Source of the DNA: Aquila chrysaetos chrysaetos
Taxonomy: Eukaryota; Chordata; Aves; Accipitriformes; Accipitridae
Assembly: GCF_900496995.4 (NCBI RefSeq)
Contig: NW_024470325.1
Coordinates: forward strand, 591,012 to 655,011
DNA: 64,000 nucleotides
Direction of reading: 5' to 3'
Shown: one piece after another, positions 1 to 64,000 of the stretch
Numbering within the stretch: the stretch's first letter is position 1
Layout of the letters: the number at the start of each line of letters is the position of its first letter
Notes under the pieces: generated by a model
The model's input: only the letters and a program-made list of their open reading frames with translations
Told to the model about the DNA's origin: nothing
The model's database searches: none
Translations under genes and position numbers: made by a program

Positions 1-1940
1 CTATTGACATACAGTTTCTCGGGCTGCGGCGTGGTTCGCATATAGCTACGCCACAAGATCTGTCTGTGCTGCAGAAATCCCGTGCCACAGACCACCTCTA
101 GCAGCATTTGTCACACAAGAGCCTGCAAGCATTCGCCCTCTGGTACTGGACATTACGTCTCTCTGGTGGCCTTGCCTGTATCTCAACCGTCAGTCCAGAT
201 GTTCTTATGAAACATCATTCTGTTTAACTGTTGAGATGATGAGTTATAGTTGGGTTTTTTGGTAAGAAAATCTACAGTGCTTGAATGACGAAACAGGAGT
301 ACGTGTTCTTCTATGGGTGGGGGTTCTCATGCTTTGCTGTCATTAAGTGCAAGCCCTTCACATTGCTACACCAACCTGGGTTCCACCATCTAAAGGGACA
401 TGCAATTGTCTGTGGTATTTGCCTTCGCAACCTAGACCCAATTGAACCAACCCATTTTAAAAAAAAGCTGAAACAAGTGCCTTTTCTGACTGGATACCAC
501 AAGCAGAGCAGCACCTCCTGGGGAAAACACTCTCTCAGCCCCTTGGATGCGCCCCTGTGGTTCCCATTGACGGTAAGGGTGTAGTTTGCTGGTAGTAACC
601 CCGGCCTTGATCCCACCTCCACTGCCGGTTGTTCTTCCTCAGAGTCCTGCCTCACCGCCAGAGGCCTTGGAACCTGGCTTGGGCTATTGCAAGGCCTATG
701 TGAAAGAGTACCTCATCTTTACGTCTTATGTTATGAAATTCCGCAGTGCCTTCCTGCTTGTCTCTTTTCCTCTTTAAACTCTTCCTGAGTACCAAAAGTC
801 ATTTTGGTGCCCTTGAATTCTTCTTGAGTGTTCCTTGAGTTTCAAAGGGCCATGCTGTGCTGGAGGTGCCTGTCCCTTGAAGAACAAGATGTACCAAGCA
901 CATGTGAAATTCTGGCTTTTCTTGATTGGATCCATCAAGAGTTGAGTGAAGATCGCTGTGTGGAACTGCTGTTCGTGTTCATGCAACGCCTGCAGCTTTA
1001 GGGTAGACAATGTACAGACCTTGCCTTCTCTGATTGGCAATTGATGGACTGTGCCTCTGACTCATGTTATCACTCAAGAGCCACAGGAACCAAATCATTC
1101 CTCTGTGATGCCACTGGGGCACCTTGACTTCACCCACCCGGATGGGAATTGCTTTTCGGGAGTCCTGTGAGGTCCAGGGCCGGCCTTGGCCTCTCATGTA
1201 TTGTCATCTGGGCCTGGATTGGAACATTAAATAGAGCACACTCCCCTGAATTCTGTTAGGACCATGTGGGGACCAGGAAATATGGGACAAATGCCATTGT
1301 ATTCAGAGGGTGTATACTAAATGTCAGCCAATGGAAAAAAAGAGAGACCTGCTGTCCTATGGTCCTTGACGGCAATCGTTATCATTTTGAGAACTGCACT
1401 AAAACATGCTATGAAGACAATGAGAAGGAAAAGGTTCTTTGGCCTTTAGCGAGGCATCAGCTGTCATTTCACTTAGCCAAAGGAATTTCTCACCCAGTTT
1501 ATAAATGATGTCTGAGATGCTCCCTAGTCTCTATGAACTTCTAAGTTGGATCTTGCAGTTACCTACATAAATCTTGGACCACCTCTGGCAACTCAAATGT
1601 CACCAGGTATTTGTGTCTGAACACCTGACTCCTGCCTTCCATCTCCATTAATTCAGATGGGAGCTGAGACAAGGAGCTCCCATGCAGGTGCGTATTTGGT
1701 GCCTACCTGAAGAGAGTCAAGAGGACTCCCACCTCCTGTGGCTTTGTGGTGTGCATGGGAGGGAGCTGAGCCTCCTTCAAATGCCATGAATAAATGCAGG
1801 ATGAGATGCCTCCACTGAGTGAGGGGGATCCCTTCCCTCAGCAGGTGTAAAGGAGATCCCTACCTGTCACTCTCTGGGTATCCCGTCTAACAGTAAGAGC
1901 AAAAAAATTGGCATGTAGCTATAACTTTGTCTCTTAGAGG
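1..1940. other. no gene recognised
   Basis: I read both strands and found no domain, splice-bounded exon or repeat family that I can name. The longest open frames are about 80-115 codons without family motifs. Confidence 0.5.
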
Positions 1941-2049
1941 AGAATGACACTTCTGGAAAGAAATGTCTCTTTGCAGCTGAGGGAGGGAACATCAGCGATT
2001 GCTTCAGCCCGTTTCCCAGCAGGTTCCCCTGGAGCCCAGGCACCTGGAG

Positions 2050-2700
2050 GGAGCCCAGAGGGGGCAGAGAAAGTGCTGCCTTGGGCTGGTCCTCTGCTGC
2101 TGAGCTGGGCTGGGGCTCCTGGCAAGGATAGAGACGAGCTCTGCCCAGGAGCAGCTCCTCTGCAAAGTGCAGCAGGGTGAGGGCACTGCCTGCAGGCACC
2201 GAGGGGAGAGGAGGGAAGGGAGAGGGGAGGTTAAAGGCAGTCTGGGCTGTGTGGAGAGAGGAGAGCTGTCCTGGAGAAAAATCTTCACAACCCTTAACAG
2301 GGTAAGTCTCTGGCTGCAGGGCAATGCAGCTGTGGTTCCTGGAATGACCTCCTAAAGCTGGCACAATCCCACGGCCTGTGGGATCTGTCAGAGGGACTCT
2401 CAGGGTTTCTCCAGTGTAGAGAAAAAGGACGTGCTTTGGAAGCACAGCTTCCCTGCTGCACCCTCAGAGGGACAGGGCATGTCAGCTGCCTTCACCTGGG
2501 GATGGCTGCAGAGTGTGAAGGTGGGTGTGCAGGGCAGGGTGCCCAGGGCTGTCCTTCTGAGCAGGGTCCCTGCACCACCAGGGGGCCGTGTTTTCTGTTT
2601 CCTACTCCTGGGAAATTTGGGGGGAGAATGGAAAAGGAGCTGTCATGCTTGAACAAGTCCCTGAGACTCCTGAGCTGTAGAACTTGGAGTGATCAGTAAG
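2050..2700 (+). repeat. OR 5' flank block, copy 1 (paralogue of 55975-56785)
   Basis: This stretch aligns by eye with 55975-56785, which lies at a similar distance upstream of the second OR gene. Shared landmarks are a run beginning tgccttgggctgg, the stretch ctctgcccagg-g-agc, and a GGTAAGTCTC at 2301 (56221 in the other copy), followed by a conserved ctggctgcagggcaatgc-like stretch. The OR gene was therefore duplicated with well over 2 kb of upstream DNA. GGTAAGT is a strong 5' splice site match, so the block may contain a non-coding first exon of the OR transcript; that role is inference. Confidence 0.65.
2302..2307 (+). promoter_or_regulatory. candidate 5' splice donor of an OR non-coding exon
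   Basis: GTAAGT follows AACAGG. The same donor-like sequence is kept in the paralogous block at 56222. OR genes usually have non-coding upstream exons spliced to an intronless coding exon. Each coding exon here also has an acceptor-like site just before its start codon (3949-3950 and 58612-58613). Confidence 0.35.
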
Positions 2701-3940
2701 TCTGATAGGAGCCTCCTGAGGTAGAGCACAGGGACTGAGAACAACTGCCTGGCTGTGCTGGTGTCTGGGAGGTGGCATGCACAGCTGGGGAAGGGTAACT
2801 CTTTCCTGAGACTGCAGCTGCCTCTCCCCTTGCCTCTCTGAGCCAATCTATCTCTGCTTTTTTCCTTGTTTTCCCCACTTGTCTGTGTTATTGCTATTGT
2901 TATCTTGTTGCTGCTGTCAGGCCTCTCTGGGATGGGAGTTTCAGCTGCAGAGTCACACACTGATCTTGTGGGTCCTCCCATGCAGCTGTGTCCATGGGAA
3001 GAAGGTTACAGGTGTCCAAGCTCTCCTCCAAGCTGTGGGGCTGTGGGCAATGCAGCCTGTGTCATTCCCTGGCAAATGAGCTGACTCTCCCTTCCTGAGA
3101 CACCATTCATCAGGACACTTGGCTACCTCCTTGAGGTGTCCTCCAGGAATCAGGTCTGTCCATAGAATCTTGGTGTTACCTGAATGCCCCATGGAGAAGC
3201 ACAGAGATGCCATGACTGAGGAAATGCTGTTGGGTTTGTGAAATGAACCATGTGTGTCCTTGGGAAGAGGTGTGGGTGTGGAGACCTTGAGAAACGGGGA
3301 GACACTTGGTTTTGGACAGTGGGTCTCCTCTGCTTTCACTAGTGCCTTGAGTCTTTTCAGGTTAACATGGGGGTGTGATTACCCTCCATCTCTGAAAGGT
3401 GCAAGCTCAGGGTAGCTGGGAACATGACAGAGTGACAGACCAGCTCCCCCCTCTCTGCATGAAGCCACAGGCAATCCTCTTGCCTCACAGACACACTTTG
3501 TTTTCTCTGAGTGAAGCAGAAATGGTAAGGGTTTCTGAATCCAAGATAATCACCAGATGAGATTAGGGAGAGCTCTAAAACCCCTCTGTCTCTCAAAAAC
3601 TGTTTTTGATTATGGTTTCTTAGCAATGGGAGTGCAGTGCTGACAAACACTTTTACGTTAGGAGCAGTTTCATCTGACAAATTAAAAAAACAGGACTGCC
3701 CCCCCTGACTGGCACCATTGCAAGAAACCCACTGCTACAGAGGAGCCCCTACTACTCCTTGGTAGCCAATGGCAGAGGTCCTGCTCCTCACGGCACATTC
3801 AGACAGCAACAACCATAGCTCCAACCACAGAGCTGAATGGAGGTCTCGCTGAAATGGATAAAATGCGGTGAACATGTATTACGAGAAATGGCTTTGATTT
3901 TAATCAGAGAATAATGTCTAACTTGTCACTGCCCTTGCCT

Positions 3941-3950
3941 CCTTGTTCAG
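3941..3950 (+). promoter_or_regulatory. candidate 3' splice acceptor before the OR coding exon
   Basis: A pyrimidine-rich run ends in TTCAG at 3950, 23 bases before the chosen ATG. The second OR gene has the same arrangement (TTCTTAG ending at 58613, 29 bases before its ATG). This supports starting the protein at 3974 rather than at the in-frame ATG at 3914, which lies upstream of the acceptor. Confidence 0.45.
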
Positions 3951-3973
3951 TGCTCCACACCCAGAGGCAGCAG

Positions 3974-4930
3974 ATGTCCAACAGCAGCTCCATCACCCAG
4001 TTCCTCCTCCTGGTGTTTGCAGACAGACGGGAGCTGCAGCTCTTGCACTTTTGGCTCTTCCTGGGCATCTACCTGGCTGCTCTCCTGGGAAACGGCCTAG
4101 TCCTTACCACCGTAGCCTGTGACCACCACCTCCACACACCCATGTACTTCTTCCTCCTCAACCTCTCCCTCCTCGACTTGGGCTCCATCTCCACCAATGT
4201 CCCTAAAGCCATGGCCAATTCCCTCTGGGACACCAGGGCTATTTCCTACTTGGGATGTGCTGCACAGGTCTTTCTGTTTGTATTTTTGATGTCAACAGAG
4301 TGTTTTCTTCTCACTGTCATGGCCTACGACCGCTACGTTGCCATCTGCCAACCCCTGCACTACGGGACCCTCCTGGGCAGCAGAGCTTGTGTCCACCTGG
4401 CAGCAGCTGCCTGGGGCAGTGGGTTTCTCACTGCTGTGCTGCACACTGCCAATACATTTTCACTACCCCTCTGCCAAGGCAATGCTGTGGACCAGTTCTT
4501 CTGTGAAATCCCCCAGATCCTCAAGCTCTCCTGCTCAGATGCCTACCTCAGGGAAGTTGGGGTACTTGCGGTTAGTGTCTGTTTTACATTTGGTTGTTTT
4601 GTTTTCATTTTGCTGTCCTATGGGCAGATCTTCAGGGCTGTGCTGAGGGTCCCCTCTGAGCAGGGACGGCACAAAGCCTTTTCCACGTGCCTCCCTCACC
4701 TGGCCGTGGTCTCCTTGTTTGTAAGCACTGGCATGATTGCGTACCTGAAGCCCCCCTCCATCTCGTCCACATCCCTGGACCTGCTGGTGGCAGTTCTGTA
4801 CTCGGTGGTGCCTCCAGCCGTGAACCCCCTCATCTACAGCATGAGAAACCAGGAGATCAAGGATGCCCTGAGAAAACTAATCACTGGATGCTTTTCAGAA
4901 GCAATAAAGTTCCTTTTGTCTTTTGCATAG
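3974..4930 (+). CDS. olfactory receptor, OR14-like (intact)
   Basis: A seven-transmembrane G-protein-coupled odorant receptor of 318 residues, normal for the family, in one uninterrupted exon. Visible landmarks: an N-terminal glycosylation motif (NSS, residues 3-5), GN in TM1 (39-40), PMYFFL after TM2 (56-61), a conserved cysteine at 95, MAYDRYVAIC at the end of TM3 (116-125), KAFSTCLPHL at the start of TM6 (234-243) and NPLIYSMRN in TM7 (from 284). The sequence resembles the OR14 group that is heavily expanded in birds; the odorant is unknown. The ATG at 3974 is chosen because it gives the usual short N-terminus and follows a splice-acceptor-like site; an in-frame ATG at 3914 would add 20 residues. 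The gene is a close paralogue of 58643-59614, and similarity continues into both flanks. No frame break or missing core motif is seen, so it is probably functional. Confidence 0.93.
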   Translation: MSNSSSITQFLLLVFADRRELQLLHFWLFLGIYLAALLGNGLVLTTVACDHHLHTPMYFFLLNLSLLDLGSISTNVPKAMANSLWDTRAISYLGCAAQVFLFVFLMSTECFLLTVMAYDRYVAICQPLHYGTLLGSRACVHLAAAAWGSGFLTAVLHTANTFSLPLCQGNAVDQFFCEIPQILKLSCSDAYLREVGVLAVSVCFTFGCFVFILLSYGQIFRAVLRVPSEQGRHKAFSTCLPHLAVVSLFVSTGMIAYLKPPSISSTSLDLLVAVLYSVVPPAVNPLIYSMRNQEIKDALRKLITGCFSEAIKFLLSFA

Positions 4931-5154
4931 TACTCATATCTCATTACAGGCCCAGCCTGTCTTCTGGTGTTTTTTTAGGCTGATTTTGGGGTTTGAGTGA
5001 GATTTTTGTTTGCTGGGGTTTTTTGTTTTACTCACCTGAATGCTTTCCACAAAGACATGTCTTTATGCCCTGGGATTGTAATTCACAGTCTATCCAGCTT
5101 TGTGTGCCCTGGAAGCTCTGCAAATGAGGAGCTGTACTGTCTGTGTATTTAACA

Positions 5155-5160
5155 AATAAA
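5155..5160 (+). terminator. possible poly(A) signal of the OR gene
   Basis: AATAAA lies about 225 bases after the stop codon. Another AATAAA near 4905 is inside the coding region and is less likely to be used. Confidence 0.35.
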
Positions 5161-5460
5161 GGGCCCTGCAGTGACTTGTTCTTCTGAGATTCTTCCTCCA
5201 AGACCTTCTCTGCAGCTGCAGGGAGCAGTGCCTGTGTGCAGAGGGGAAGAAGAAAAGAGTCCAGGCACAGCGGCACTGCCAGGGAGCACCAGCGCTTGGT
5301 CTTTCCCGAGCTGCTCTCTTCCCACTTCCATGCTTTCCTTCCGAACCCTTTGGTTGGTGGAAGGCCTGAGTGCTCTTCAAGCTTGGTTGCAGTCCTGCTG
5401 TGTGGCAGGCCTGTGACCGCAGGCAAGGACAGGCAATGGGCACTTGTGTGCCAGAGCTGG

Positions 5461-6400
5461 CCTCCATAGCAGCATTTCCATCATACAAGGGGATCTCCTC
5501 AGGCCTTGTGCCACAGATGCCCCCCAGCCCTGGGGCTCAGCCCTCTCCACCCGCGAGGAGCTGCTGTGCCCTTCAGAGGGTCTGGGGCTGTGGGGTGAGT
5601 GCCCAGAGCTCTGCCGCACCCTGTGGTGGGCACTGGTGTGGGGCCATGCCAGACTGGGCTGTGCTGGGGAGAGGGCAGGGGAGGTGGAGGGAGGTCAAGG
5701 GAGGTGGGGAGAGTTTAGGGGGAGCTGCGCTGTGCTGGAAAGTGCCCAGGAGAGAAAAATATCAGTGTGGAGTTTGCAGTGTGAGACCATGCAGGGCGAG
5801 GACTCACACCGGGGGGTTGTGGTGCAGGGACAGGGCTTGTGGCAAGCATGGGGAGACATGGAGGTGCAGAGGAGAGGAGGGATGGTCTGTGCCCTTGGTG
5901 TGTGGACAGATGGGGAGGGTGGCTCAGGGCCCTCCTCATCCCCAGTGTCTCTTATGGTCCATTTGCAGCACTTGCCGGTCACCCCCAGTTTTAAGGCTGA
6001 GTCTTGCTGTGAGGGCCATCTCCATCTTCCTGCTGAGCCAAGGGCTGCTTTTGGGGAACAGACAGCCCTGCCCAGCCTCTCTCCTTCCCCAGACCCTGGC
6101 AGACCCTGGAGCAGAGCTGTCTGCAAAGCCCTCACGTGGGACAAGGCTTCAGCAGGGCAGGGAGTCGGGTGCTGGGGAAATTGCAAAAGTAGGAGGTTTT
6201 GTGGGGGAACTGTGATCTGAAGGCTGCCATTGGGATCACAAATGGGGGAACCTTCCCCATCCCTGACTGCACCCTTTCCTGTGCTGTGTCTGCAGAGTGG
6301 GACCGTGTATGGGCAGTGGGGCTGGGCCAGCACAAGGACAGGCGCCATGAAGCAGCTGCCAGGAGGTGTCAGCAAGGACAGGTACAAAGCAGGAATTTCT
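5461..6400 (+). repeat. duplicated block A' (inverted copy at 38490-39440)
   Basis: About 0.95 kb of GC-rich DNA that matches the reverse complement of 38490-39440. The match begins abruptly at CCTCCATAGC in both copies. Several open frames run through it on both strands, but none is preserved between copies and none carries a recognisable domain, so I treat it as non-coding duplicated DNA. In the other copy the sharp edge lies 6 bp from an LTR. Confidence 0.75.
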
Positions 6401-6899
6401 ATATATTGCATTTGTTGTGGAGGCATGAGCGTAGGAAAAAGAAAAATTCACTTGGAGATGTTGGTGGCAAAGGAATTCAAAGCAAACAGAAGAGCTTTGG
6501 CCACTTCTGAGAGACCAAGGCTGAACAAGGAAAATGCAGGGCTCCTGCTGAATGGGGAAGGGGATTTAATAACAGCAGACACAGCTGGGGCTGAAGGAAT
6601 GAATGCCTGCTGTGCCTGACTCTTTACTGAAATGGTCTCCAGGCCCCTGTGCTCAGGGAAAGGCTTCAAGGAAGAGGAGAGCATGCATTGGCATGAAACT
6701 CGGGAAAATCCCGCAAGGACAGATGCCAGTTTCTGTCCCTGCAGGAGACTAGCCCTGTCAGTGGCTCAATTTGGAGGCTGCCTGGCTGGAAGGAGGCGTT
6801 TTGGAAAGGTCTAGGTGGACAGCGAGATGGACAGGATGCAGCCGTGTGCCCTGGCAGCAAGGGAGGACAGGATCACCCTGGGCTGTACGAACAGGAGCA

Positions 6900-7410
6900 C
6901 AGCCAGGTGATTGAGGGAAGGGATTATACCGAACACTGTGTCCAGATTTCAGATCCCAATATAGGAAAGAAGTTGGCAAGCTGGAGCAACTTTAGCAAAG
7001 GGCCCCCATAATGGTCAGAGTCTGGAGCACTTTACCTGTGAGGAGAGGCTGAGGGAGCTGGGCTTGTCCAGCCTGGAGAAAGGAAGATCTTGGGCGAAAC
7101 ATGTAGCAGCATTGCAGTGTTCCCAGGAAGACTGAGTCACACTCGCGTCCATGGTACAAGACACAAGGACAAGAGGCAATGGGGTGAAACAAGGGGGTTG
7201 GTGTACATATAGTGAAATACATTTCCAACATGAGGATAGCCACATGCTGGAAGCTGTTTCCCAGGGACTTTGTGCCAGCTCTATCCCAGAAAGTGACTAA
7301 GGCATCTTTGGATAAAGCCCTGAGTAATCTGGTCTAGCCCTGCTTTGAGCAGCAGGTTTTTCACAGAAACCTCCTGAGGTCCCTTCCATCCTGAATGATG
7401 CTGTCTTTCC
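6900..7410 (+). mobile_element. CR1 LINE 3' fragment
   Basis: Degenerate CR1 3' region. It shows the phrase gaggagaggctgagggagctg, a first-person typical 'gggcttgtccagcctggagaa' segment split by substitutions, and an end near cctgaggtcccttccatcc. Confidence 0.8.
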
Positions 7411-7584
7411 TTCCCATTCATGTTTTCAAATGAGGGAAAGCTCTCAGCTTCTCCCTGACCACAGAAGTAATTCACATCAGGTGCAGGGCTGATTTTTATG
7501 TGCCCCCATACATACAGCCCTGACCATATCAAGAATCCTTCAGTAGGTGTTTGTGTGATTTCCCCAGGACTCTCAGTATCTATT

Positions 7585-7606
7585 AAAAAAAAAAAAAAAA
7601 AAAAAA
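7585..7606 (+). repeat. poly(A) tract
   Basis: A run of about 22 A residues, possibly the tail of an old retroposed copy. No coding source was recognised immediately upstream. Confidence 0.6.
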
Positions 7607-9361
7607 GAGAACGAAAAACAAGTCAGTCATCTTCCAAAATATAAATATATGCAACACAGCATTCTGCATCTATGGTAGCAGACTTGAAGTGGTGGAAGGG
7701 GTAGCAGGGCATCTTGCTGAAGTGAAATAAGTTGAGTTTTGATTTTGAGGTGGCAGAAGGAGGACATGTATTTCAGGGCTGGCATACAGAGAGAAATAGA
7801 AGATTCAAGCAAGTGTGGGGCTGTGATAGTTTGGGTGCGAGAAGAGCATGATGAGGGTATTGGAAGAAGGCAGGCAGGTTGTGAGGAACTCACAGGCCTG
7901 ACCAATCCTTGCTTGACCACAGCTTTGTGTTTGAAGCAACAGCCAGTAAGGACAGAAGGGCATCAGTATGGCTTCGGAGATCCCAGGGTCCGAGTGCGAT
8001 GGGGAAATGGGGACGTAGCTAAAGTCTGCCGGGAAACCAGCACAGGCGTAGGACAGTGTAGGACAGCCTGCAATGGGGATGACTGAGGGCATTGCAGCAG
8101 GTGAGATCACCACCAGCCAACACAACTGAGATCCTTATCCTCTCCACCCTGGCTGCTGTCTCTTCCACTGAGGCCCATGAGAAGACACCCAGGTCCTTAC
8201 AGCCCCAGGGCATTGTTGCCTCCTCACCCACCCTATGTGGATCCTGTCCTGCACTCAGCATTGCACACCCCCACATCTCACTGCTCCTTGGAAGAGATGC
8301 AAGCATCCCACAAGATAACGGGTCCCCTTTCCCAGAGGATGGATGTCAGGGCTTTACTGTCAACTGAAGTTGGTAAGTGCCAACTCCTTTGTCCCACAGC
8401 CCAGGGCCAGCAGGTACCAGTGTGGTCATTGGGATTTGTCTGGGAATGGGGTTTCTTTGCAGGTGCTCCTGAGATGAGGGGCAGGAGGTGCTCAGGTCCA
8501 TGGACCCTGTGCCTTTCCCTGTGCCCATCTGGGTGGGCGAGAATAGCTCCTTTCCCAGGGCTCCAGTGTTCCGGGCAGCCTGTGCCTGGCTGGATTGATA
8601 GACACCCTGTCCTGGGGTACCCCTTTGGCATCCCCTGATCCCCAGCACCGTACCTCTGGAGCTGGTGGTGGCCTAGCTGGTGATGGCAGCACCCAGAGAT
8701 GCCCAGGGCACTGCCGAGCTCTAGGGTACCTTGGAGGGTTTGTGTGCTGCTCACTGCCCCCCTGGTCCGGGGGACTCCTGACTCCATGAAAGCGGTTTGG
8801 ACCCCACAGAGAGAAGGGGACCGGGGCATCGACAGTAGAGAGACATCCTTCCTGGGGAGCTTGGCCCAGGGCATGGACTGGGCTGACACCAGGGCTGAGG
8901 AGGGGACGTGGGTTGGGGGATCCTCAGAATCATCTCAGTGCTCCCTGGGAACCCAGAAAGCCCTGGGGGTGGGTTTGGATGGTGCAGGGGCAGGTGCAGG
9001 CTGGTGCTGGAAGCTGCAGGCCTGGGTACAAGGAGCTGTTGAGGGGTGCCGGGCTGGGGAGTAGCGGGTGTCCAGTGCAGCGCTGGGCAGTGTGTGGGTG
9101 GGGGGCAGGTGGCTGTTGGGGTGGGAAGAGCTGCCTTGTGCAGTGGGATGGCAAGTGACCCAGCTGGGCTGGAACTGGGCACCCACAGCCTTGCGCAGCC
9201 CGTGGGGGTAGAAGGGACCCCTGCACTGCACTGGGGGCAGACTTGGAGGGGAGAGGGCTCCTACACCAGTACCTGTGATTCGGCCCAGGTAGGCGGTTCC
9301 CCCAGACCTGCAGTGCTGGGGTTTGGCACTCTCCTGACCCATCCCATGCTGGTGTTTGAAG
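7607..9361. other. presumed 5' flank or intron of the SRCR gene
   Basis: No SRCR domain, signal-peptide exon or start codon was recognised here. Around 8030-8300 there is weak similarity to segments near 29010-29290 and 55370-55500. The long antisense frames in the 3' part are GC-rich shadows of the SRCR exon and its flank. Confidence 0.4.
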
Positions 9362-9676
9362 GGGCTGCGGAGGTGAGGCTGGCGGATGGCGGCAGGCGCT
9401 GTGCTGGGAGAGTGGAGGTGAAACACAATGGCCAGTGGGGGACCGTGTGTGATGACAACTGGAGCATGAACGATGCAGCAGTGGTTTGTAAGCAGCTGGG
9501 CTGTGGGTCTGCTGTTGGAGCTCCTCAATATGGACACTTTGGGCCAGGGTCTGGCCCCATTTGGATGGATGATGTTGGCTGTAAAGGCACCGAGTCTGCC
9601 CTGTCTGACTGCAAACACAGAGGATGGGGTGAACATAACTGTGACCACAGTGAGGATGCTGGAGTGATGTGTTCAG
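9362..9676 (+). CDS. WC1/CD163-like receptor, SRCR exon 1
   Basis: This 315-nt exon encodes one complete group-B scavenger receptor cysteine-rich domain of about 105 residues. It runs from EVRLADGG to GVMCSG and keeps WGTVCDDNW, the [10 protein letters not shown] core and all eight cysteines. It is bounded by an AG at 9360-9361 and a GT at 9677-9678, and is phase 1 at both ends, as is normal for one-domain SRCR exons. Such domains form the extracellular part of type I membrane receptors (WC1, CD163, CD163L1) on myeloid cells or gamma-delta T cells, where they bind proteins or microbial ligands. No upstream exon with a signal peptide was recognised, so the 5' end of this gene is missing or unseen. 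Ligand and exact orthology are unknown; DMBT1-like proteins also carry such domains, but the membrane exon downstream favours a WC1/CD163-type receptor. Confidence 0.88.
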
Positions 9677-11135
9677 GTAAGGAGACAGCCTGTTGCCTGC
9701 CTTTGGGTCTGGGATGGGGGAAGGGACCTTGGCTGTGCCCTCAGTGAGCAACAAGTGGACACCAGAGCAGGGCCCAGTGATACTGGTCTAACTGCCAGGC
9801 TGGGACTGTCATTGCTGATGTCCCCAGTCCTTGGGGAAGGCCCAGAGGGATCCTACCCCAGGGTGGTCTGACCTTGCCAGAGTGTCTCTGTCTGCCTCAG
9901 TCAGTATCTTGGGCTGCAGATGAATCCTCCATCCCTTCCCCGGGGTGTCCATTGGGCTTCATCGATCTCCACCCGTTCTGCCAGTTTGCAGCCAACAATG
10001 CTGAGGGTCCCTGTGCTGGAAACACCCGGGGGCACTTGCTCGGCACTCCACGCTTTGGAGGAACGGCATGAGATGGCTGATCCTCCTGGGTCATTCCCCT
10101 TCACAGGCATGAGTACCTCACCTGAATCAAATGGGCTTTTCAGAGAGGATGAGTGCTGAGCCCTGGGGAATGGAGCAGGGTGGCCACAAAGCCCTTCACT
10201 GCCTGTGCCCAGGGCTTGGCTGTGTGGACCAGCATTTGTGAGGGTTAGGGGCTTGGCAGCTGCTTGACTCTGGCTGCTCCCTCCTGTATCACCACAGTGA
10301 CAGGCTGGCACTGGGAAATCCCTGGGGCTGTGACAGCCCCACGAGGACATGACCCCGTGCAGGCAGCGCTGACCTACTGCTCAATCTCTCCTGCCTGCCC
10401 ACGGCTCACCACGCTGCCCAACGACACGGGGGCTTTGGCAGCAGTTACTGATCCTCGTCTGTGCCTGCTGTCCTCTGAGAGCTGGCAGGGGCCCAGTGGG
10501 AGTCTCCTGCCCCTCTGTCTGGCCATCCATCTGGGTTGTGGACACCTCCAGGCAGAGCACTGTGTCCCTGGCTGAGAACACCCTCCCCCCAAGCAGACAT
10601 CAGAGGGATCTGCACAGGCACCAGGCATGATAGCAGCTGCACCGTTTCTGTGCTCTGTGACATCTTCTCCCTAAAATGAACCTTCCAACACCCCAAGAAC
10701 ACCCCTGGGATCAGGGGCTACTTCTGTTTACATCCAGGTGATGGTCCTGCCTGGCCCAAAGCTCTGCAGGGGCTGAGCAGGCTGCAGCAGTCATTATCAT
10801 CTGGGCCAGTTCTTCTGGATCCAAACTGCTCACACTACTGCAGTGCTGGGGAGACCACACCAGGCAACACAGGGAACCTTGTGTGGGAGCAGTTTGTCTG
10901 AGCAGTACCTGTGGCTGTGAGTCTGCGACAGACACATTCCCTCGGGTGCTCTGATGGTGTAGAGATGGGGTGCGTGGGGGTCTGGATGTGCCTGTGTCAC
11001 CAACACTCCCCCAACAACTTCCTCTGGGATGTGTGATGCGCAGTTTGGTCATGGCTTGCTTGGAGATGATGCGGGACGTGGGCATTTAACTGCCAGAGGG
11101 CTCTGGGAACTCCCAGCTGTTATGTTTTTTTCCAG

Positions 11136-11444
11136 GATTTGTCCAGCTGGTGGAAGGGAAGAGCCGCTGCTCAGGACGTGTGGAGATCCATGACAGGGAC
11201 CAGTGGAAAACTGTCTGTGATTCACATTTTAGTCCCAACGCTGCTGATGTGGTCTGCAGGGAGTTGCAGTGCGGCGTGGCCCTGCCTGTTGCTGGGCCAG
11301 CTCACTTTGGAGAAGGCAACAGTCCCATCTGGGATGGAGAGCTGCAGTGTGTGGGGAATGAATCCCGCCTCATGTCCTGCCGCAGAGGGTCCTCCAGGGA
11401 CCAGCCCTGCACCCACGCAAACAGCGCTGTTGTCACCTGCACAC
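11136..11444 (+). CDS. WC1/CD163-like receptor, SRCR exon 2
   Basis: This 309-nt exon encodes a second complete SRCR domain of 103 residues, with an acceptor (TTTTTTTCCAG) at its left edge and a GT donor at 11445. It is phase 1 at both ends and splices in frame after the exon at 9362-9676. Eight cysteines are visible (SRC, TVC, VVC, LQC, LQC, MSC, QPC, VTC). The usual WGTVCDD segment is WKTVCDS here, which suggests a diverged but foldable domain. The intron before it is about 1.46 kb and the intron after it only 228 bp. Confidence 0.87.
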
Positions 11445-11672
11445 GTAAGGACTCAGGGAGGGGTGCTGAACACCGGGGCTGTGCCAGGGGTTGGGGAACA
11501 GAGCAAGGACTGTGCTGGGCCAGGTGTGAGGACAGGAGGGATGATGGGATTGTCTGAAGCATGAAAATAGTGCAGAAGGAGAAGAAAGGCATGCTGTCCC
11601 TCTGGCCTCTCCGCCAGCTACTGAGGGTACATGAGCACCAATCCACCCTCTCTCCTCCTCGTCTCTCCCCAG

Positions 11673-11987
11673 GATACACAGGATTCAGGCTGGTGAATGG
11701 CAGCACAGCGTGTGCAGGGAGGGTAGAGGTCCAGGTGTCGGGGACCTGGGGGACCCTCTGTGCCTCCCGCTGGGATCTCTCGGATGCCCACGTTCTCTGT
11801 CGTCAACTCAACTGTGGGTTTGCTGAGTCCCTTCCTGGAGGAGAGCATTTTGGGAGAGGGACTGGCCCTGTCTGGAGAGACTCATTCCACTGTGACAGGA
11901 CAGAAGCCCACCTGGGACAGTGCCCAGTGATCACCCTGGGAGCCTCACCATGCTCCCACGGGAACAACGCTGCTGTCGTTTGCTCAG
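11673..11987 (+). CDS. WC1/CD163-like receptor, SRCR exon 3
   Basis: This 315-nt exon encodes a third complete group-B SRCR domain: RLVNGS at the start, WGTLCASRW, eight cysteines, and AAVVCSG at the end. The splice sites are CCCCAG at the left edge and GTGAGT at 11988, with phase 1 borders matching its neighbours. It has no stop codon or frame break. It most probably continues the same transcript as 9362-9676 and 11136-11444. Confidence 0.87.
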
Positions 11988-12506
11988 GTGAGTGCTGGAA
12001 AAATGCTTCATTAACTCCATTTGCCCTTTGTGTGTGTCGTGGCCACCCAAAGCAGGGATCCCATGGCAGTGCAAAGCTGAATTTCTCCCTGGAGAAACCC
12101 TGGCTTCCCCAGGAGCCATCTGGAGGGCTTTGCCTGCTCAGAGTGACCGCTCTACTTTGGGAGAGCTGAGAGCTGAACGGAGGCAGGCATCTGCCCCCCG
12201 GGCAGTGGCTTAGGCCCCAGCACCACCACCAGGCCTGAGCTCCTCTGTTCTCCTACTGTGGCACAAGCCCAGGACAGGGCTGCAGGGCTGCGCTCCACCT
12301 CTCTGGCTGCAGACAGCTGCATCCCATCCCCAGAGAGAGCTCTGCAGAGCCTCATCCCACCACCCAGGCAGCAGGTGCCTGGGTGCCCCCAGCAGCAGCA
12401 GACCTGGGTGTGAGCTGCAGAGAGGGTTGTGCCCTCGCTTCTCATCAGCAAAAGGCTCAATCTTGTTGTGTGTGATCGGAAAATCCCCCCTCGCCCTGCT
12501 CCCTGA

Positions 12507-12740
<234 letters not shown>

Positions 12741-13042
12741 GTGCAGGAGCCTGGTGCCAAGTGGGGAGCAGCCTCGGTGGAACTGGATGTCTTCTGGCCA
12801 TTGCCCGTGGGGCCCTGCAGCCCCAGGGTTATCCCCTGGGCTGCCTGTGCCATCCTGCCTGCCACCCACAGCAGAGGCACTGAGCCCTCTCCCGGCCACT
12901 CTTTCTAGCCCCGCAGGAGGGGCAATTTGGGTGGGATGTGTCAGGGACATCCACAGACACACACACGGTGTGTTGGGGAGGAGGCTCCCTGATACCCGCA
13001 CACCCACCCTCTCAGCCCAGCTCTCCTTTTCCTCCTCTGCAG

Positions 13043-13078
13043 CTACACCCAGGACAGCAGCATCCCCACCCCGAGCAG
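13043..13078 (+). CDS. WC1/CD163-like receptor, short linker exon
   Basis: A 36-nt segment between CTCTGCAG and GTAACT. It is phase 1 at both ends and encodes about 12 Thr/Ala/Ser/Pro-rich residues. Short linker exons of this kind lie between the last SRCR domain and the membrane exon in this family. The call rests on splice sites, phase and position, not on sequence identity. Confidence 0.5.
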
Positions 13079-13365
13079 GTAACTTGTCTTCCCCCTGGGG
13101 CTGGGTATCCCCAGGGCAAGACTGGGACCCACAGCTGGGTGGAAGGGGCTCCTTGCTGGGGTGTGAAACTCCCAGGAGAAGGCACTGGTCTGGTGGTGAG
13201 GGGGGTAGGGAAGGTTGTCATTTACTCATCAGGGTAGAAGCATCTCCATCACTCATCCCTGGGGCCCTCCACCCCCTGCTGCCTTGTGTGATGGGGGTCA
13301 GGAATGGTGCTTTTTCCACCTCACCCAGGCCTGGTGCTGGCCTTTCCATATTCTTGCCCACACAG

Positions 13366-13503
13366 ATTCCCCCCAGGGCCGTCTGAGTGGCAGCGGGAGA
13401 GTCTCAGTGCCCGTCATCATCTGCATCATCCTGGGGGCCCTTCTCTGCCTGCTCCTGGCCCTCCTGGCTGGGCAAGCGCTAAGCACCAGGGCTGGGCGCA
13501 GAG
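13366..13503 (+). CDS. WC1/CD163-like receptor, transmembrane exon (copy A)
   Basis: A 138-nt exon (acceptor CCCACACAG, donor GTTGGT at 13504, phase 1 both ends). It encodes a short juxtamembrane stretch (DSPQGRLSGSGR), one strongly hydrophobic helix beginning SVPVIICIILG, and a basic stop-transfer end (STRAGRR). Copy B at 43893-44030 is nearly identical, differing by at least one Leu/Val change before the helix. In copy A the sequence matching B breaks about 105 bases after this exon, and the tail exons found in B are absent. The encoded protein may therefore be a membrane receptor without its normal signalling tail, unless other tail exons exist that I did not recognise. Confidence 0.8.
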
Positions 13504-13724
13504 GTTGGTCTTTCCACAGCAGTCCCAGGGGAAGATAGATACCTCCTGGAAGGGCTGCAGGGTGTCAGTGAGGGGCACAGGCAGAGCTGGGGGGATGAGA
13601 CCCCCCAGGAGCTGGTGCTTGCCTGCCCAAGTGTCAGGGCATCTTCCTGAGGCTGATCAGGAGGAGCAGAGAACAAAGTCATGGAGGTGGGGAGATGGGC
13701 ATGTCTCAGGGACAGCAGGCTTGG

Positions 13725-16009
13725 GGTCAGGCTGTGGAGCAGCGAGAGCCCATGATCCCTGGGGAATAAACCTGCTGACAGAGACATTTCCATCCTGCTG
13801 GCCACAGGCAGTTTCTGGTCAAAATGGCTCTCTGATAGGCCCTGTGATGCACCGCAGTGGGAGCACCCATTTCCTCGCCCTCGGGTTTCCCAGCTGCTCT
13901 TTGCCCCAGGCAGGGCCTGGGCCATGCTGGTCCCACAGTGCAGAGGCCATGACAGAGCTGCCGTGTCAGGGTAAGCCCTGGGCTGTGGCCCCACAGAAGT
14001 GAGCCCTGAGGTGGCCGCAGTGCCCTGAACACCCCAGCCAGCCCCAGGGGGAAACGTGGCCCATGGATTACCTCCCACCATGGTTAGGAGGCAGCTCTGC
14101 TCCCCACTGCCCCAGCACAGGGTGCAGAGCCGCTTTCTGGGACACACGGGCTGGGATTCCCTCTCCTCATGCTCTGCCAGGAGCCCAGTCTCCATGGGCT
14201 GCTCCTGCTGCCTTGGGCCCTCGCAGACCCTGAGCACTCTTGTCAAGGCACTGAGCTGCCATCTTCCTGAGCAGAGGCTGTAAGGCCCCACGGCAGCCCT
14301 GGGACCCCCTCCTCCTGCTCTCCTCCAGCCCCCACCCCTGCCCTCCTGCTGCCTCACCAGGGATGTCCGTTCGGATTTGTGTCAGGGCGGTACTTGTATG
14401 CAGGTACAAGAGGGATGGGAGCAGGGGGGATGGGGGCACCTTTTCCCTCAGCACTGTGGGAGGGCCGAGGGGATGGAGAAAGGATCCCCAGGAGATGTGT
14501 GCTGCAGCCAAAAGCCATGGTGCTGCAGCCAAAAGCCGTGGTGCAGCAGCCAAAAGCCGTGGTGCAGCCCCTGGCCTGGAGAAGGGCTCATCTGGGAGGA
14601 TGCTCACGTGGGCACGTTTCCATGGCAGAGGAGATTTTGTGTCCCTCCCCTAAAAGAGGCACTGGAGGGCAGAGAAACCTTTATGCAGAAACCAGGCAGG
14701 GAGAAGGATTTGACTCCTGGGCAGGACCTGGTGCTCAAAGTGCTCTCCCTGGTCCTGCTGGTGGGTCTCCACACCCTTCTGGCACTTCCCCAAAAAGCTC
14801 CTCTGCTGCGGGCTGGAAGGTACCTTGGCTGTCTGTCCCAGCGTTCCCTTTGGGGAGTTGCTGGAGGTCAGTACTGCTGCAAGCAGCAGGATCTGGCCCT
14901 AGAGGAGAAGTGGGGAGGAGGCGGCTGTCACCAACATCCTCTCCCACTTCAGCATTGCCCCATTCCCTGCTGGGAGATCCTCCACCCCTGGAGTGACCCT
15001 GGGGGGATCTGGGAGAAGCCAAGACTCACAGATTCCTCTGCCCTATACCCTAGAGCCTTCCTGCTGGCAGACCCCATGGGAGAGCAGTGTTCCCAGGGTG
15101 AGACCCCCACGGTGATGGGTGACAGACATGGGCACTGCAAACACAGCCTCCATCCCCTGCAAAACTCCCATGGGGGCAAGCTCCAGCCGTGCATCTCAGA
15201 GAAGTAAGGTATAAAAGTGAAGTAAAGAAGGGAGGAGTGTTATCTTCTGAACACAGGATGGTGGGGCTATGGACAGTATGGACACTGACGTGCAGACTCA
15301 AGGTGCTCCAAGTGGGGACTGGGGAGAGGAACCCAGCGCCTGTCCTGTGCCACCTCGCTGCCAGCTCTGCCCTCCCACAGGGGTAATATTTCTCCCTTAT
15401 TCTGGCACCTGGCAGACATTTTCCTCTTCCTCCTGGGGGAGATGAGCCACAGGCCTGTGTGTGCTTGAGGGGGCAGCACGCCTGAGGAGGAAGAGCCTGT
15501 TTCATGGCATCTGGGGACCTGAACAGTCTGGCCCTGCAGGCTGGGTCCATTCTCTGCAGCAAAGCAAGATTGTCACTGTAGCCCACATCCGTGGTTGTTC
15601 CTGCAGCTCCCGAGGACCTGCCTGAGGGGGGGTCACAGTGAGACCCCAAGCCTCAGCACTGCAGCCCCCATGCTGGGCAGAGCTTGGCTGTTTAAAGCCC
15701 ATAGGAGAGCAGCCTTATTTCTCTGAGTTTTGGCTCACCAGGGTGCTTGGCACCCTGCAGTGAAAGTCCATGTCGCATGCCCCATTTTGGTTGTGGGTGT
15801 TATTGCCAGGGGAGCAACCAAGGCACCATCTTCTGGCCCTCACTGCCTGTGCATGGCTGTGGACAGACCTCTGACTCCTTGATCCTACCAACACAGTAGT
15901 TACGGAGTAGTGACAGAGTCACCAAACACCCCAGGAACAAGAGGTGGGCACCGGCCCCACCAGTCCCACGTCTGCAGGGCTGTGCCTGACCTCAGCAGAT
16001 CCAGGTTCC
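13725..16009 (+). other. segment present in copy A only
   Basis: About 2.3 kb of GC-rich sequence with no counterpart in copy B, where the two flanks are joined directly. No tyrosine-motif tail exon (YDD or YEE type), SRCR domain or transposon ORF was recognised. It contains a 21-bp triplicate at 14499-14561. Confidence 0.5.
14499..14561 (+). repeat. three 21-bp tandem units
   Basis: Three near-identical units containing GCAGCCAAAAGCC. In one frame they encode repeated AAAKS-G segments, but there is no sign of a real gene around them. Confidence 0.75.
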
Positions 16010-16587
16010 CTGAGCTGAGGCTCTGCTCAAGCCAGTGGTGATGGTGGAAGAAAAACTCCAGCTGGGAGTCCCATAGCCCTGCCCATGCTTGTCCAGCCCA
16101 GACAGCCTTACCTGCTGGCACAGAGTGCTTCCCATGTGGTATGGGATCTCCACCTGGGGACAGAACAATCTCAGCCCCTTAGCCCTGGAAAGCCACCAGG
16201 GCAGTGTGGCTCTGGTCCCAAAGGACACCTGGGCTGGACCAGCACCCTCACACCACATCTCCCAGTGCAGCCAGAAAGGATTCCTTAGCGTGCTGCTTCT
16301 GTGTCTCCCCTCCCTGAGGTCTCCTCACAGGCACACTTTACTGCCAAGCATTGTCCTTGGGTGGGGTGGCCCTAGGATGCAGGGCAGTGACCTGGGCGCA
16401 CGTCCAGCACAGCTGCCTGCTTCTCCTCCAAGAGGGGACTCAGCAGAGGCAGCACACACAGCCCTCCCCACCTGACAGCCAAGCCCTGGGTGGGCAGGGC
16501 AGGTGCACAGGGCCTGGGGAGGAGCAGTGCCTGAGCTCCAGCCCACACCTGCCTGAGGCTGGGCAGTCAGGGCAAAAGCACCACCCC

Positions 16588-16659
16588 TGGAGATGCCAGG
16601 GATTGAACCCAGGACCTCCCACATGCGAAGCAGGTGCTCTTCCACTGAGCTCCATCCCC
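16588..16659 (-). tRNA. tRNA-Ala (CGC), copy A
   Basis: A 72-nt cloverleaf on the minus strand with no intron. The acceptor GGGGATG pairs with CATCTCC (one G-U) plus discriminator A, the D-arm is GCTC/GAGC, the anticodon loop is TTCGCAT (anticodon CGC), and the T-loop is TTCAATC. The anticodon and T stems contain G-U pairs, and the D-loop reads GGAA where GGTA is usual, so expression is not certain. An identical-looking copy is at 40811-40882. Confidence 0.85.
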
Positions 16660-17039
16660 TTGATGCCTGCCAGCAGGAGACACGCTTTTCTCCCGTGATG
16701 TGTCTATGACAAGGGGAGCAGTCTGTGCCCCGTTGAGAATGACAAAGAGGAGAGAGACAGGGTCTTTGCAGAGACCCCACAAAGGAGAGATGCCAAGTGC
16801 TGTGGAGCAGGGAAGGAGGGATGGCAGGAGACCACCCCAAAGAAGCACTGAATGGAGAGTCCTGTCCAGGGGAAGGCTGGGGGCTTGCAGTGCAAGAGGA
16901 AGGCTCATTCTAACCTGCAGATCTGCAGCTCCAGTGCACGGGCAGTGCTCTGGCAAGAGGTGAAGGAGCAAGGGGGGCCAGGGCAGGCTGGGAGAAGGCA
17001 GGCAGGCAGTCTCTGCAAAAACCTACAGGAGCAAATCAT

Positions 17040-17112
17040 TGCTGAAGCCCGGGGTTGATCCAGGGACCTTTAGATCTTCAGTCTAACGCTCTCCCAGCTG
17101 AGCTACTTCAGC
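17040..17112 (-). tRNA. tRNA-Phe (GAA), copy A, T-loop altered
   Basis: A 73-nt minus-strand gene matching tRNA-Phe closely. The acceptor GCTGAAG pairs with CTTCAGC plus A, the D-arm is intact, and the anticodon loop is CTGAAGA (GAA). The T-loop reads GATCAAC where copy B at 40361-40433 keeps GTTCAAC. The lost T is part of the B-box promoter and the T-loop fold, so this copy may be weakened or inactive. It lies 380 bp from the tRNA-Ala gene on the same strand. Confidence 0.85.
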
Positions 17113-17479
17113 CCTGCCCCAGCAGCCCCTGTCCCAGTTCCACCCCTGCCAGGCCACAGGCTGACACACACATGAAGAGAGCTCCTTGGGGACATTCCCA
17201 GGGAAAAGCTGTGCCCAGCGCCGGGCAGAGCGGACCTGGCCTCTCCCTGCCTCCATGGCTAGGTAGACTCCAGGTGTGGGGTGGGTGCCAGCTTACAGTG
17301 GGAGTGCCAAGATATGTGTCAGGCCTCAGTTACAAAGGTGAGTGGTGAAGGCAAGTGGGCAGGCCAGGCACACGCAGCAGCCAAAGCTGGAGGTGGAAGA
17401 AGGGTGGGGTTGGTGGAAGACCTCTCTCATAGGGAAGAGAGGGCCTGGGGGAGGCAGAGCTTTTGCTGGTGCTTTTGCT

Positions 17480-18375
17480 TCCTTCTTGCATGAGCAAGAG
17501 TGTTCTGTTCAATGTTTGGAGACCATATTTAGGGGGAGAGAAGGCTTGAAAACCTCTAAGGACTGGGACTGCACAACCTCTCAGGGCAACCTCTTCCAGT
17601 GCGTAAGTGACCTTATGGTTACGACCTCATGGACCTCATCTCCTCCCTGAACATTCTTTCAAATTTTGCCCCTTGCCTCTCTTTTTCCCACCGTGCACCA
17701 CGACGAAGAGCCTGGCTCTGTTTTCTTAACTGCCTGATAGGTACTGAAATGAACCTGTGAGGTTTCCCGAAGCCTTCTCATCTCCATACTGAGCAGTGTT
17801 CCCTCAGCCTTTCCTCAGGTGGAAAGTTCTCCAGCCCTGTGCACACCCCCACACACCTGACTGTATTGGTGCCCCTTCACTGAACTTGCTCCAGTTGATC
17901 AATGTCTTTCCTGTACTGGGAGCAGGAGGCCCCAAACTCAGTGCAGTGCTGTGCATGTGGTCTAGCAAGCAGTGAATGGAGGGGGAGAATCCCTGCCCCT
18001 CATCTCCTGGCCATGCTTCTGTTCATACAGGCAGGCTGCTCTTGGCCTTCTTGGCTGCAGGGGCTCACCGCTGACTCATGGGCAGCTTGTTGTCCACCAT
18101 GACCCCCAGGGCCTTTTCTGCTCAGCTGCACCCTACCCAGGGCAGTTGCCCAGGGTTAGGCCACCCCAGGGGCAGGACTTGGCATTTCTTCTCTCTGAAA
18201 TCTAGTAGGGATTTTTGGCCCTCTCTGCCAACCTGCTGAGTTTCCTCCAGAAAGCAGCACTCCAGTGTATAGACTGGTCCGCACCTCAGGTTTGTGTCAT
18301 CTGAAAACTCTGTCAGCTCCTCCGGGACACTGATAGCATCATTAAGCCCCAGAAGACACCCTGATGCATCCAATC
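17480..18375 (-). mobile_element. CR1 LINE fragment
   Basis: Reverse-oriented CR1. Its plus-strand landmarks are acaacctctcagggcaacctc, the ggtttcccgaagccttctcatctcc-like stretch (17762-17784), a cctgtactgggagcaggaggcc stretch, and the leader-proximal text near 18240 about gctgagtttcctccagaaagc, all in diverged form. It begins where duplicated block A ends. Confidence 0.85.
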
Positions 18376-18448
18376 AGTCTTTTACTCTTTGCCCATCTGT
18401 CAAGACTGTAGCTTCCTGGCTTTGATGTAAGAAAACTGTGGGACACTG

Positions 18449-19630
18449 TGTGGTGGGTTGACCTTAGCTGGCGGCCAGATGCCCAGCCAGCCACTCTCTC
18501 ACTCCTCCTCGTCACCAGTACAGAAGGAGAAAAAAGGAAAAACAATGCTGAATTGCTTCTTATGAAATCAGGGACATCACTTCCCAATTAGTCATGAGCA
18601 AAAGAGACTCAACAGGAGGAAAATTAACTTATTTTATTACCATTTCAAATAAGGTTGGTGTCGTGGTTTCAGCCCAGCTGGTAACAAAGGACCATGCAGC
18701 CGCTCGCTCACTCCTCCCAACCACCTCGTGCATTGAGATAAGGACAATTTCCTGGGACAACACAAAAAGAGAAGTTACAACCAGAACAACAACGGTACTA
18801 ATAAAAGAATATACAGAACGAGTGACGCACAGTGCGACTGCTCACCACCCGGATCCCGACGCTCCACCACTTCCCCCACCAAAAGTCGAGAGACCCCCCA
18901 CCCCCAGTCTGCTTCCCATTTATATAATGAGCATGATGTCACATGGTATGGAATAGCTCCTTGGCTAGTTCATGTCAGCTGTCCCAGCTGTGCCCCCTCC
19001 CAGGTTCCTGTGAAAATTAACTCTATCCCAGCTGCACCCTGGACAGTTGGATAGTGAGAAGAAAAGATAAATACTACAACAGCACCTCCCCTTTCCCCCT
19101 TTTCCCAGGCTCAGCTTCATTCCTTCATTGCTGACCACTCTAACTCCTTTCCCTGTGAGTGGTAAAAGGAGGAATGGGGACTACAGTCAGTTCCTAACAG
19201 GTCGCCTCTGCTGCTCCCCCCTTACACTTTTCCTGTGGCATCCTTCCCACAGGCTACAGTTCTTTCAGGAAATATCCAACTTCTCTGGCATTTGATCCTC
19301 CACAGGCTGCAGGGGAATCTCTTCTGCATCATATGCAGCTCCTCCTCCCCCTCTTCTTCACCGATCCTGCTGTTTAAAGGAATTTTCCTCACGCTCTTTT
19401 TTTTCCTTGCTCCTGTTCCAGTCTGGCATTTGTGCCCTTTTTTTAAATACACTTTCACAGAGGTGCCACCAGCTTTGCTGATGTGTTAGCTTTTGCCAGC
19501 AGTAGGTCTGTTGCAGAGCTGGCTGGACTTGGCTGTGTCCGGCATGGGATAACTCATTGTCTCTTCTCCCAGGGGCTCCTGCTGCCCATCTGCTACCAAA
19601 AACATGGACACAGACACCAATATAGAGCAA
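18449..19630 (-). mobile_element. LTR family 3, interrupted by a nested LTR
   Basis: It starts with TGTGGTGGGTTGACC (the LTR end in reverse orientation), as at 23867 and, diverged, in the copy at 63345-63877. It is split by the family-1 LTR at 18659-19045 and resumes with GGATAGTGAGAAG. It then passes through the ggctgcaggggaatctc segment shared with 22415-22432. The right edge is approximate. Confidence 0.7.
18659..19045 (-). mobile_element. solo LTR, diverged family 1, nested
   Basis: It begins TGTCGTGGTTTCAGCCC and ends CCCTGGACA, with the internal marker atgatgtcacatggtatgg. The five bases GTTGG occur on both sides (18654-18658 and 19046-19050), a perfect target-site duplication. This shows a clean retroviral insertion into the older family-3 LTR. 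Confidence 0.85.
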
Positions 19631-20200
19631 GAAGCTTGGCCTTGCTAAATGTCATCCTCTGCTCTTCTACTGTCAAGCAATGCAAACTACTTGTTGAGGG
19701 AGTATAGAGAGAAACAGAGAAGGCCTTGACACTGTGCAAGCACTGCTTAGCAATAGCTTATTCCATAGCTTTTCCATCATGCTCAGGACCCACATTGACT
19801 GATACACCTGAGCGTACACATTCAATATATACACAAGCACCCCATTCTTATATGTTGTTGCATTTCTACACCCTACTCAAACCTTTCCTTTCTCGTCTCT
19901 TGGTCCCAAAATCCCCTTACCAACACTTACAACTTGTACTACATACTTAAATCATCTTTACTTCCAACAGTCATGTTTATACACCCTCATTAACCACTGT
20001 CCCCTGTTCCTTGACATGCACTGACATTATTCACCCATTGCAGCCCCACCCCCTCCAACCCCCCGCAAGTGTCCTTATACCAGCCAATGACTTGGGCCGC
20101 ATCTGTTGCTTTAAAGGGTAAAGAAAATAAACTCCCTTGTCTTCCACCTTATCCTCAGATGTCAGAGGGGCTGGGGTGGCTAGGTTTCATTTCTGAGTGA
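19631..20200. other. no gene recognised, LTR-flanked filler
   Basis: AT-richer unique-looking sequence between two LTR elements. No conserved frame was seen. Confidence 0.4.
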
Positions 20201-20665
20201 TGTCCAATTCAACGCTGTAAGTCCGGTCGCGTTCAATACGTTGAACTATCATGATGACAGATGCACTTAATAGCGTGCTGCACTCTCAGATTAGCCCTGT
20301 TCAATGCACTAGGATAACCAGACTTGGGGAGTTTGGTTATGTTAAAGAACTATCATGACTAGATTAATGAGCAGCACAGTTTATTAAAGCAGCAGTACAG
20401 GTTCTTTTGGATCGCCAGTGATAAACACACTGCCTGCAAAGCATGTGCGAATAACAATACAGTCGACTACAAGCGCATTAAATTATGAAAGAATAAAGAG
20501 CTCCAAAGAATTCTAAGTTTCCTGGGGAAGCACTTGGTACAGCCGAGTGTTCAAATCTCACCCAATAGGCATCCCTATGTGGGGGAAGAAGGTTTCAGCC
20601 CATCGACTGATCCCAGAAGTCAGAGATGTCCTCCCGACTTGTCTATGATGGTATCTTCCCTAACA
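20201..20665 (-). mobile_element. LTR family 2 (3' LTR of the chimeric provirus)
   Basis: About 465 bp, TG...CA on the minus strand, preceded by a purine tract at 20666-20682. It shares a gatttgaacactcggctgtacc-like segment and the gcaggcagtgtgtttatcac region with the LTR at 60826-61312. Confidence 0.75.
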
Positions 20666-21219
20666 TTCCTCCTCTCTTAAGTCCTTTTACAGTCTCTTAT
20701 TTTTTAGGTGGCGCTTGAGTGACTCTAGCCGTACATGCCTTTACTTTGCTTGGTATAAAGTGAGCATCTACGTGACATACTTTTAGCACTAGCTTCCCTA
20801 GCCAAACAGTAACATCTTGCCACAGTGTGTCAGCCCAGATGGGTTTGCCTCTGTGCTGCCAGTTACTCTGCTTCCATTGCTGTAACCACCTCCACAGGGC
20901 AGTCGTCACCATCCATGAGTCAGGATAGAGATAGAGCACTGGCCACATCTCTCTTTCAGCAATGTCTAACACTAGCTGGATGGCTTTTACCTCTGCTAAT
21001 TGACTTGATTCACCTCCTTCAGCAGTTTCTGTGACTTGTCGTATAGGACTCCATACAGCAGGTGAGGTGATACATAACAGAACTTTAAAAACGAGAGTAA
21101 CAACTCTAAGAACACATAAATCAACATAGTAACCAGTGACTATTAGACCAATACAATGAATGCTTGTAGCAAATTTTTCACAAGCTCTGCTCAGGTCTGT
21201 CATTATCTCAACCCTTTGT

Positions 21220-21237
21220 GCCTCACGTCGGGCGCCA
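21220..21237 (-). other. primer binding site, tRNA-Lys type
   Basis: The minus-strand sequence begins TGGCGCCCGACGTGAGG and differs at about two of 18 positions from the complement of the tRNA-Lys(CTT) 3' end. It lies 8 bases inside the LTR at 21246-21809, the normal position. Confidence 0.7.
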
Positions 21238-21245
21238 AAAAGGAC

Positions 21246-21809
21246 TGTCGTGGTTTCACCCCGGCCAGAAACTAAGCACCACAGAGCCGCTCACGCACTC
21301 ACCCCCAGTGGGATGGGGGAGAGAATCGGACCAAAAAAGTAAAACTTGTGGGTGGAGATAAGAACAGTTTAATAGAACAGAAAGGAAGAAACTAATAATG
21401 ATAATAATAACACTAATAAAATGACAATAGTAATAGTAAAAGGATTAGAATATACAAGTGATGCAGAATGCAATTACTCACCACCCGCCGATCGACACCC
21501 AGTTAGTCCCCAAGAGAACATCCCCCCCAGTTTATGTACTAGATGTGACGTCACATGGTATGGAATACCCTGTTGGCCACTTTGGGTCAGCTGCCCTGGC
21601 TGTGTGCCCTCCCAAATTCTTTTGCCCCTCCAGCCTTCTCGCTGGCTGGGCATGAGAAGCTGAAAAATCCTTGACTTGAGACTAAACATTACTTAGCAAC
21701 AGCTGAAAACATCAGTGTTATCAACATTCTTCTCATACTGAACTCAAAACATAGCACTGCACCAGCTACTAGGAAGAAAATTACCTCTATCCCAGATGAA
21801 ACCAGGACA
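21246..21809 (-). mobile_element. LTR family 1 (5' LTR of the chimeric provirus)
   Basis: 564 bp. It starts TGTCGTGGTTTCACCCC and ends AACCAGGACA on the plus strand, and carries the family marker acgtcacatggtatggaat. Confidence 0.85.
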
Positions 21810-21892
21810 GGGAGACACATGGCTTGGGTATGTACTTGTGTTGTCACTCTGGGCTGAAGAGCTGATAGGCCAGGACCAGGTAATCCAATCAC

Positions 21893-22735
21893 TCCCGGAT
21901 TCTCTACCAACCCCCTCAGCGGCGCAGGGGGACAGGGAATGGGGTTTACGGTCAGTTCATCACACGTTATTTTCTGCCGCTTCATCCTCCTCGGGGGCAG
22001 GACTCATCACACTCTTCCCCTGCTCCAGCGTGGGGTCCGTCCCACGGGAGACTGTCCTCCACGAACTTCTCCAACGTGAGTCCTTCCTACGGGCTGCAGT
22101 TCTTCACAAACTGCTCCAGCATGGGTCCTTTCCACGGCGTGCAGTCCTTCAGAAGCACACTGCTCCAGCGTGGGTCTCCCACGGGGTCACAAGTCCTGCC
22201 AGAAAACCTGCTCCATGGGCTTCTCTCTCCACAGATCCACAGGTTCTGCCAGGAGCCTGCTCCAGTGCGGGGGTCCCACGGGGTCACAGCCTCCTTCGGG
22301 AACCCAGCTGCTCCGGCGTGGGGTCCTCCACGGGATGCAGGTGGATATCTGCTCCACCGTGGACCTCCATGGACTGCAGGGGGACAGCCTGCCTCACCAT
22401 GGTCTTCCCCACGGGCTGCAGGGGAATCTCTGCTCCGGCGCCTGAAGCATCTCCTCTCCCTCCTTCTTCACTTCTGACCTTGGTGTCCGCAGGGTTGTTT
22501 CTCTTACATGTTCTCACTCCTCTCTCCGGCTGCCGTTTTCCGTCTATCCCAACTTTTTTCCTTCTTAAAAATGTTATCACAGAGGCGTTACCACTATCAC
22601 TGATTGGCTCGGCCTTGGCCGGCGGCGGGTCCGTCTTAGAGCCGGCTGGTATTGGCTCTCTCTCGAACACAGGGGAAGCTTCCAGCAGCTTCTTACAGAA
22701 GCCACCCCTGTAACCCCCCCACCGCTACCAAAACC
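21893..22735 (-). mobile_element. LTR family 3 fragment
   Basis: It matches the reverse complement of 63345-63877 over several hundred bases, including the phrases gtcagttcatcacacgtta, ctcttcccctgctccag and gaccatggtgaggcaggct (reverse complement). It ends just before minisatellite array 1. Confidence 0.7.
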
Positions 22736-22751
22736 TTGCCACACAAAGCCA

Positions 22752-23866
22752 ATATACAGGCCTACCCTGGAGCATCAGGTAGGGACACCAGACCTACCCT
22801 ACAGGGTCACCTAGGTAGGGTGGGTCTACCCCCGCACGCCCGTAGTGGGCAGCAGGTGTACCCCAGAGTACCAATAGGGGTACCGCTACTACCCCGGAGC
22901 ATCAAGTACGGATGCCAGGCCTGGCCCAGAGCATCAGGTAGGGAGGCCAGGTGTAGCCCGGAGTGCCAGTAGGGACAGCAGGTGTACCACGGGGTACCAG
23001 TAGGGGTACCAGTAGTACCCTGGAGTACCAGTAAGGGTAACGGTACTACTGCGCAGGATCAGGTAGGGACGCCAGGCCTACCCCGGAAAATCAGGTAGGG
23101 ATAGCAGGCCGACACCAGAGGGTCATGTAGGGAGGGCGGGTCTACCCCGTCCGCGCGGGTAGGGAGGCCAGATCTGCCCACCGGCGCTGGTAGGGAGGCC
23201 TTGCCTACCCCGCCCGCGAGGATAGGGAGGCTAGGTCTACCCCGCCTGCTCGTGTAGGGAGGCGTGGTCTACCCCATCTGTGCTTCTAGGGAGGCCAGGT
23301 CTACCCCGCCCACGCCAACAGGAAGGCCTCGCCTACTCCTTCCTCGCATGTAGGGAGGCCAGGTGTACCCTGCCGTGTGGGTAGGGAGGCCTGGTCTACG
23401 CTGTCCATGCAGGTAGGGATGCCAGGCGTACCCCAGAGCATCATATAGGAATACCAGGCCGACACCAGAGGGTCAGGTAAGGAGGGTGGGTTTAACTCCA
23501 CACCACCGTAGGGACAGCAGGTGTACCCCAGTATACCAGTAGGGGTACCTGTACTACCCCGGAGTACCAGTAGGGGTACTGGAACTACCACGCAGCATAA
23601 GGTAGGGATGCCAGTCCGACTCCAGAGGTTCAGGTAGGGAGGGAAGGTCTACCCCCGCGCTCCTGTAGGGACAGCAGGTGTACCGCGGAGTACCAGTAGG
23701 GGTACCAGTACTACCCCGGAGGATGAGGTAGGGACGCCAGGCCTACCCCGGAGCATCAGGTAGGGACGCCAGGCCTACACCAGAGTGTCAGGTAGGTAGG
23801 GCGTGTCTACCGCCGCGTGCCCGTTGTGTACAGCAAGTGTACCCCAGAGTACCAGTAGGGGTACCC
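22752..23866 (+). repeat. GC-rich minisatellite array 1
   Basis: About 1.1 kb of tandem DNA built on short units such as gagtaccagtaggggtacc and gagcatcaggtagggacgcc. A central part (about 23130-23400) is made of a 32-bp unit beginning gggaggccaggtctacccc. The same two unit types make up array 2 at 51277-53830. A family-3 LTR piece lies just left and the end of another begins exactly at 23867. CRISPR is excluded by the eukaryotic context and the absence of unique spacers. Confidence 0.9.
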
Positions 23867-24020
23867 TGTGGTGGGTTGACCCTGGCTGGATGCCAGTTGC
23901 CCACCAAATCCACTCTATCACTCCCTTTTTTCATCTGGACAGGGGGAGAAAATATAACAAAAGGCTCGTGGGTCAACATAAGGACAGTTTAATAAAGTGA
24001 TAGCAAAGGTCGCGCATGTA
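23867..24020 (-). mobile_element. LTR family 3, end fragment
   Basis: It starts TGTGGTGGGTTGACCCTGG directly after the array and matches the start of the element at 18449. Beyond about 24020 the family similarity fades. Confidence 0.6.
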
Positions 24021-24649
24021 GGAGTCACTCAGAAAATCAGTATTGTCTCAACATTGTCATCAGGGACATGGACAGTACGTTACCTGACCACGGCCTGCTT
24101 GGAGCGCAGTGGCTGATCCCAAGGACAGAATGTGCGGTACAAGGCTCCTGCAAGGTACCTGGCTAGAGCCGTTAGAGGTAACCGCATAGCTACTGTCAAA
24201 AAGGATGGATTGCAACTGTTGCCATAACATCGATGAAGAAATCATGAGCTTTAAACAAACTTTGCTTCATTATAATACCAAAACACACCTCCTGGTCGAA
24301 GGCTACCCGCCTCCAAGACTTACCACGCCTCAGACACTGACCCTGCGCCTGCGTGATAGCCTCGCTCGAGAAGGGCGGAGACATGATAATTGTATTCTGA
24401 GAAGGGCGGAGACTCCTGAGGCAGAGGTGGAGCAAGGTGTGTTACTAAGCATAAAAGATGACTTTTGAACAATGGGAATTTGAAGCTTCCCCACCAAGGA
24501 CCACGACGATTGACAACGCAGCATTAGCTGGACCTGGGACTGTTAGGATGTCTTGAGATCAGCGGTGGTAGCTATAACCTCTCTTTCTCCTCTCTCTAAA
24601 CTTAACTTTACTTTTCTCCTTTCTTTCACCCATCTCTACCTATCGCGTG
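24020..24649 (+). mobile_element. LTR-like fragment, family 4 (tentative)
   Basis: It shares a ccaaaacacacctcc segment and the downstream cccgcctcca-like region with 60560-60720. It is probably part of another retroviral LTR. Edges and orientation are uncertain. Confidence 0.35.
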
Positions 24650-25229
24650 TGTCCTAGTTTCAGCTGGGATAGAGCTAACTGTCTTCCTAGTAGCTGGTAC
24701 GGTGCTATGTTTTGAGTTCAGTATGTGAAGAATGTTGATAACACTGATGTTTTCAGTTGCTGCTAGTAGTGTTTAGACTAATGTCAAGGATTTTTCAGCT
24801 TCTCATCCCCAGCCAGCGAGAAAGCTGGAGGGGCACAAGAAGTTGGCACAGGACACAGCCAGGGCACCTGACCCAAACTGGCCAACAGGGTATTCCATAC
24901 CGTGTGACGTCCCATCTAGTATAGGAACTGGGAAGTGGGGGCGGGGAATCGCCGCTCGGGGACTACCGGGGTGCCGGTCGGCGGGTGGTGAGCAATTGCA
25001 CTGCGCATCATTTGTACATTTCAATTCTTTCATTATTGCTGTTGTCGTTTTATTAGTGTTATCATTCTCATTATTAGTTTCTTCTTTTCTGTTCTATTAA
25101 AGTGTTCTTATCTCAACCCGTGGGTTTTGTTTCTTTTTCCCGATTTTCTCCCCCATCCCACTGGGTGGGGGGGGGAGTGAGTGAACGGCTGCGTGGTGCT
25201 TAGTTGCTGGCTGGGGTTAAACCACGACA
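24650..25229 (+). mobile_element. solo LTR, family 1, subgroup I
   Basis: 580 bp, TGTCCTAGTTTCAGC to AACCACGACA. Flanks are GCGTG and GTGTG, a target-site duplication with one transition. Diagnostic bases (gagctaac, ggccaacaggg, cccgtggg, gctgcgtgg, ccacgaca) are shared with the 3' LTR of the large ERV (44150-44730) and not with its 5' LTR. Confidence 0.9.
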
Positions 25230-25339
25230 GTGTGCCTCTTCACAGGCAATACAATAAAGATTACTGTGTGATTACTGCTATCCCCTTTGATGTTGGTCAC
25301 CTTAATTTTACACCTTTGAGATCGTAGCAAATGAACCAT

Positions 25340-25900
25340 CACGAGTCAACCAAGTGGACCGTGACAGCTGTGTGCCGCCCCCTGCTCTCTACAGGACTCA
25401 GGAACTGCCAGGTCTGTCTCCTTTGCTAGGGGGATTTCTGTCACCCACAGTAATCATTTCAGTCATGTCCCAGATAGAGTTCTGTGGCCCCACTGGAGTG
25501 GACCACTTCTTCTGTGATTTCACCCCATTGCTGGAGCTTTCACACACTGGCACTGTGACACTCGTGCTCTTTGTTGTCATGCCCTGCTTTTTGGATCCCG
25601 TCCTCCCCTTCCTGTTCACATGGTCATCCTGTGTGCATCAGAGCTGCCACCCTGAGGAACGCCTCCCATCCGGGACAGGCAGGCAGAAAGACTTCACCTG
25701 CTTCTCCCGCCTCACTAGTGCCACTGTTTTCTATGACACCCTCATCCTTGGGTGTGTGATGCCCAGAACAGCCCTCCTGAGAGAGTTTGACAAAGCCCCT
25801 TATCTACGCCATCCTCACATCCCTGTTCACTCCTCTTATCTACAGCCTGTGGACTAGAAAGGTTGGGGGAGGGGGACACTGAGAAAAATGCTCAGGGAAG
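25340..25900 (+). pseudogene. olfactory receptor pseudogene, different subfamily
   Basis: It spans from the end of TM3 (DR followed by a scrambled CRPLLYRT) to after TM7. Recognisable pieces are FCGPTGVDHFFCDF and LLELS in the second extracellular loop, PSGTGRQK before TM6, VMPRTA, and a damaged FTPLIYSL. These pieces fall in more than one frame, so at least two indels are present, and everything before TM3 is missing. The loop pattern resembles OR families such as OR6/OR10/OR11 rather than the OR14-like genes of this window. It starts about 110 bp after a solo LTR. Confidence 0.8.
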
Positions 25901-26099
25901 CTGTGAGCTGCACGGAGAGCCCATGGGAATTGTGGGCCTGCAGGAAGAGATCGCTTCTGGTTCTCTTTTGAACCAGCCCAGAGGACCTGGACTGGCATGT
26001 GCGGTGTCCTGGGCACTCCCCTGCAAGTGTGGGATATGAAGACGGGTTTTGGTGTGCGACGGAGCAGAGAGGTGCTGGTGGAGCTGGCTGGTGTCATCA

Positions 26100-26480
26100 C
26101 GAGGCCTCTCTGAAATATCTTGGAAGGGGCAGAGAGATCAGGGAGGTTCCAAGATCCTCAGAAAAGGCAAATCTCAAACCCATCTCCAAGAAGGGCAAAA
26201 AGGAGGATGGGGAGTGTTACAGGTTGGCCACCTTCACCTCCGTCCCTGACAAGGGGGCAGGGAAAATGCTCTTGCAGCCATCTCCATCACTTGAAGGACA
26301 AGAAAAGGATTGCTGAACCCATGTGGGAGGGGAAAGAAGGGCATGCTGTGGAGCTGGACTTTTGCAAGTCCTTGGATGTAGTTTCCCGTAGTCTCCTTAC
26401 AGCGGACTGTTGACATGTGGACTGAAGATGTGGACAATGCAGTGCATGGGAAGCTGGCTGGATGATCAGGAACAAATTCC
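26100..26480 (+). mobile_element. CR1 LINE, reverse transcriptase remnant
   Basis: One frame shows ISKKGKKED followed by a degraded YR-ATFTSVPDK-GKML, and then LDFCKSLDVVSRSLL. These match the opening blocks of CR1 ORF2 reverse transcriptase (KKGKKEDP-NYRP and DFSKAFDTVSH). Stop codons and frame shifts are present. Confidence 0.75.
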
Positions 26481-26859
26481 ATCAGTGGTACAAAGTCCTC
26501 TGAGGAGCTAGATACTAGCAGAATCCCTCCGTGATCAGCAAAATTTCATAAAAGATCATTAAAAGATGGAAAATAAGACTTTTTCTGCTATTACATAGGT
26601 TTCCTTTTCTGCATAGGCTTCAACATTTTTCTAAAACTTACATTCTGGACTTGCTTCAGTTGCCCGCACAGAGGTGGCTGTGGTATCCAAGCTGCCCTGT
26701 GGTAACTGAAGCAGCCATGTGGGAAAAGTGATGCAGGAATCCTTCGGATGTATGAGTGGGTTTGCAGGCAGGGAACCTCGGGGGTGGTGCAGGGCATCAC
26801 CTTCCTCCAGTGCTGCTGGGTAGGCTGTGAAGAGGCCTCTCAAGCTCAGCAGACACTAT

Positions 26860-26990
26860 GTCCCCTTGGATGGTGGCTGGGAGGTCACTTCTGACTGGTC
26901 AGCAGCAGCAGGGAGAGAGATACTCTGAGGTCATGAAGGTCATCAGGAAGCCGCCCTCAACAAGACGACACATTTGGGGAGGTCAGGAGG
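26860..26990 (+). repeat. degenerate tandem-repeat outlier
   Basis: It contains ggtggctgggaggtcacttctg and a cagcagcagg element like the units at 27640-28350, on the other side of the telomere-like stretch. Confidence 0.4.
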
Positions 26991-27129
26991 AGCCTGGGCA
27001 AAAGAAATGGGAGATCTGGGGGAGGGAAGAGGGGCTTGACCAACAGACACGAAAGATTTTGAAGAGGTAAAATGGGTTAAGGGGACGTTGCTGTGAAAAC
27101 ACTGACTGTGAAAACATTCCTGTTAAGAC

Positions 27130-27550
27130 CCTACACTATCTCTAACTAGTAAGCTTAAGCCCTAACCCTACCCCTAAATACTCCTACTCCCCCTGACAGT
27201 AATCCACTGTTACTAACCTAACTGAGCTTAGGCTATCGCTAACCTCAAAGCTTACATCTAAGTCAAATCCCAAAGCCATAACCCCTTACCCTTACACTTA
27301 CCCGGTTGCTCAGCCTAGCCCCTAGCCTCTACCCCTAATATTAACATGTTGGCCTTAATCCTAGCCCTCGCCCCAGACCTAAACAAAACCCTAACCCACC
27401 ATGCTAGCCCGCACCTTAAACACTAGCCAGGGAACCTCAGCAGGACACCAAACTCTCTCCCTAAGCCTTTGCCTAATCCCCAACCCTGAAAGGTGAGCTC
27501 TAATCCCTAAAATCCAACCTCAACACCGAATCCCTGAAGCTCTCTTTCCC
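27130..27550 (+). repeat. degenerate telomere-like (CCCTAA) stretch
   Basis: About 400 bp rich in taaccctaaccc, ccctaaccc, cctaacc and ccctaa variants at irregular spacing, C-rich on the plus strand. This is the pattern of an old interstitial telomeric sequence. It is internal to the window, so it is not a present chromosome end. Confidence 0.75.
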
Positions 27551-27639
27551 ACATTCTACTCCCCTCATCTTGGTCACCTCTCCTCAACTTTATGTAAGCT
27601 GTTTGGCCCCTTGGGACTGGGGCAGGGATCGTGAGGTCC

Positions 27640-28350
27640 CAGAACAGTCGCATGGCATTGGGAGAGGAATGTGAGGTGACCTGTATCTGATGAGCTCGTA
27701 GGCCACAAGGAGGAGATGGGTAGGAATGCTATGGTAAGATCAGCTGTGCCTCAGGATCTCATGGGACAGCAGGGGGCACAAGGCTGGGAAGGTGGCTGCG
27801 AGGTCCCTTCTGTCCTTGGAGTTGATAGGCCAGCAGCAGGAGCACGGCTGGGAAAGGGACTGTGAGGTCACTTCTTTCTGAAGGAGCTGATAGGTCAGCC
27901 CTTGACTCATGGCTGGGATATCTGCTTTTACCCTCACATCTGCCAGTGTCTCTGACAGGCCAGCAAACCATGTTGATTGTGAGAATCCCTTTCCCTAAGT
28001 ACCTGGTAGGCCCGTCCAGGAAGAGGGCTCGGATATGGGTTCTCACACCTCTTCTGCCTGAGTACGTGACGGGACAGCAGCAGGCATGTGGCTTGGAAGA
28101 TCATGGTGAGGTTACTTCTGGCTGGTCAGTTGACATGCCACAAGAGGGCTGATGGGTTAGGCTATCACTCTGACACCAATTATGTCTGAGAAGCTCATAG
28201 GCCAGCAGGAGGCACATGGCCATGAAAGCGAGTGTGAGGTCATTGGAATCTCCAATCTCTTGGAGTCATTGGCCATCAGGAAGACACATGGCTGGCATGT
28301 CGGCTGTGGCATCACTTCTGCCTGAGAATCTGACAGCCAGCAGCAGGCAC
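27640..28350 (+). repeat. degenerate tandem repeat of roughly 70-90 bp units
   Basis: The motif set gagctgataggccagcagcagg, then cacatggctgggaagg, then ctgtgaggtcacttctg recurs about seven to nine times with much divergence. A stray gagctgataggccaggacc occurs at 21858. No coding potential was seen. Confidence 0.65.
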
Positions 28351-28439
28351 GTGCCTTGGTTGTTGTTCTGTAGCTGGAGGTTCTGGTTTGTTACGTCCCC
28401 AATAAGAAAGGCACGCAGCCTCGGTGCAGTATCATTTAA

Positions 28440-29640
28440 AATACCATTTGAGAGAGCAAACACTACAGTGAATAAGGCCAATTACATACAGGGCTGTATT
28501 AGGAGGAGCGTGGCCACCCAGGCAAGGCTGTTCTCATCCCTCTGGCCTCGGCACTGGTGTGGCCACATCTGGACTAGTGTGTCTGGGAGGAGTGGGGAAG
28601 AACTGGAGCAGTCCCAGAGAACATCTACCAGGATGGGCACTGGGGCCTCTGGAGAGGCTGAAGGACTTGGGCTTCTTTAGCCTGGTGAAGTGGAGGCTCA
28701 GGGCACTATAGTAGTAGAGTGCATCTGCGTGAAGGGTGGCTTCAGAGATGATGGAGGTTTTCTTGGTGAAGAGGGAAGAGAAGGAAACCTGCACAAAGTG
28801 CAGCTTGGAAGGTTCAGACTGGATGTGTTGAGAAAGAAATGTCACTCAAAGGGTAGCCTTGTGGTGCAAGAGGTCACCCAGAGAGAGCCCGGATCAGCCC
28901 ATGGCGTTGTGTTTCAAGGGAAAACCAGCCAGGCTGGAGAGACATCAGCAAAGGAATAGAAATGCCGGGGTGGGAGCTAGGTGGGAAAGCAAGATGGACA
29001 TCAACAGCCTGAAGGGGAAGAGATAAGGCATGGGACAGGTTATGACAGCCTGCAGTAGAGATGGCCAAGTGCTCTGGCAAGGCTGAAAGGCAGAACAGGT
29101 CCAAGGTATTTGTTGTCTTGGCTTTGTCAGCTGCCTCCGCCACCAAGGCCTACCAGGCAAAACTGGTTTTGAGGGTCTGGACTTAGTTTCTTCCTCACCC
29201 CTGCTTGGGGAGGCTGGGAGGTGTTGCACAGTTTTCCTACGCTTGGCCTTGCTCGCCCTCACATCCTGCTGACCCAGGAAGAGCCCTGAGCCATGCATGA
29301 GGGACAGGATCTGCTTTCCCAGGGCCTGAGGATCAGGGCTTGGCCTTTCTGCTGCATAAAACAAACCAAGGGTTTTCTCAGCATTACAACCACCTGCACA
29401 GTGCTTTTGCCTACCTGCAATCACAGCCTCCAATTATCTGCTCTAACAAGTCCCTGGGGAGGCTTTGCCAGTAATGGCCCTCAGTGGGGCCCATTAATGC
29501 TTCAAGGTACTTTGCTTCTGACTTGGACTTCTTGAGAAGTTTCTTTCAGTCTGCTCTCAGTAGCTGAGGTTCATGGGCTCAGCCTCAAACACACCATGGG
29601 GCTCATTAAGATACAGAAAGCCCTAATGAGCCTTGTTTCT
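28440..29640 (+). repeat. paralogous segment (partner at about 54780-55970)
   Basis: Aligned by eye over about 1.1 kb with 54780-55970, at perhaps 60-65% identity. Shared phrases include gatggacatcaacagcct (tggacatcaacagcct), gagccatg-atg-gggacaggatct and cagtaatg-ccctcagtggg. A CR1 piece (about 28470-28930) forms its first part. Confidence 0.65.
28470..28930 (+). mobile_element. CR1 LINE 3' fragment
   Basis: It shows gaggagcgtggccacccaggcaag, tctggagaggctgaaggac and ggttcagactggatgtgttg, a diverged CR1 3' region. Confidence 0.7.
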
Positions 29641-29649
29641 TCCTGCAAT

Positions 29650-30560
29650 TCTCTTCAAGTCTTCAAGACTTGTACAGCTAATTAGAAAAACTTCATAGTG
29701 TAGTTAAGGAGGAAGATTTCAAAGTGCACCTATACCCATGATTTTTTTCTTTTAAAGGGTAGGTTTTCTTACTCTTCAGTATAGAGAAGAGGTGATAGAA
29801 GCATTCTCCAAGTGATAATGATCCAGAGTGTCCGCTCTGGAGGTCTGGACAGCTAGGAAATGCAGTCCCTTGAGCTCTGACACTGTATGGACAACCTTGC
29901 TCCTCACCTCTCAAACCTCACCACTTCTGACCTTGGCCACCTGGGGCTTACATCTCTGTTCCTTGCCTCAGACTTCTCCACTGATCTCTACAGCTGGAGG
30001 TTACAGCTCCATTGCATCATCTCCCCTCTGCTCTCCTTAGAGAACTGCCTGCACACAGGACCAGAAGAATTTTTCCTGTTTGCAAGCAAAGCAAAGAAAA
30101 TCATGATGAAGTTTCATAAACAATAAGTCACACTCCTTAACCACATGCGATGTACAAGCTGCCCCTAATGAGGCTGTCTTTCTACAGGGGATAGTCTTAT
30201 GAGAAATGTTTGTGATAGATACTAAAAAGTTAGAGATAAACAAAATTAAAGAATTGGCTAAAGAGACAATTAGGCTACTGGAGGACAGGCAAGCTGTTAG
30301 CTCCCTGAAGTTCAAAGCAGCTGCATAGGGGAGGGGTATCTTGATGAACAAAGAGTACAGGAAGGAGAGAAGTGGATCATAATGGAAAGGGCCTTTGCCT
30401 AGGCAGTCTGCATCTGAAAAGATGACTTTCAGAAATGGTCATTGTGTCAGGACAGGTGTAAGTATATGAAAGACTAGAGCAACTAAATACACCATAGGAC
30501 AGGCAAAACAGTGGCAACAAAGTTATAGGGGAGGACTGATATTTCTTTGGAATGTCCTCT
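29650..30560. other. no gene recognised
   Basis: No domain or repeat family could be assigned. Confidence 0.4.
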
Positions 30561-30569
30561 GTAAAGGGT

Positions 30570-31535
30570 CATGGAATTGGTAGGGGTTTCTTGAGAGTGA
30601 AGGCAAACCAATGTTGCACCCATCTTCTAAAGAGGCCAAAAGTGCAACCCAGGGAACCACAGGCTGTACAAGGTCACTTTGATGAGGAGCGTGCCATTGA
30701 ATGACTCCTCATGGGTGACATTCCTGGGCACCTAAAAAAGGACAACATTGGCATGGACTTCCCAAGGGTAAATCATGCCTTTCCAACCTGTTTGCTGTCA
30801 TGATGAAGGAAGTGCATTTGTGCATGAGGGGAGCACGGTGGATGTTGTTTACCTGCACTTCAGCAAGACTTTTGGCACAGTGTCCCTCAATATTCTCCTA
30901 CTCAAGTTAGGACAGTACGGTCTGGATGGATAGACAAAGAGATGGGCAAAACACCAGTTGGATGATGAGGCTGAGAGCGCAGTGGTGAAGGGGCCATACC
31001 CTACCTGGAGGCCAGTGGGACATATTGGCGCATTGTGGGGCTGCACAGGGGACTCTCCTGGGCGCTGTGCAGTGTAACACCTGTATCCATGACCTGGAGG
31101 AGGCAACTCTCACCACGTTTGTTGATGGCGCTATATTGGGAGGACCATTCCTGTGCCTTGGGATGCCATTCAGGGGAACCTAACAGGCAGAAGGACTGTC
31201 CTGTCAGGGGCTTTGTGAGATACAAGAAAGACAAAGGCCAGATCCTGCGCCTGAGATTGACTAGCACACTGCAGTGGCAGGGGAAGGGGACTGCCTGGCC
31301 AGAGAGCACCTCTGAGGAAACAGCCCTGGTGGTGCTGGGGAACAGAAGGCAAAACACGATCCAGCAGTGATCCGCATGATCCAGGGCTACCTGGTAGCAG
31401 AGGTGGCCAGCAGTGTCCTGGAGTGTAGAAAGAAGAGCCTCACCAAAAGACTGAGGGAAATTATTGTCTCCCCTGCCCATCACTTGTCAAGCCACCTGTA
31501 CACTACTGTGTCCATTTTTGGGACCCTGGTTCAAG
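30570..31535 (+). mobile_element. CR1 LINE, 5' part (interrupted)
   Basis: Diverged CR1 ORF2 and 3' sequence. VDVVYLHFSKTFGTVS and LLLKLGQYGLDG correspond to reverse transcriptase blocks, and the later ggtttgtgaga-like and caccaaaagactgaggg stretches are typical. It resumes at 32014 after an LTR insertion. Confidence 0.75.
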
Positions 31536-32013
31536 TGTCCTGGGTCTGGCTGGGGTGGGGTTCATTTCCTTCGTAGCAGCCCCTATGGTGTTCTGTTTTG
31601 CATTGGTGCCTAAAACAGTGTTGATAACACACCAGCATTTTAGTTGTTGCTGAATAGTGTTTGCACAGCGTCAAGGCCGCCTCTGTTTCTCACTCTGCTG
31701 CCTCCCAGAGAGTAGGCTGGGGATGGGCGAGAAGTTGGGGGGCAATGGGACACAGCCAGGCCAGCTGACCCCATCTGACCAAAGGGATATTCCATACCAT
31801 ATGACGTCATGCTCAGCAATAAAAGCTCGGGCAGAGGATGAAGAAGGTGGAGTTTCCTGTCGTTCAAGGTGTCTGTTGAAGGGAGACTGGCTGGGTGTCG
31901 GTCTGCTTGTGGGAGGTGGTAAGTGATTGCCTTTGCATTGCCTGTTGGGTTGGGTTTAGATTTGTTTTAATCTTTTTCCATTCACCTATTATCTGTATTT
32001 ATCCCAACCCACA
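31536..32013 (+). mobile_element. LTR family 1, old relative, truncated, inside CR1
   Basis: It starts TGTCCTGGGTCTGGCTGG and carries gatattccataccatatgacg and a gtcggtctgcttgtgggagg region. It ends early, at tcccaacccacaag, before the usual ...CCACGACA end. Confidence 0.7.
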
Positions 32014-32420
32014 AGCTGCACAACAGCTCCATGCAGCAGCATGGGTAGAGACCTGGCCAGCTAAGGAGTGCTCTGAGAAGGGCCTGGGCAGCAGGATGAT
32101 GCCATATGAGCCAGTGGGCCTCCCATTTCAAAAGGAGAGTGGAGAAACTGGAGAAGGTCTGGAGGAGGTCTGCCAAGGTGGAGTGAGGGGCTTAAGGCAC
32201 GAGCTGTGAGGAGAGTCTGAGGGAACTGGGCCTCTCCAGCCTGCTGAAGGAGGCATGGGGCCACCTAAGAAGAGCCTACAGCTACCTGGAGAGATGGTGG
32301 AGCCAAGCTGTCTTCTGCAATGGCCAATGATATGACAGAGGCAACAGCCACAAATTGCCTCTTGGGAGCTTTAGGCTGAGCCTGAGGAAAAATAAAATGG
32401 ACTAGGAGGAGTGTTGTTGT
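32014..32420 (+). mobile_element. CR1 LINE, 3' part
   Basis: It continues the element at 30570-31535, with gaggagagtctgagggaactgg and cctctccagcctgctgaagg. The end is near 32420. Confidence 0.7.
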
Positions 32421-34310
32421 GATCTGCACCTTTGGAGCTCTTCTTTGCTCTTCAAAGTCACAGCGAGCCTGGAGGCTGGACTAGACACTCCCCAACAGTC
32501 TCTTGCCCACCAGCCCTTCCAGGAGCCTGTGCCTTGCCACACGCTGTACAAGAAGAGATCGAGTTGGAGGTGACGGTCCCTACATCATACGCTGATCAGA
32601 CAATTCAGGGTGAAAGGGAGCTCAGGAGGTCTGTAGTCCAATGCCCAGCTCCAAGCAGGGCCAGCCCTGAGGTCAGGCCAGGTTGCTCAGTAAATGTCAG
32701 CAGCCACAGAGAGAGTTGACACATGAACCAGGCATCTAGGCCACCATTACAGAAATGGAGATGAGGCATTTGACCAGCTCCCTGAACACATCTGTGGGTA
32801 TCCCACGCCTCCTAGACATTCCTGGGAACATCCACATTCTTGTGCACAGGAGTGGGTTCCTTATGCAAGTTTCCTGGCATATCTGCAGACCAATGGGGTG
32901 CTTTAGGCTGCAAACAGAACTGAAAGAAAGCCTGTGACTGGGGTCCTATCAGCTTACTTGCTACAAGAGAGGGAGATGGAGGGATCTCAGAGCTTCCAGG
33001 TTCCTGCTGAAGATTTAAGGCCTCTGAGATAGCAGCAGAAGATAACAGTTTTGAACTGGCATAGCCTTTAGATCATCTCACATGTGATGGCTCTGCTCCC
33101 CCATTTCAATCATTGGCACCTGGAAACCACCCCTGCTTTTCCTTCCTCTCCTCCCAAAACCTGACCAAGGGATGACAGGAAGAAAGGAAGCAGAAAGGCC
33201 CTAGGCCTCCATGAATCAGCTGGGGTCTGGCACTTGGAGGGCCACAGAGTCCTTCCATTGTGCAACCCATAAAGAATCAAGCTGGGAAGTGAGCCTGCAA
33301 ATCCGAATCAACAAGGTCCATGGACAGGCAAGGCTGCGCCTATGGCTGTGTCTGGAGACCAGTAGCCCTACAGCATAGATCAAGCTGGGGCTGAAACTCA
33401 GGCCTAAGCTTCAATGGTCTCCTGGGCCCATGGACAGAGGTGTGGGTGGAGGCCGCAGGTGATGCTGCTCAGGGCCCTGACACTGCCATCTTGGACCCCA
33501 CCTGCCACTGCCCTCAATAGGCCAAATTCTCATTCCCTGATGTGCAGGGTCTCCTCTCTGCTACTCTCCTTCTTCCCATCCCTGGGGAACTGGGAGACCC
33601 CAGTTTCATGGTCACTATGGCCAAGGCTGACACTGGCCTTCACATCCCTGACCAGCTCTTCCTCTTCTGGGAGTTCCAGGTCCAGGTGAGCATCAGACTG
33701 GATGGCTTATTCAGAAGCTGACCCACACAGAAGCTCCCACCTCATCAGTTACCTGTCCCATAGAGAATGTCCACATATATCTGAGCTGCCCTGACATCAC
33801 ACAAGGCATCCCCCACTTCCCACCCTCTTTGTCGGTCTCTCCCAAGCATGTTGTGCCTCCATTCACCAAATAACCCGTGGGAGCTGTCCTTCCTCACCTC
33901 AGCTTATGCCACTCATGTCACAGCTCTGCCATGGTACGCAGCGCTCCCGCTGTCCACGCCCCAGGCAGTGGGCTTTGATGTCCATGAGGACTGCAATACC
34001 TCAGGTGTGGCTCCAGGGCCAAGGGCAGACTTGTCACAAGAAAAGCGTCTACCAAGTGATGGGAACCCTTGTCTAGAAAGGCTTTGCTTCTCAGCAGAGG
34101 CATGCTGGAGTAGATGGCAACATCATGATGAATGAGGCTCCCACAAAGAGCAAAAGCTGCAGTCCCCAAGGCCAGAGAGAAAGAGGCCTGGGCTGTGCAG
34201 CCCTGGCAGGAGAGGGGTTTGCTGTCCCAGGTGACTCTGCAGCGCTGTGGGACCTGTGTCAGAGGTGAAGCTCATCTTCAAGAAGGACAAGTCCCTGGGG
34301 GAGGACAGCC
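32421..34310. other. no gene recognised
   Basis: Unique-looking sequence. The short open frames have no family motif. Confidence 0.4.
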
Positions 34311-34319
34311 TGTGATCCA

Positions 34320-34890
34320 GCCACACTGTGGACATCATGCTGGGGGTCGACCAGCTAGATAGCAGCTCCACAGAGAAGGATCTTGAGGTCCCAGAGGACA
34401 AGCAGCTGAGCATGAGCGAGCAATGCACCCTCATGGCAAAGGCCAGTAGCCTCCTGGGCTGCATGAGGAGAAGCCTTGCTGGCAGATGGAGGGAGGTGAT
34501 CCTTCCCCTCTACTCAGCACTGCTGAGGCCACAGCTGGAGTGCTGTGTCAAGCGCTGCGCTGCCCAGTGCATCAAACTTGTTGACCTAAAGCAAGTGCAG
34601 CAAAGGGCCACAAAGCTGGTTTATGTGACTGTAGCATCTTTCCTAGGAGGAAAGGCTGAGAGATGTGGGACTGTTCAGCCTGGAGAAGAAAAGGCTGAGG
34701 GGGATCTTATTAATGTGTATAAAATTCCATCTGAACCCAAGGAAACAGTGTTTGACTCTGTGACTCTTTGACCCACCTAGATAAGGTGCTGAGTAACATA
34801 CTGTAGCTGAACCTTCCTCAGCTGAGGGGGTTGAACTGGATGGTCTCCAGAGGTCCCTTCCAATCTCAACATCTCTGTGATTCTCTGAGT
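34320..34890 (+). mobile_element. CR1 LINE 3' end
   Basis: A well-preserved CR1 3' region with gaggtcccagaggacaagc, ctactcagcactgctgagg and the typical terminal ggtctccagaggtcccttcc, then ttctctgag. Confidence 0.9.
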
Positions 34891-35379
34891 ATAAAGGAGA
34901 AAGGTAGGACAGAAAGAAATGAACACCACATAGCCTTGTCCACAAATATTGTGGGATCTCATGGAGGAGACCCAAGCTGGAACAGGGGAGAAGTGTGAGG
35001 AGGAAGGAGCAGCAGAGTTGTTCTGTACCGACTGTTAACCCCTTCTTCAACATCCCCCATGCTCCTCTTGGGTTTGGGATGAGTAGAAGAATTTGGAGCA
35101 AGGGCGTAATATGAGCGTGGGGGAAAGTGTGAGGGCAATGGACTTGAATAATTTTGTCATTGTTTCTCACAATCCAAACCTTTTTTACTTGGCATAAATT
35201 AAATTGGTCTTCCCCAAGTCAACCCTTCTTCTCCTGTGACAGTAATTAGTAAGTGATCTCCCTGTCTTTATCATGACCCAGGAGCTATTCCATCTTATTT
35301 TGTCCCTTTGTCCTTTTGAGTTGGAGGTGTGACTGGGCAGCTGGGTGGGTGTCTGGGTGTTGGGCAAGGCTAACCCACT

Positions 35380-35700
35380 ACAGGACGACCACCTCAGGAC
35401 TGCTGTGTCCAGTGTGGGGCTCACCAGCACAAGGAAGACCCTGACAGACTGGAGAGAGAGTTGCAGAGGCCAGAAGGATGGCTGGGGCCTGGAGCACATT
35501 GTGTACAAGGAGAGGCTGAGAAAGCCGGGGTTAGGAAAAAAGTCCCTTAGAGCCAAACACTGGAGCAAGGACCCAGGCCAGTTGGTGAGATCTCTATCAG
35601 TGGAGATTTTCAAAATCTGTCGAGACAAGCACCTGATGTAGCCGGAGGTGTCTGAGAATGGGCTTGGCTGAGAGTCTGGCTGTGGCAAGAGCTATGGGAC
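35380..35700 (+). mobile_element. CR1 LINE fragment
   Basis: Diverged CR1 with caaggagaggctgagaaagcc and tcagtggagattttcaaaat. Confidence 0.65.
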
Positions 35701-36650
35701 TTGATGTGTAACGAGTGTTGGTAGGAAACTGGTTCCCTTTGTGTTAGTAATGGCAGTAGAGCTGGGTATCCTAGAGACCTGGAGGAAGACAGGGGTGACC
35801 ATGCAGCAAAGATCCTTCCTCAGGGTTGGGGTGTATGGCCACTCACTCTCTGGCTCTTCTGTGTTCATATTATAGGCGATCCCCAACACTGAACTGCATT
35901 TGTCCCTTCTCTGCCCCCACCAGCCCCACGCCCCAGGGCAGCATGACAGTCCTGGCCCTGGAGCTCCTCAGCCAGCTCTTGCATCTCTCCAGCCCCCTTC
36001 CCCTGTGCCAGCTGGGTTCCTGCTGCCTGCCCTGTGATTGCAGAGTCCTCCTTTCCCTGTGAATACCTGGAATTAACGCTTTTGCGTGATTCCGCCTGGG
36101 CAATCTCTCACTTTGTGGAGCTCCGGCCACACCCCAGGCACACGCTGCCCATGGAGATCCCCTGGGATATCCAGGCAGCTACAGATTCCCCTCCTGGAAG
36201 ATGTCTTCTGCCCTGTCACATGTGGGAAAGGACTGGGTTTCTACCTCAGTGACCATTTGTCATCTCCACTGTCACCAGGCACCAACAGGTGAGTCCTAAA
36301 TCCACCCCTCTAGCAGGTCACAAGGTGACAATGAGCTTTTTGCCCTTGAAACCATGGTTCAATAGGCCTGCTGGAGGTGCAGTACCTCGGGCCTGTTCCT
36401 GACACGAGGTTTGGAAAAACAGCCCTACCATCAGGCAGTGCCCAGGGAAGATCCCTTTTTATTACAGAGATGCTATGAGGGAGTCACCTTGGACCCAGTG
36501 CTACAAAGTCGCATTTTTATATGGTCCTCCAGGTGAGACAGAAGAGGTTCCTGCTTCACATGAAGTACGGGAAGTCCAAGTATTGGTCTATGAACATGAA
36601 ACCCCAAAGAGCAGTAACAACAACAATAATAAAAGAAAGCATGGGCCTAG
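35701..36650. other. no gene recognised
   Basis: No domain was identified. Open frames on both strands are short and lack family motifs. Confidence 0.4.
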
Positions 36651-36658
36651 TATGGGAG

Positions 36659-36893
36659 TCACTTGTGGAAAAAGACTGGAAGGTTACTGGTATTGAAAAA
36701 TGTCCATGAAATCACTTTCCTCAGGGCATTTTTGAGCTCCCTGTTCCTCATGCTATAGATGAGAGGGTTCACAACTGGAGGCACCAGCGAGTACAGCACG
36801 GCCACCACCAGATCCAGGGATGGGGAGCAGATGCAGGGGGGCTTCAGATAGCCAATCGTGCCAGGGCTGACATACATGGAGACCACTCAGCCC
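36659..36893 (-). pseudogene. olfactory receptor 3' fragment, OR14-like
   Basis: A minus-strand frame of about 75 codons covers only TM6-TM7 and the C-terminus: VSMYVS, GYLKPP, DLVVAVLYSLVPP and NPLIYSMRNRELK, ending at a normal-looking stop. It resembles the two intact OR genes. OR similarity ends abruptly at about 36893, so the first 75% of the gene is missing. The remaining frame is open, which suggests truncation by rearrangement rather than slow decay. Confidence 0.88.
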
Positions 36894-36899
36894 ACAAGT

Positions 36900-38480
36900 C
36901 AGCAGCCCTAGCCAAGAGAACAAGGACCTCAGTTGTGGGTCCCAGCCCTAACAAAGCCCTTGGCTTTCCCCACCACAGGCTGTCCTATACTGTCCTATGT
37001 CAGTGATCATTTCTCTGCAGACTTTAACTCTCCCCCCTGCTTCCCCAACTCGCTCTGACCCCATGATATCCCAAGGTTTACTGATAACTCTCTGTCCTCA
37101 CTGTTCTTCAAACATAAAGCTGTAGTTTTCTGAGGGTTAGACAATGGCTCTGAGTTCCCCAAAACCCATCTGGCTTCTTTCAAAGCCTTGTTTATGTTCC
37201 TCTAGCCCCCAAGATGTGCTCCTCTAGCCCCAGGCTCGCTTGAATTCTTACGTGCACGGCTCTCTCCCTGCACGACCACGTCTCTCACAAACCCTTCCCT
37301 CTTCCCCCGCAGTGATGAAACTTCACCCCAGGAGGTCTGTGCATCCTCCACACTCATAGATGTTTCCTGAGGTCCATCCAAGTATGGGAAGTGAAGCAGG
37401 AAAAGAGCAAGGTCAGCTCATTTGGCATGATAGCCACCCTCAGCAGCGGGCCTTCTCCATTTTCTAGGCATGCACATATCATAGAAAAATCTCTTTCACC
37501 CCTGACTTGCAGAAGAGGGGTCTTCCTTCCTGACATCTTCCCAGGACACACCTCCTCCTCTTCCCCATCCACAGACAACCACTGCTTTCCATTTCTGGCC
37601 TCAGAGAGGGTTTCAGGATTTGCTAAAGCCATCAGCCACCTCCTTCTTTCTCACTGACACCCCTCGACCCTCTCTCTGAGCCCTACACGTGGCCAATCAA
37701 TCAGTGCTGCTCAGAGCTGCTCGCTCTTCAGAAGAGGCCTTGAGATTCCTGCATATTCCTGGTGCTTATTAACTAGCTTCCTGGCTCTCTCCAGAGCTCA
37801 TGGCAAACGTTGCTGTCTACAACAGGGCCTTTATGACCATCTTTTATGAAATCATTGTCTTTTTAAGATCTTCTCTGCAGAAAGAGTAGCCACAGAAAAG
37901 CACCAAACACACCAGACAGAGTCTGAGTGAAGTGCCAGTAAGAAGCAGCTGAGCAACACCCAAGGCTCTGGCTTCCTGGCAAGGAGTCTCTCCTGTTTGT
38001 CACCTTTTCTCATGAAAGGAGCAGGAAAACTGTCCATCCCATGGAGCTCTGCAGAAGGAAGATGGAGCTGTACATAGCGTGAGGCGATACAAGTGGGATC
38101 AGCAGGTAGAGAAGACTCCTGTAGGGAAGGCATTTTGAGGGAGCACCCTGACTTCACCCAGATAAAAAAGAGACCAGGCAGTGTGCTGACATGATGGGGA
38201 GAAGTGTCCTGGGTAAAAGAGTGTGGATGAGAGAAGGTGGGAGAGATTTGGTTTGCAGAGATTTGAGGTAGTACTTTCCGCGCCTGAGCAGCCTGAGGTT
38301 TGGAGCCGAGGAAAAATATAGAAGCTCTCAAGGACGTTTTGGAATTAGTGGAACTATTAGTAATAGCAGTAACAGGACAGTGCTGCAAGGGAACTCTTTT
38401 GTATTCTCGATGATGAACTAAAGCTATTTAATTTTTCTTTTTACATGACAAAAATAGCTATGAGTTCTCAGGCATTAGCC
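36900..38480. other. no gene recognised
   Basis: No domain, exon or repeat family was identified. Confidence 0.4.
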
Positions 38481-38489
38481 TCTGGTCTA

Positions 38490-39440
38490 CAATTCTTAGA
38501 ACAAGTGTCCATGATGGCACCGCTTGGCAGCTGCTTCATGCCCCTGTCAGTGCCCTGTCCCTGTGCTGGCCCAGCCCCACTGACCATACATGGACGCACG
38601 GCCCCATTGTGCAGGCACAGCATGGGAAAGGGGAGAGTCAGGGGTGGGGACCTTCCCCCCATTGTGATCCTAAAGATGGCCTTCAGATCACAGTTCCCGC
38701 ATGACCTTCCTACTTTTGCAGCTTCCCCAGCACCTGACCCCTGCCCTGCTGCAGCCTTGTCCCATGTGGAGCTTTGCAGAAAGCTCTGCTCCAGGGTCTG
38801 CCAGCGTCTTGGGAAGGAGAGAAGCTGGGTAGGGCTGTCTGTTTTCCCAAACCAGCCTTAGGACCAGCGGGAAGGTGGAGGTGGCCTCACAGCAAATCAC
38901 ACCTGTAAACCTGGGGTGACCAGCAAGCGCTGGAAATGGCCAATGAGAGATGCTGGGGGTGACAAAGGCCCTGAGTCACCTTCGCAGTCTATCCACACTG
39001 CCAACAACACAGACCAGACTCCTCCTCTCCCCTACACCTGCATGTCTTCCATGCTTTCCACAAGCCCTGGCTCTGAATGACAAAACCCTGGTGTGAGTCC
39101 TCGTGCTGCAGGGTCACACACTGCCAACTGTACACTGATGTTTTTTCTCCCCTGGGCACTTTCCAGCCCAGCACTGCTCCCCCTAAACTCTCCCCACTTC
39201 CCTTGACCTCCCTCCACCTCCTCTGCCCTCTTCCCAGCACAGCCCAGTCTGGCATGGCCCCACAGCAGTGCCCACCACAGGGTGCGGCAGAGCTCTGGGC
39301 ACTCACCCCACAGCCCCAGACCCTCTGAAGGGCACAGCAGCTCCTCGGGGGTGGAGAGGGCTGAGCCCCAGGGCTGGGGGGCATCTGTGGCACAAGGCCT
39401 GAGGACATCCCCTTGTGTGATGGAAATGCTGCTATGGAGG
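38490..39440 (-). repeat. duplicated block B' (inverted copy of 5461-6400)
   Basis: The reverse complement matches block A'. Similarity stops sharply at 39440, six bases before the LTR at 39447. The frames differ between copies. Confidence 0.75.
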
Positions 39441-39446
39441 CTGACG

Positions 39447-40000
39447 TGCAGAAAACTGACTCTACAATCAGTGAGGTTATAAAGTAAGTATGTTCATTCA
39501 GTGCTGGGCAGCACGGGGGGTAGTCCCACCAAAGTCGTGCACGCCTGACTCGGCAGTTTGCTTGAAATTTATAAAATCATGTGTTACATATTCACAATAC
39601 GCCTATACATATGCAGTATCCCCGCTGCATATTAAAATGAGTTCCGAGAGGTCATTTCCATAGTCTCCTCTCAACTGTGCTTGCACAGTGCCTCTTTATG
39701 GTGGTCGTCGCAGAGATGAAGATAGATGACTCCGTCACCGCTAGTAACCTCTTTTCTTGCGCAGGCTCAGAGGTTTCTTGGTATTCACCCAAGTTACAAG
39801 ACCAGTCTTGGCTGGCTCTTGGGGCCAGCTCCTGCTTCTTATCAGGAACTGTCTCTGCCTCATTGGCTGGTTCTTGGTACCAGCTCTTCTTATCAAGGCC
39901 TGTCTCTACCTCAGCTAATTTCAGCAATGTAAGCGCTAAACATCATCTTTCATCCCCCTTTATTATGTCTACTGAGATTCTTTTGACTCCCCTTGTCTCA
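39447..40000 (-). mobile_element. solo LTR (family 5) at a duplication junction
   Basis: On the minus strand it begins TGAGACAAGG and ends GTCAGTTTTCTGCA. Before the end it has an AATGAA poly(A)-like signal and a cgtgctgcccagcactgaat U5-like region typical of avian class II LTRs. Flanks are CTGACG and GCACCA, with no target-site duplication. It lies between block B' (edge 39440) and block B (edge 40001). Confidence 0.7.
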
Positions 40001-40360
40001 GCACCAGCAAAAGCTCTGCCTCCCCTGGGCCCTCTCTCCCCTATGAGAGAGGTCTTCCACCAACCCCACCCTCCTTCCACCTCCAGCTTTGGCTGCTGCG
40101 TGTGCCTGGCCTGCCCGCTTGCCTTCACCACTCACCTTTGTAACTGAGGCCCGACACATATCTTGGCACTCCCACTGTAAGCTGGCACCCACCCCACACC
40201 TGGAGTCTACCTGGCCATGGAGGCAGGCAGAGGACAGGTCCCCTCTGCCTGGTGCTGGGCACAGCTTTTCCCTGGGAATGTCCCCCAGGAGCTCTCTTCA
40301 TGTGTGTGTCAGCCTGTGGCCTGGCAGGGGTGGAACTGGGACAAGGGCTGCTGGGGCAGG

Positions 40361-40433
40361 GCTGAAGTAGCTCAGCTGGGAGAGCGTTAGACTGAAGATC
40401 TAAAGGTCCCTGGTTCAACCCCGGGCTTCAGCA
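40361..40433 (+). tRNA. tRNA-Phe (GAA), copy B
   Basis: 73 nt. The acceptor GCTGAAG pairs with CTTCAGC plus A, the D-arm is GCTC/GAGC, the anticodon is GAA, and the T-loop GTTCAAC is normal. It is better preserved than copy A because the TTC of the T-loop/B box is intact. It lies 377 bp upstream of a tRNA-Ala gene on the same strand. Confidence 0.92.
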
Positions 40434-40810
40434 ATGATTTGCTCCTGTAGATTTTTGCAGAGACTGCCTGGCTACTTCCAGCCTGCCCTGGCCCTCCTTG
40501 CTCCTTCACCTCTTGCCAGAGCACTGCCCGTGCACTGGAGCTGCAGATCTGCAGGTTAGAATGAGCCTTCCTCTTGCACTGCAAGCCCCCAGCCTTCCCC
40601 TGGACAGGACTCTCCATTCAGTGCTTCTTTGGGGTGGTCTCCTGCCATCCCTCCTTCCCTGCTCCACAGCACTTGGCATCTCTCCTTTGTGGGGTCTCTG
40701 CAAAGGACCCTGTCTCTCTCCTCTTTGTCATTCTCAACGGGGCACAGACTGCTCCCCTTGTCATAGACACATCACGGGAGAAGAGTGTGTCTCCTGCTGG
40801 CAGGCATCAA

Positions 40811-40882
40811 GGGGATGGAGCTCAGTGGAAGAGCACCTGCTTCGCATGTGGGAGGTCCTGGGTTCAATCCCTGGCATCTCCA
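40811..40882 (+). tRNA. tRNA-Ala (CGC), copy B
   Basis: 72 nt, same sequence features as 16588-16659: acceptor GGGGATG, anticodon loop TTCGCAT, T-loop TTCAATC. Several stem G-U pairs leave its activity open. Confidence 0.87.
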
Positions 40883-41707
40883 GGGGTGGTGCTTTTGCCC
40901 TGACTGCCCAGCCTCAGGCAGGTGTGGGCTGGAGCTCAGGCACTGCTCCTCTCCAGGCCCTGTGCGCCTGCCCTGCCCACCCAGGGCTTGGCTGTGAGGT
41001 GGGGAGGGCTGTGTGTGCTGCCTCTGCTGAGTCCCCTCTTGGAGGAGAAGCAGGCAGCTGTGCTGGACCTGAGCCCAGGTCACTGCCCTGCATCCTAGGC
41101 CCACCCCACCCAAGGACAATGCTTGGCAGCAGAGTGTGCCTGTGAGGAGACCTCAGGGAGGGCATAGACAGCAGCAGCACGCTCAGGAATCCTTTCTGGC
41201 TGCACTGGGAGATGTGGTGTGAGGGTGCTGGTCCAGCCCAGGTGTCCTTTGGGACCAGAGCGACACTGCTAAGGGGCTGAGATTGTTGTGTCTCCACTCC
41301 AGGCGGAGATCCCATACCACATGGGAAGCACTCTGTGCCAGCAGGTAAGGCTGTCTGGCCTGGACGAGCATGGGCAGGGCTGTGGGACTCCCAGCTGGAG
41401 TTTTCTCTCCACTATCCTTCCACCATCGCCACTGGCTTGAGCAGAGCCTCAGCTCAGGGAACCTGCCTGCTGTCCCAGAGGCATGCCCATTTCCCCACCT
41501 CCATGACTTTGTTCTCTGCTCCTCCTGATCAGCCTCAGGAAGATGCCCTGACACTTGGGCAGGCAAGCACCAGCTCCGGGTCAAAGCTGAACACAGCTCT
41601 TCTATTACGAACAAAGATGATGCACAGCGTAAAAATGGGAATACAAATAGAGGAAATTCCAGGCGGTTTCTGTTGCCCATGGGCCAAGGGACATGGTTCC
41701 CTGGTGC

Positions 41708-41954
41708 TCACGGCTCTCCCAGCTCCACAGACCTCTTCTCCCTCCTGGCTGCACAGCAGGGATGGGCTCTCATGGCCTGGGGCTCTGGGACTGTTGTGCA
41801 CAGAGCTCCGGTTGTCACAGCCGCTGTGTCCTCAGGGGGATGTGCCAGAGACACCTCTTCAGCATCATCATAGCCCAGGCTCCCCAGGGACAGGAGCCAC
41901 ATGTCTCTTCAGCTCCAGGGACCCCAGCACTTCTCCAGGAGCGCAGGCTGGTCC
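41708..41954 (-). pseudogene. WC1/CD163-like receptor, distal tail exon (frame-broken?)
   Basis: Minus strand. An acceptor (TTGCAG) at 41955-41960 precedes a frame GTSLRSWRSAGVPGAEETCG. The family motif GYDDAEEVSLAHPPED appears shortly after, but in another frame, so a one-base change (or a different acceptor) is needed to join them. The YDDAEEV motif is typical of WC1 and CD163L1 cytoplasmic tails. The 3' end is uncertain; the motif frame closes at 41708. Confidence 0.5.
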
Positions 41955-42183
41955 CTGCAAGCAGCAAGGCAGGACAATGCAGTTCGGCCCATGGGGTCTC
42001 TACATCATCTTCCTCCCTGCTCCTCACCACATTCAGCTCCTTCTCCTACCCCTAGTCCCTCCAAGGAAGACTCCCAGGACAGGTATCCCCCTTCCCAGGA
42101 AGCTGGGGTCTCAGGACAGCAGTGACTTGGGTGGCACCAGGGATGGCACCCCAGGAACCAGCAGTGCTAAATTTCCCTCTCAC

Positions 42184-42336
42184 CTCCGGGTGCATCCCTG
42201 GGCTCTGCTCCCTCCTCTGGCTCCCTGAGCATTTCCCTCTCTCCCTGCCCAGGGGCAACATCCTCCACGGGATCAGAAACTTCCCTGGCATCATCATAAC
42301 CACCTGCTGGGTCACCTCCAGGTGGGACAAGAACAT
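42184..42336 (-). CDS. WC1/CD163-like receptor, tail exon with YDDA motif
   Basis: A 153-nt minus-strand exon (acceptor CTCTTTTCAG, donor GTGAGA, phase 1 both ends). It encodes DVLVPPGGDPAGGYDDAREV and then an acidic, Pro/Glu-rich stretch. The YDDA-EV motif matches the intracellular tyrosine motif of WC1/CD163-family tails, where phosphorylation or endocytosis signals reside. It follows the exon at 42544-42627 in frame. There is no counterpart in copy A. Confidence 0.75.
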
Positions 42337-42543
42337 CTGAAAAGAGAGCGGAGCTGTTGACAGTGAGAAGATACGTCCTGCAGAGCAGAGGGAAGATGCG
42401 CAGGGACACAGGGCTGAGACACTGGTGTTGGCAGCACCACAGGAGACCCCCCCATGTCCTCCCCATCTCCAGCGGTGACACTGAGTGACACCTCTTTCCA
42501 TTACTTGTCTTCAGCGAGATCAACTCCTTCTTGCCTCTGGTAC

Positions 42544-42627
42544 CTGGCGCTGATCCCAGACCATCCTCCTCCTCGCTGACCCCCGGGTAGGGCTGCAGCT
42601 GGGTAAGGGACTCCTCTGAATAGGAGC
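42544..42627 (-). CDS. WC1/CD163-like receptor, acidic tail exon
   Basis: An 84-nt minus-strand exon between TCTCTGCAG and GTACCA, phase 1 at both ends. It encodes 28 residues beginning GSYSEESLTQLQPYPG and ending in a Glu-rich run. The composition and phase fit a cytoplasmic tail exon. Support is splice sites, phase and context. Confidence 0.65.
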
Positions 42628-43062
42628 CTGCAGAGATGCACAGTGGCTATTGCAAAGTGAGCCCCACTGACCTGGCTCGTGGCCAGTGCTGCTGGGGAAG
42701 GGGGACCCACAGAGCTGGGGCTGCATGGGGAGGAGGGCTGGGAAATCACCCTGCCTCCCTGGGGCAAACCCTGTCTCAAAGGTGCTCCCAGAGCTGCCCT
42801 AGGACAGCCCCTTCCCTCACTCCACGGGTGTCACATGGGGAGCAGGGGCAGGAAGAGAGGGGCTGTCCCGCTGGGACAGGCAAAGCTGTTTGTTTGGGAG
42901 AAAGATCCCCTTCCAGGCCCAGGACCTGGATGGTCTCCCCACAGACCACGTGGCCCCAGTGTCACAAGGACCATGGGCTGGGGGGCTTCAGGGAATCAGC
43001 CCGGGGTTGGGGCCAGGGGAAAGGGTCCTGCACATGTGCCTCCAGGGAGGACCCAAACCCAC

Positions 43063-43158
43063 CTGAGCGACCAAACCTCGCCTGCTTCTCCCACACTGGG
43101 CTGTAACCGATCTCCTCGTACAGGGCCTCAGGGAAGGGCTCCTGAGCACTCCTGGAGC
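43063..43158 (-). CDS. WC1/CD163-like receptor, tail exon with YEEI/YSPV
   Basis: A 96-nt minus-strand exon (acceptor CTGTCCCCAG, donor GTGGGT, phase 1). It encodes SAQEPFPEALYEEIGYSPV followed by a basic end. The two tyrosines (YEEI and YSPV) are only five residues apart, so they are not a canonical ITAM but could be SH2-binding or sorting motifs. It splices in frame from the transmembrane exon at 43893-44030. Confidence 0.75.
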
Positions 43159-43892
43159 CTGGGGACAGAGGCAGGGCTGGCAGAGGGACAGGCAGAGGGG
43201 CAATGGGATCACACTGCGCTGCCCCAAACCTGTTTCTTGGGCCAGGCCAGGACTGGCCCGACGGCACAGCCCCACTGCACTGTCCAGGCACAGCTGCCAC
43301 GTCCCCAGTGAGGGCAACATCGCTGTGGAGATTATCTGGGGCAGCGTCTCCCTCGCATCATCCCTTCGGAGACAGCGCTCATGCCCCTCTGGCCCCTGGG
43401 TCATGCCCCCCTTGTCTGACCCTGGAGCAGCTCCCATGTTTTCTCCACCTGGAGCTTTCCCCTATCTGCCCCACGGGTCTAGGGTAGCCAGGGGGTGGGC
43501 AGGGCTGGGCAGAGGAGACGGCCTGGGGGCCTGACACCACGGAGGTGGACCCTGCTGCCCTGCACTCCTCCCATCATCTTCCTTGTCCCAGAGACCGCCC
43601 CCCAGCACTACCCAGAGCACTGCCAGTCTTGGCCATCTCCCTTCTGCTCACATCTCCCCCAGCCCCACTCTGCCATTTCTCTCCTCACCCCATCGCTACC
43701 TCCCCCCGCCTCTGGGCTCTCTCCACCCCTTGCTGCTGGTGCCCCACAGCCAGGCACTCAATGGGGTGGTACATGGGACTGCTGGCAGCACACGGTCTCA
43801 TCCCCCCAGCTCTGCCTGTGCCCCTCACTGACACCCTGCAGCCCTTCCAGGAGGTATCTATCTCCCCCTGGGAGCGCAGTGGAAAGACCAAC

Positions 43893-44030
43893 CTCTGCGC
43901 CCAGCCCTGGTGCTTAGTGCTTGCCCAGCCAGGAGGGCCAGGAGCAGGCAGAGAAGGGCCCCCAGGATGATGCAGATGATGACGGGCACTGAGACTCTCC
44001 CGCTGCCACTCACACGGCCCTGGGGGGAAT
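43893..44030 (-). CDS. WC1/CD163-like receptor, transmembrane exon (copy B)
   Basis: A 138-nt minus-strand exon nearly identical to 13366-13503: DSPQGRVSGSGR, then the SVPVIICIILG hydrophobic helix, ending STRAGRR. The acceptor and donor are conserved. Upstream on the minus strand, the duplicated sequence stops 120 bases later at the provirus (44150), so no SRCR exon or start accompanies it. As it stands this copy is a 5'-truncated gene holding the membrane span and tail only. Confidence 0.8.
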
Positions 44031-44149
44031 CTGTGTGGGCAAGAATATGGAAAGGCCAGCACCAGGCCTGGGTGAGGTGGAAAAAGCACCATTCCTGACC
44101 CCCATCACACAAGGCAGCAGGGGGGTGGAGGGCCACATGGATGAGCGAT

Positions 44150-44730
44150 TGTCGTGGTTTAACCCCAGCCAGCAACTAAGCACCACGCAGCCGCTCACTC
44201 ACTCCCCCCCCACCCAGTGGGATGGGGGAGAAAATCGGGAAAAAGAAGCAAAACCCACGGGTTGAGATAAGAACGATTTAATAGAACAGAAAAGAAGAAA
44301 CGAATAATGATAATGATAACACTAATAAAATGACAACAGCAATAATGAAAGGATTGGAATGTACAAATGATGCTCAGTGCAATTGTTCACCACCCACCGA
44401 CCGGCACCCAGCTAGTCCCCCGGGCGGCGATTCCCCGCCCCCCCTTCCCAGTTCCTATACTGGATGGGACGTCACATGGTATGGAATACCCTGTTGGCCA
44501 GTTTGGGTCAGGTGCCCTGGCTGAGTCCTGTGCCAACTTCTTGTGCCCCTCCAGCTTTCTCGCTGGCTGGGCATCAGAAGCTGAAATATCCTTGACATTA
44601 GTCTAAACACTACTGAGCAACAACTGAAAACATCAGTGTTATCAACATTCTTCACATACTGAACTCAAAACATAGCACTGTACCAGCTACTAGGAAGACA
44701 GTTAGCTCTATCCCAGCTGAAACTAGGACA
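44150..44730 (-). mobile_element. ERV 3' LTR (family 1, subgroup I)
   Basis: 581 bp. It shares diagnostic bases with the solo LTR at 24650-25229 (for example CCACGACA end, CCCGTGGG, GTGACGTCCC, AACAGGGTATT) and not with the provirus's own 5' LTR. Confidence 0.88.
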
Positions 44731-45264
44731 GTATCCACCCCTTATTCTATACCATTGACGTCATGCTCAGTTCCTATACCTTTAGTTACATCCTGGTTAA
44801 TCATCATCAGCTTTTCCATCCCTTTGAGACATATGAACAATGATATAATTATATATATGTATACATACACAGAGATATCATTCTTTTAGTTTATGGGTTA
44901 TGTTCATTAAATGTTCGTTGAGTTCATTTAGTTCCTGACTCTGGGCTCCATTTGTCATACCAGCCTTTCTGGGCAGGAGGGATGATGCAAAGTCCTCTCA
45001 GTCGGTAGAGCAGAGTTGGGCTTCAGTGCAGTGTGACGAGCAGGTGACATTGGACGCAGCAGGAGGATGGTGTGCACCGTTGGATTGTTGCATGCTGGAG
45101 TCAGTTCTGGTTCCATCACTACCGCGCTTTGCTCAGTTTTTATCACAGTTCTTTCTTGCTTGATCTAAGTGACTCTTACTATAGTACTATGGATATAGCA
45201 TATAACAATTATAGTACTGATAACATACAGTAGCAGGGTTATATAGCAACTAATATCATACAGG
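44731..45264 (-). other. ERV 3' untranslated region
   Basis: AT-rich sequence between the pol end and the 3' LTR. No env-like frame was seen. Confidence 0.6.
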
Positions 45265-46257
45265 TTAATCCTGGCTATTCTCACCTAAAATCAAATCCCC
45301 TTGAGGCACACATTGGACTTCCCCATCTTTTCGCATCACCCACCAAGTGCACCCAGGCCCTTGAGCAAAAGCAATCCCACAAATGGGTTTCCCACCTTTG
45401 GCTGAGGCAGGAGTAACCCAGACTGTCTTCCCTAACATATTTTTTATGTGCACTACAGGGACTTTATCCCCTTCTACAGTACGTAAAAATTCTGACTGGG
45501 CAGGGCCACCCCGATTGGCAGATCCTCTGGTGTTGCCTAACCAGGTGGTTTTTGCTAAATGTGTATCCCAATGTTTGAAAGTTCCACCCCCCCATTGCTC
45601 TCAATGTAGTCTTTAACAGTCCGTTGTATCGCTCAATTTTCCCAGAGGCTGGTGCATGATAGGGGATGTGATACACCCACTCAATGCCATGCTCTTTGGC
45701 CCAGGTGTCTATGAGGTTGCTTCGGAAATGAGTCCCGTTGTCTGACTCAATTCTCTCTGGGGTGCCGTGTCCACCATAGACCTGCTTTTCAAGGCCCAAG
45801 ATAGCGTTCTGGGCGGTGGCATGGGGTACAGAATATGTTTCCAGCCATCCGGTGGTTGTTTCCACCACTGTGAGCACATAGCGCTTGCCTTGGCGAGTTT
45901 GTGGGAGTGTGATATAGTCAATCTGCCAGGCTTCCCCAAATTTATATTTCAGCCATCGTCCTCCATACCACAGGGGCTTTAACCGTTTGGCTTGCTTAAT
46001 TGCAGCACATGTTTCACATTCATGGATAACCTGTGCAATAGTGTCCATGGTCAAGTCCACCCCTCGGTCACGAGCCCATCTCTATGTTGCATCTCTTCCC
46101 TGATGGCCTGAAGCATCATGGGCCCATCGAGCCATAAATAGTTCACTCTTAAGTTGCCAGTCCAGGTCCACCTGAGCCACTTCAATCTTGGCAGCCTGAT
46201 CCACCTGTTGGTTATTTTGATGTTCTTCAGTGGCCCGACTCTTGGGTACGTGAGCAT
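45265..46257 (-). pseudogene. ERV integrase region
   Basis: Minus-strand frames at 46051-46257, 45464-46060 and 45265-45453 together cover an integrase. There is a zinc-binding end (HECETC), and the catalytic core has QIDYITLP, then ESDNGTHF, then a glutamate in SGKIERYNG, consistent with the D,D,E triad. A C-terminal region follows (TVWVTP, GDLIL). At least two frame changes split it, so it is inactive as it stands. Confidence 0.82.
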
Positions 46258-47084
46258 CTACATGACGTACTTTTACAACCAGATTCTCTAGCCGGGACGC
46301 GATATCTTGCCACAGTGTGGCAGCCCAAATGGGTTTACCTCTGTGCTGCCAGTTGCTCTGCTTCCATTGCTGTAACCACCCCCCACAGGGCATTTGCCAC
46401 CATCCATGAGTCAGGATAGAGATAGAGCACTGGCCACTTTTCTCTTTCAGCAATGTCTAACGCTAGCTGGATGGCCTTCACCTCTGCAAACTGACTCGAT
46501 TCACCTTCTCCTTCAGCAGTTTCTGCGACTTGTCATGTAGGACTCCATACAGCAGCCTTCCACCTCCGATGCTTTCCCACAATGCGACAGGACCCATCAG
46601 TGAACAGGGCATATTGCCTCTCATTTTCTGGCAGTTTATTATACAGCGGGGCCTCTTCAGCACGCGTTACCTCCTCCTCTGGTGACGTTCCAAAATCTTT
46701 GCCTTCTGGCCAGTCTGTGATCACTTCTAAAATTCCTGGGTGACTGGGGTTTCCTTTGCAAGCCCGTTGTGTGATCAGTGCAATCCACTTACTCCACGTG
46801 GCATCAGTCGCGTGATGTGTAGAGGAGACCCTCCCTTTGAACATCCAGCCCAGCACTGGCAGTCGGGGTGCTAAGAGGAGCTGTGTTTCAGTACCAACCA
46901 CTTCTGAGGCAGCTCGAACTCCTTCATATGCTGCCAATATCTCTTTTTCAGTTGGAGTACAGCGAGCCTCGGATCCTCGATATCCCCGACTCCAAAACCC
47001 CAGGGGTCGACCTCGGGTCTCCCCGGGTGCTTTCTGCCAGAGGCTCCAGGTAGGGCCATTCTCCCCAGCTGCAGTACAGAGCAC
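46258..47084 (-). pseudogene. ERV RNase H region
   Basis: It contains LFTDGSC, the first catalytic aspartate block of retroviral RNase H, and later HRGKPIW and VKVRHVDAH, the C-terminal part, in a different frame from the start. The same VDAH point is where the chimeric provirus at 20201-21809 switches to another family. Confidence 0.75.
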
Positions 47085-47122
47085 ATTTTTAACATCTTGT
47101 CCTGCCCGGACTGGTCCAAGGG

Positions 47123-48329
47123 CTACTGCATGAACAATCTCCCTGCTTGAATTTGTTCAAAGGCTTGCTGTTGCTCAGGGCCCCATTTAAAATCATTCTT
47201 CTTCCAGGTCACTTGATAGAGAGGGCTTACAATCAGACTGTAATTTGGAATATGCATTCTCCAAAAACCCACAACACCTAAGAAAGCCTGTGTTTCCTTT
47301 CTATTAGTCGGTGGAGACATAGCTGCTATTTTGTTGATCACATCCATTGGGATCTGACGACGTCCACCTTGCCATTTTATTCCTAAAAACAGGATCTCCT
47401 GTGCAGGTCCTTTGACCTTACTTTCTTTTATGGCAAAACCGGCTTTCAGAAGGATTTGGATTATTTTCTTCCCTTTCTCAAAGACTTCTTCTGGCAGTGT
47501 TGCCCCATACAATGATGTCATCAATGTATTGCAGGTGTTCCGGAGCTTCACCTTTTTCCAGTGCAGTCTGGATTAGTCCATGGCAAATGGTGAGGCTGTG
47601 TTTCCACCCCTGGGGCAATCGATTCCAAGTGTACTGGACACCCCTCCAAGTAAAGGCAAACTGTGGACGACACTCTGCTGCCAGAGGGATTGAGAAAAAT
47701 GCATTAGCAATGTCAATTGTAGCATACCACTTGGCTGCCTTTGACTCTAGTTCGTATTGAAGTTCTAGCATATCTGGAACGGCAGCACTCAGCAGTGGCG
47801 TAACTTCATTCAGGCCACGATAGTCAACTGTGAGTCTCCACTCCCCATTAGACTTTCGCACTGGCCATATGGGACTATTAAAGGGTGAGCGAGTTTTGCT
47901 GATCACTCCTTGGCTCTCCAGTTGGCGAATCAACTTGTGGATGCGAATCAGAGAGTCTTGGTTGGTGCGATATTGCCGCCGGTGCACCGTCGTGGTAGCA
48001 ATTGGCACTTGTTGTTCTTCAACCTTCAGCAACCCCACAATCGAAGGGTCTTGAGAGAGACCAGGCAGGGTAGACAGCTGTTCAGTGCCCTCCGTCTCCA
48101 AGGCAGCTATACCAAAAGCCCATCGATACCCCTTCGGGTCCTGAAAATACCCTCTCCTGAGATAGTCTATGCCAAGGGTACACGGAGCCTCCGGACCAGT
48201 CACAATGGGGTGTTTCTGCCATTCATTCCCAGTTAGGCTTACTTCAGCTTCCAATACAGTTAACTCTTGGGATCCCGCTGTCACACCAGAAATACAGATG
48301 GGTTCTGCCCCTTTATAACTTGATGGCAT
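47123..48329 (-). pseudogene. ERV reverse transcriptase
   Basis: Minus strand. The N-terminal fingers contain SPFNSPIWPV and LTVDYRGLN, then LPQGWKHS, and the catalytic YIDD at 47517-47528. A frame change shortly after YIDD (about 47490) moves the rest (FLGIKWQGG, thumb and connection) into another frame. The catalytic motif itself is intact. A short copy of the YIDD region is at 53831-53945. Confidence 0.85.
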
Positions 48330-48480
48330 TAGAGTGCACTGTGCGCCGGTGTCTACTAGAGCCTTCTACTCCTGTGGGTCTAACGTGCCAGGCCATCGAA
48401 TCCACACAGTCCAATAGACCCGGTTATCCCTTTCCTCCACCTGGCTGGAGGCAGGGCCCCTCTAATTCTGGCCAGAGTAT
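48145..48480 (-). pseudogene. ERV aspartic protease
   Basis: The active-site segment ALVDTGAQCTL is readable; DTG is encoded at 48345-48353. An in-frame TAG lies a few codons before it, separating it from the upstream gag-pro frame. A flap-like and C-terminal LGIDYL block continue into the RT frame. Confidence 0.75.
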
Positions 48481-48494
48481 CCGGTATTCACTTC

Positions 48495-50297
48495 TCATAA
48501 AATTGGCTCAGAAGTCCCTTCAAGAGGATCAGAAAGAAGATCAGCCCTTCTACTCTGTTTGGAAACTGGAGCGGCATTTTTCCTAGTAGAATCCCCTTTT
48601 GTGGTGGTTTTTCCTCGCAGCTCACGTACCCGTGCATTTAGGGCCGAGGTAGGTTTTCCATCCCGTTTCTTCATGTCCTCTCCATGATCACATAGGTAAA
48701 ACCACAGGGCACCTCGCGGTGTGTACCTTCTATATTCTCTCTCTTGGGCAGAGGAGCGCTCACTCCTAATAGCTGAGACATTGGTCCTTACAGGTGGGCA
48801 ATAGGACATATCCTCTTTGAATTGCTGGAAATCCTCGGACAGCTTCTCCACAGCTGAAATGCAGGCTTGTAGGGAGGAGGAGAGATTTTCTTCGTATTGA
48901 CGGAGTTGGCGAGCCACTTCATCCACTGTCGGTGCCTCTTCGTCTTTCCAGGTCATTATTGCCAGTGAGTTGGCATAGGACGATGGTGCGCTCCGTACAA
49001 ATTTCCGCCACATGGGTCGTGTGCATTGGACTTCGTCTGGATCTTTGGGTAATTGTGGGTTGTCCGGGTCATGATGAATCGTCTCTAGCACAGCTAATTC
49101 CCTCAGATATTGGATACCTTTTTCCATCGTGGTCCACTTGCTTGATTGACATATAACATCTTCCTTAAAGGGGTACCTTTCCTTCACACTTGACAAGAGT
49201 CGCCTCCACAGGCTGATGGCTTGTGTTCCTCTTCCAATTGCCTTGTCAATGCCACCTTCCCTGGCAAACGATCCCAGCTGCTTGGCTTCCCTACCTTCTA
49301 ATTCCAAGCTATTATCCCCATTGTCCCAGCATCGGAGAAGCCAGGTGATAATATGCTCACCTATACGGCGGCCAAAATCTTTTCGCATATCCCGCAGCTC
49401 ACTCAAGGATAGGGACCGGGTTATTACCTCTGGTTCTGCCTCTTCCTCCTGTTCCCGTGATGACCCTGGTTCACCTTCATCCTTTGCTAAGCGAGCTGAT
49501 TTTTTTGTATATTTCTTTTTCTGTATGGGGGCAACTGATACTGGTGCAGGTTGATCCGCTGGTTCAGTTGCAGTATTGCTCGCCGGGTTTTGGTTTTGGA
49601 TAACCGCAGCGTCTCTCGCCAAGGTTTGGGTAGCAGCGTCTGTCACCAAGGTTTGGGTAGCAGCAGTGCTCGTTGCCGTGGCTGGAGGGGCTGCAGTGCC
49701 TGTTGCCGAGGTTTGGGTATCCACAGTTCTCATTGCCAGGGCTGGAGGGGTCGTGGTGCCTGTCACCAAGGTCTGGGTGGCCGCAGTGCTCATCGTTTTG
49801 TTGTTAGGTCCAGAGACCTTCTCTTCCCCTTGAGGGTGCTGAGTTGTGTCGAACAGGGCTCGATAGGCACGGGCCAGGCCCCAGCACGTTGCAGTGATTT
49901 GTATCTCTCTGGAGCTGCCGGGGTGACAGCATACCTTTTCCAAATATTTTACTAGTTCTTCTGGATTCTGCACTTGTTCAGGGGTGAATTTCCAAAACAT
50001 TGGAGGTGCCCGCTTTTCCAGGTACTTGCCCATCCTACCCCACACACCCTGCCACTCATAATTATCCAGCCTCGGGGCAGACCTCTGGGTGATCTTCTTA
50101 AATAGTTGTTTAACCTTAAACAAGAGCTGAACTACATTCAGGAGCATGCTAATTCCCAGCAGTAGGGCTAGGACCGGGCTGGTATCAACATCCCAAGAGT
50201 ATTCAAATTTTTCAAAATTCCCAAACACCATTGTAACTGGACTGAAGGAGAAAGGAGAGGGGAAGAAAGGTATCCCACTCATAGACTGGTTTTCCAA
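48495..50297 (-). CDS. ERV Gag-like protein, open frame of 600 codons
   Basis: An uninterrupted minus-strand frame in the gag position, starting MENQSMSG. Residues about 36-58 form a hydrophobic segment (LALLLGISMLLNVVQLLF), unusual for Gag, followed by a basic patch. The middle (about residues 165-250) is a Thr/Ala/Pro-rich degenerate repeat (variants of STAATQTLVT). The second half has a capsid-like, mostly helical composition (LRDMRKDFGRRIGEHI, WRRLLSSVKERYPF), and the end is basic. No CCHC zinc knuckle was seen. The frame stays open although pol is broken. The identification rests on position and composition. Confidence 0.7.
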   Translation of the reverse strand: MENQSMSGIPFFPSPFSFSPVTMVFGNFEKFEYSWDVDTSPVLALLLGISMLLNVVQLLFKVKQLFKKITQRSAPRLDNYEWQGVWGRMGKYLEKRAPPMFWKFTPEQVQNPEELVKYLEKVCCHPGSSREIQITATCWGLARAYRALFDTTQHPQGEEKVSGPNNKTMSTAATQTLVTGTTTPPALAMRTVDTQTSATGTAAPPATATSTAATQTLVTDAATQTLARDAAVIQNQNPASNTATEPADQPAPVSVAPIQKKKYTKKSARLAKDEGEPGSSREQEEEAEPEVITRSLSLSELRDMRKDFGRRIGEHIITWLLRCWDNGDNSLELEGREAKQLGSFAREGGIDKAIGRGTQAISLWRRLLSSVKERYPFKEDVICQSSKWTTMEKGIQYLRELAVLETIHHDPDNPQLPKDPDEVQCTRPMWRKFVRSAPSSYANSLAIMTWKDEEAPTVDEVARQLRQYEENLSSSLQACISAVEKLSEDFQQFKEDMSYCPPVRTNVSAIRSERSSAQEREYRRYTPRGALWFYLCDHGEDMKKRDGKPTSALNARVRELRGKTTTKGDSTRKNAAPVSKQSRRADLLSDPLEGTSEPIL

Positions 50298-50668
50298 GGA
50301 GGAAAGGTAAATGGTATAATTATTAATAGTTTCCCACAGATGGCTCCCGCACTATAAAGGTGACAATGCTGAGTGCAAATACCGGATTAATTCCACAGCT
50401 GATGACTTTATCATACCATAAACCAGTGTTATACAATACATCAAAGCGAAAACCTTAATCCACCTCCCACAGATGATAAGCAGCAGAAGAGGGACTACAT
50501 ACAGCAAGCGAGGTGATACATAACAGAACTTTAAAAACCAGAGCAACAACTCTAAGAACACATAAATCAGCATAATGACCAGCGACTATTAGACCAATAT
50601 AATGAATGCTTATAACAAATTTGTTTTAACGAGCTCTGGTCAGGTTTGCCGTTATCTCAACCTTTCGG
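50298..50668 (-). other. ERV 5' leader
   Basis: Non-coding sequence between the primer site and gag. It is closely similar to 21060-21219 in the chimeric provirus. Confidence 0.6.
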
Positions 50669-50686
50669 GCGCCACGTTGGGTGCCA
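50669..50686 (-). other. ERV primer binding site, tRNA-Lys type
   Basis: The minus strand reads TGGCACCCAACGTGGCGC, two mismatches from the complement of the tRNA-Lys(CTT) 3' end, eight bases inside the 5' LTR. Confidence 0.75.
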
Positions 50687-50694
50687 AAATGGAC

Positions 50695-51276
50695 TGTTGT
50701 GGTTTAACCCCAGCCAGCAACTAAGCACCACGAAGCCGCTCACTCACTCTCCCCCCCACCCAGTGGGATGGGGGAGAAAATCGGGAAAAAGCAGCAAAAC
50801 CCATGGGTTGAGATAAGAACAGTTTAACAGAACAGAAAAGAAGAAACTAATCATGATAATGATAACACTAATTAAATGACAACAGCAATAATGAAAGGAT
50901 TGGAATGTACAATTGATGCGCAGTGCAATTGTTCACCACTCGCCGACCGGCACCCAGCTAGTCCCCCGGGCGGCGATTCCCTGCCCCCACTTCCCAGTTC
51001 CTATACTAGATGGGACGTCCCATGGTATGGAATACCCCGTTGGCCAGTTTGGGTCAGGTGCCCTGGCTGTGTCTTGTGCCAACTTCTTGTGCCCCTCCAG
51101 CTTTCTCGCTGGCTGAGCATGAGAAGCTGAAAACTCCTTGACATTAGTCTAAACACTACTTAGCAACAACTGAAAACATCGGTGTTATCAACATTCTTCA
51201 CATACTGAGCTCAAAACATAGCACCGTACCAGCTACTAGGAAGACAGTTAACTCTATCCCAGCTGAAACTAGGACA
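50695..51276 (-). mobile_element. ERV 5' LTR (family 1, subgroup II)
   Basis: 582 bp. It shares diagnostic bases (gagttaac, aacggggtatt, gggacgtccc, cttcgtgg, ccacaaca) with the solo LTR at 56988-57568, from which it differs by roughly 23 positions, against roughly 34 from its own 3' LTR. Its outer edge directly abuts minisatellite array 2. Confidence 0.88.
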
Positions 51277-53830
51277 ACCTGGTGTCACAATGGGCGTGCG
51301 GGGGTAGACCCACCCTCCCTACCTGAAACGCTGGGGTAGGACTGGCAACCCTACCTTATGCTCCAGGGTACTACCGTTGCCCCTACTGGTACTCCCGGCT
51401 AGTACCGGTACCTCTGCTGGTACTCCCGGCTAGTACTGATACCACTACTGGTACTCCCAGGTACACCTGGTGTCACAGTGTACACGTGTGGGTAGACCCA
51501 CCCTCCCTACCTGACCCTCTTGGTTAGGCCTGGTGACCCTACCTGATGCTCCGGGGTACTGCCATTACCCCTACTGCTACTCCGGGGTAGTTCCGGTACC
51601 ACTACTGGCACCCCCGGGTACAACTGGTGTCACAATGGGCGCGTGGGGATAGATTTACCCTCCCTACCTGAAAATCTGGGGTTGGCCTGGCGACCCGACC
51701 TGATAGTCCGACGTAGTACTGTTACCGCTACTGGTACTCTCGGCTAGTACCGGTACCCCTACGGGTACACCTTGTATCACAATGGGCACATGGGGTAGAC
51801 CCGCCGTCCCTATGTGAAACTCAAGGGTAGGCCTGGCGACACTACCTGATGCTCCAGGGTAGTACCGTTACCCCTACTGGTACTCCCGGCTAGTACCGGT
51901 ACCTCTGATGGTACTCCTGGCTAGTACCGGTATCACTACTGGTACTCCCGGGTACACCTGGTGTCACAGTGTACACGTGGGGGTAGACCCACCCTCCCTA
52001 CCTGACCCTCTGGGGTAGGCCTGGTGACCCTACCTGATGCTCCGGGGTACTGCCATTATCCCTACTGGTACTCCGGTCTAGTTCCGGTACCACTACTGGT
52101 GCTCCCGGGTACAACTGGTGTCACGATGGGCGTGTGGGGTAACGGTACTACCCTGGAGCATCAGGTAGGGTCACCAGGCCTACCCCAGAGGGTCAGGTAG
52201 GGACGCCAGGCTTAACCACAGAGGGTCAGGTAGGGAGGGCAGGTCTACGCCGATGCGTGCACACTGTGACACCAGGTGTACCCCGGAGTAAAAGTGGGGG
52301 TACCGGTACTAGCCGGGAGTACAAGCAGAGGTACCGGTACTAGAAGGGAGTACCAGTAGGGGTACAGGAACTACACCGGAGTACCAGAAGGGGTAACAGT
52401 ACGCCAGGTCTACCCCACAGGGTCAGGTATGGAGGGCGGGTCTACGCCCACGCACCCTTTGTGACACACGTTGTACCTGGGAGTACCAGCAGTGGTACCG
52501 GAACTACCCAGGAGTACCAGTACGGGCAACAGTAGCACCCCAGAGCATCAGGTAGGGATGCCAGGCCTACCCCGGAGCATCAGATAGGGACACCAGAGCA
52601 ACACCAGAAGTTAAGGTAGGGAGGGCGGGTCTTCCCCCGCACGCCCATTGTGACACCAGGTGTACCCCAGACTACCAGTAGGGGTACCGGTACTAGCCGG
52701 GAGTACCAGCAGGGATAACGGTACTACCCCGGAGCATCAGGTAGGGTCACCCGGCCTACCCCAGACGGTCAGGTAGGGAGGGCAAGTCTACCCCCGCGCA
52801 CCCATTGTGACACCAGTTGTACCCGGGAGTACCAGTAGGGGTACCGGAACTACTACAGAGTACCAGTAGGGGTAACGGTACAACCCTGGAGCATCAGGTA
52901 GGGTCACCAGGCCTACCCCAGAGGTTCAGGGAGGGAGGGCAGGTCTACCCCTGCGCGCCCATTGTGACACCATTTGTATCTGGGAGCACGAGCAGGTGTA
53001 CCGGAACTACCCCAGAGTACCAGTAGGGGTAACAGTACTACCCTGAAGCATCAGGTAGGGATGCCAGGTCTAGCCCGCCTTTGCCTGTAGGGAGGCCATG
53101 TTTACCCAGCCCTTGTGGGTAGAGAGGCCAGGTCTGACCCGCCTTTGCGTGTAGGGAGGCCTGCTCTACCCCCCGCGCGGTTAGTGAGGGCAGGTCTTCC
53201 ACGCCTGTGCCGGTTGGAATGCCAGGTCTACCCCGTCCGATGGGTGTGGATGCCAGGTCTACCTCGCCCGCACCAGTAGAGAGGCCAGGTCTACCCTGCC
53301 CACGCGGGTTGGGAGGCCATGTCTACCCCGCCCGCGCAGGTAGGGATGCCAGATCTACCCCGTCCTTGCCGGTAGGGAGGCCAGGTCTACCCCAGCTGTG
53401 CTAGTATGGAGGCCAGGTCTACCTTGCCCGCATGGGTATGGAGGACACATCTACCCAGCCTGGGCGGGCAGGGAGGCCGGGTCTTCCCCAGCTGTGCTGG
53501 TAGGGAGTCGAGGTCTACCCTGCCCTTGCCAGTAGGGAGGCAAAGTCTACCCCGCTCACGCCAGTAGGGAGGCCAGGTCTACCCAGCCTGCGTGGGTAGG
53601 GAGGTCAGGTCTACGCCGACATTGCCAGTAGGGTGGTCAGGTTTACCCCACCCACTTGGGTAGAGAGGCCAGATCTACCCTGCTCGCGCTGGCAGGGAGG
53701 CCAGGTCTGCCCCTCTCGCCTTTGCAGGGAGGCCAGGTCTACCCCACACGGGAGGGTAGGAAGGCCAGGTCTACCCCGCCCACACGGGTATTGAGGCCAG
53801 GTCTACCCTGCCCGCACCGGCATGGAGGCT
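51277..53830. repeat. GC-rich minisatellite array 2, internally inverted
   Basis: About 2.55 kb of the same unit types as array 1. From 51277 to about 52138 higher-order units of roughly 147-188 bp begin with ggtgtcacaatgggcg and run in one orientation. From about 52139 the units are reverse-complemented (gagcatcaggtaggg orientation, as in array 1). From about 53060 the array becomes a 32-bp unit beginning gggaggccaggtctacccc. The left edge touches the ERV LTR; the right edge touches a retroviral RT fragment. Confidence 0.9.
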
Positions 53831-53945
53831 ATGATGTCATCTATGTATTGTAAATGTTCAGGGGCATCGCCTTGTTCCAGTGCAGTTTGGATTAGTCCAT
53901 GACAAAAGATAGGGCTGTGCTTCCACCCCTGGGGCATGGAAAATT
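53831..53945 (-). pseudogene. retroviral RT fragment (YIDD region)
   Basis: About 110 bp matching 47510-47625 of the large ERV (gatgtcatctatgtattg, agtgcagtttggattagtcc, ttccacccctggggca). It starts immediately at the end of the minisatellite. Confidence 0.85.
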
Positions 53946-54780
53946 GTATGGCTGCCTCAGGGTTGTGCATTTCTGCTTAGAGCATAAGATTCTGGGAATT
54001 TGAATGGCAGAGAGCTTATTAAAAATCGGCTCTCCCGTGATGATTTTACTCCTTTATGATGCAAGAACCTCACTACAAGATGATGTAATTTGAAACTTCT
54101 GTGAATTTTCTGAATGAAGGTATTAAAGAGGAGGCACAAAATCATAACCACTGTTCAATTTAATTTCAGGCAATATAAACTTTTTAACAAGGAGTTGCAT
54201 GCTGTTTTTATCGCTGCTCAAATTAAAACATTGTCTTTTTTGGCTTACATGGTAAGAATTTACCAGGTAGGTTGCATCTTTGTTACATTGTTACTCTTAG
54301 TGCAACAGATCTCTAGTTACTTTATGGCAGGCAAGTGACCAGCAGCATGACTGCAGTGCATCAGGGATTGGAGAGAAGAGCATTTGTGCAGCAAATCTGA
54401 AGATAGGGCTATACTTGGTTGTCCTTTCAGAAGTATTCTCATGTGAATGCAAAGTGAAAAGGTGTCATTCCTCCTGCTCCAGGCATTTATGGAATGGCTA
54501 TTTTATTTTAGTTTTACAGATAGACGACTTAAAGAGAAACAGATTAATTTAAATTAAATGTTATCTTGCAAATGTAAAGCAAGCCTTTGCTAAAACACCT
54601 AAACCACCTTTCATTTGGTGTTTTGAAGGCTGTGCTCATGGTGGATCCTACCTGGGTCTGTAAAGCCCTGCGCCTCCTCATGCTGTTATCTTGGGAGAGA
54701 CACCACCATCAGGGTGAGCTATCTGCACACAGGCACTAACAGCCGATAAAATGGAGCTTCAGTCCAGAGGGCCCCGAGAA
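53946..54780. other. no gene recognised
   Basis: AT-richer unique-looking sequence. No family was assigned. Confidence 0.45.
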
Positions 54781-55970
54781 ACTCTGGGACTCTGGCCAAC
54801 AGAAACCTCTTGAAGTTTATAAGGAGGAGTGGACAGTCCTGCATTAGGAGGAAGAATAATCTCGTTCATCAGAGCAGGCTTGGACCTGACCGGCTGAGCA
54901 GTGACGCTGAGGAGAAGGCCCTGGGCACTACAAGGGACACCATACCAGCCAGTGGTGCATGCTTGCCATGAACAAGGCCACCTGCATACAGGTCTGCCTT
55001 AGGATGAGCATGGCCACCCAGACTATCCTGAGACTGGTTGAGGTGTGGTTTCATGGTTTCAGAGGTGGGGGAGTTTTTCTCAAAATTGGGAAACAATACG
55101 AGAAAAAAATAATGGCACAAAGTGGAGCCTTGGAAGTTGAGGCTGGACATGAGGATTTCACGTCACTTTGAGTTACCGGCAACGTCACTCCAAGTGCAGT
55201 GCTGTGGTAGAATAGTCCACCCAGAAAAAGTCTGGATTAGCTGGAGCTTTGTATTTCAAAGAACAGCCTGTGAGGATGGAGAGATAGCAGTAAGGGTAGG
55301 AAGATGCTCAAGTGAGAGCAAGGTTGGTAAGCACAGTGGACATCAACAGCCTTCAAGGAAACAGGTGCAGGCATAGGACACCACAGGACAGCCTGTGGTG
55401 GAGATGGTCAAGGGAGCTGACAAGGTTGAAAGCCCCCAGGAGAGCGGAATTCTTTCTCCAGGTGGCTGTGGCTGTTGTCTGTGTCACCAAGGCCTATTGG
55501 GAGACACCTAACCCTTACAGCACTATGCCGTCATGGCCTCCTTGTCTCCACCCAAGAGCCTGGGAGGTGTCATACCATAGTCCTGCACTTGGCATTGCAA
55601 GTCCTTACAAAACACTGCAGCAGGAAGAGCCCTGAGCCATGGGTGTGGGACAGGATCTCCCTTCCCAAGGGCTAGGGGCCAGAGCCTGGCCCTTTGGCTT
55701 GATAAGACACATGCCGGTTTACTCAGCCTCCAGAGCCACCTTTACATTGCCGTTGCCTACCTTTCATCACTGCCTCCTGTTTTCTGCTTTAACCAGCCCC
55801 CAGGGTTGCTTTGTCAGTAATGTCCCTCAGTGGGACCCATTAATGCTCCAAGACACTTTGGAATTTGCATCTGAATGCAAATTTGAGTGCTTGAGAGGTT
55901 TCATCAACTTTCTCTCAGGGTCTGAGGCTCATGGATTTAGCGTCAAAGCCACCAGAGGGGTCATTAAAAT
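54780..55970 (+). repeat. paralogous segment (partner at 28440-29640), with CR1
   Basis: It matches 28440-29640 over about 1.1 kb. The part at 54960-55260 is a diverged CR1 3' region (ggatgagcatggccacccag). Confidence 0.6.
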
Positions 55971-55974
55971 GCCT

Positions 55975-56785
55975 TGGGCTGGGCCTCTGCTGCTGAGCTG
56001 GTCCAGGCTGCTGGGAGGGAAGGAGCTGATGGCAAGTGGCCTGCGCTGCAGAGAGACAGCTCTGCCCAGGGGCAGCTCCTCTGCAAAGAGCAGCAGGGCG
56101 AAGGGCACTCCCAGGGTATCTCAGGGCAATGAGCAAGGCAGATTAAGAGCTTAAAGGCAGTCAGGATTGGGAGGATGACTGAGAGCTCAAAAGAGGAGAA
56201 ATCATTGCAGCTCTTGACACGGTAAGTCTCTGGGTGCAGGGCAATGCAGCTGTAGTTCCTGGAGGCATCTCCTAAAGCTGGCACAGCCCACAGCTTGTGT
56301 TATCTGTAAGGAGGGGGCTTTTTTTAGGCAATTTTGAATAGCTGTGAAGCCCCAGTGTGTGGCTAGAGGTGCCCAGGGCTGTATTTCAGAGCAGGCTCCC
56401 TGCACTCCAGGGGACTGTGTGCTGGGGCAGGGACTCTGCTGCCTTCCAGGCTCAGCACTCAGCCTGCCTGGGGAGCTCCCCATGGCACTGCAAGGAGAAG
56501 CTCTGGGTGGAAGGAGCAACCCCCAGTAGTGCAGGGCAGGGTCGTTCTGCTCTCAAGAGGGTGCTGTGCAGGTCAGGGCTGTTCACAGCTCCAGATCACC
56601 CCTGGGACACTTCACAGGGCACTTTTCAAGACGGACATCAAGGCAGGGGCTACCTGGGAGTCAAGGTGCTTTCCAAGGTTGGTGCTTTCACTTTCCAGCT
56701 GTGATGGTGGGTGGAAATGGTAATGGAGCTGTCAGGTTTGCACAAGAGACCGAGACTCCTACGGTATTACAGTGAGTGATGAATA
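55975..56785 (+). repeat. OR 5' flank block, copy 2
   Basis: Paralogue of 2050-2700, with the conserved GGTAAGTCTC at 56221. It lies about 1.9 kb upstream of the second OR gene once the solo LTR at 56988 is included. Confidence 0.65.
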
Positions 56786-56987
56786 GGTTTTTCAAGGGAA
56801 AAAAAAAACCGATAAAGTCACTTCAGCCACCTCAGCCTACAGAAAGCATTATCATCATTGTTGTGGTCCCTTCAGGGTTTATCTGCTATTCTCTGTAACA
56901 CTTGCCAGCACGGAGATCCCCCTGGGCAGTGCCTTGCTGCCAGAAGATGTCTGCAGGGCAGAGCTGAGCACACACTGGGTGGGATGG

Positions 56988-57568
56988 TGTCCTGGTTTCA
57001 GCTGGGATAGAGTTAACTGTCTTCCTAGTAGCTGGTACGGTGCTATGTTTTGAGTTCAATATGAGAAGAATGTTGATAACACTGATGTTTTCAGTTGTTG
57101 CTAAGTAGTGTTTAGACTGAAGTCAAGGATTTTTCAGCTTCTCGTCCCCAGCCAGCGAGAAAGCTGGAGGGGCACAAGAAGTTGGCACAGGACACAGCCA
57201 GGGCACCTGACCCAAACTGGCCAACGGGGTATTCCATACCATGGGACGTCCCATCTAGTATAGGAACTGGGAAGTGGGGGCAGGGAATCGCCGCCCGGGG
57301 GACTAGCTGGGTGCCGGTCGGCGGGTGGTGAACAATTGCACTGCGCATCATTTGTACATTCCAATCCTTTCATTATTGCTGTTGTCATTTTATTAGTGTT
57401 ATCATTATCATTATTAGTTTCTTCTTTTCTGTTCTATTAAACCGTTCTTATCTCAATCCATGAGTTTTACTTCTTTTTCCGATTTTCTCCCCCATCCCAC
57501 TGGGTGGGGGGGAGAGTGAGTGAGCGGCTTCGTGGTGCTTAGTTGCTGGCTGGGGTTAAACCACAACA
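56988..57568 (+). mobile_element. solo LTR, family 1, subgroup II
   Basis: 581 bp, TGTCCTGGTTTCAGC to AACCACAACA, flanked by a perfect 5-bp target-site duplication GATGG (56983-56987 and 57569-57573). It lies between the duplicated OR flank and the OR gene and could affect its transcription. Confidence 0.93.
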
Positions 57569-57573
57569 GATGG

Positions 57574-58610
57574 GATCTGTGATCAGGGACAGGGAGGAGA
57601 CCTGGGGAAAGAGAAACAGTTGCTGGCAAATACAGCTCCAAGCAGCCGAGGCATGGGCAGGGAGTGGGAGGAAATTGCAAGCAAGGATTGGGAGAGGCTG
57701 CATTCAGGCAGCTCTCTTTTGGTCCTTTACTGTAGATGTCTGCTGGGCGATGAGCTGACTCCATTTAAGACATACTATCTTCAGGACACCTGACCGTCTG
57801 TTTGGCCTGTCCTGCTGGGCTTGCGTGCTGCCCACCAGAAAGGTGTGGCTCTCCTGTAGGATCCTCGGGAGTGCTGAGCCATCCCTTGTAGGTTGCCAGT
57901 CTCCTCTCAGATCCTGCTGCTTCTCTCTGAGAGGGGCTGTGTCCTGCCCTCTCCATCACAGCTACACCTCTGTGCTGGAAAAAGAAGAGCTTGGAGATCT
58001 GCCCTTTGAAACAAGATTCCCCTGCTTTCATCAGAGTCCAGTTATTTGTTCTTTTTTTTTAAGAGTAATTTGTATGTGCAGTCATCCTCGAGGTAGCAGA
58101 AGTGAAAGTGCAGGGCAGCTGGGAACAAGACGGATGGACACCGCAGCTCTCCTGACTGCGCTGAGCCACAGAGCACTGAGCCCTTTTGCCTGTTTTGTCT
58201 TAAGACTCCACACTTTCAATCACAAGAATGAGGATTTCTACCCCTAAAAATAGTACTCACCAGTTGTGATGCTGGAAAATAAAATAAAAAAAAAAAAACA
58301 GAGAAAAAATATCATAAAGACATGCTAAGCCTCTCTTCTGTAGACTACACTCTTGTGAGTCCTGTGTGCAGGTATTGAACTTTTCCATTAAATGTGGATT
58401 ACAACTGACATTGGTTGCTGTCACAAACCAGCAGGGCACAGCTGACTCCTTGGCAGCGTATGGGCAGAAGTCCTGCTCTTCAAAGCACACTCAGCCAGCA
58501 CAAAGCAAAGAGAGGAAATGCACTGGAATTCGTGTGGGGGTGGATTTCTAAGAAGAATGGCGTGGCTTTGCTCAGAGAATTCTGCTGTAATTTTCCCGTC
58601 TTTTCCTTCT
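57574..58610 (+). other. OR upstream region
   Basis: Parts (about 57960-58250) resemble 3360-3500 upstream of the first OR gene, including the phrase cagggcagctgggaaca. No separate gene was seen. Confidence 0.5.
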
Positions 58611-58642
58611 TAGGGCAATGCCCCCATTTCAAGAACCAGCAA

Positions 58643-59614
58643 ATGTCCAATGGCAGCTCCATGAGTGAGTTCTTCCTCTTGGCATTTGCAGACACACGGG
58701 ACCTGCAGCTCTTGCACTTCTGGCTCTTCCTGGGCATCTACCTGGCTGCCCTCCTGGCCAATGGCCTCATCATCACTGCCGTAGCCTGTGACCACTGCCT
58801 CCACACCCCCATGTACTTCTTCCTCCTCAACCTCGCCCTCCTCGACCTCGGTTACATCTCCACCACTGTCCCCAAATCCATGGCCAACTCGCTCTGGGAC
58901 ACCAGGGCCATCTCCTACCAAGGGTGTGCTTCTCAGGTTTTTTTCTTTTTTATTCTGATGTCAGCAGAGTTTTATCTTCTCACCATCATGGCCTATGACC
59001 GCTACGTTGCCATCTGCCAACCCCTGCACTACGGGACCCTCCTGGGCAGCAGAGCTTGTGTCCACATGGCAGCAGCTGCCTGGGGCTGTGGGTTTCTCAC
59101 TGCTGTGCTGCACACTGCCAACACATTTTCACTACCATTCTGCAAGGGCAATGCTGTGGACCAGTTCTTCTGTGAAGTTCCCCAGATCCTCAAGCTCTCC
59201 TGCTCAGATGCCTACCTCAGGGAGGCTGGGCTTATTGTGGTTAGTGTCTGTGTGGCATTTGGGTGTTTTGGTTTTATTCTGCTGTCTTACGTGCAGCTCT
59301 TCAGGGTCGTGCTGAGGATCCCCTCTGAGCAGGGACGGCACAAAGCCTTTTCCATGTGCCTCCCTCACCTGGCCGTGGTCTCCATGTATGTCAGTACGGG
59401 CATGTTTACCTACCTGAAGCCCCACTCCATCTCGTCCCCACACCAGGACCTGGTGGTGGCAGTTCTGTACTCAGTGGTGCCTCCAGCACTGAACCCCCTC
59501 ATCTACAGCGTGAGGAACCAGGAGCTCAAGGATGCAGTTCAGAAACTTAGGACCAGAAGTTTTTTTAGTAGCAATATACTGCCCATCTTCTTCTGCATAT
59601 CACTCATAACGTAA
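58643..59614 (+). CDS. olfactory receptor, OR14-like (intact, GN to AN in TM1)
   Basis: A 323-residue seven-transmembrane odorant receptor in a single exon, paralogous to 3974-4930. Motifs: PMYFFL (56-61), MAYDRYVAIC (116-125), KAFSMCLPHL (234-243), NPLIYSVRNQ (from 284). The almost invariant glycine of the TM1 GN pair (residue 39) is alanine, while the asparagine is kept; this is conservative and may be tolerated. The ATG at 58643 is chosen because it aligns with the paralogue and follows a TTCTTAG acceptor-like site at 58607-58613. The open frame upstream extends to 58415 but lies before that acceptor. The C-terminal tail differs from the paralogue and is five residues longer. Probably functional; ligand unknown. 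Confidence 0.92.
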   Translation: MSNGSSMSEFFLLAFADTRDLQLLHFWLFLGIYLAALLANGLIITAVACDHCLHTPMYFFLLNLALLDLGYISTTVPKSMANSLWDTRAISYQGCASQVFFFFILMSAEFYLLTIMAYDRYVAICQPLHYGTLLGSRACVHMAAAAWGCGFLTAVLHTANTFSLPFCKGNAVDQFFCEVPQILKLSCSDAYLREAGLIVVSVCVAFGCFGFILLSYVQLFRVVLRIPSEQGRHKAFSMCLPHLAVVSMYVSTGMFTYLKPHSISSPHQDLVVAVLYSVVPPALNPLIYSVRNQELKDAVQKLRTRSFFSSNILPIFFCISLIT

Positions 59615-59639
59615 CTCATTACAGGCCCAACCTGTCTTT

Positions 59640-60540
59640 TATATGTTTTGTAGTTGTTGATGTTGTTTTGATTTATTTTTTTTATTTTGTTTTTTCACTT
59701 CTGATAATGTTGTCCATGCTTACATTGTAGAGATGAGTTGTAAGCACGCAAATTGCATGCGTGTGGGGAGACGAACCTGAGTGAGCACAAATGCCATCAG
59801 CTATTCCTGGGGATCCCATGAATGTCAGTGTCCTGAAGTTACTTCACTTTGAGAGTAACGTCCCCTGGGAAACCAACAGAATGCAGCACTGGGATGTGCT
59901 TCCTTGACCTGAGGTCCCCGTGTCCATTCCTCATGCCTTGGGGCACCTCCGATGAGTGCAGAGCAGGGCAATCCACCGCAGGGCTGAGGCACCTGCCAGC
60001 CTCTGGGAGTGTCAAGAGGAGGCCAGAGAGATGCTATGACTGCCACAATGCACCACCCATGTGTGTGCAAGGGTAGGACCCGTGTCTCTGAACACCCTGT
60101 GTGTATGAGGAGTGCATGAGAACAGCTCAGATGTGGACACCTCACAGAGCCCTGACATTTCTGTGTGTGACTGTGGAGTGATTGCTGGAGGTGACTTACT
60201 GATTTGTCCCCCCCCTTAAGGGAAGGTAAACCTCCAGGGTGGAATGCAGTGGATATGCAAGAGATCTGTTCCATAATAATTCCCTCAGCAACATAACCTG
60301 CAAGCTTAGATGTTAGCAACACCAGGGGAGCTTGGGATGCTGACTCTAAGAGAAACAACACGGAGGGTGGAGCAGAGTGGAGACACCACGGCCAGGCTCT
60401 GTGATATCACCGCAGGGATAGGGAACTGGAACTACTGGAACAAGAAGGGAAGGTCCCTGCATTGAATCGACTGAAGCAAGGAGGTGAAACAATGGGGGTT
60501 CTGTCAACCCTATGGCCTTACCTCTGATTTGTATCATAAG
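59640..60540. other. no gene recognised
   Basis: T-rich 3' flank of the OR gene, then sequence without an assignable family. Some of it may be retroviral. Confidence 0.4.
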
Positions 60541-60559
60541 TGCCCTGTTCTGGAGTAGT

Positions 60560-60720
60560 GACACGCTAAATCATGTCCTCTGGGTGAACTTTGCTTGTAT
60601 ACTATCATTATACTACCAAAACACACCTCCATCCCCAAAGTTACCCACCTCCAGGGTGCAACCACTCCCCAATGGAGCATGCGCTCTGAATTTTTTCTAG
60701 CATATACCTTTAAAAGCAAA
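60560..60720 (+). mobile_element. LTR-like fragment, family 4 (tentative)
   Basis: It shares ccaaaacacacctcc and the following acccacctcca-like stretch with 24250-24420. Confidence 0.35.
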
Positions 60721-60721
60721 G

Positions 60722-60825
60722 CAAGAGAACTTTATGCCAATCAAAGTAAAGGTATGTATGCCTAGACTCACTCAAGCTCCACCTAAAAGAAAAAATAGTA
60801 CAAAAAGACCCCCAAAGAGGAAGAC
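60722..60825 (+). pseudogene. retroviral pol-end fragment
   Basis: A short stretch (TQAPPKRK) that matches the segment joined to RNase H in the chimeric provirus near 20697-20760. It runs into a purine-rich tract just before the LTR, so it is the 3' end of an internal region. Confidence 0.6.
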
Positions 60826-61312
60826 TATTAGGGAAGATACCATCATAGACGAGTCAGGAGGACATCGCTGGCTTCTGGGACCAGTCAACGGGCTGAGCCT
60901 CTCTTCCTCCCCATAGAGACGCCTACTGGGTGAGATTCGAACACTTGGCTGTACTGAGTGCTTCCCCAGGAAACTTAAAAATCTCTCTATATAGAGAGTC
61001 ACTTTCTTTTTTGATTTTGCGCACTGTATTCAACATTTGCACATACTTTGCAGACAGCGTATTTATCACCGGCAATCCAAAATGTAGGGTACACCGTTCG
61101 GAAGATCTCGCAATGTCACGGAAAGGTAGAAAGCTAGTCGTCGCCTCCCTATGACATATCAGTAATCCCACCTACTGTTGTTAGTATAAAAGGAATTAAC
61201 TGCGCAATAAAGGACGGAGTTGGCACTCACACCATGTGTGTTATCTGTCTCTTCCCTGGTCCAGGCCGACCAGTGATCTAATCGCGGCACCTTGATATGT
61301 AGCACTGCTACA
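60826..61312 (+). mobile_element. LTR family 2
   Basis: About 487 bp, starting TATTAGGGAAG (the usual TG mutated to TA) and ending GCACTGCTACA. It matches 20201-20665 in reverse orientation. It is preceded by a pol-end and purine tract and followed by a primer site and gag, so it serves as a 3' LTR to its left and a 5' LTR to its right. Confidence 0.75.
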
Positions 61313-61315
61313 TAG

Positions 61316-61333
61316 TGGTGACCCCGACGTGAT
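61316..61333 (+). other. primer binding site, tRNA-Trp type
   Basis: TGGTGACCCCGACGTGAT three bases after the LTR. This is the tRNA-Trp primer site used by avian alpharetroviruses. Confidence 0.85.
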
Positions 61334-61350
61334 CGGCCGCACAGGCGACC

Positions 61351-62330
61351 ATGGAGCTTGCGCAAGCGATTAAGGTATTAAAGGTGTTAGCTTATGAGGT
61401 GAGTGCCCGCGGTTCGATTAGGAGGGGCCCCACGGGCGAATGCATCCAATGGATGCTGCGCCGGGGGGACATTGAGTTTCCTAGATAAGTTTTGAGCCCC
61501 CCAAATTGGGGAGAGATTCGGGAGTCCTTGCTCCGATCCGAGTGCGGAGCTGCTGAACGATCGCAGAGCTGGGGGAAGGTGGAGCAGGTGGTCGCGGCGG
61601 GACGGGAGGCTGAGGCGTGCTGGCTGGCGGCGCGAGCTGCTGCATCTGCGGGTGCAGCGTCGCCTCGGGAGCAGCGGGGACAGCGCCCTCGGGGACAGCG
61701 GGGACAGCGCCCTCGGGGACAGCGGGTCGGACTCAGACGGAGCGGGCGGCTGTGGAGCGGGGCTCGCAGAGTGGTCCGTCTTTGATCGCGGACATGGGCA
61801 CAGAGGGTGCGGCGGAGACGGAGGTTTTTCCTGCAGAGGCGGCACCAGCGGGACCTGATGCGCCCCCCACCCCAGTATCCACGAGAGGAGTTGCGGCGGG
61901 TGGTTCAGCAGCTCATGGGGAGGGACGGTTTGCAACGCCTCAGGCACAGGCACAGGGCATACGTGGGCGTGACTTTACGGCACTTGCAACAACTGCCTTG
62001 GCCGCACTTGGGCGTGTCGCGGCCATGGATAGAGCGGACCCCCCTTGCGTGAAAGTTCCGCAGGGGATTGCCGAGAGGTTTACTGACTTTTTAGATCGGC
62101 TTCAGCTTGCTGTGTAGGCGGCAAACCTCCCAGAGGCGGCTAAAGAGGCGATTGTGCTTGAATGTGCTAGGGCTCAAGCTAACCCACAGAGCGCAGCGCT
62201 TGTCTCTCATTTGCCAGCGGGTTCGTCCCTAGGTAACATGATACGCCATGTACTGGAGAGAGAGCAACAACGGGAAGCGCGTCCGATAGCGGCGGCCTTG
62301 CAACAAGTTTTGCAGGCGGGTACAGCCTGA
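61351..62330 (+). pseudogene. retroviral gag remnant
   Basis: It starts at an ATG at 61351 (MELAQAIKVLKVLAYEV) and hits a stop after about 45 codons. A later frame (61617-62117) contains an exact major homology region pattern, QGIAERFTDFLDR, encoded at 62061-62099. This is the Q-G-x2-E-x7-R signature of capsid. A TAG at 62115-62117 follows; capsid-like codons continue past it in the same frame. Stops and a frame change make it non-functional. Confidence 0.8.
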
Positions 62331-62770
62331 TACTGCTTTTGAGGAGGCAGTCTGTAAGCAGGCCGCTAATGAGCAGGATTCTGATTCTGATAATAATTCT
62401 TTTGTATCAGGCAGGGTGGACTCTGAAAAAGAGCCGGATTTATGTCCCTCATTACCTCCACCGCTGCCTGCCGCGGCCATCCTGCCGCTGCCTCCCACGG
62501 CCTCTGCGCGGCCGGGACCGCTGCCGTGCCGCCGCCGTCCCCCACCCCCCCACCCCAATCGCCTGGTACTCCCTCTCCAGGGTCTGCAGAACTTAAAACA
62601 GAACCTAACTTTACTACACTACCTGTATCTCCTTCTCCTGCTAATCCCTCTAACTCTGTGCCTCTGTCTAATCCATGACGATTCACTTAATGATTTGGGA
62701 AAAAATACACATAGTTTGATGCAATGCTGTCGAGGAAAAGCTCTACAGCAAGGAGATACCATGTTTACTT
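62331..62770 (+). other. retroviral internal remnant, pol deleted
   Basis: Proline-rich frames without protease or polymerase motifs. pol is missing between gag and env. Confidence 0.45.
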
Positions 62771-63274
62771 TTCCTGTTGTATGCACACCTGCCTCAAGAA
62801 ATGCAAGAACCTCAAGAGTTAGAGTTCTTAGGATCAGTCATCATGAATCCCTGTGTGATGTTTAATTACACCCATAACACCACTGGAAAGGGTCAGAATA
62901 TAAATGCTATTTTGTCTGTATATAGAAATGCTACAGCTTGGTGTAACTATATCTATTCCAGAATATCACACTCTTTTTTTCTATTCCAGCTGCTTTACCT
63001 ACGCGGATGTTTTTAATTTGTGGGAATAGAGCGTGGGAGAGGAATTCCATCGAAACTTAACAGGAGGCCATGTAGCCTCGGACAACTTACATTACTAACA
63101 CCTGATATTAATATGATTCACAGTAAAAGGCTCACGATAACTGACACAGGTTTAACTGGATGGCTAACAAGTTTGGGAATTACGGGATGGTTGAAAGATT
63201 TGCTTATGCATGGCTTAGTTATTTTAATTGTAATATTAGCAGTTGTAATGATTGTACCACGTATCTTAAAATAG
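62771..63274 (+). pseudogene. retroviral env remnant
   Basis: One frame carries closely spaced N-glycosylation motifs (NYTHNTT, NAT). The next, ending at 63274, has a hydrophobic membrane anchor (GLVILIVILAVVMIV) followed by a very short basic tail, as in a retroviral transmembrane subunit. Most of env is missing and the frames are disjoint. Confidence 0.65.
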
Positions 63275-63344
63275 TTGAACGTATGATTGCAAAAGCATTT
63301 CATGTAACTTGGCTTGCATAAAAATAATTAAAAAAAAAAAAAAA

Positions 63345-63877
63345 GAGAGAGAGGAAGAGACAGAAAGAAAAAAAAATTAATGAAAACAAACAGCTGGAGA
63401 GGGGGAAGAGAGATGCGGTTGCAGAACACACAGACATGGCAGCTGAAGAGTGAGAACATGTAAGACAAATAACCCTGCAGACACCAAGGTCAGTGCAGAA
63501 GGAGGGGGAGGAGATGCTCCAGGCGCCGGAGCAGAGATTCCCCTGCAGCCCGTGGGGAAGACCATGGTGAGACGGGTCGTTCCCCTGCGGTCTATGGAGG
63601 TCCACGGTGGAGCAGTGTGCTCCTGAAGGACTGCACGCCGTGGAGGGGACCCATGCTGAAGATCTTCGTGGAGGACTGTCTCCCGTGGGAGAGATCCCAC
63701 ACTGGAACAGGGGAAGAGTGTGATGAGTGCTGCCACTGAGGAGGATGAAGTGACAGAGACAATGTGTGATGAACTAATCGCAAAACCTCATTTCCCGTTC
63801 CCCTGTCCAGCTGTGGAGGAGAGAGTGATAGGATAGCTATGGTAGGTAACTGGTGTTCAGCCAGGATCAACCCATCA
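63345..63877 (+). mobile_element. LTR family 3
   Basis: It ends GATCAACCCATCACA and shares gaccatggtgag and ctggaacaggggaagagtgtg segments with the reverse complement of 21960-22440. It starts in an A- and GA-rich run; the left edge is uncertain. Confidence 0.65.
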
Positions 63878-64000
63878 CATAGACAAAATGCATTATAAAA
63901 TAGAATGAAATTACATTGCAATTGGGAATTTCAAAAACAAGGACTCTGTGTAACTCCTTTACAAGGGAATGAAAGTGTATGTGATTGGAATTAGGTGAAG

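What the first reader, a model, noticed from the sequence alone, without database searches (positions are those of the whole stretch)
13240..44149. Two complementary halves of one scavenger receptor gene in opposite orientation
Copy A (+) has three SRCR exons, a linker and a transmembrane exon but no tail exons. Copy B (-) has an almost identical transmembrane exon and three to four in-frame tail exons (YEEI, YDDA motifs) but no SRCR exon. The breakpoints lie just after the membrane exon in A (about 13608) and just before it in B (44149). Each locus keeps exactly what the other lost. This is either a real partial inverted duplication, possibly giving a decoy-like tailless receptor from A, or a fingerprint of misassembly of one gene.
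Basis: partly seen in the sequence, partly recalled or inferred. Interest (0 to 1): 0.8.

Follow-up and report, generated by a model that had tools for sequence, protein, structure and literature searches.

The report
Two eroded inverted scavenger-receptor gene copies
Two damaged, back-to-front copies of a bird immune-receptor gene sit about 30 kilobases apart, and they look like an ordinary old duplication worn down by separate deletions and a retroviral element rather than one gene cut in half.

Summary
A(+) has three SRCR exons, a linker and a membrane exon; B(-) has the membrane exon plus tail exons. But both also share 13248-13602/44149-43794, 13605-13720/41580-41465 and 16002-17473/41465-40000, each 2.5-3.4% diverged, the last block carrying tRNA-Ala and tRNA-Phe in both. 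This is an inverted duplication, not one gene split in two. A lacks tail exons T1-T4 (2.2-kb gap), the rest of SRCR4 and SRCR5-7. B lacks a different 2.3 kb, which A keeps and which holds a candidate alternative 3' exon. B's "breakpoint" is a retroviral LTR edge; that provirus (44150-51276) has unmatched flanks and LTRs of different lineages, so its upstream join is a recombination or an assembly join. SRCR4's end, SRCR5-7 and a signal exon were found in neither copy, so "each keeps exactly what the other lost" fails. Family: WC1/CD163c-like receptors beside olfactory receptors, probably golden eagle. A tailless decoy from A is possible but weakly supported. Most likely ordinary gain and loss in a receptor cluster.

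The parts
9362..9676 (+). A: SRCR exon 1
   Evidence: PF00530 E 1.1e-37; donor gtaagg
11136..11444 (+). A: SRCR exon 2
   Evidence: PF00530 E 7.9e-27
11673..11987 (+). A: SRCR exon 3
   Evidence: PF00530 E 1.4e-28
12562..12674 (+). A: truncated SRCR4 exon; leaves the family after VLDDQW and meets a stop
   Evidence: 81% to P0001 and 89% to P0028 up to the break; stop seen
13043..13078 (+). A: linker exon
   Evidence: matches ATPRTAASPPRA of P0168
13366..13503 (+). A: membrane exon
   Evidence: 2 differences in 138 bases to B
13602..13605 (+). A: scar where B's 43793-41581 (tail exons) is missing
   Evidence: GACC occurs at both edges
13910..13970 (+). A: candidate alternative 3' exon, absent from B
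   Evidence: 68-94% over 15-21 aa to P0157, P0174, P0138, P0142, P0205, 5 of 238 proteins
14022..14084 (+). A: match to the predicted C-terminus of flamingo P0101
   Evidence: 81% over 21 aa, E 1.2e-5; 1 of 238
13721..16001 (+). Block in A, missing from B (2281 bases)
16002..17473 (+). Shared 3' flank in A
   Evidence: 97.0% to 41465-40000 over 1449 aligned sites, 5 gaps of 40 bases in all
16588..16659 (-). tRNA-Ala in A's flank
17040..17112 (-). tRNA-Phe in A's flank
43893..44030 (-). B: membrane exon
43063..43158 (-). B: tail exon T1 (YEEI)
42544..42627 (-). B: tail exon T2
42184..42336 (-). B: tail exon T3 (YDDA); 94% to P0168
41700..41954 (-). B: last tail exon T4, out of frame against orthologues (downstream end approximate)
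41465..41580 (-). B: shared 3' flank, first piece; scar at 41465
40000..41465 (-). B: shared 3' flank, second piece
40361..40433 (+). tRNA-Phe in B's flank
40811..40882 (+). tRNA-Ala in B's flank
44150..51276 (-). Decayed provirus just upstream of B's membrane exon; flanks unmatched, LTRs not sisters

Best explanation
A and B are two paralogous remnants of a WC1/CD163c-like receptor gene in an avian olfactory-receptor/SRCR cluster. A segment holding the membrane exon, the tail exons and the 3' flank with a tRNA-Ala/tRNA-Phe pair was duplicated in inverted orientation (shown: three colinear blocks at about 3% divergence). Afterwards A lost T1-T4 in a 2.2-kb deletion and B lost a separate 2.3 kb of 3' flank (shown as differences; the direction of loss is inferred from relatives). 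A also lost the rest of SRCR4 and SRCR5-7 (inferred from orthologues). What lay upstream of B's membrane exon is cut off by an LTR element that either recombined with another copy after insertion or was mis-joined (inferred). Most likely neither copy makes a working receptor: A has no signal exon found in the window and a broken SRCR4; B has no ectodomain and an out-of-frame last tail exon.
For: Colinear inverted blocks, 2.5, 3.4 and 3.0% different. Same tRNA pair in both flanks. B's tail exons match the family tail: of 238 proteins fetched by two searches 116 match the membrane exon, 113 of those also T1, and none of the 116 lacks all of T1-T4 (the second search was seeded with membrane exon plus tail, so the set favours tails). 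Golden eagle P0168 has signal, seven SRCR domains, linker, membrane segment and tail, so A and B are both incomplete. A's SRCR4 breaks off after VLDDQW; probes for SRCR5-7 and the signal found no match of their own. 44150 is the end of an LTR; provirus flanks caggt and atcgc do not match, while LTR 56988-57569 has gatgg on both sides and LTR 24650-25230 has gcgtg/gtgtg, 4 of 5. Of 10 informative LTR sites 8 group the 3' LTR with LTR 24650 and the 5' LTR with LTR 56988, 1 groups the provirus's own two LTRs and 1 the third way; bootstrap 0.98.
Against: No reads, transcripts or second assembly could be examined. The direction of the losses rests on protein predictions from other birds, some flagged low quality. 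The signal exon may lie outside the window or be too diverged for the ungapped scan. B's frame disruption could be residual sequencing error. Gene conversion could also have mixed the LTR lineages.
Confidence: 0.8

Rival explanations
1. Assembly artefact: two divergent haplotypes, or two distant loci, were joined in inverted order through repeats (LTRs, 31/32-base satellite), so the arrangement is not real although each copy is.
For: The join at 44150 lies at an LTR edge without matched flanks, and the one at about 39442-40000 at an LTR-like stretch without matched flanks by eye. The provirus's LTRs are not sisters. Satellite arrays lie at 22853-23865 and 51277-53829.
Against: No N in 64 kb. 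If the source is bAquChr1.4, as inferred, it was built from 46-fold long reads of N50 19 kb with optical maps (PMC8499043, passages), enough to span a 7-kb element. About 3% divergence and different gaps are more than expected of two haplotypes (inference).
Confidence: 0.15
2. A is an expressed tailless or short-tail receptor: SRCR1-3, linker and membrane exon spliced past the SRCR4 fragment, ending in the alternative exon at about 13910, acting as a decoy or a non-signalling binder.
For: SRCR1-3, linker and membrane exon have compatible phases (worked out by hand). Five of 238 fetched relatives carry a match to the alternative exon. Short- and long-tail forms of mammalian CD163A are described in PMC2906472 (passages).
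Against: No signal exon found; the broken SRCR4 ends in a stop if included; none of the 116 membrane-exon relatives lacks all of T1-T4, in a set that favours tails; no transcript data.
Confidence: 0.05
3. One gene physically cut by an inversion whose two ends are A and B.
For: A has ectodomain parts, B has tail parts.
Against: Membrane exon, 3' flank and tRNA pair are present twice with about 3% differences; the end of SRCR4 and SRCR5-7 were found in neither. A simple inversion copies nothing.
Confidence: 0.02

Closest known systems
Golden eagle WC1-like receptor P0168 (978 aa; longest contig listed 1,231,163 bases)
   Same: Linker, membrane exon and tail exons match A and B; T3 94% identical
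   Different: Complete, with signal sequence and SRCR4-7; its model lacks T2
Chicken chromosome 16 olfactory/scavenger receptor region (PMC4988538, and PMC8813856; passages seen)
   Same: WC1/CD163-like SRCR genes together with olfactory receptor genes, the OR14J1 family among them
   Different: Linkage to an MHC was not tested here
WC1/CD163c-like genes of chicken and platypus predicted without membrane or tail parts (PMC2906472, passages)
   Same: Incomplete members of an expanded family
   Different: The authors note those predictions may be incomplete; here the missing parts are seen as gaps in the DNA

Membership tests
WC1/CD163c-like group B SRCR receptor | SRCR domains, one exon each | tested here: met
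   A: three PF00530 exons; B: none found in the window
WC1/CD163c-like group B SRCR receptor | membrane exon followed by tail with tyrosine motifs | tested here: met
   B: T1-T3; A has the membrane exon only, T1-T4 not found
WC1/CD163c-like group B SRCR receptor | signal sequence | tested here: not met
   Best ungapped match to the P0168 signal scores 31 of 121, no plausible exon; so neither copy is filed as a complete receptor gene
WC1/CD163c-like group B SRCR receptor | expression at the cell surface | not testable with these tools
   no expression data held
Inverted segmental duplication | homology extends beyond the gene at similar divergence | tested here: met
Single undisturbed proviral insertion (44150-51276) | short duplicated target flanks | tested here: not met
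   caggt versus atcgc
Single undisturbed proviral insertion (44150-51276) | two LTRs are each other's closest relatives | tested here: not met
   of 10 informative sites 8 against, 1 for, 1 the third way; bootstrap 0.98
Endogenous retrovirus | reverse transcriptase and integrase domains | tested here: met
   RVT_1 E 2.2e-18 and rve E 2.3e-16 on separate pieces

The most novel reading that the evidence does not exclude
Copy A has become a natural tailless WC1-like receptor: three SRCR domains, linker and membrane segment ending in a short alternative exon without tyrosine motifs, kept as a non-signalling competitor of the intact receptor.
Probability: 0.05. Interest if true: 0.5.

Novelty: new member of a known kind. 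Interest (0 to 1): 0.2.

Why it matters
It is a readable case of how a bird WC1-like receptor cluster is remodelled: one inverted duplication, separate gaps in the two copies and a retroviral junction can be told apart. It also warns about annotation of such clusters: predicted models of two relatives (P0157, P0184) run into olfactory receptor sequence.

Tried and rejected
One gene split by inversion: rejected by the duplicated membrane exon, flank and tRNAs. A missed-adapter palindrome or plain double assembly of one sequence: unlikely, because the copies differ at about 3% and their nearest shared edges are 22.5 kb apart. A tail-exon relic at 19342-19286(-) seen (E 3.8) was rejected by eye: similar sequence recurs in LTR-like surroundings near 22.44 kb. 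A possible SRCR relic at 33878-33801(-) (E 0.005) got no hit from the 11 bird proteins at E up to 0.01. A planned SRCR profile scan failed (no domains extracted) and was not repeated. Looking for the missing upstream part of B elsewhere in the window found nothing. The SRCR search of the window's own genome got no answer. Six paper searches were made; that (WC1, exon, pseudogene and two more terms) returned 0 papers. Passages of four papers were seen; the rest were seen as listings only.
Full report
What is there. The window holds no N. On the + strand lie three full SRCR exons (9362-9676, 11136-11444, 11673-11987; Pfam PF00530), a truncated fourth (12562 to about 12674), a linker exon (about 13043-13078) and a membrane exon (13366-13503). 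On the - strand lie a membrane exon (44030-43893) and tail exons T1 to T3 with GT-AG borders, followed by T4 (exon ends adjusted by hand). The membrane exons differ at 2 of 138 bases.

Not two halves. Self-comparison and pairwise alignment (gaps not counted) show three colinear blocks in inverted orientation: 13248-13602 with 44149-43794 (2.5% different), 13605-13720 with 41580-41465 (3.4%), 16002-17473 with 41465-40000 (3.0%). The last block is outside the gene and carries tRNA-Ala and tRNA-Phe in both copies. So the same stretch exists twice; A's lack of T1-T4 is a gap of 2213 bases inside it, while B lacks 2281 bases (13721-16001) that A has. GACC occurs at both edges of the stretch missing from A.

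Which losses. Golden eagle P0168 shows the full plan: signal, seven SRCR domains, linker, membrane segment and a tail holding GYDDAEEVSLAHAPEDT. Against it A lacks the end of SRCR4, SRCR5-7 and T1-T4; B lacks everything upstream, and its T4 carries the conserved motif out of the splice frame (by eye). Probes for SRCR5, 6 and 7 scored only on SRCR1-4, and the signal probe had no plausible match. The sequence that follows A's SRCR4 break is 80% like the C-terminus of a Morphnus prediction, P0028, over 55 residues, where it follows the start of another SRCR domain; so the break probably joins SRCR4 to sequence from further along the gene. In A's private block, 13910-13970 resembles a late exon in 5 of 238 fetched proteins (P0157, P0174, P0138, P0142, P0205), and 14022-14084 the C-terminus of 1 (P0101). 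P0205 joins membrane segment, T1 and this exon in one model, so the ancestor probably had both and each copy lost one. These are predictions, some flagged low quality.

How usual the tail is. Of the 238 proteins (120 listed of 3419 hits; one search listed 120 of 177 and added 118), 116 match the membrane exon, 113 of these also T1, 96 T3 and 69 T4; none lacks all of T1-T4. The second search was seeded with membrane exon plus tail, so the set favours tails.

B's upstream edge. Base 44150 is the outer end of an LTR. A - strand provirus spans 44150-51276, with reverse transcriptase and integrase on separate pieces. Its flanks, caggt and atcgc, do not match, whereas LTR 56988-57569 has gatgg on both sides and LTR 24650-25230 has gcgtg and gtgtg. 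Two LTRs of one insertion should be sisters. Of 10 informative sites among four LTRs, 8 group the 3' LTR with 24650-25230 and the 5' LTR with 56988-57569, 1 groups the provirus's own LTRs and 1 supports the third grouping (bootstrap 0.98, and P 0.003 if the three groupings were equally likely). The provirus is thus probably a composite: recombination between two copies, gene conversion, or a mis-join. Beyond it lie satellite (51277-53829) and an olfactory receptor gene, with no SRCR exon found. What originally lay upstream of B cannot be seen.

Where it is. The window is therefore probably from Aquila chrysaetos chrysaetos (inference). That assembly used 46-fold long reads of N50 19 kb, linked reads, Hi-C and optical maps (PMC8499043, passages). 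Olfactory receptor genes with WC1/CD163-like SRCR genes are described on chicken chromosome 16, linked to MHC-Y (PMC4988538 and PMC8813856, passages). PMC2906472 reports WC1-like genes in chicken, some predicted without membrane or tail parts (passages).

Verdict. An inverted duplication of a WC1-like gene segment, eroded on both sides. Shown: the duplication, the gaps, the LTR edge, the non-sister LTRs. Inferred: direction of loss, recombination at the provirus, loss of function, species. Against this reading: no reads or transcripts were available, compatible exon phases leave A able in principle to make a short receptor, and the join upstream of B remains open to assembly error.

Noticed in passing
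5460-6380(+) and 39441-38506(-): A further shared stretch: the first 300 bases differ by 3.7%, the whole by 12.9%, so divergence jumps inside it, as after partial gene conversion or a nested breakpoint. 7803-8079 and 37245-36967(-) follow in the same order (70%).
   Followed up: partly
39443-39999(-): LTR-like stretch (TG...CA) between B's shared flank and the 39441 block, without matching flanks by eye.
   Followed up: no
3974-4927(+), 58637-59638(+), 36886-36678(-): Two olfactory receptor genes with long open frames and one olfactory receptor fragment; the fragment lies downstream of B on the same strand, and predicted relatives P0157 and P0184 are fused to olfactory receptor sequence.
   Followed up: partly
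22853-23865 and 51277-53829: Two arrays of a 31/32-base GTAGGG...TACCCC-type repeat with higher-order periods of 157 and 188-189 bases.
   Followed up: no
33878-33801(-): Weak SRCR-like stretch (E 0.005), possibly a relic of a third copy; no hit.
   Followed up: partly
15552-15400(-): Opposite-strand match to the predicted C-terminus of flamingo P0124 (E 8e-6), suggesting a local inversion or a dubious gene model.
   Followed up: no
48495-50351(-): 618-codon open stretch inside the provirus with no Pfam match and internal 27- and 60-base repeats.
   Followed up: no
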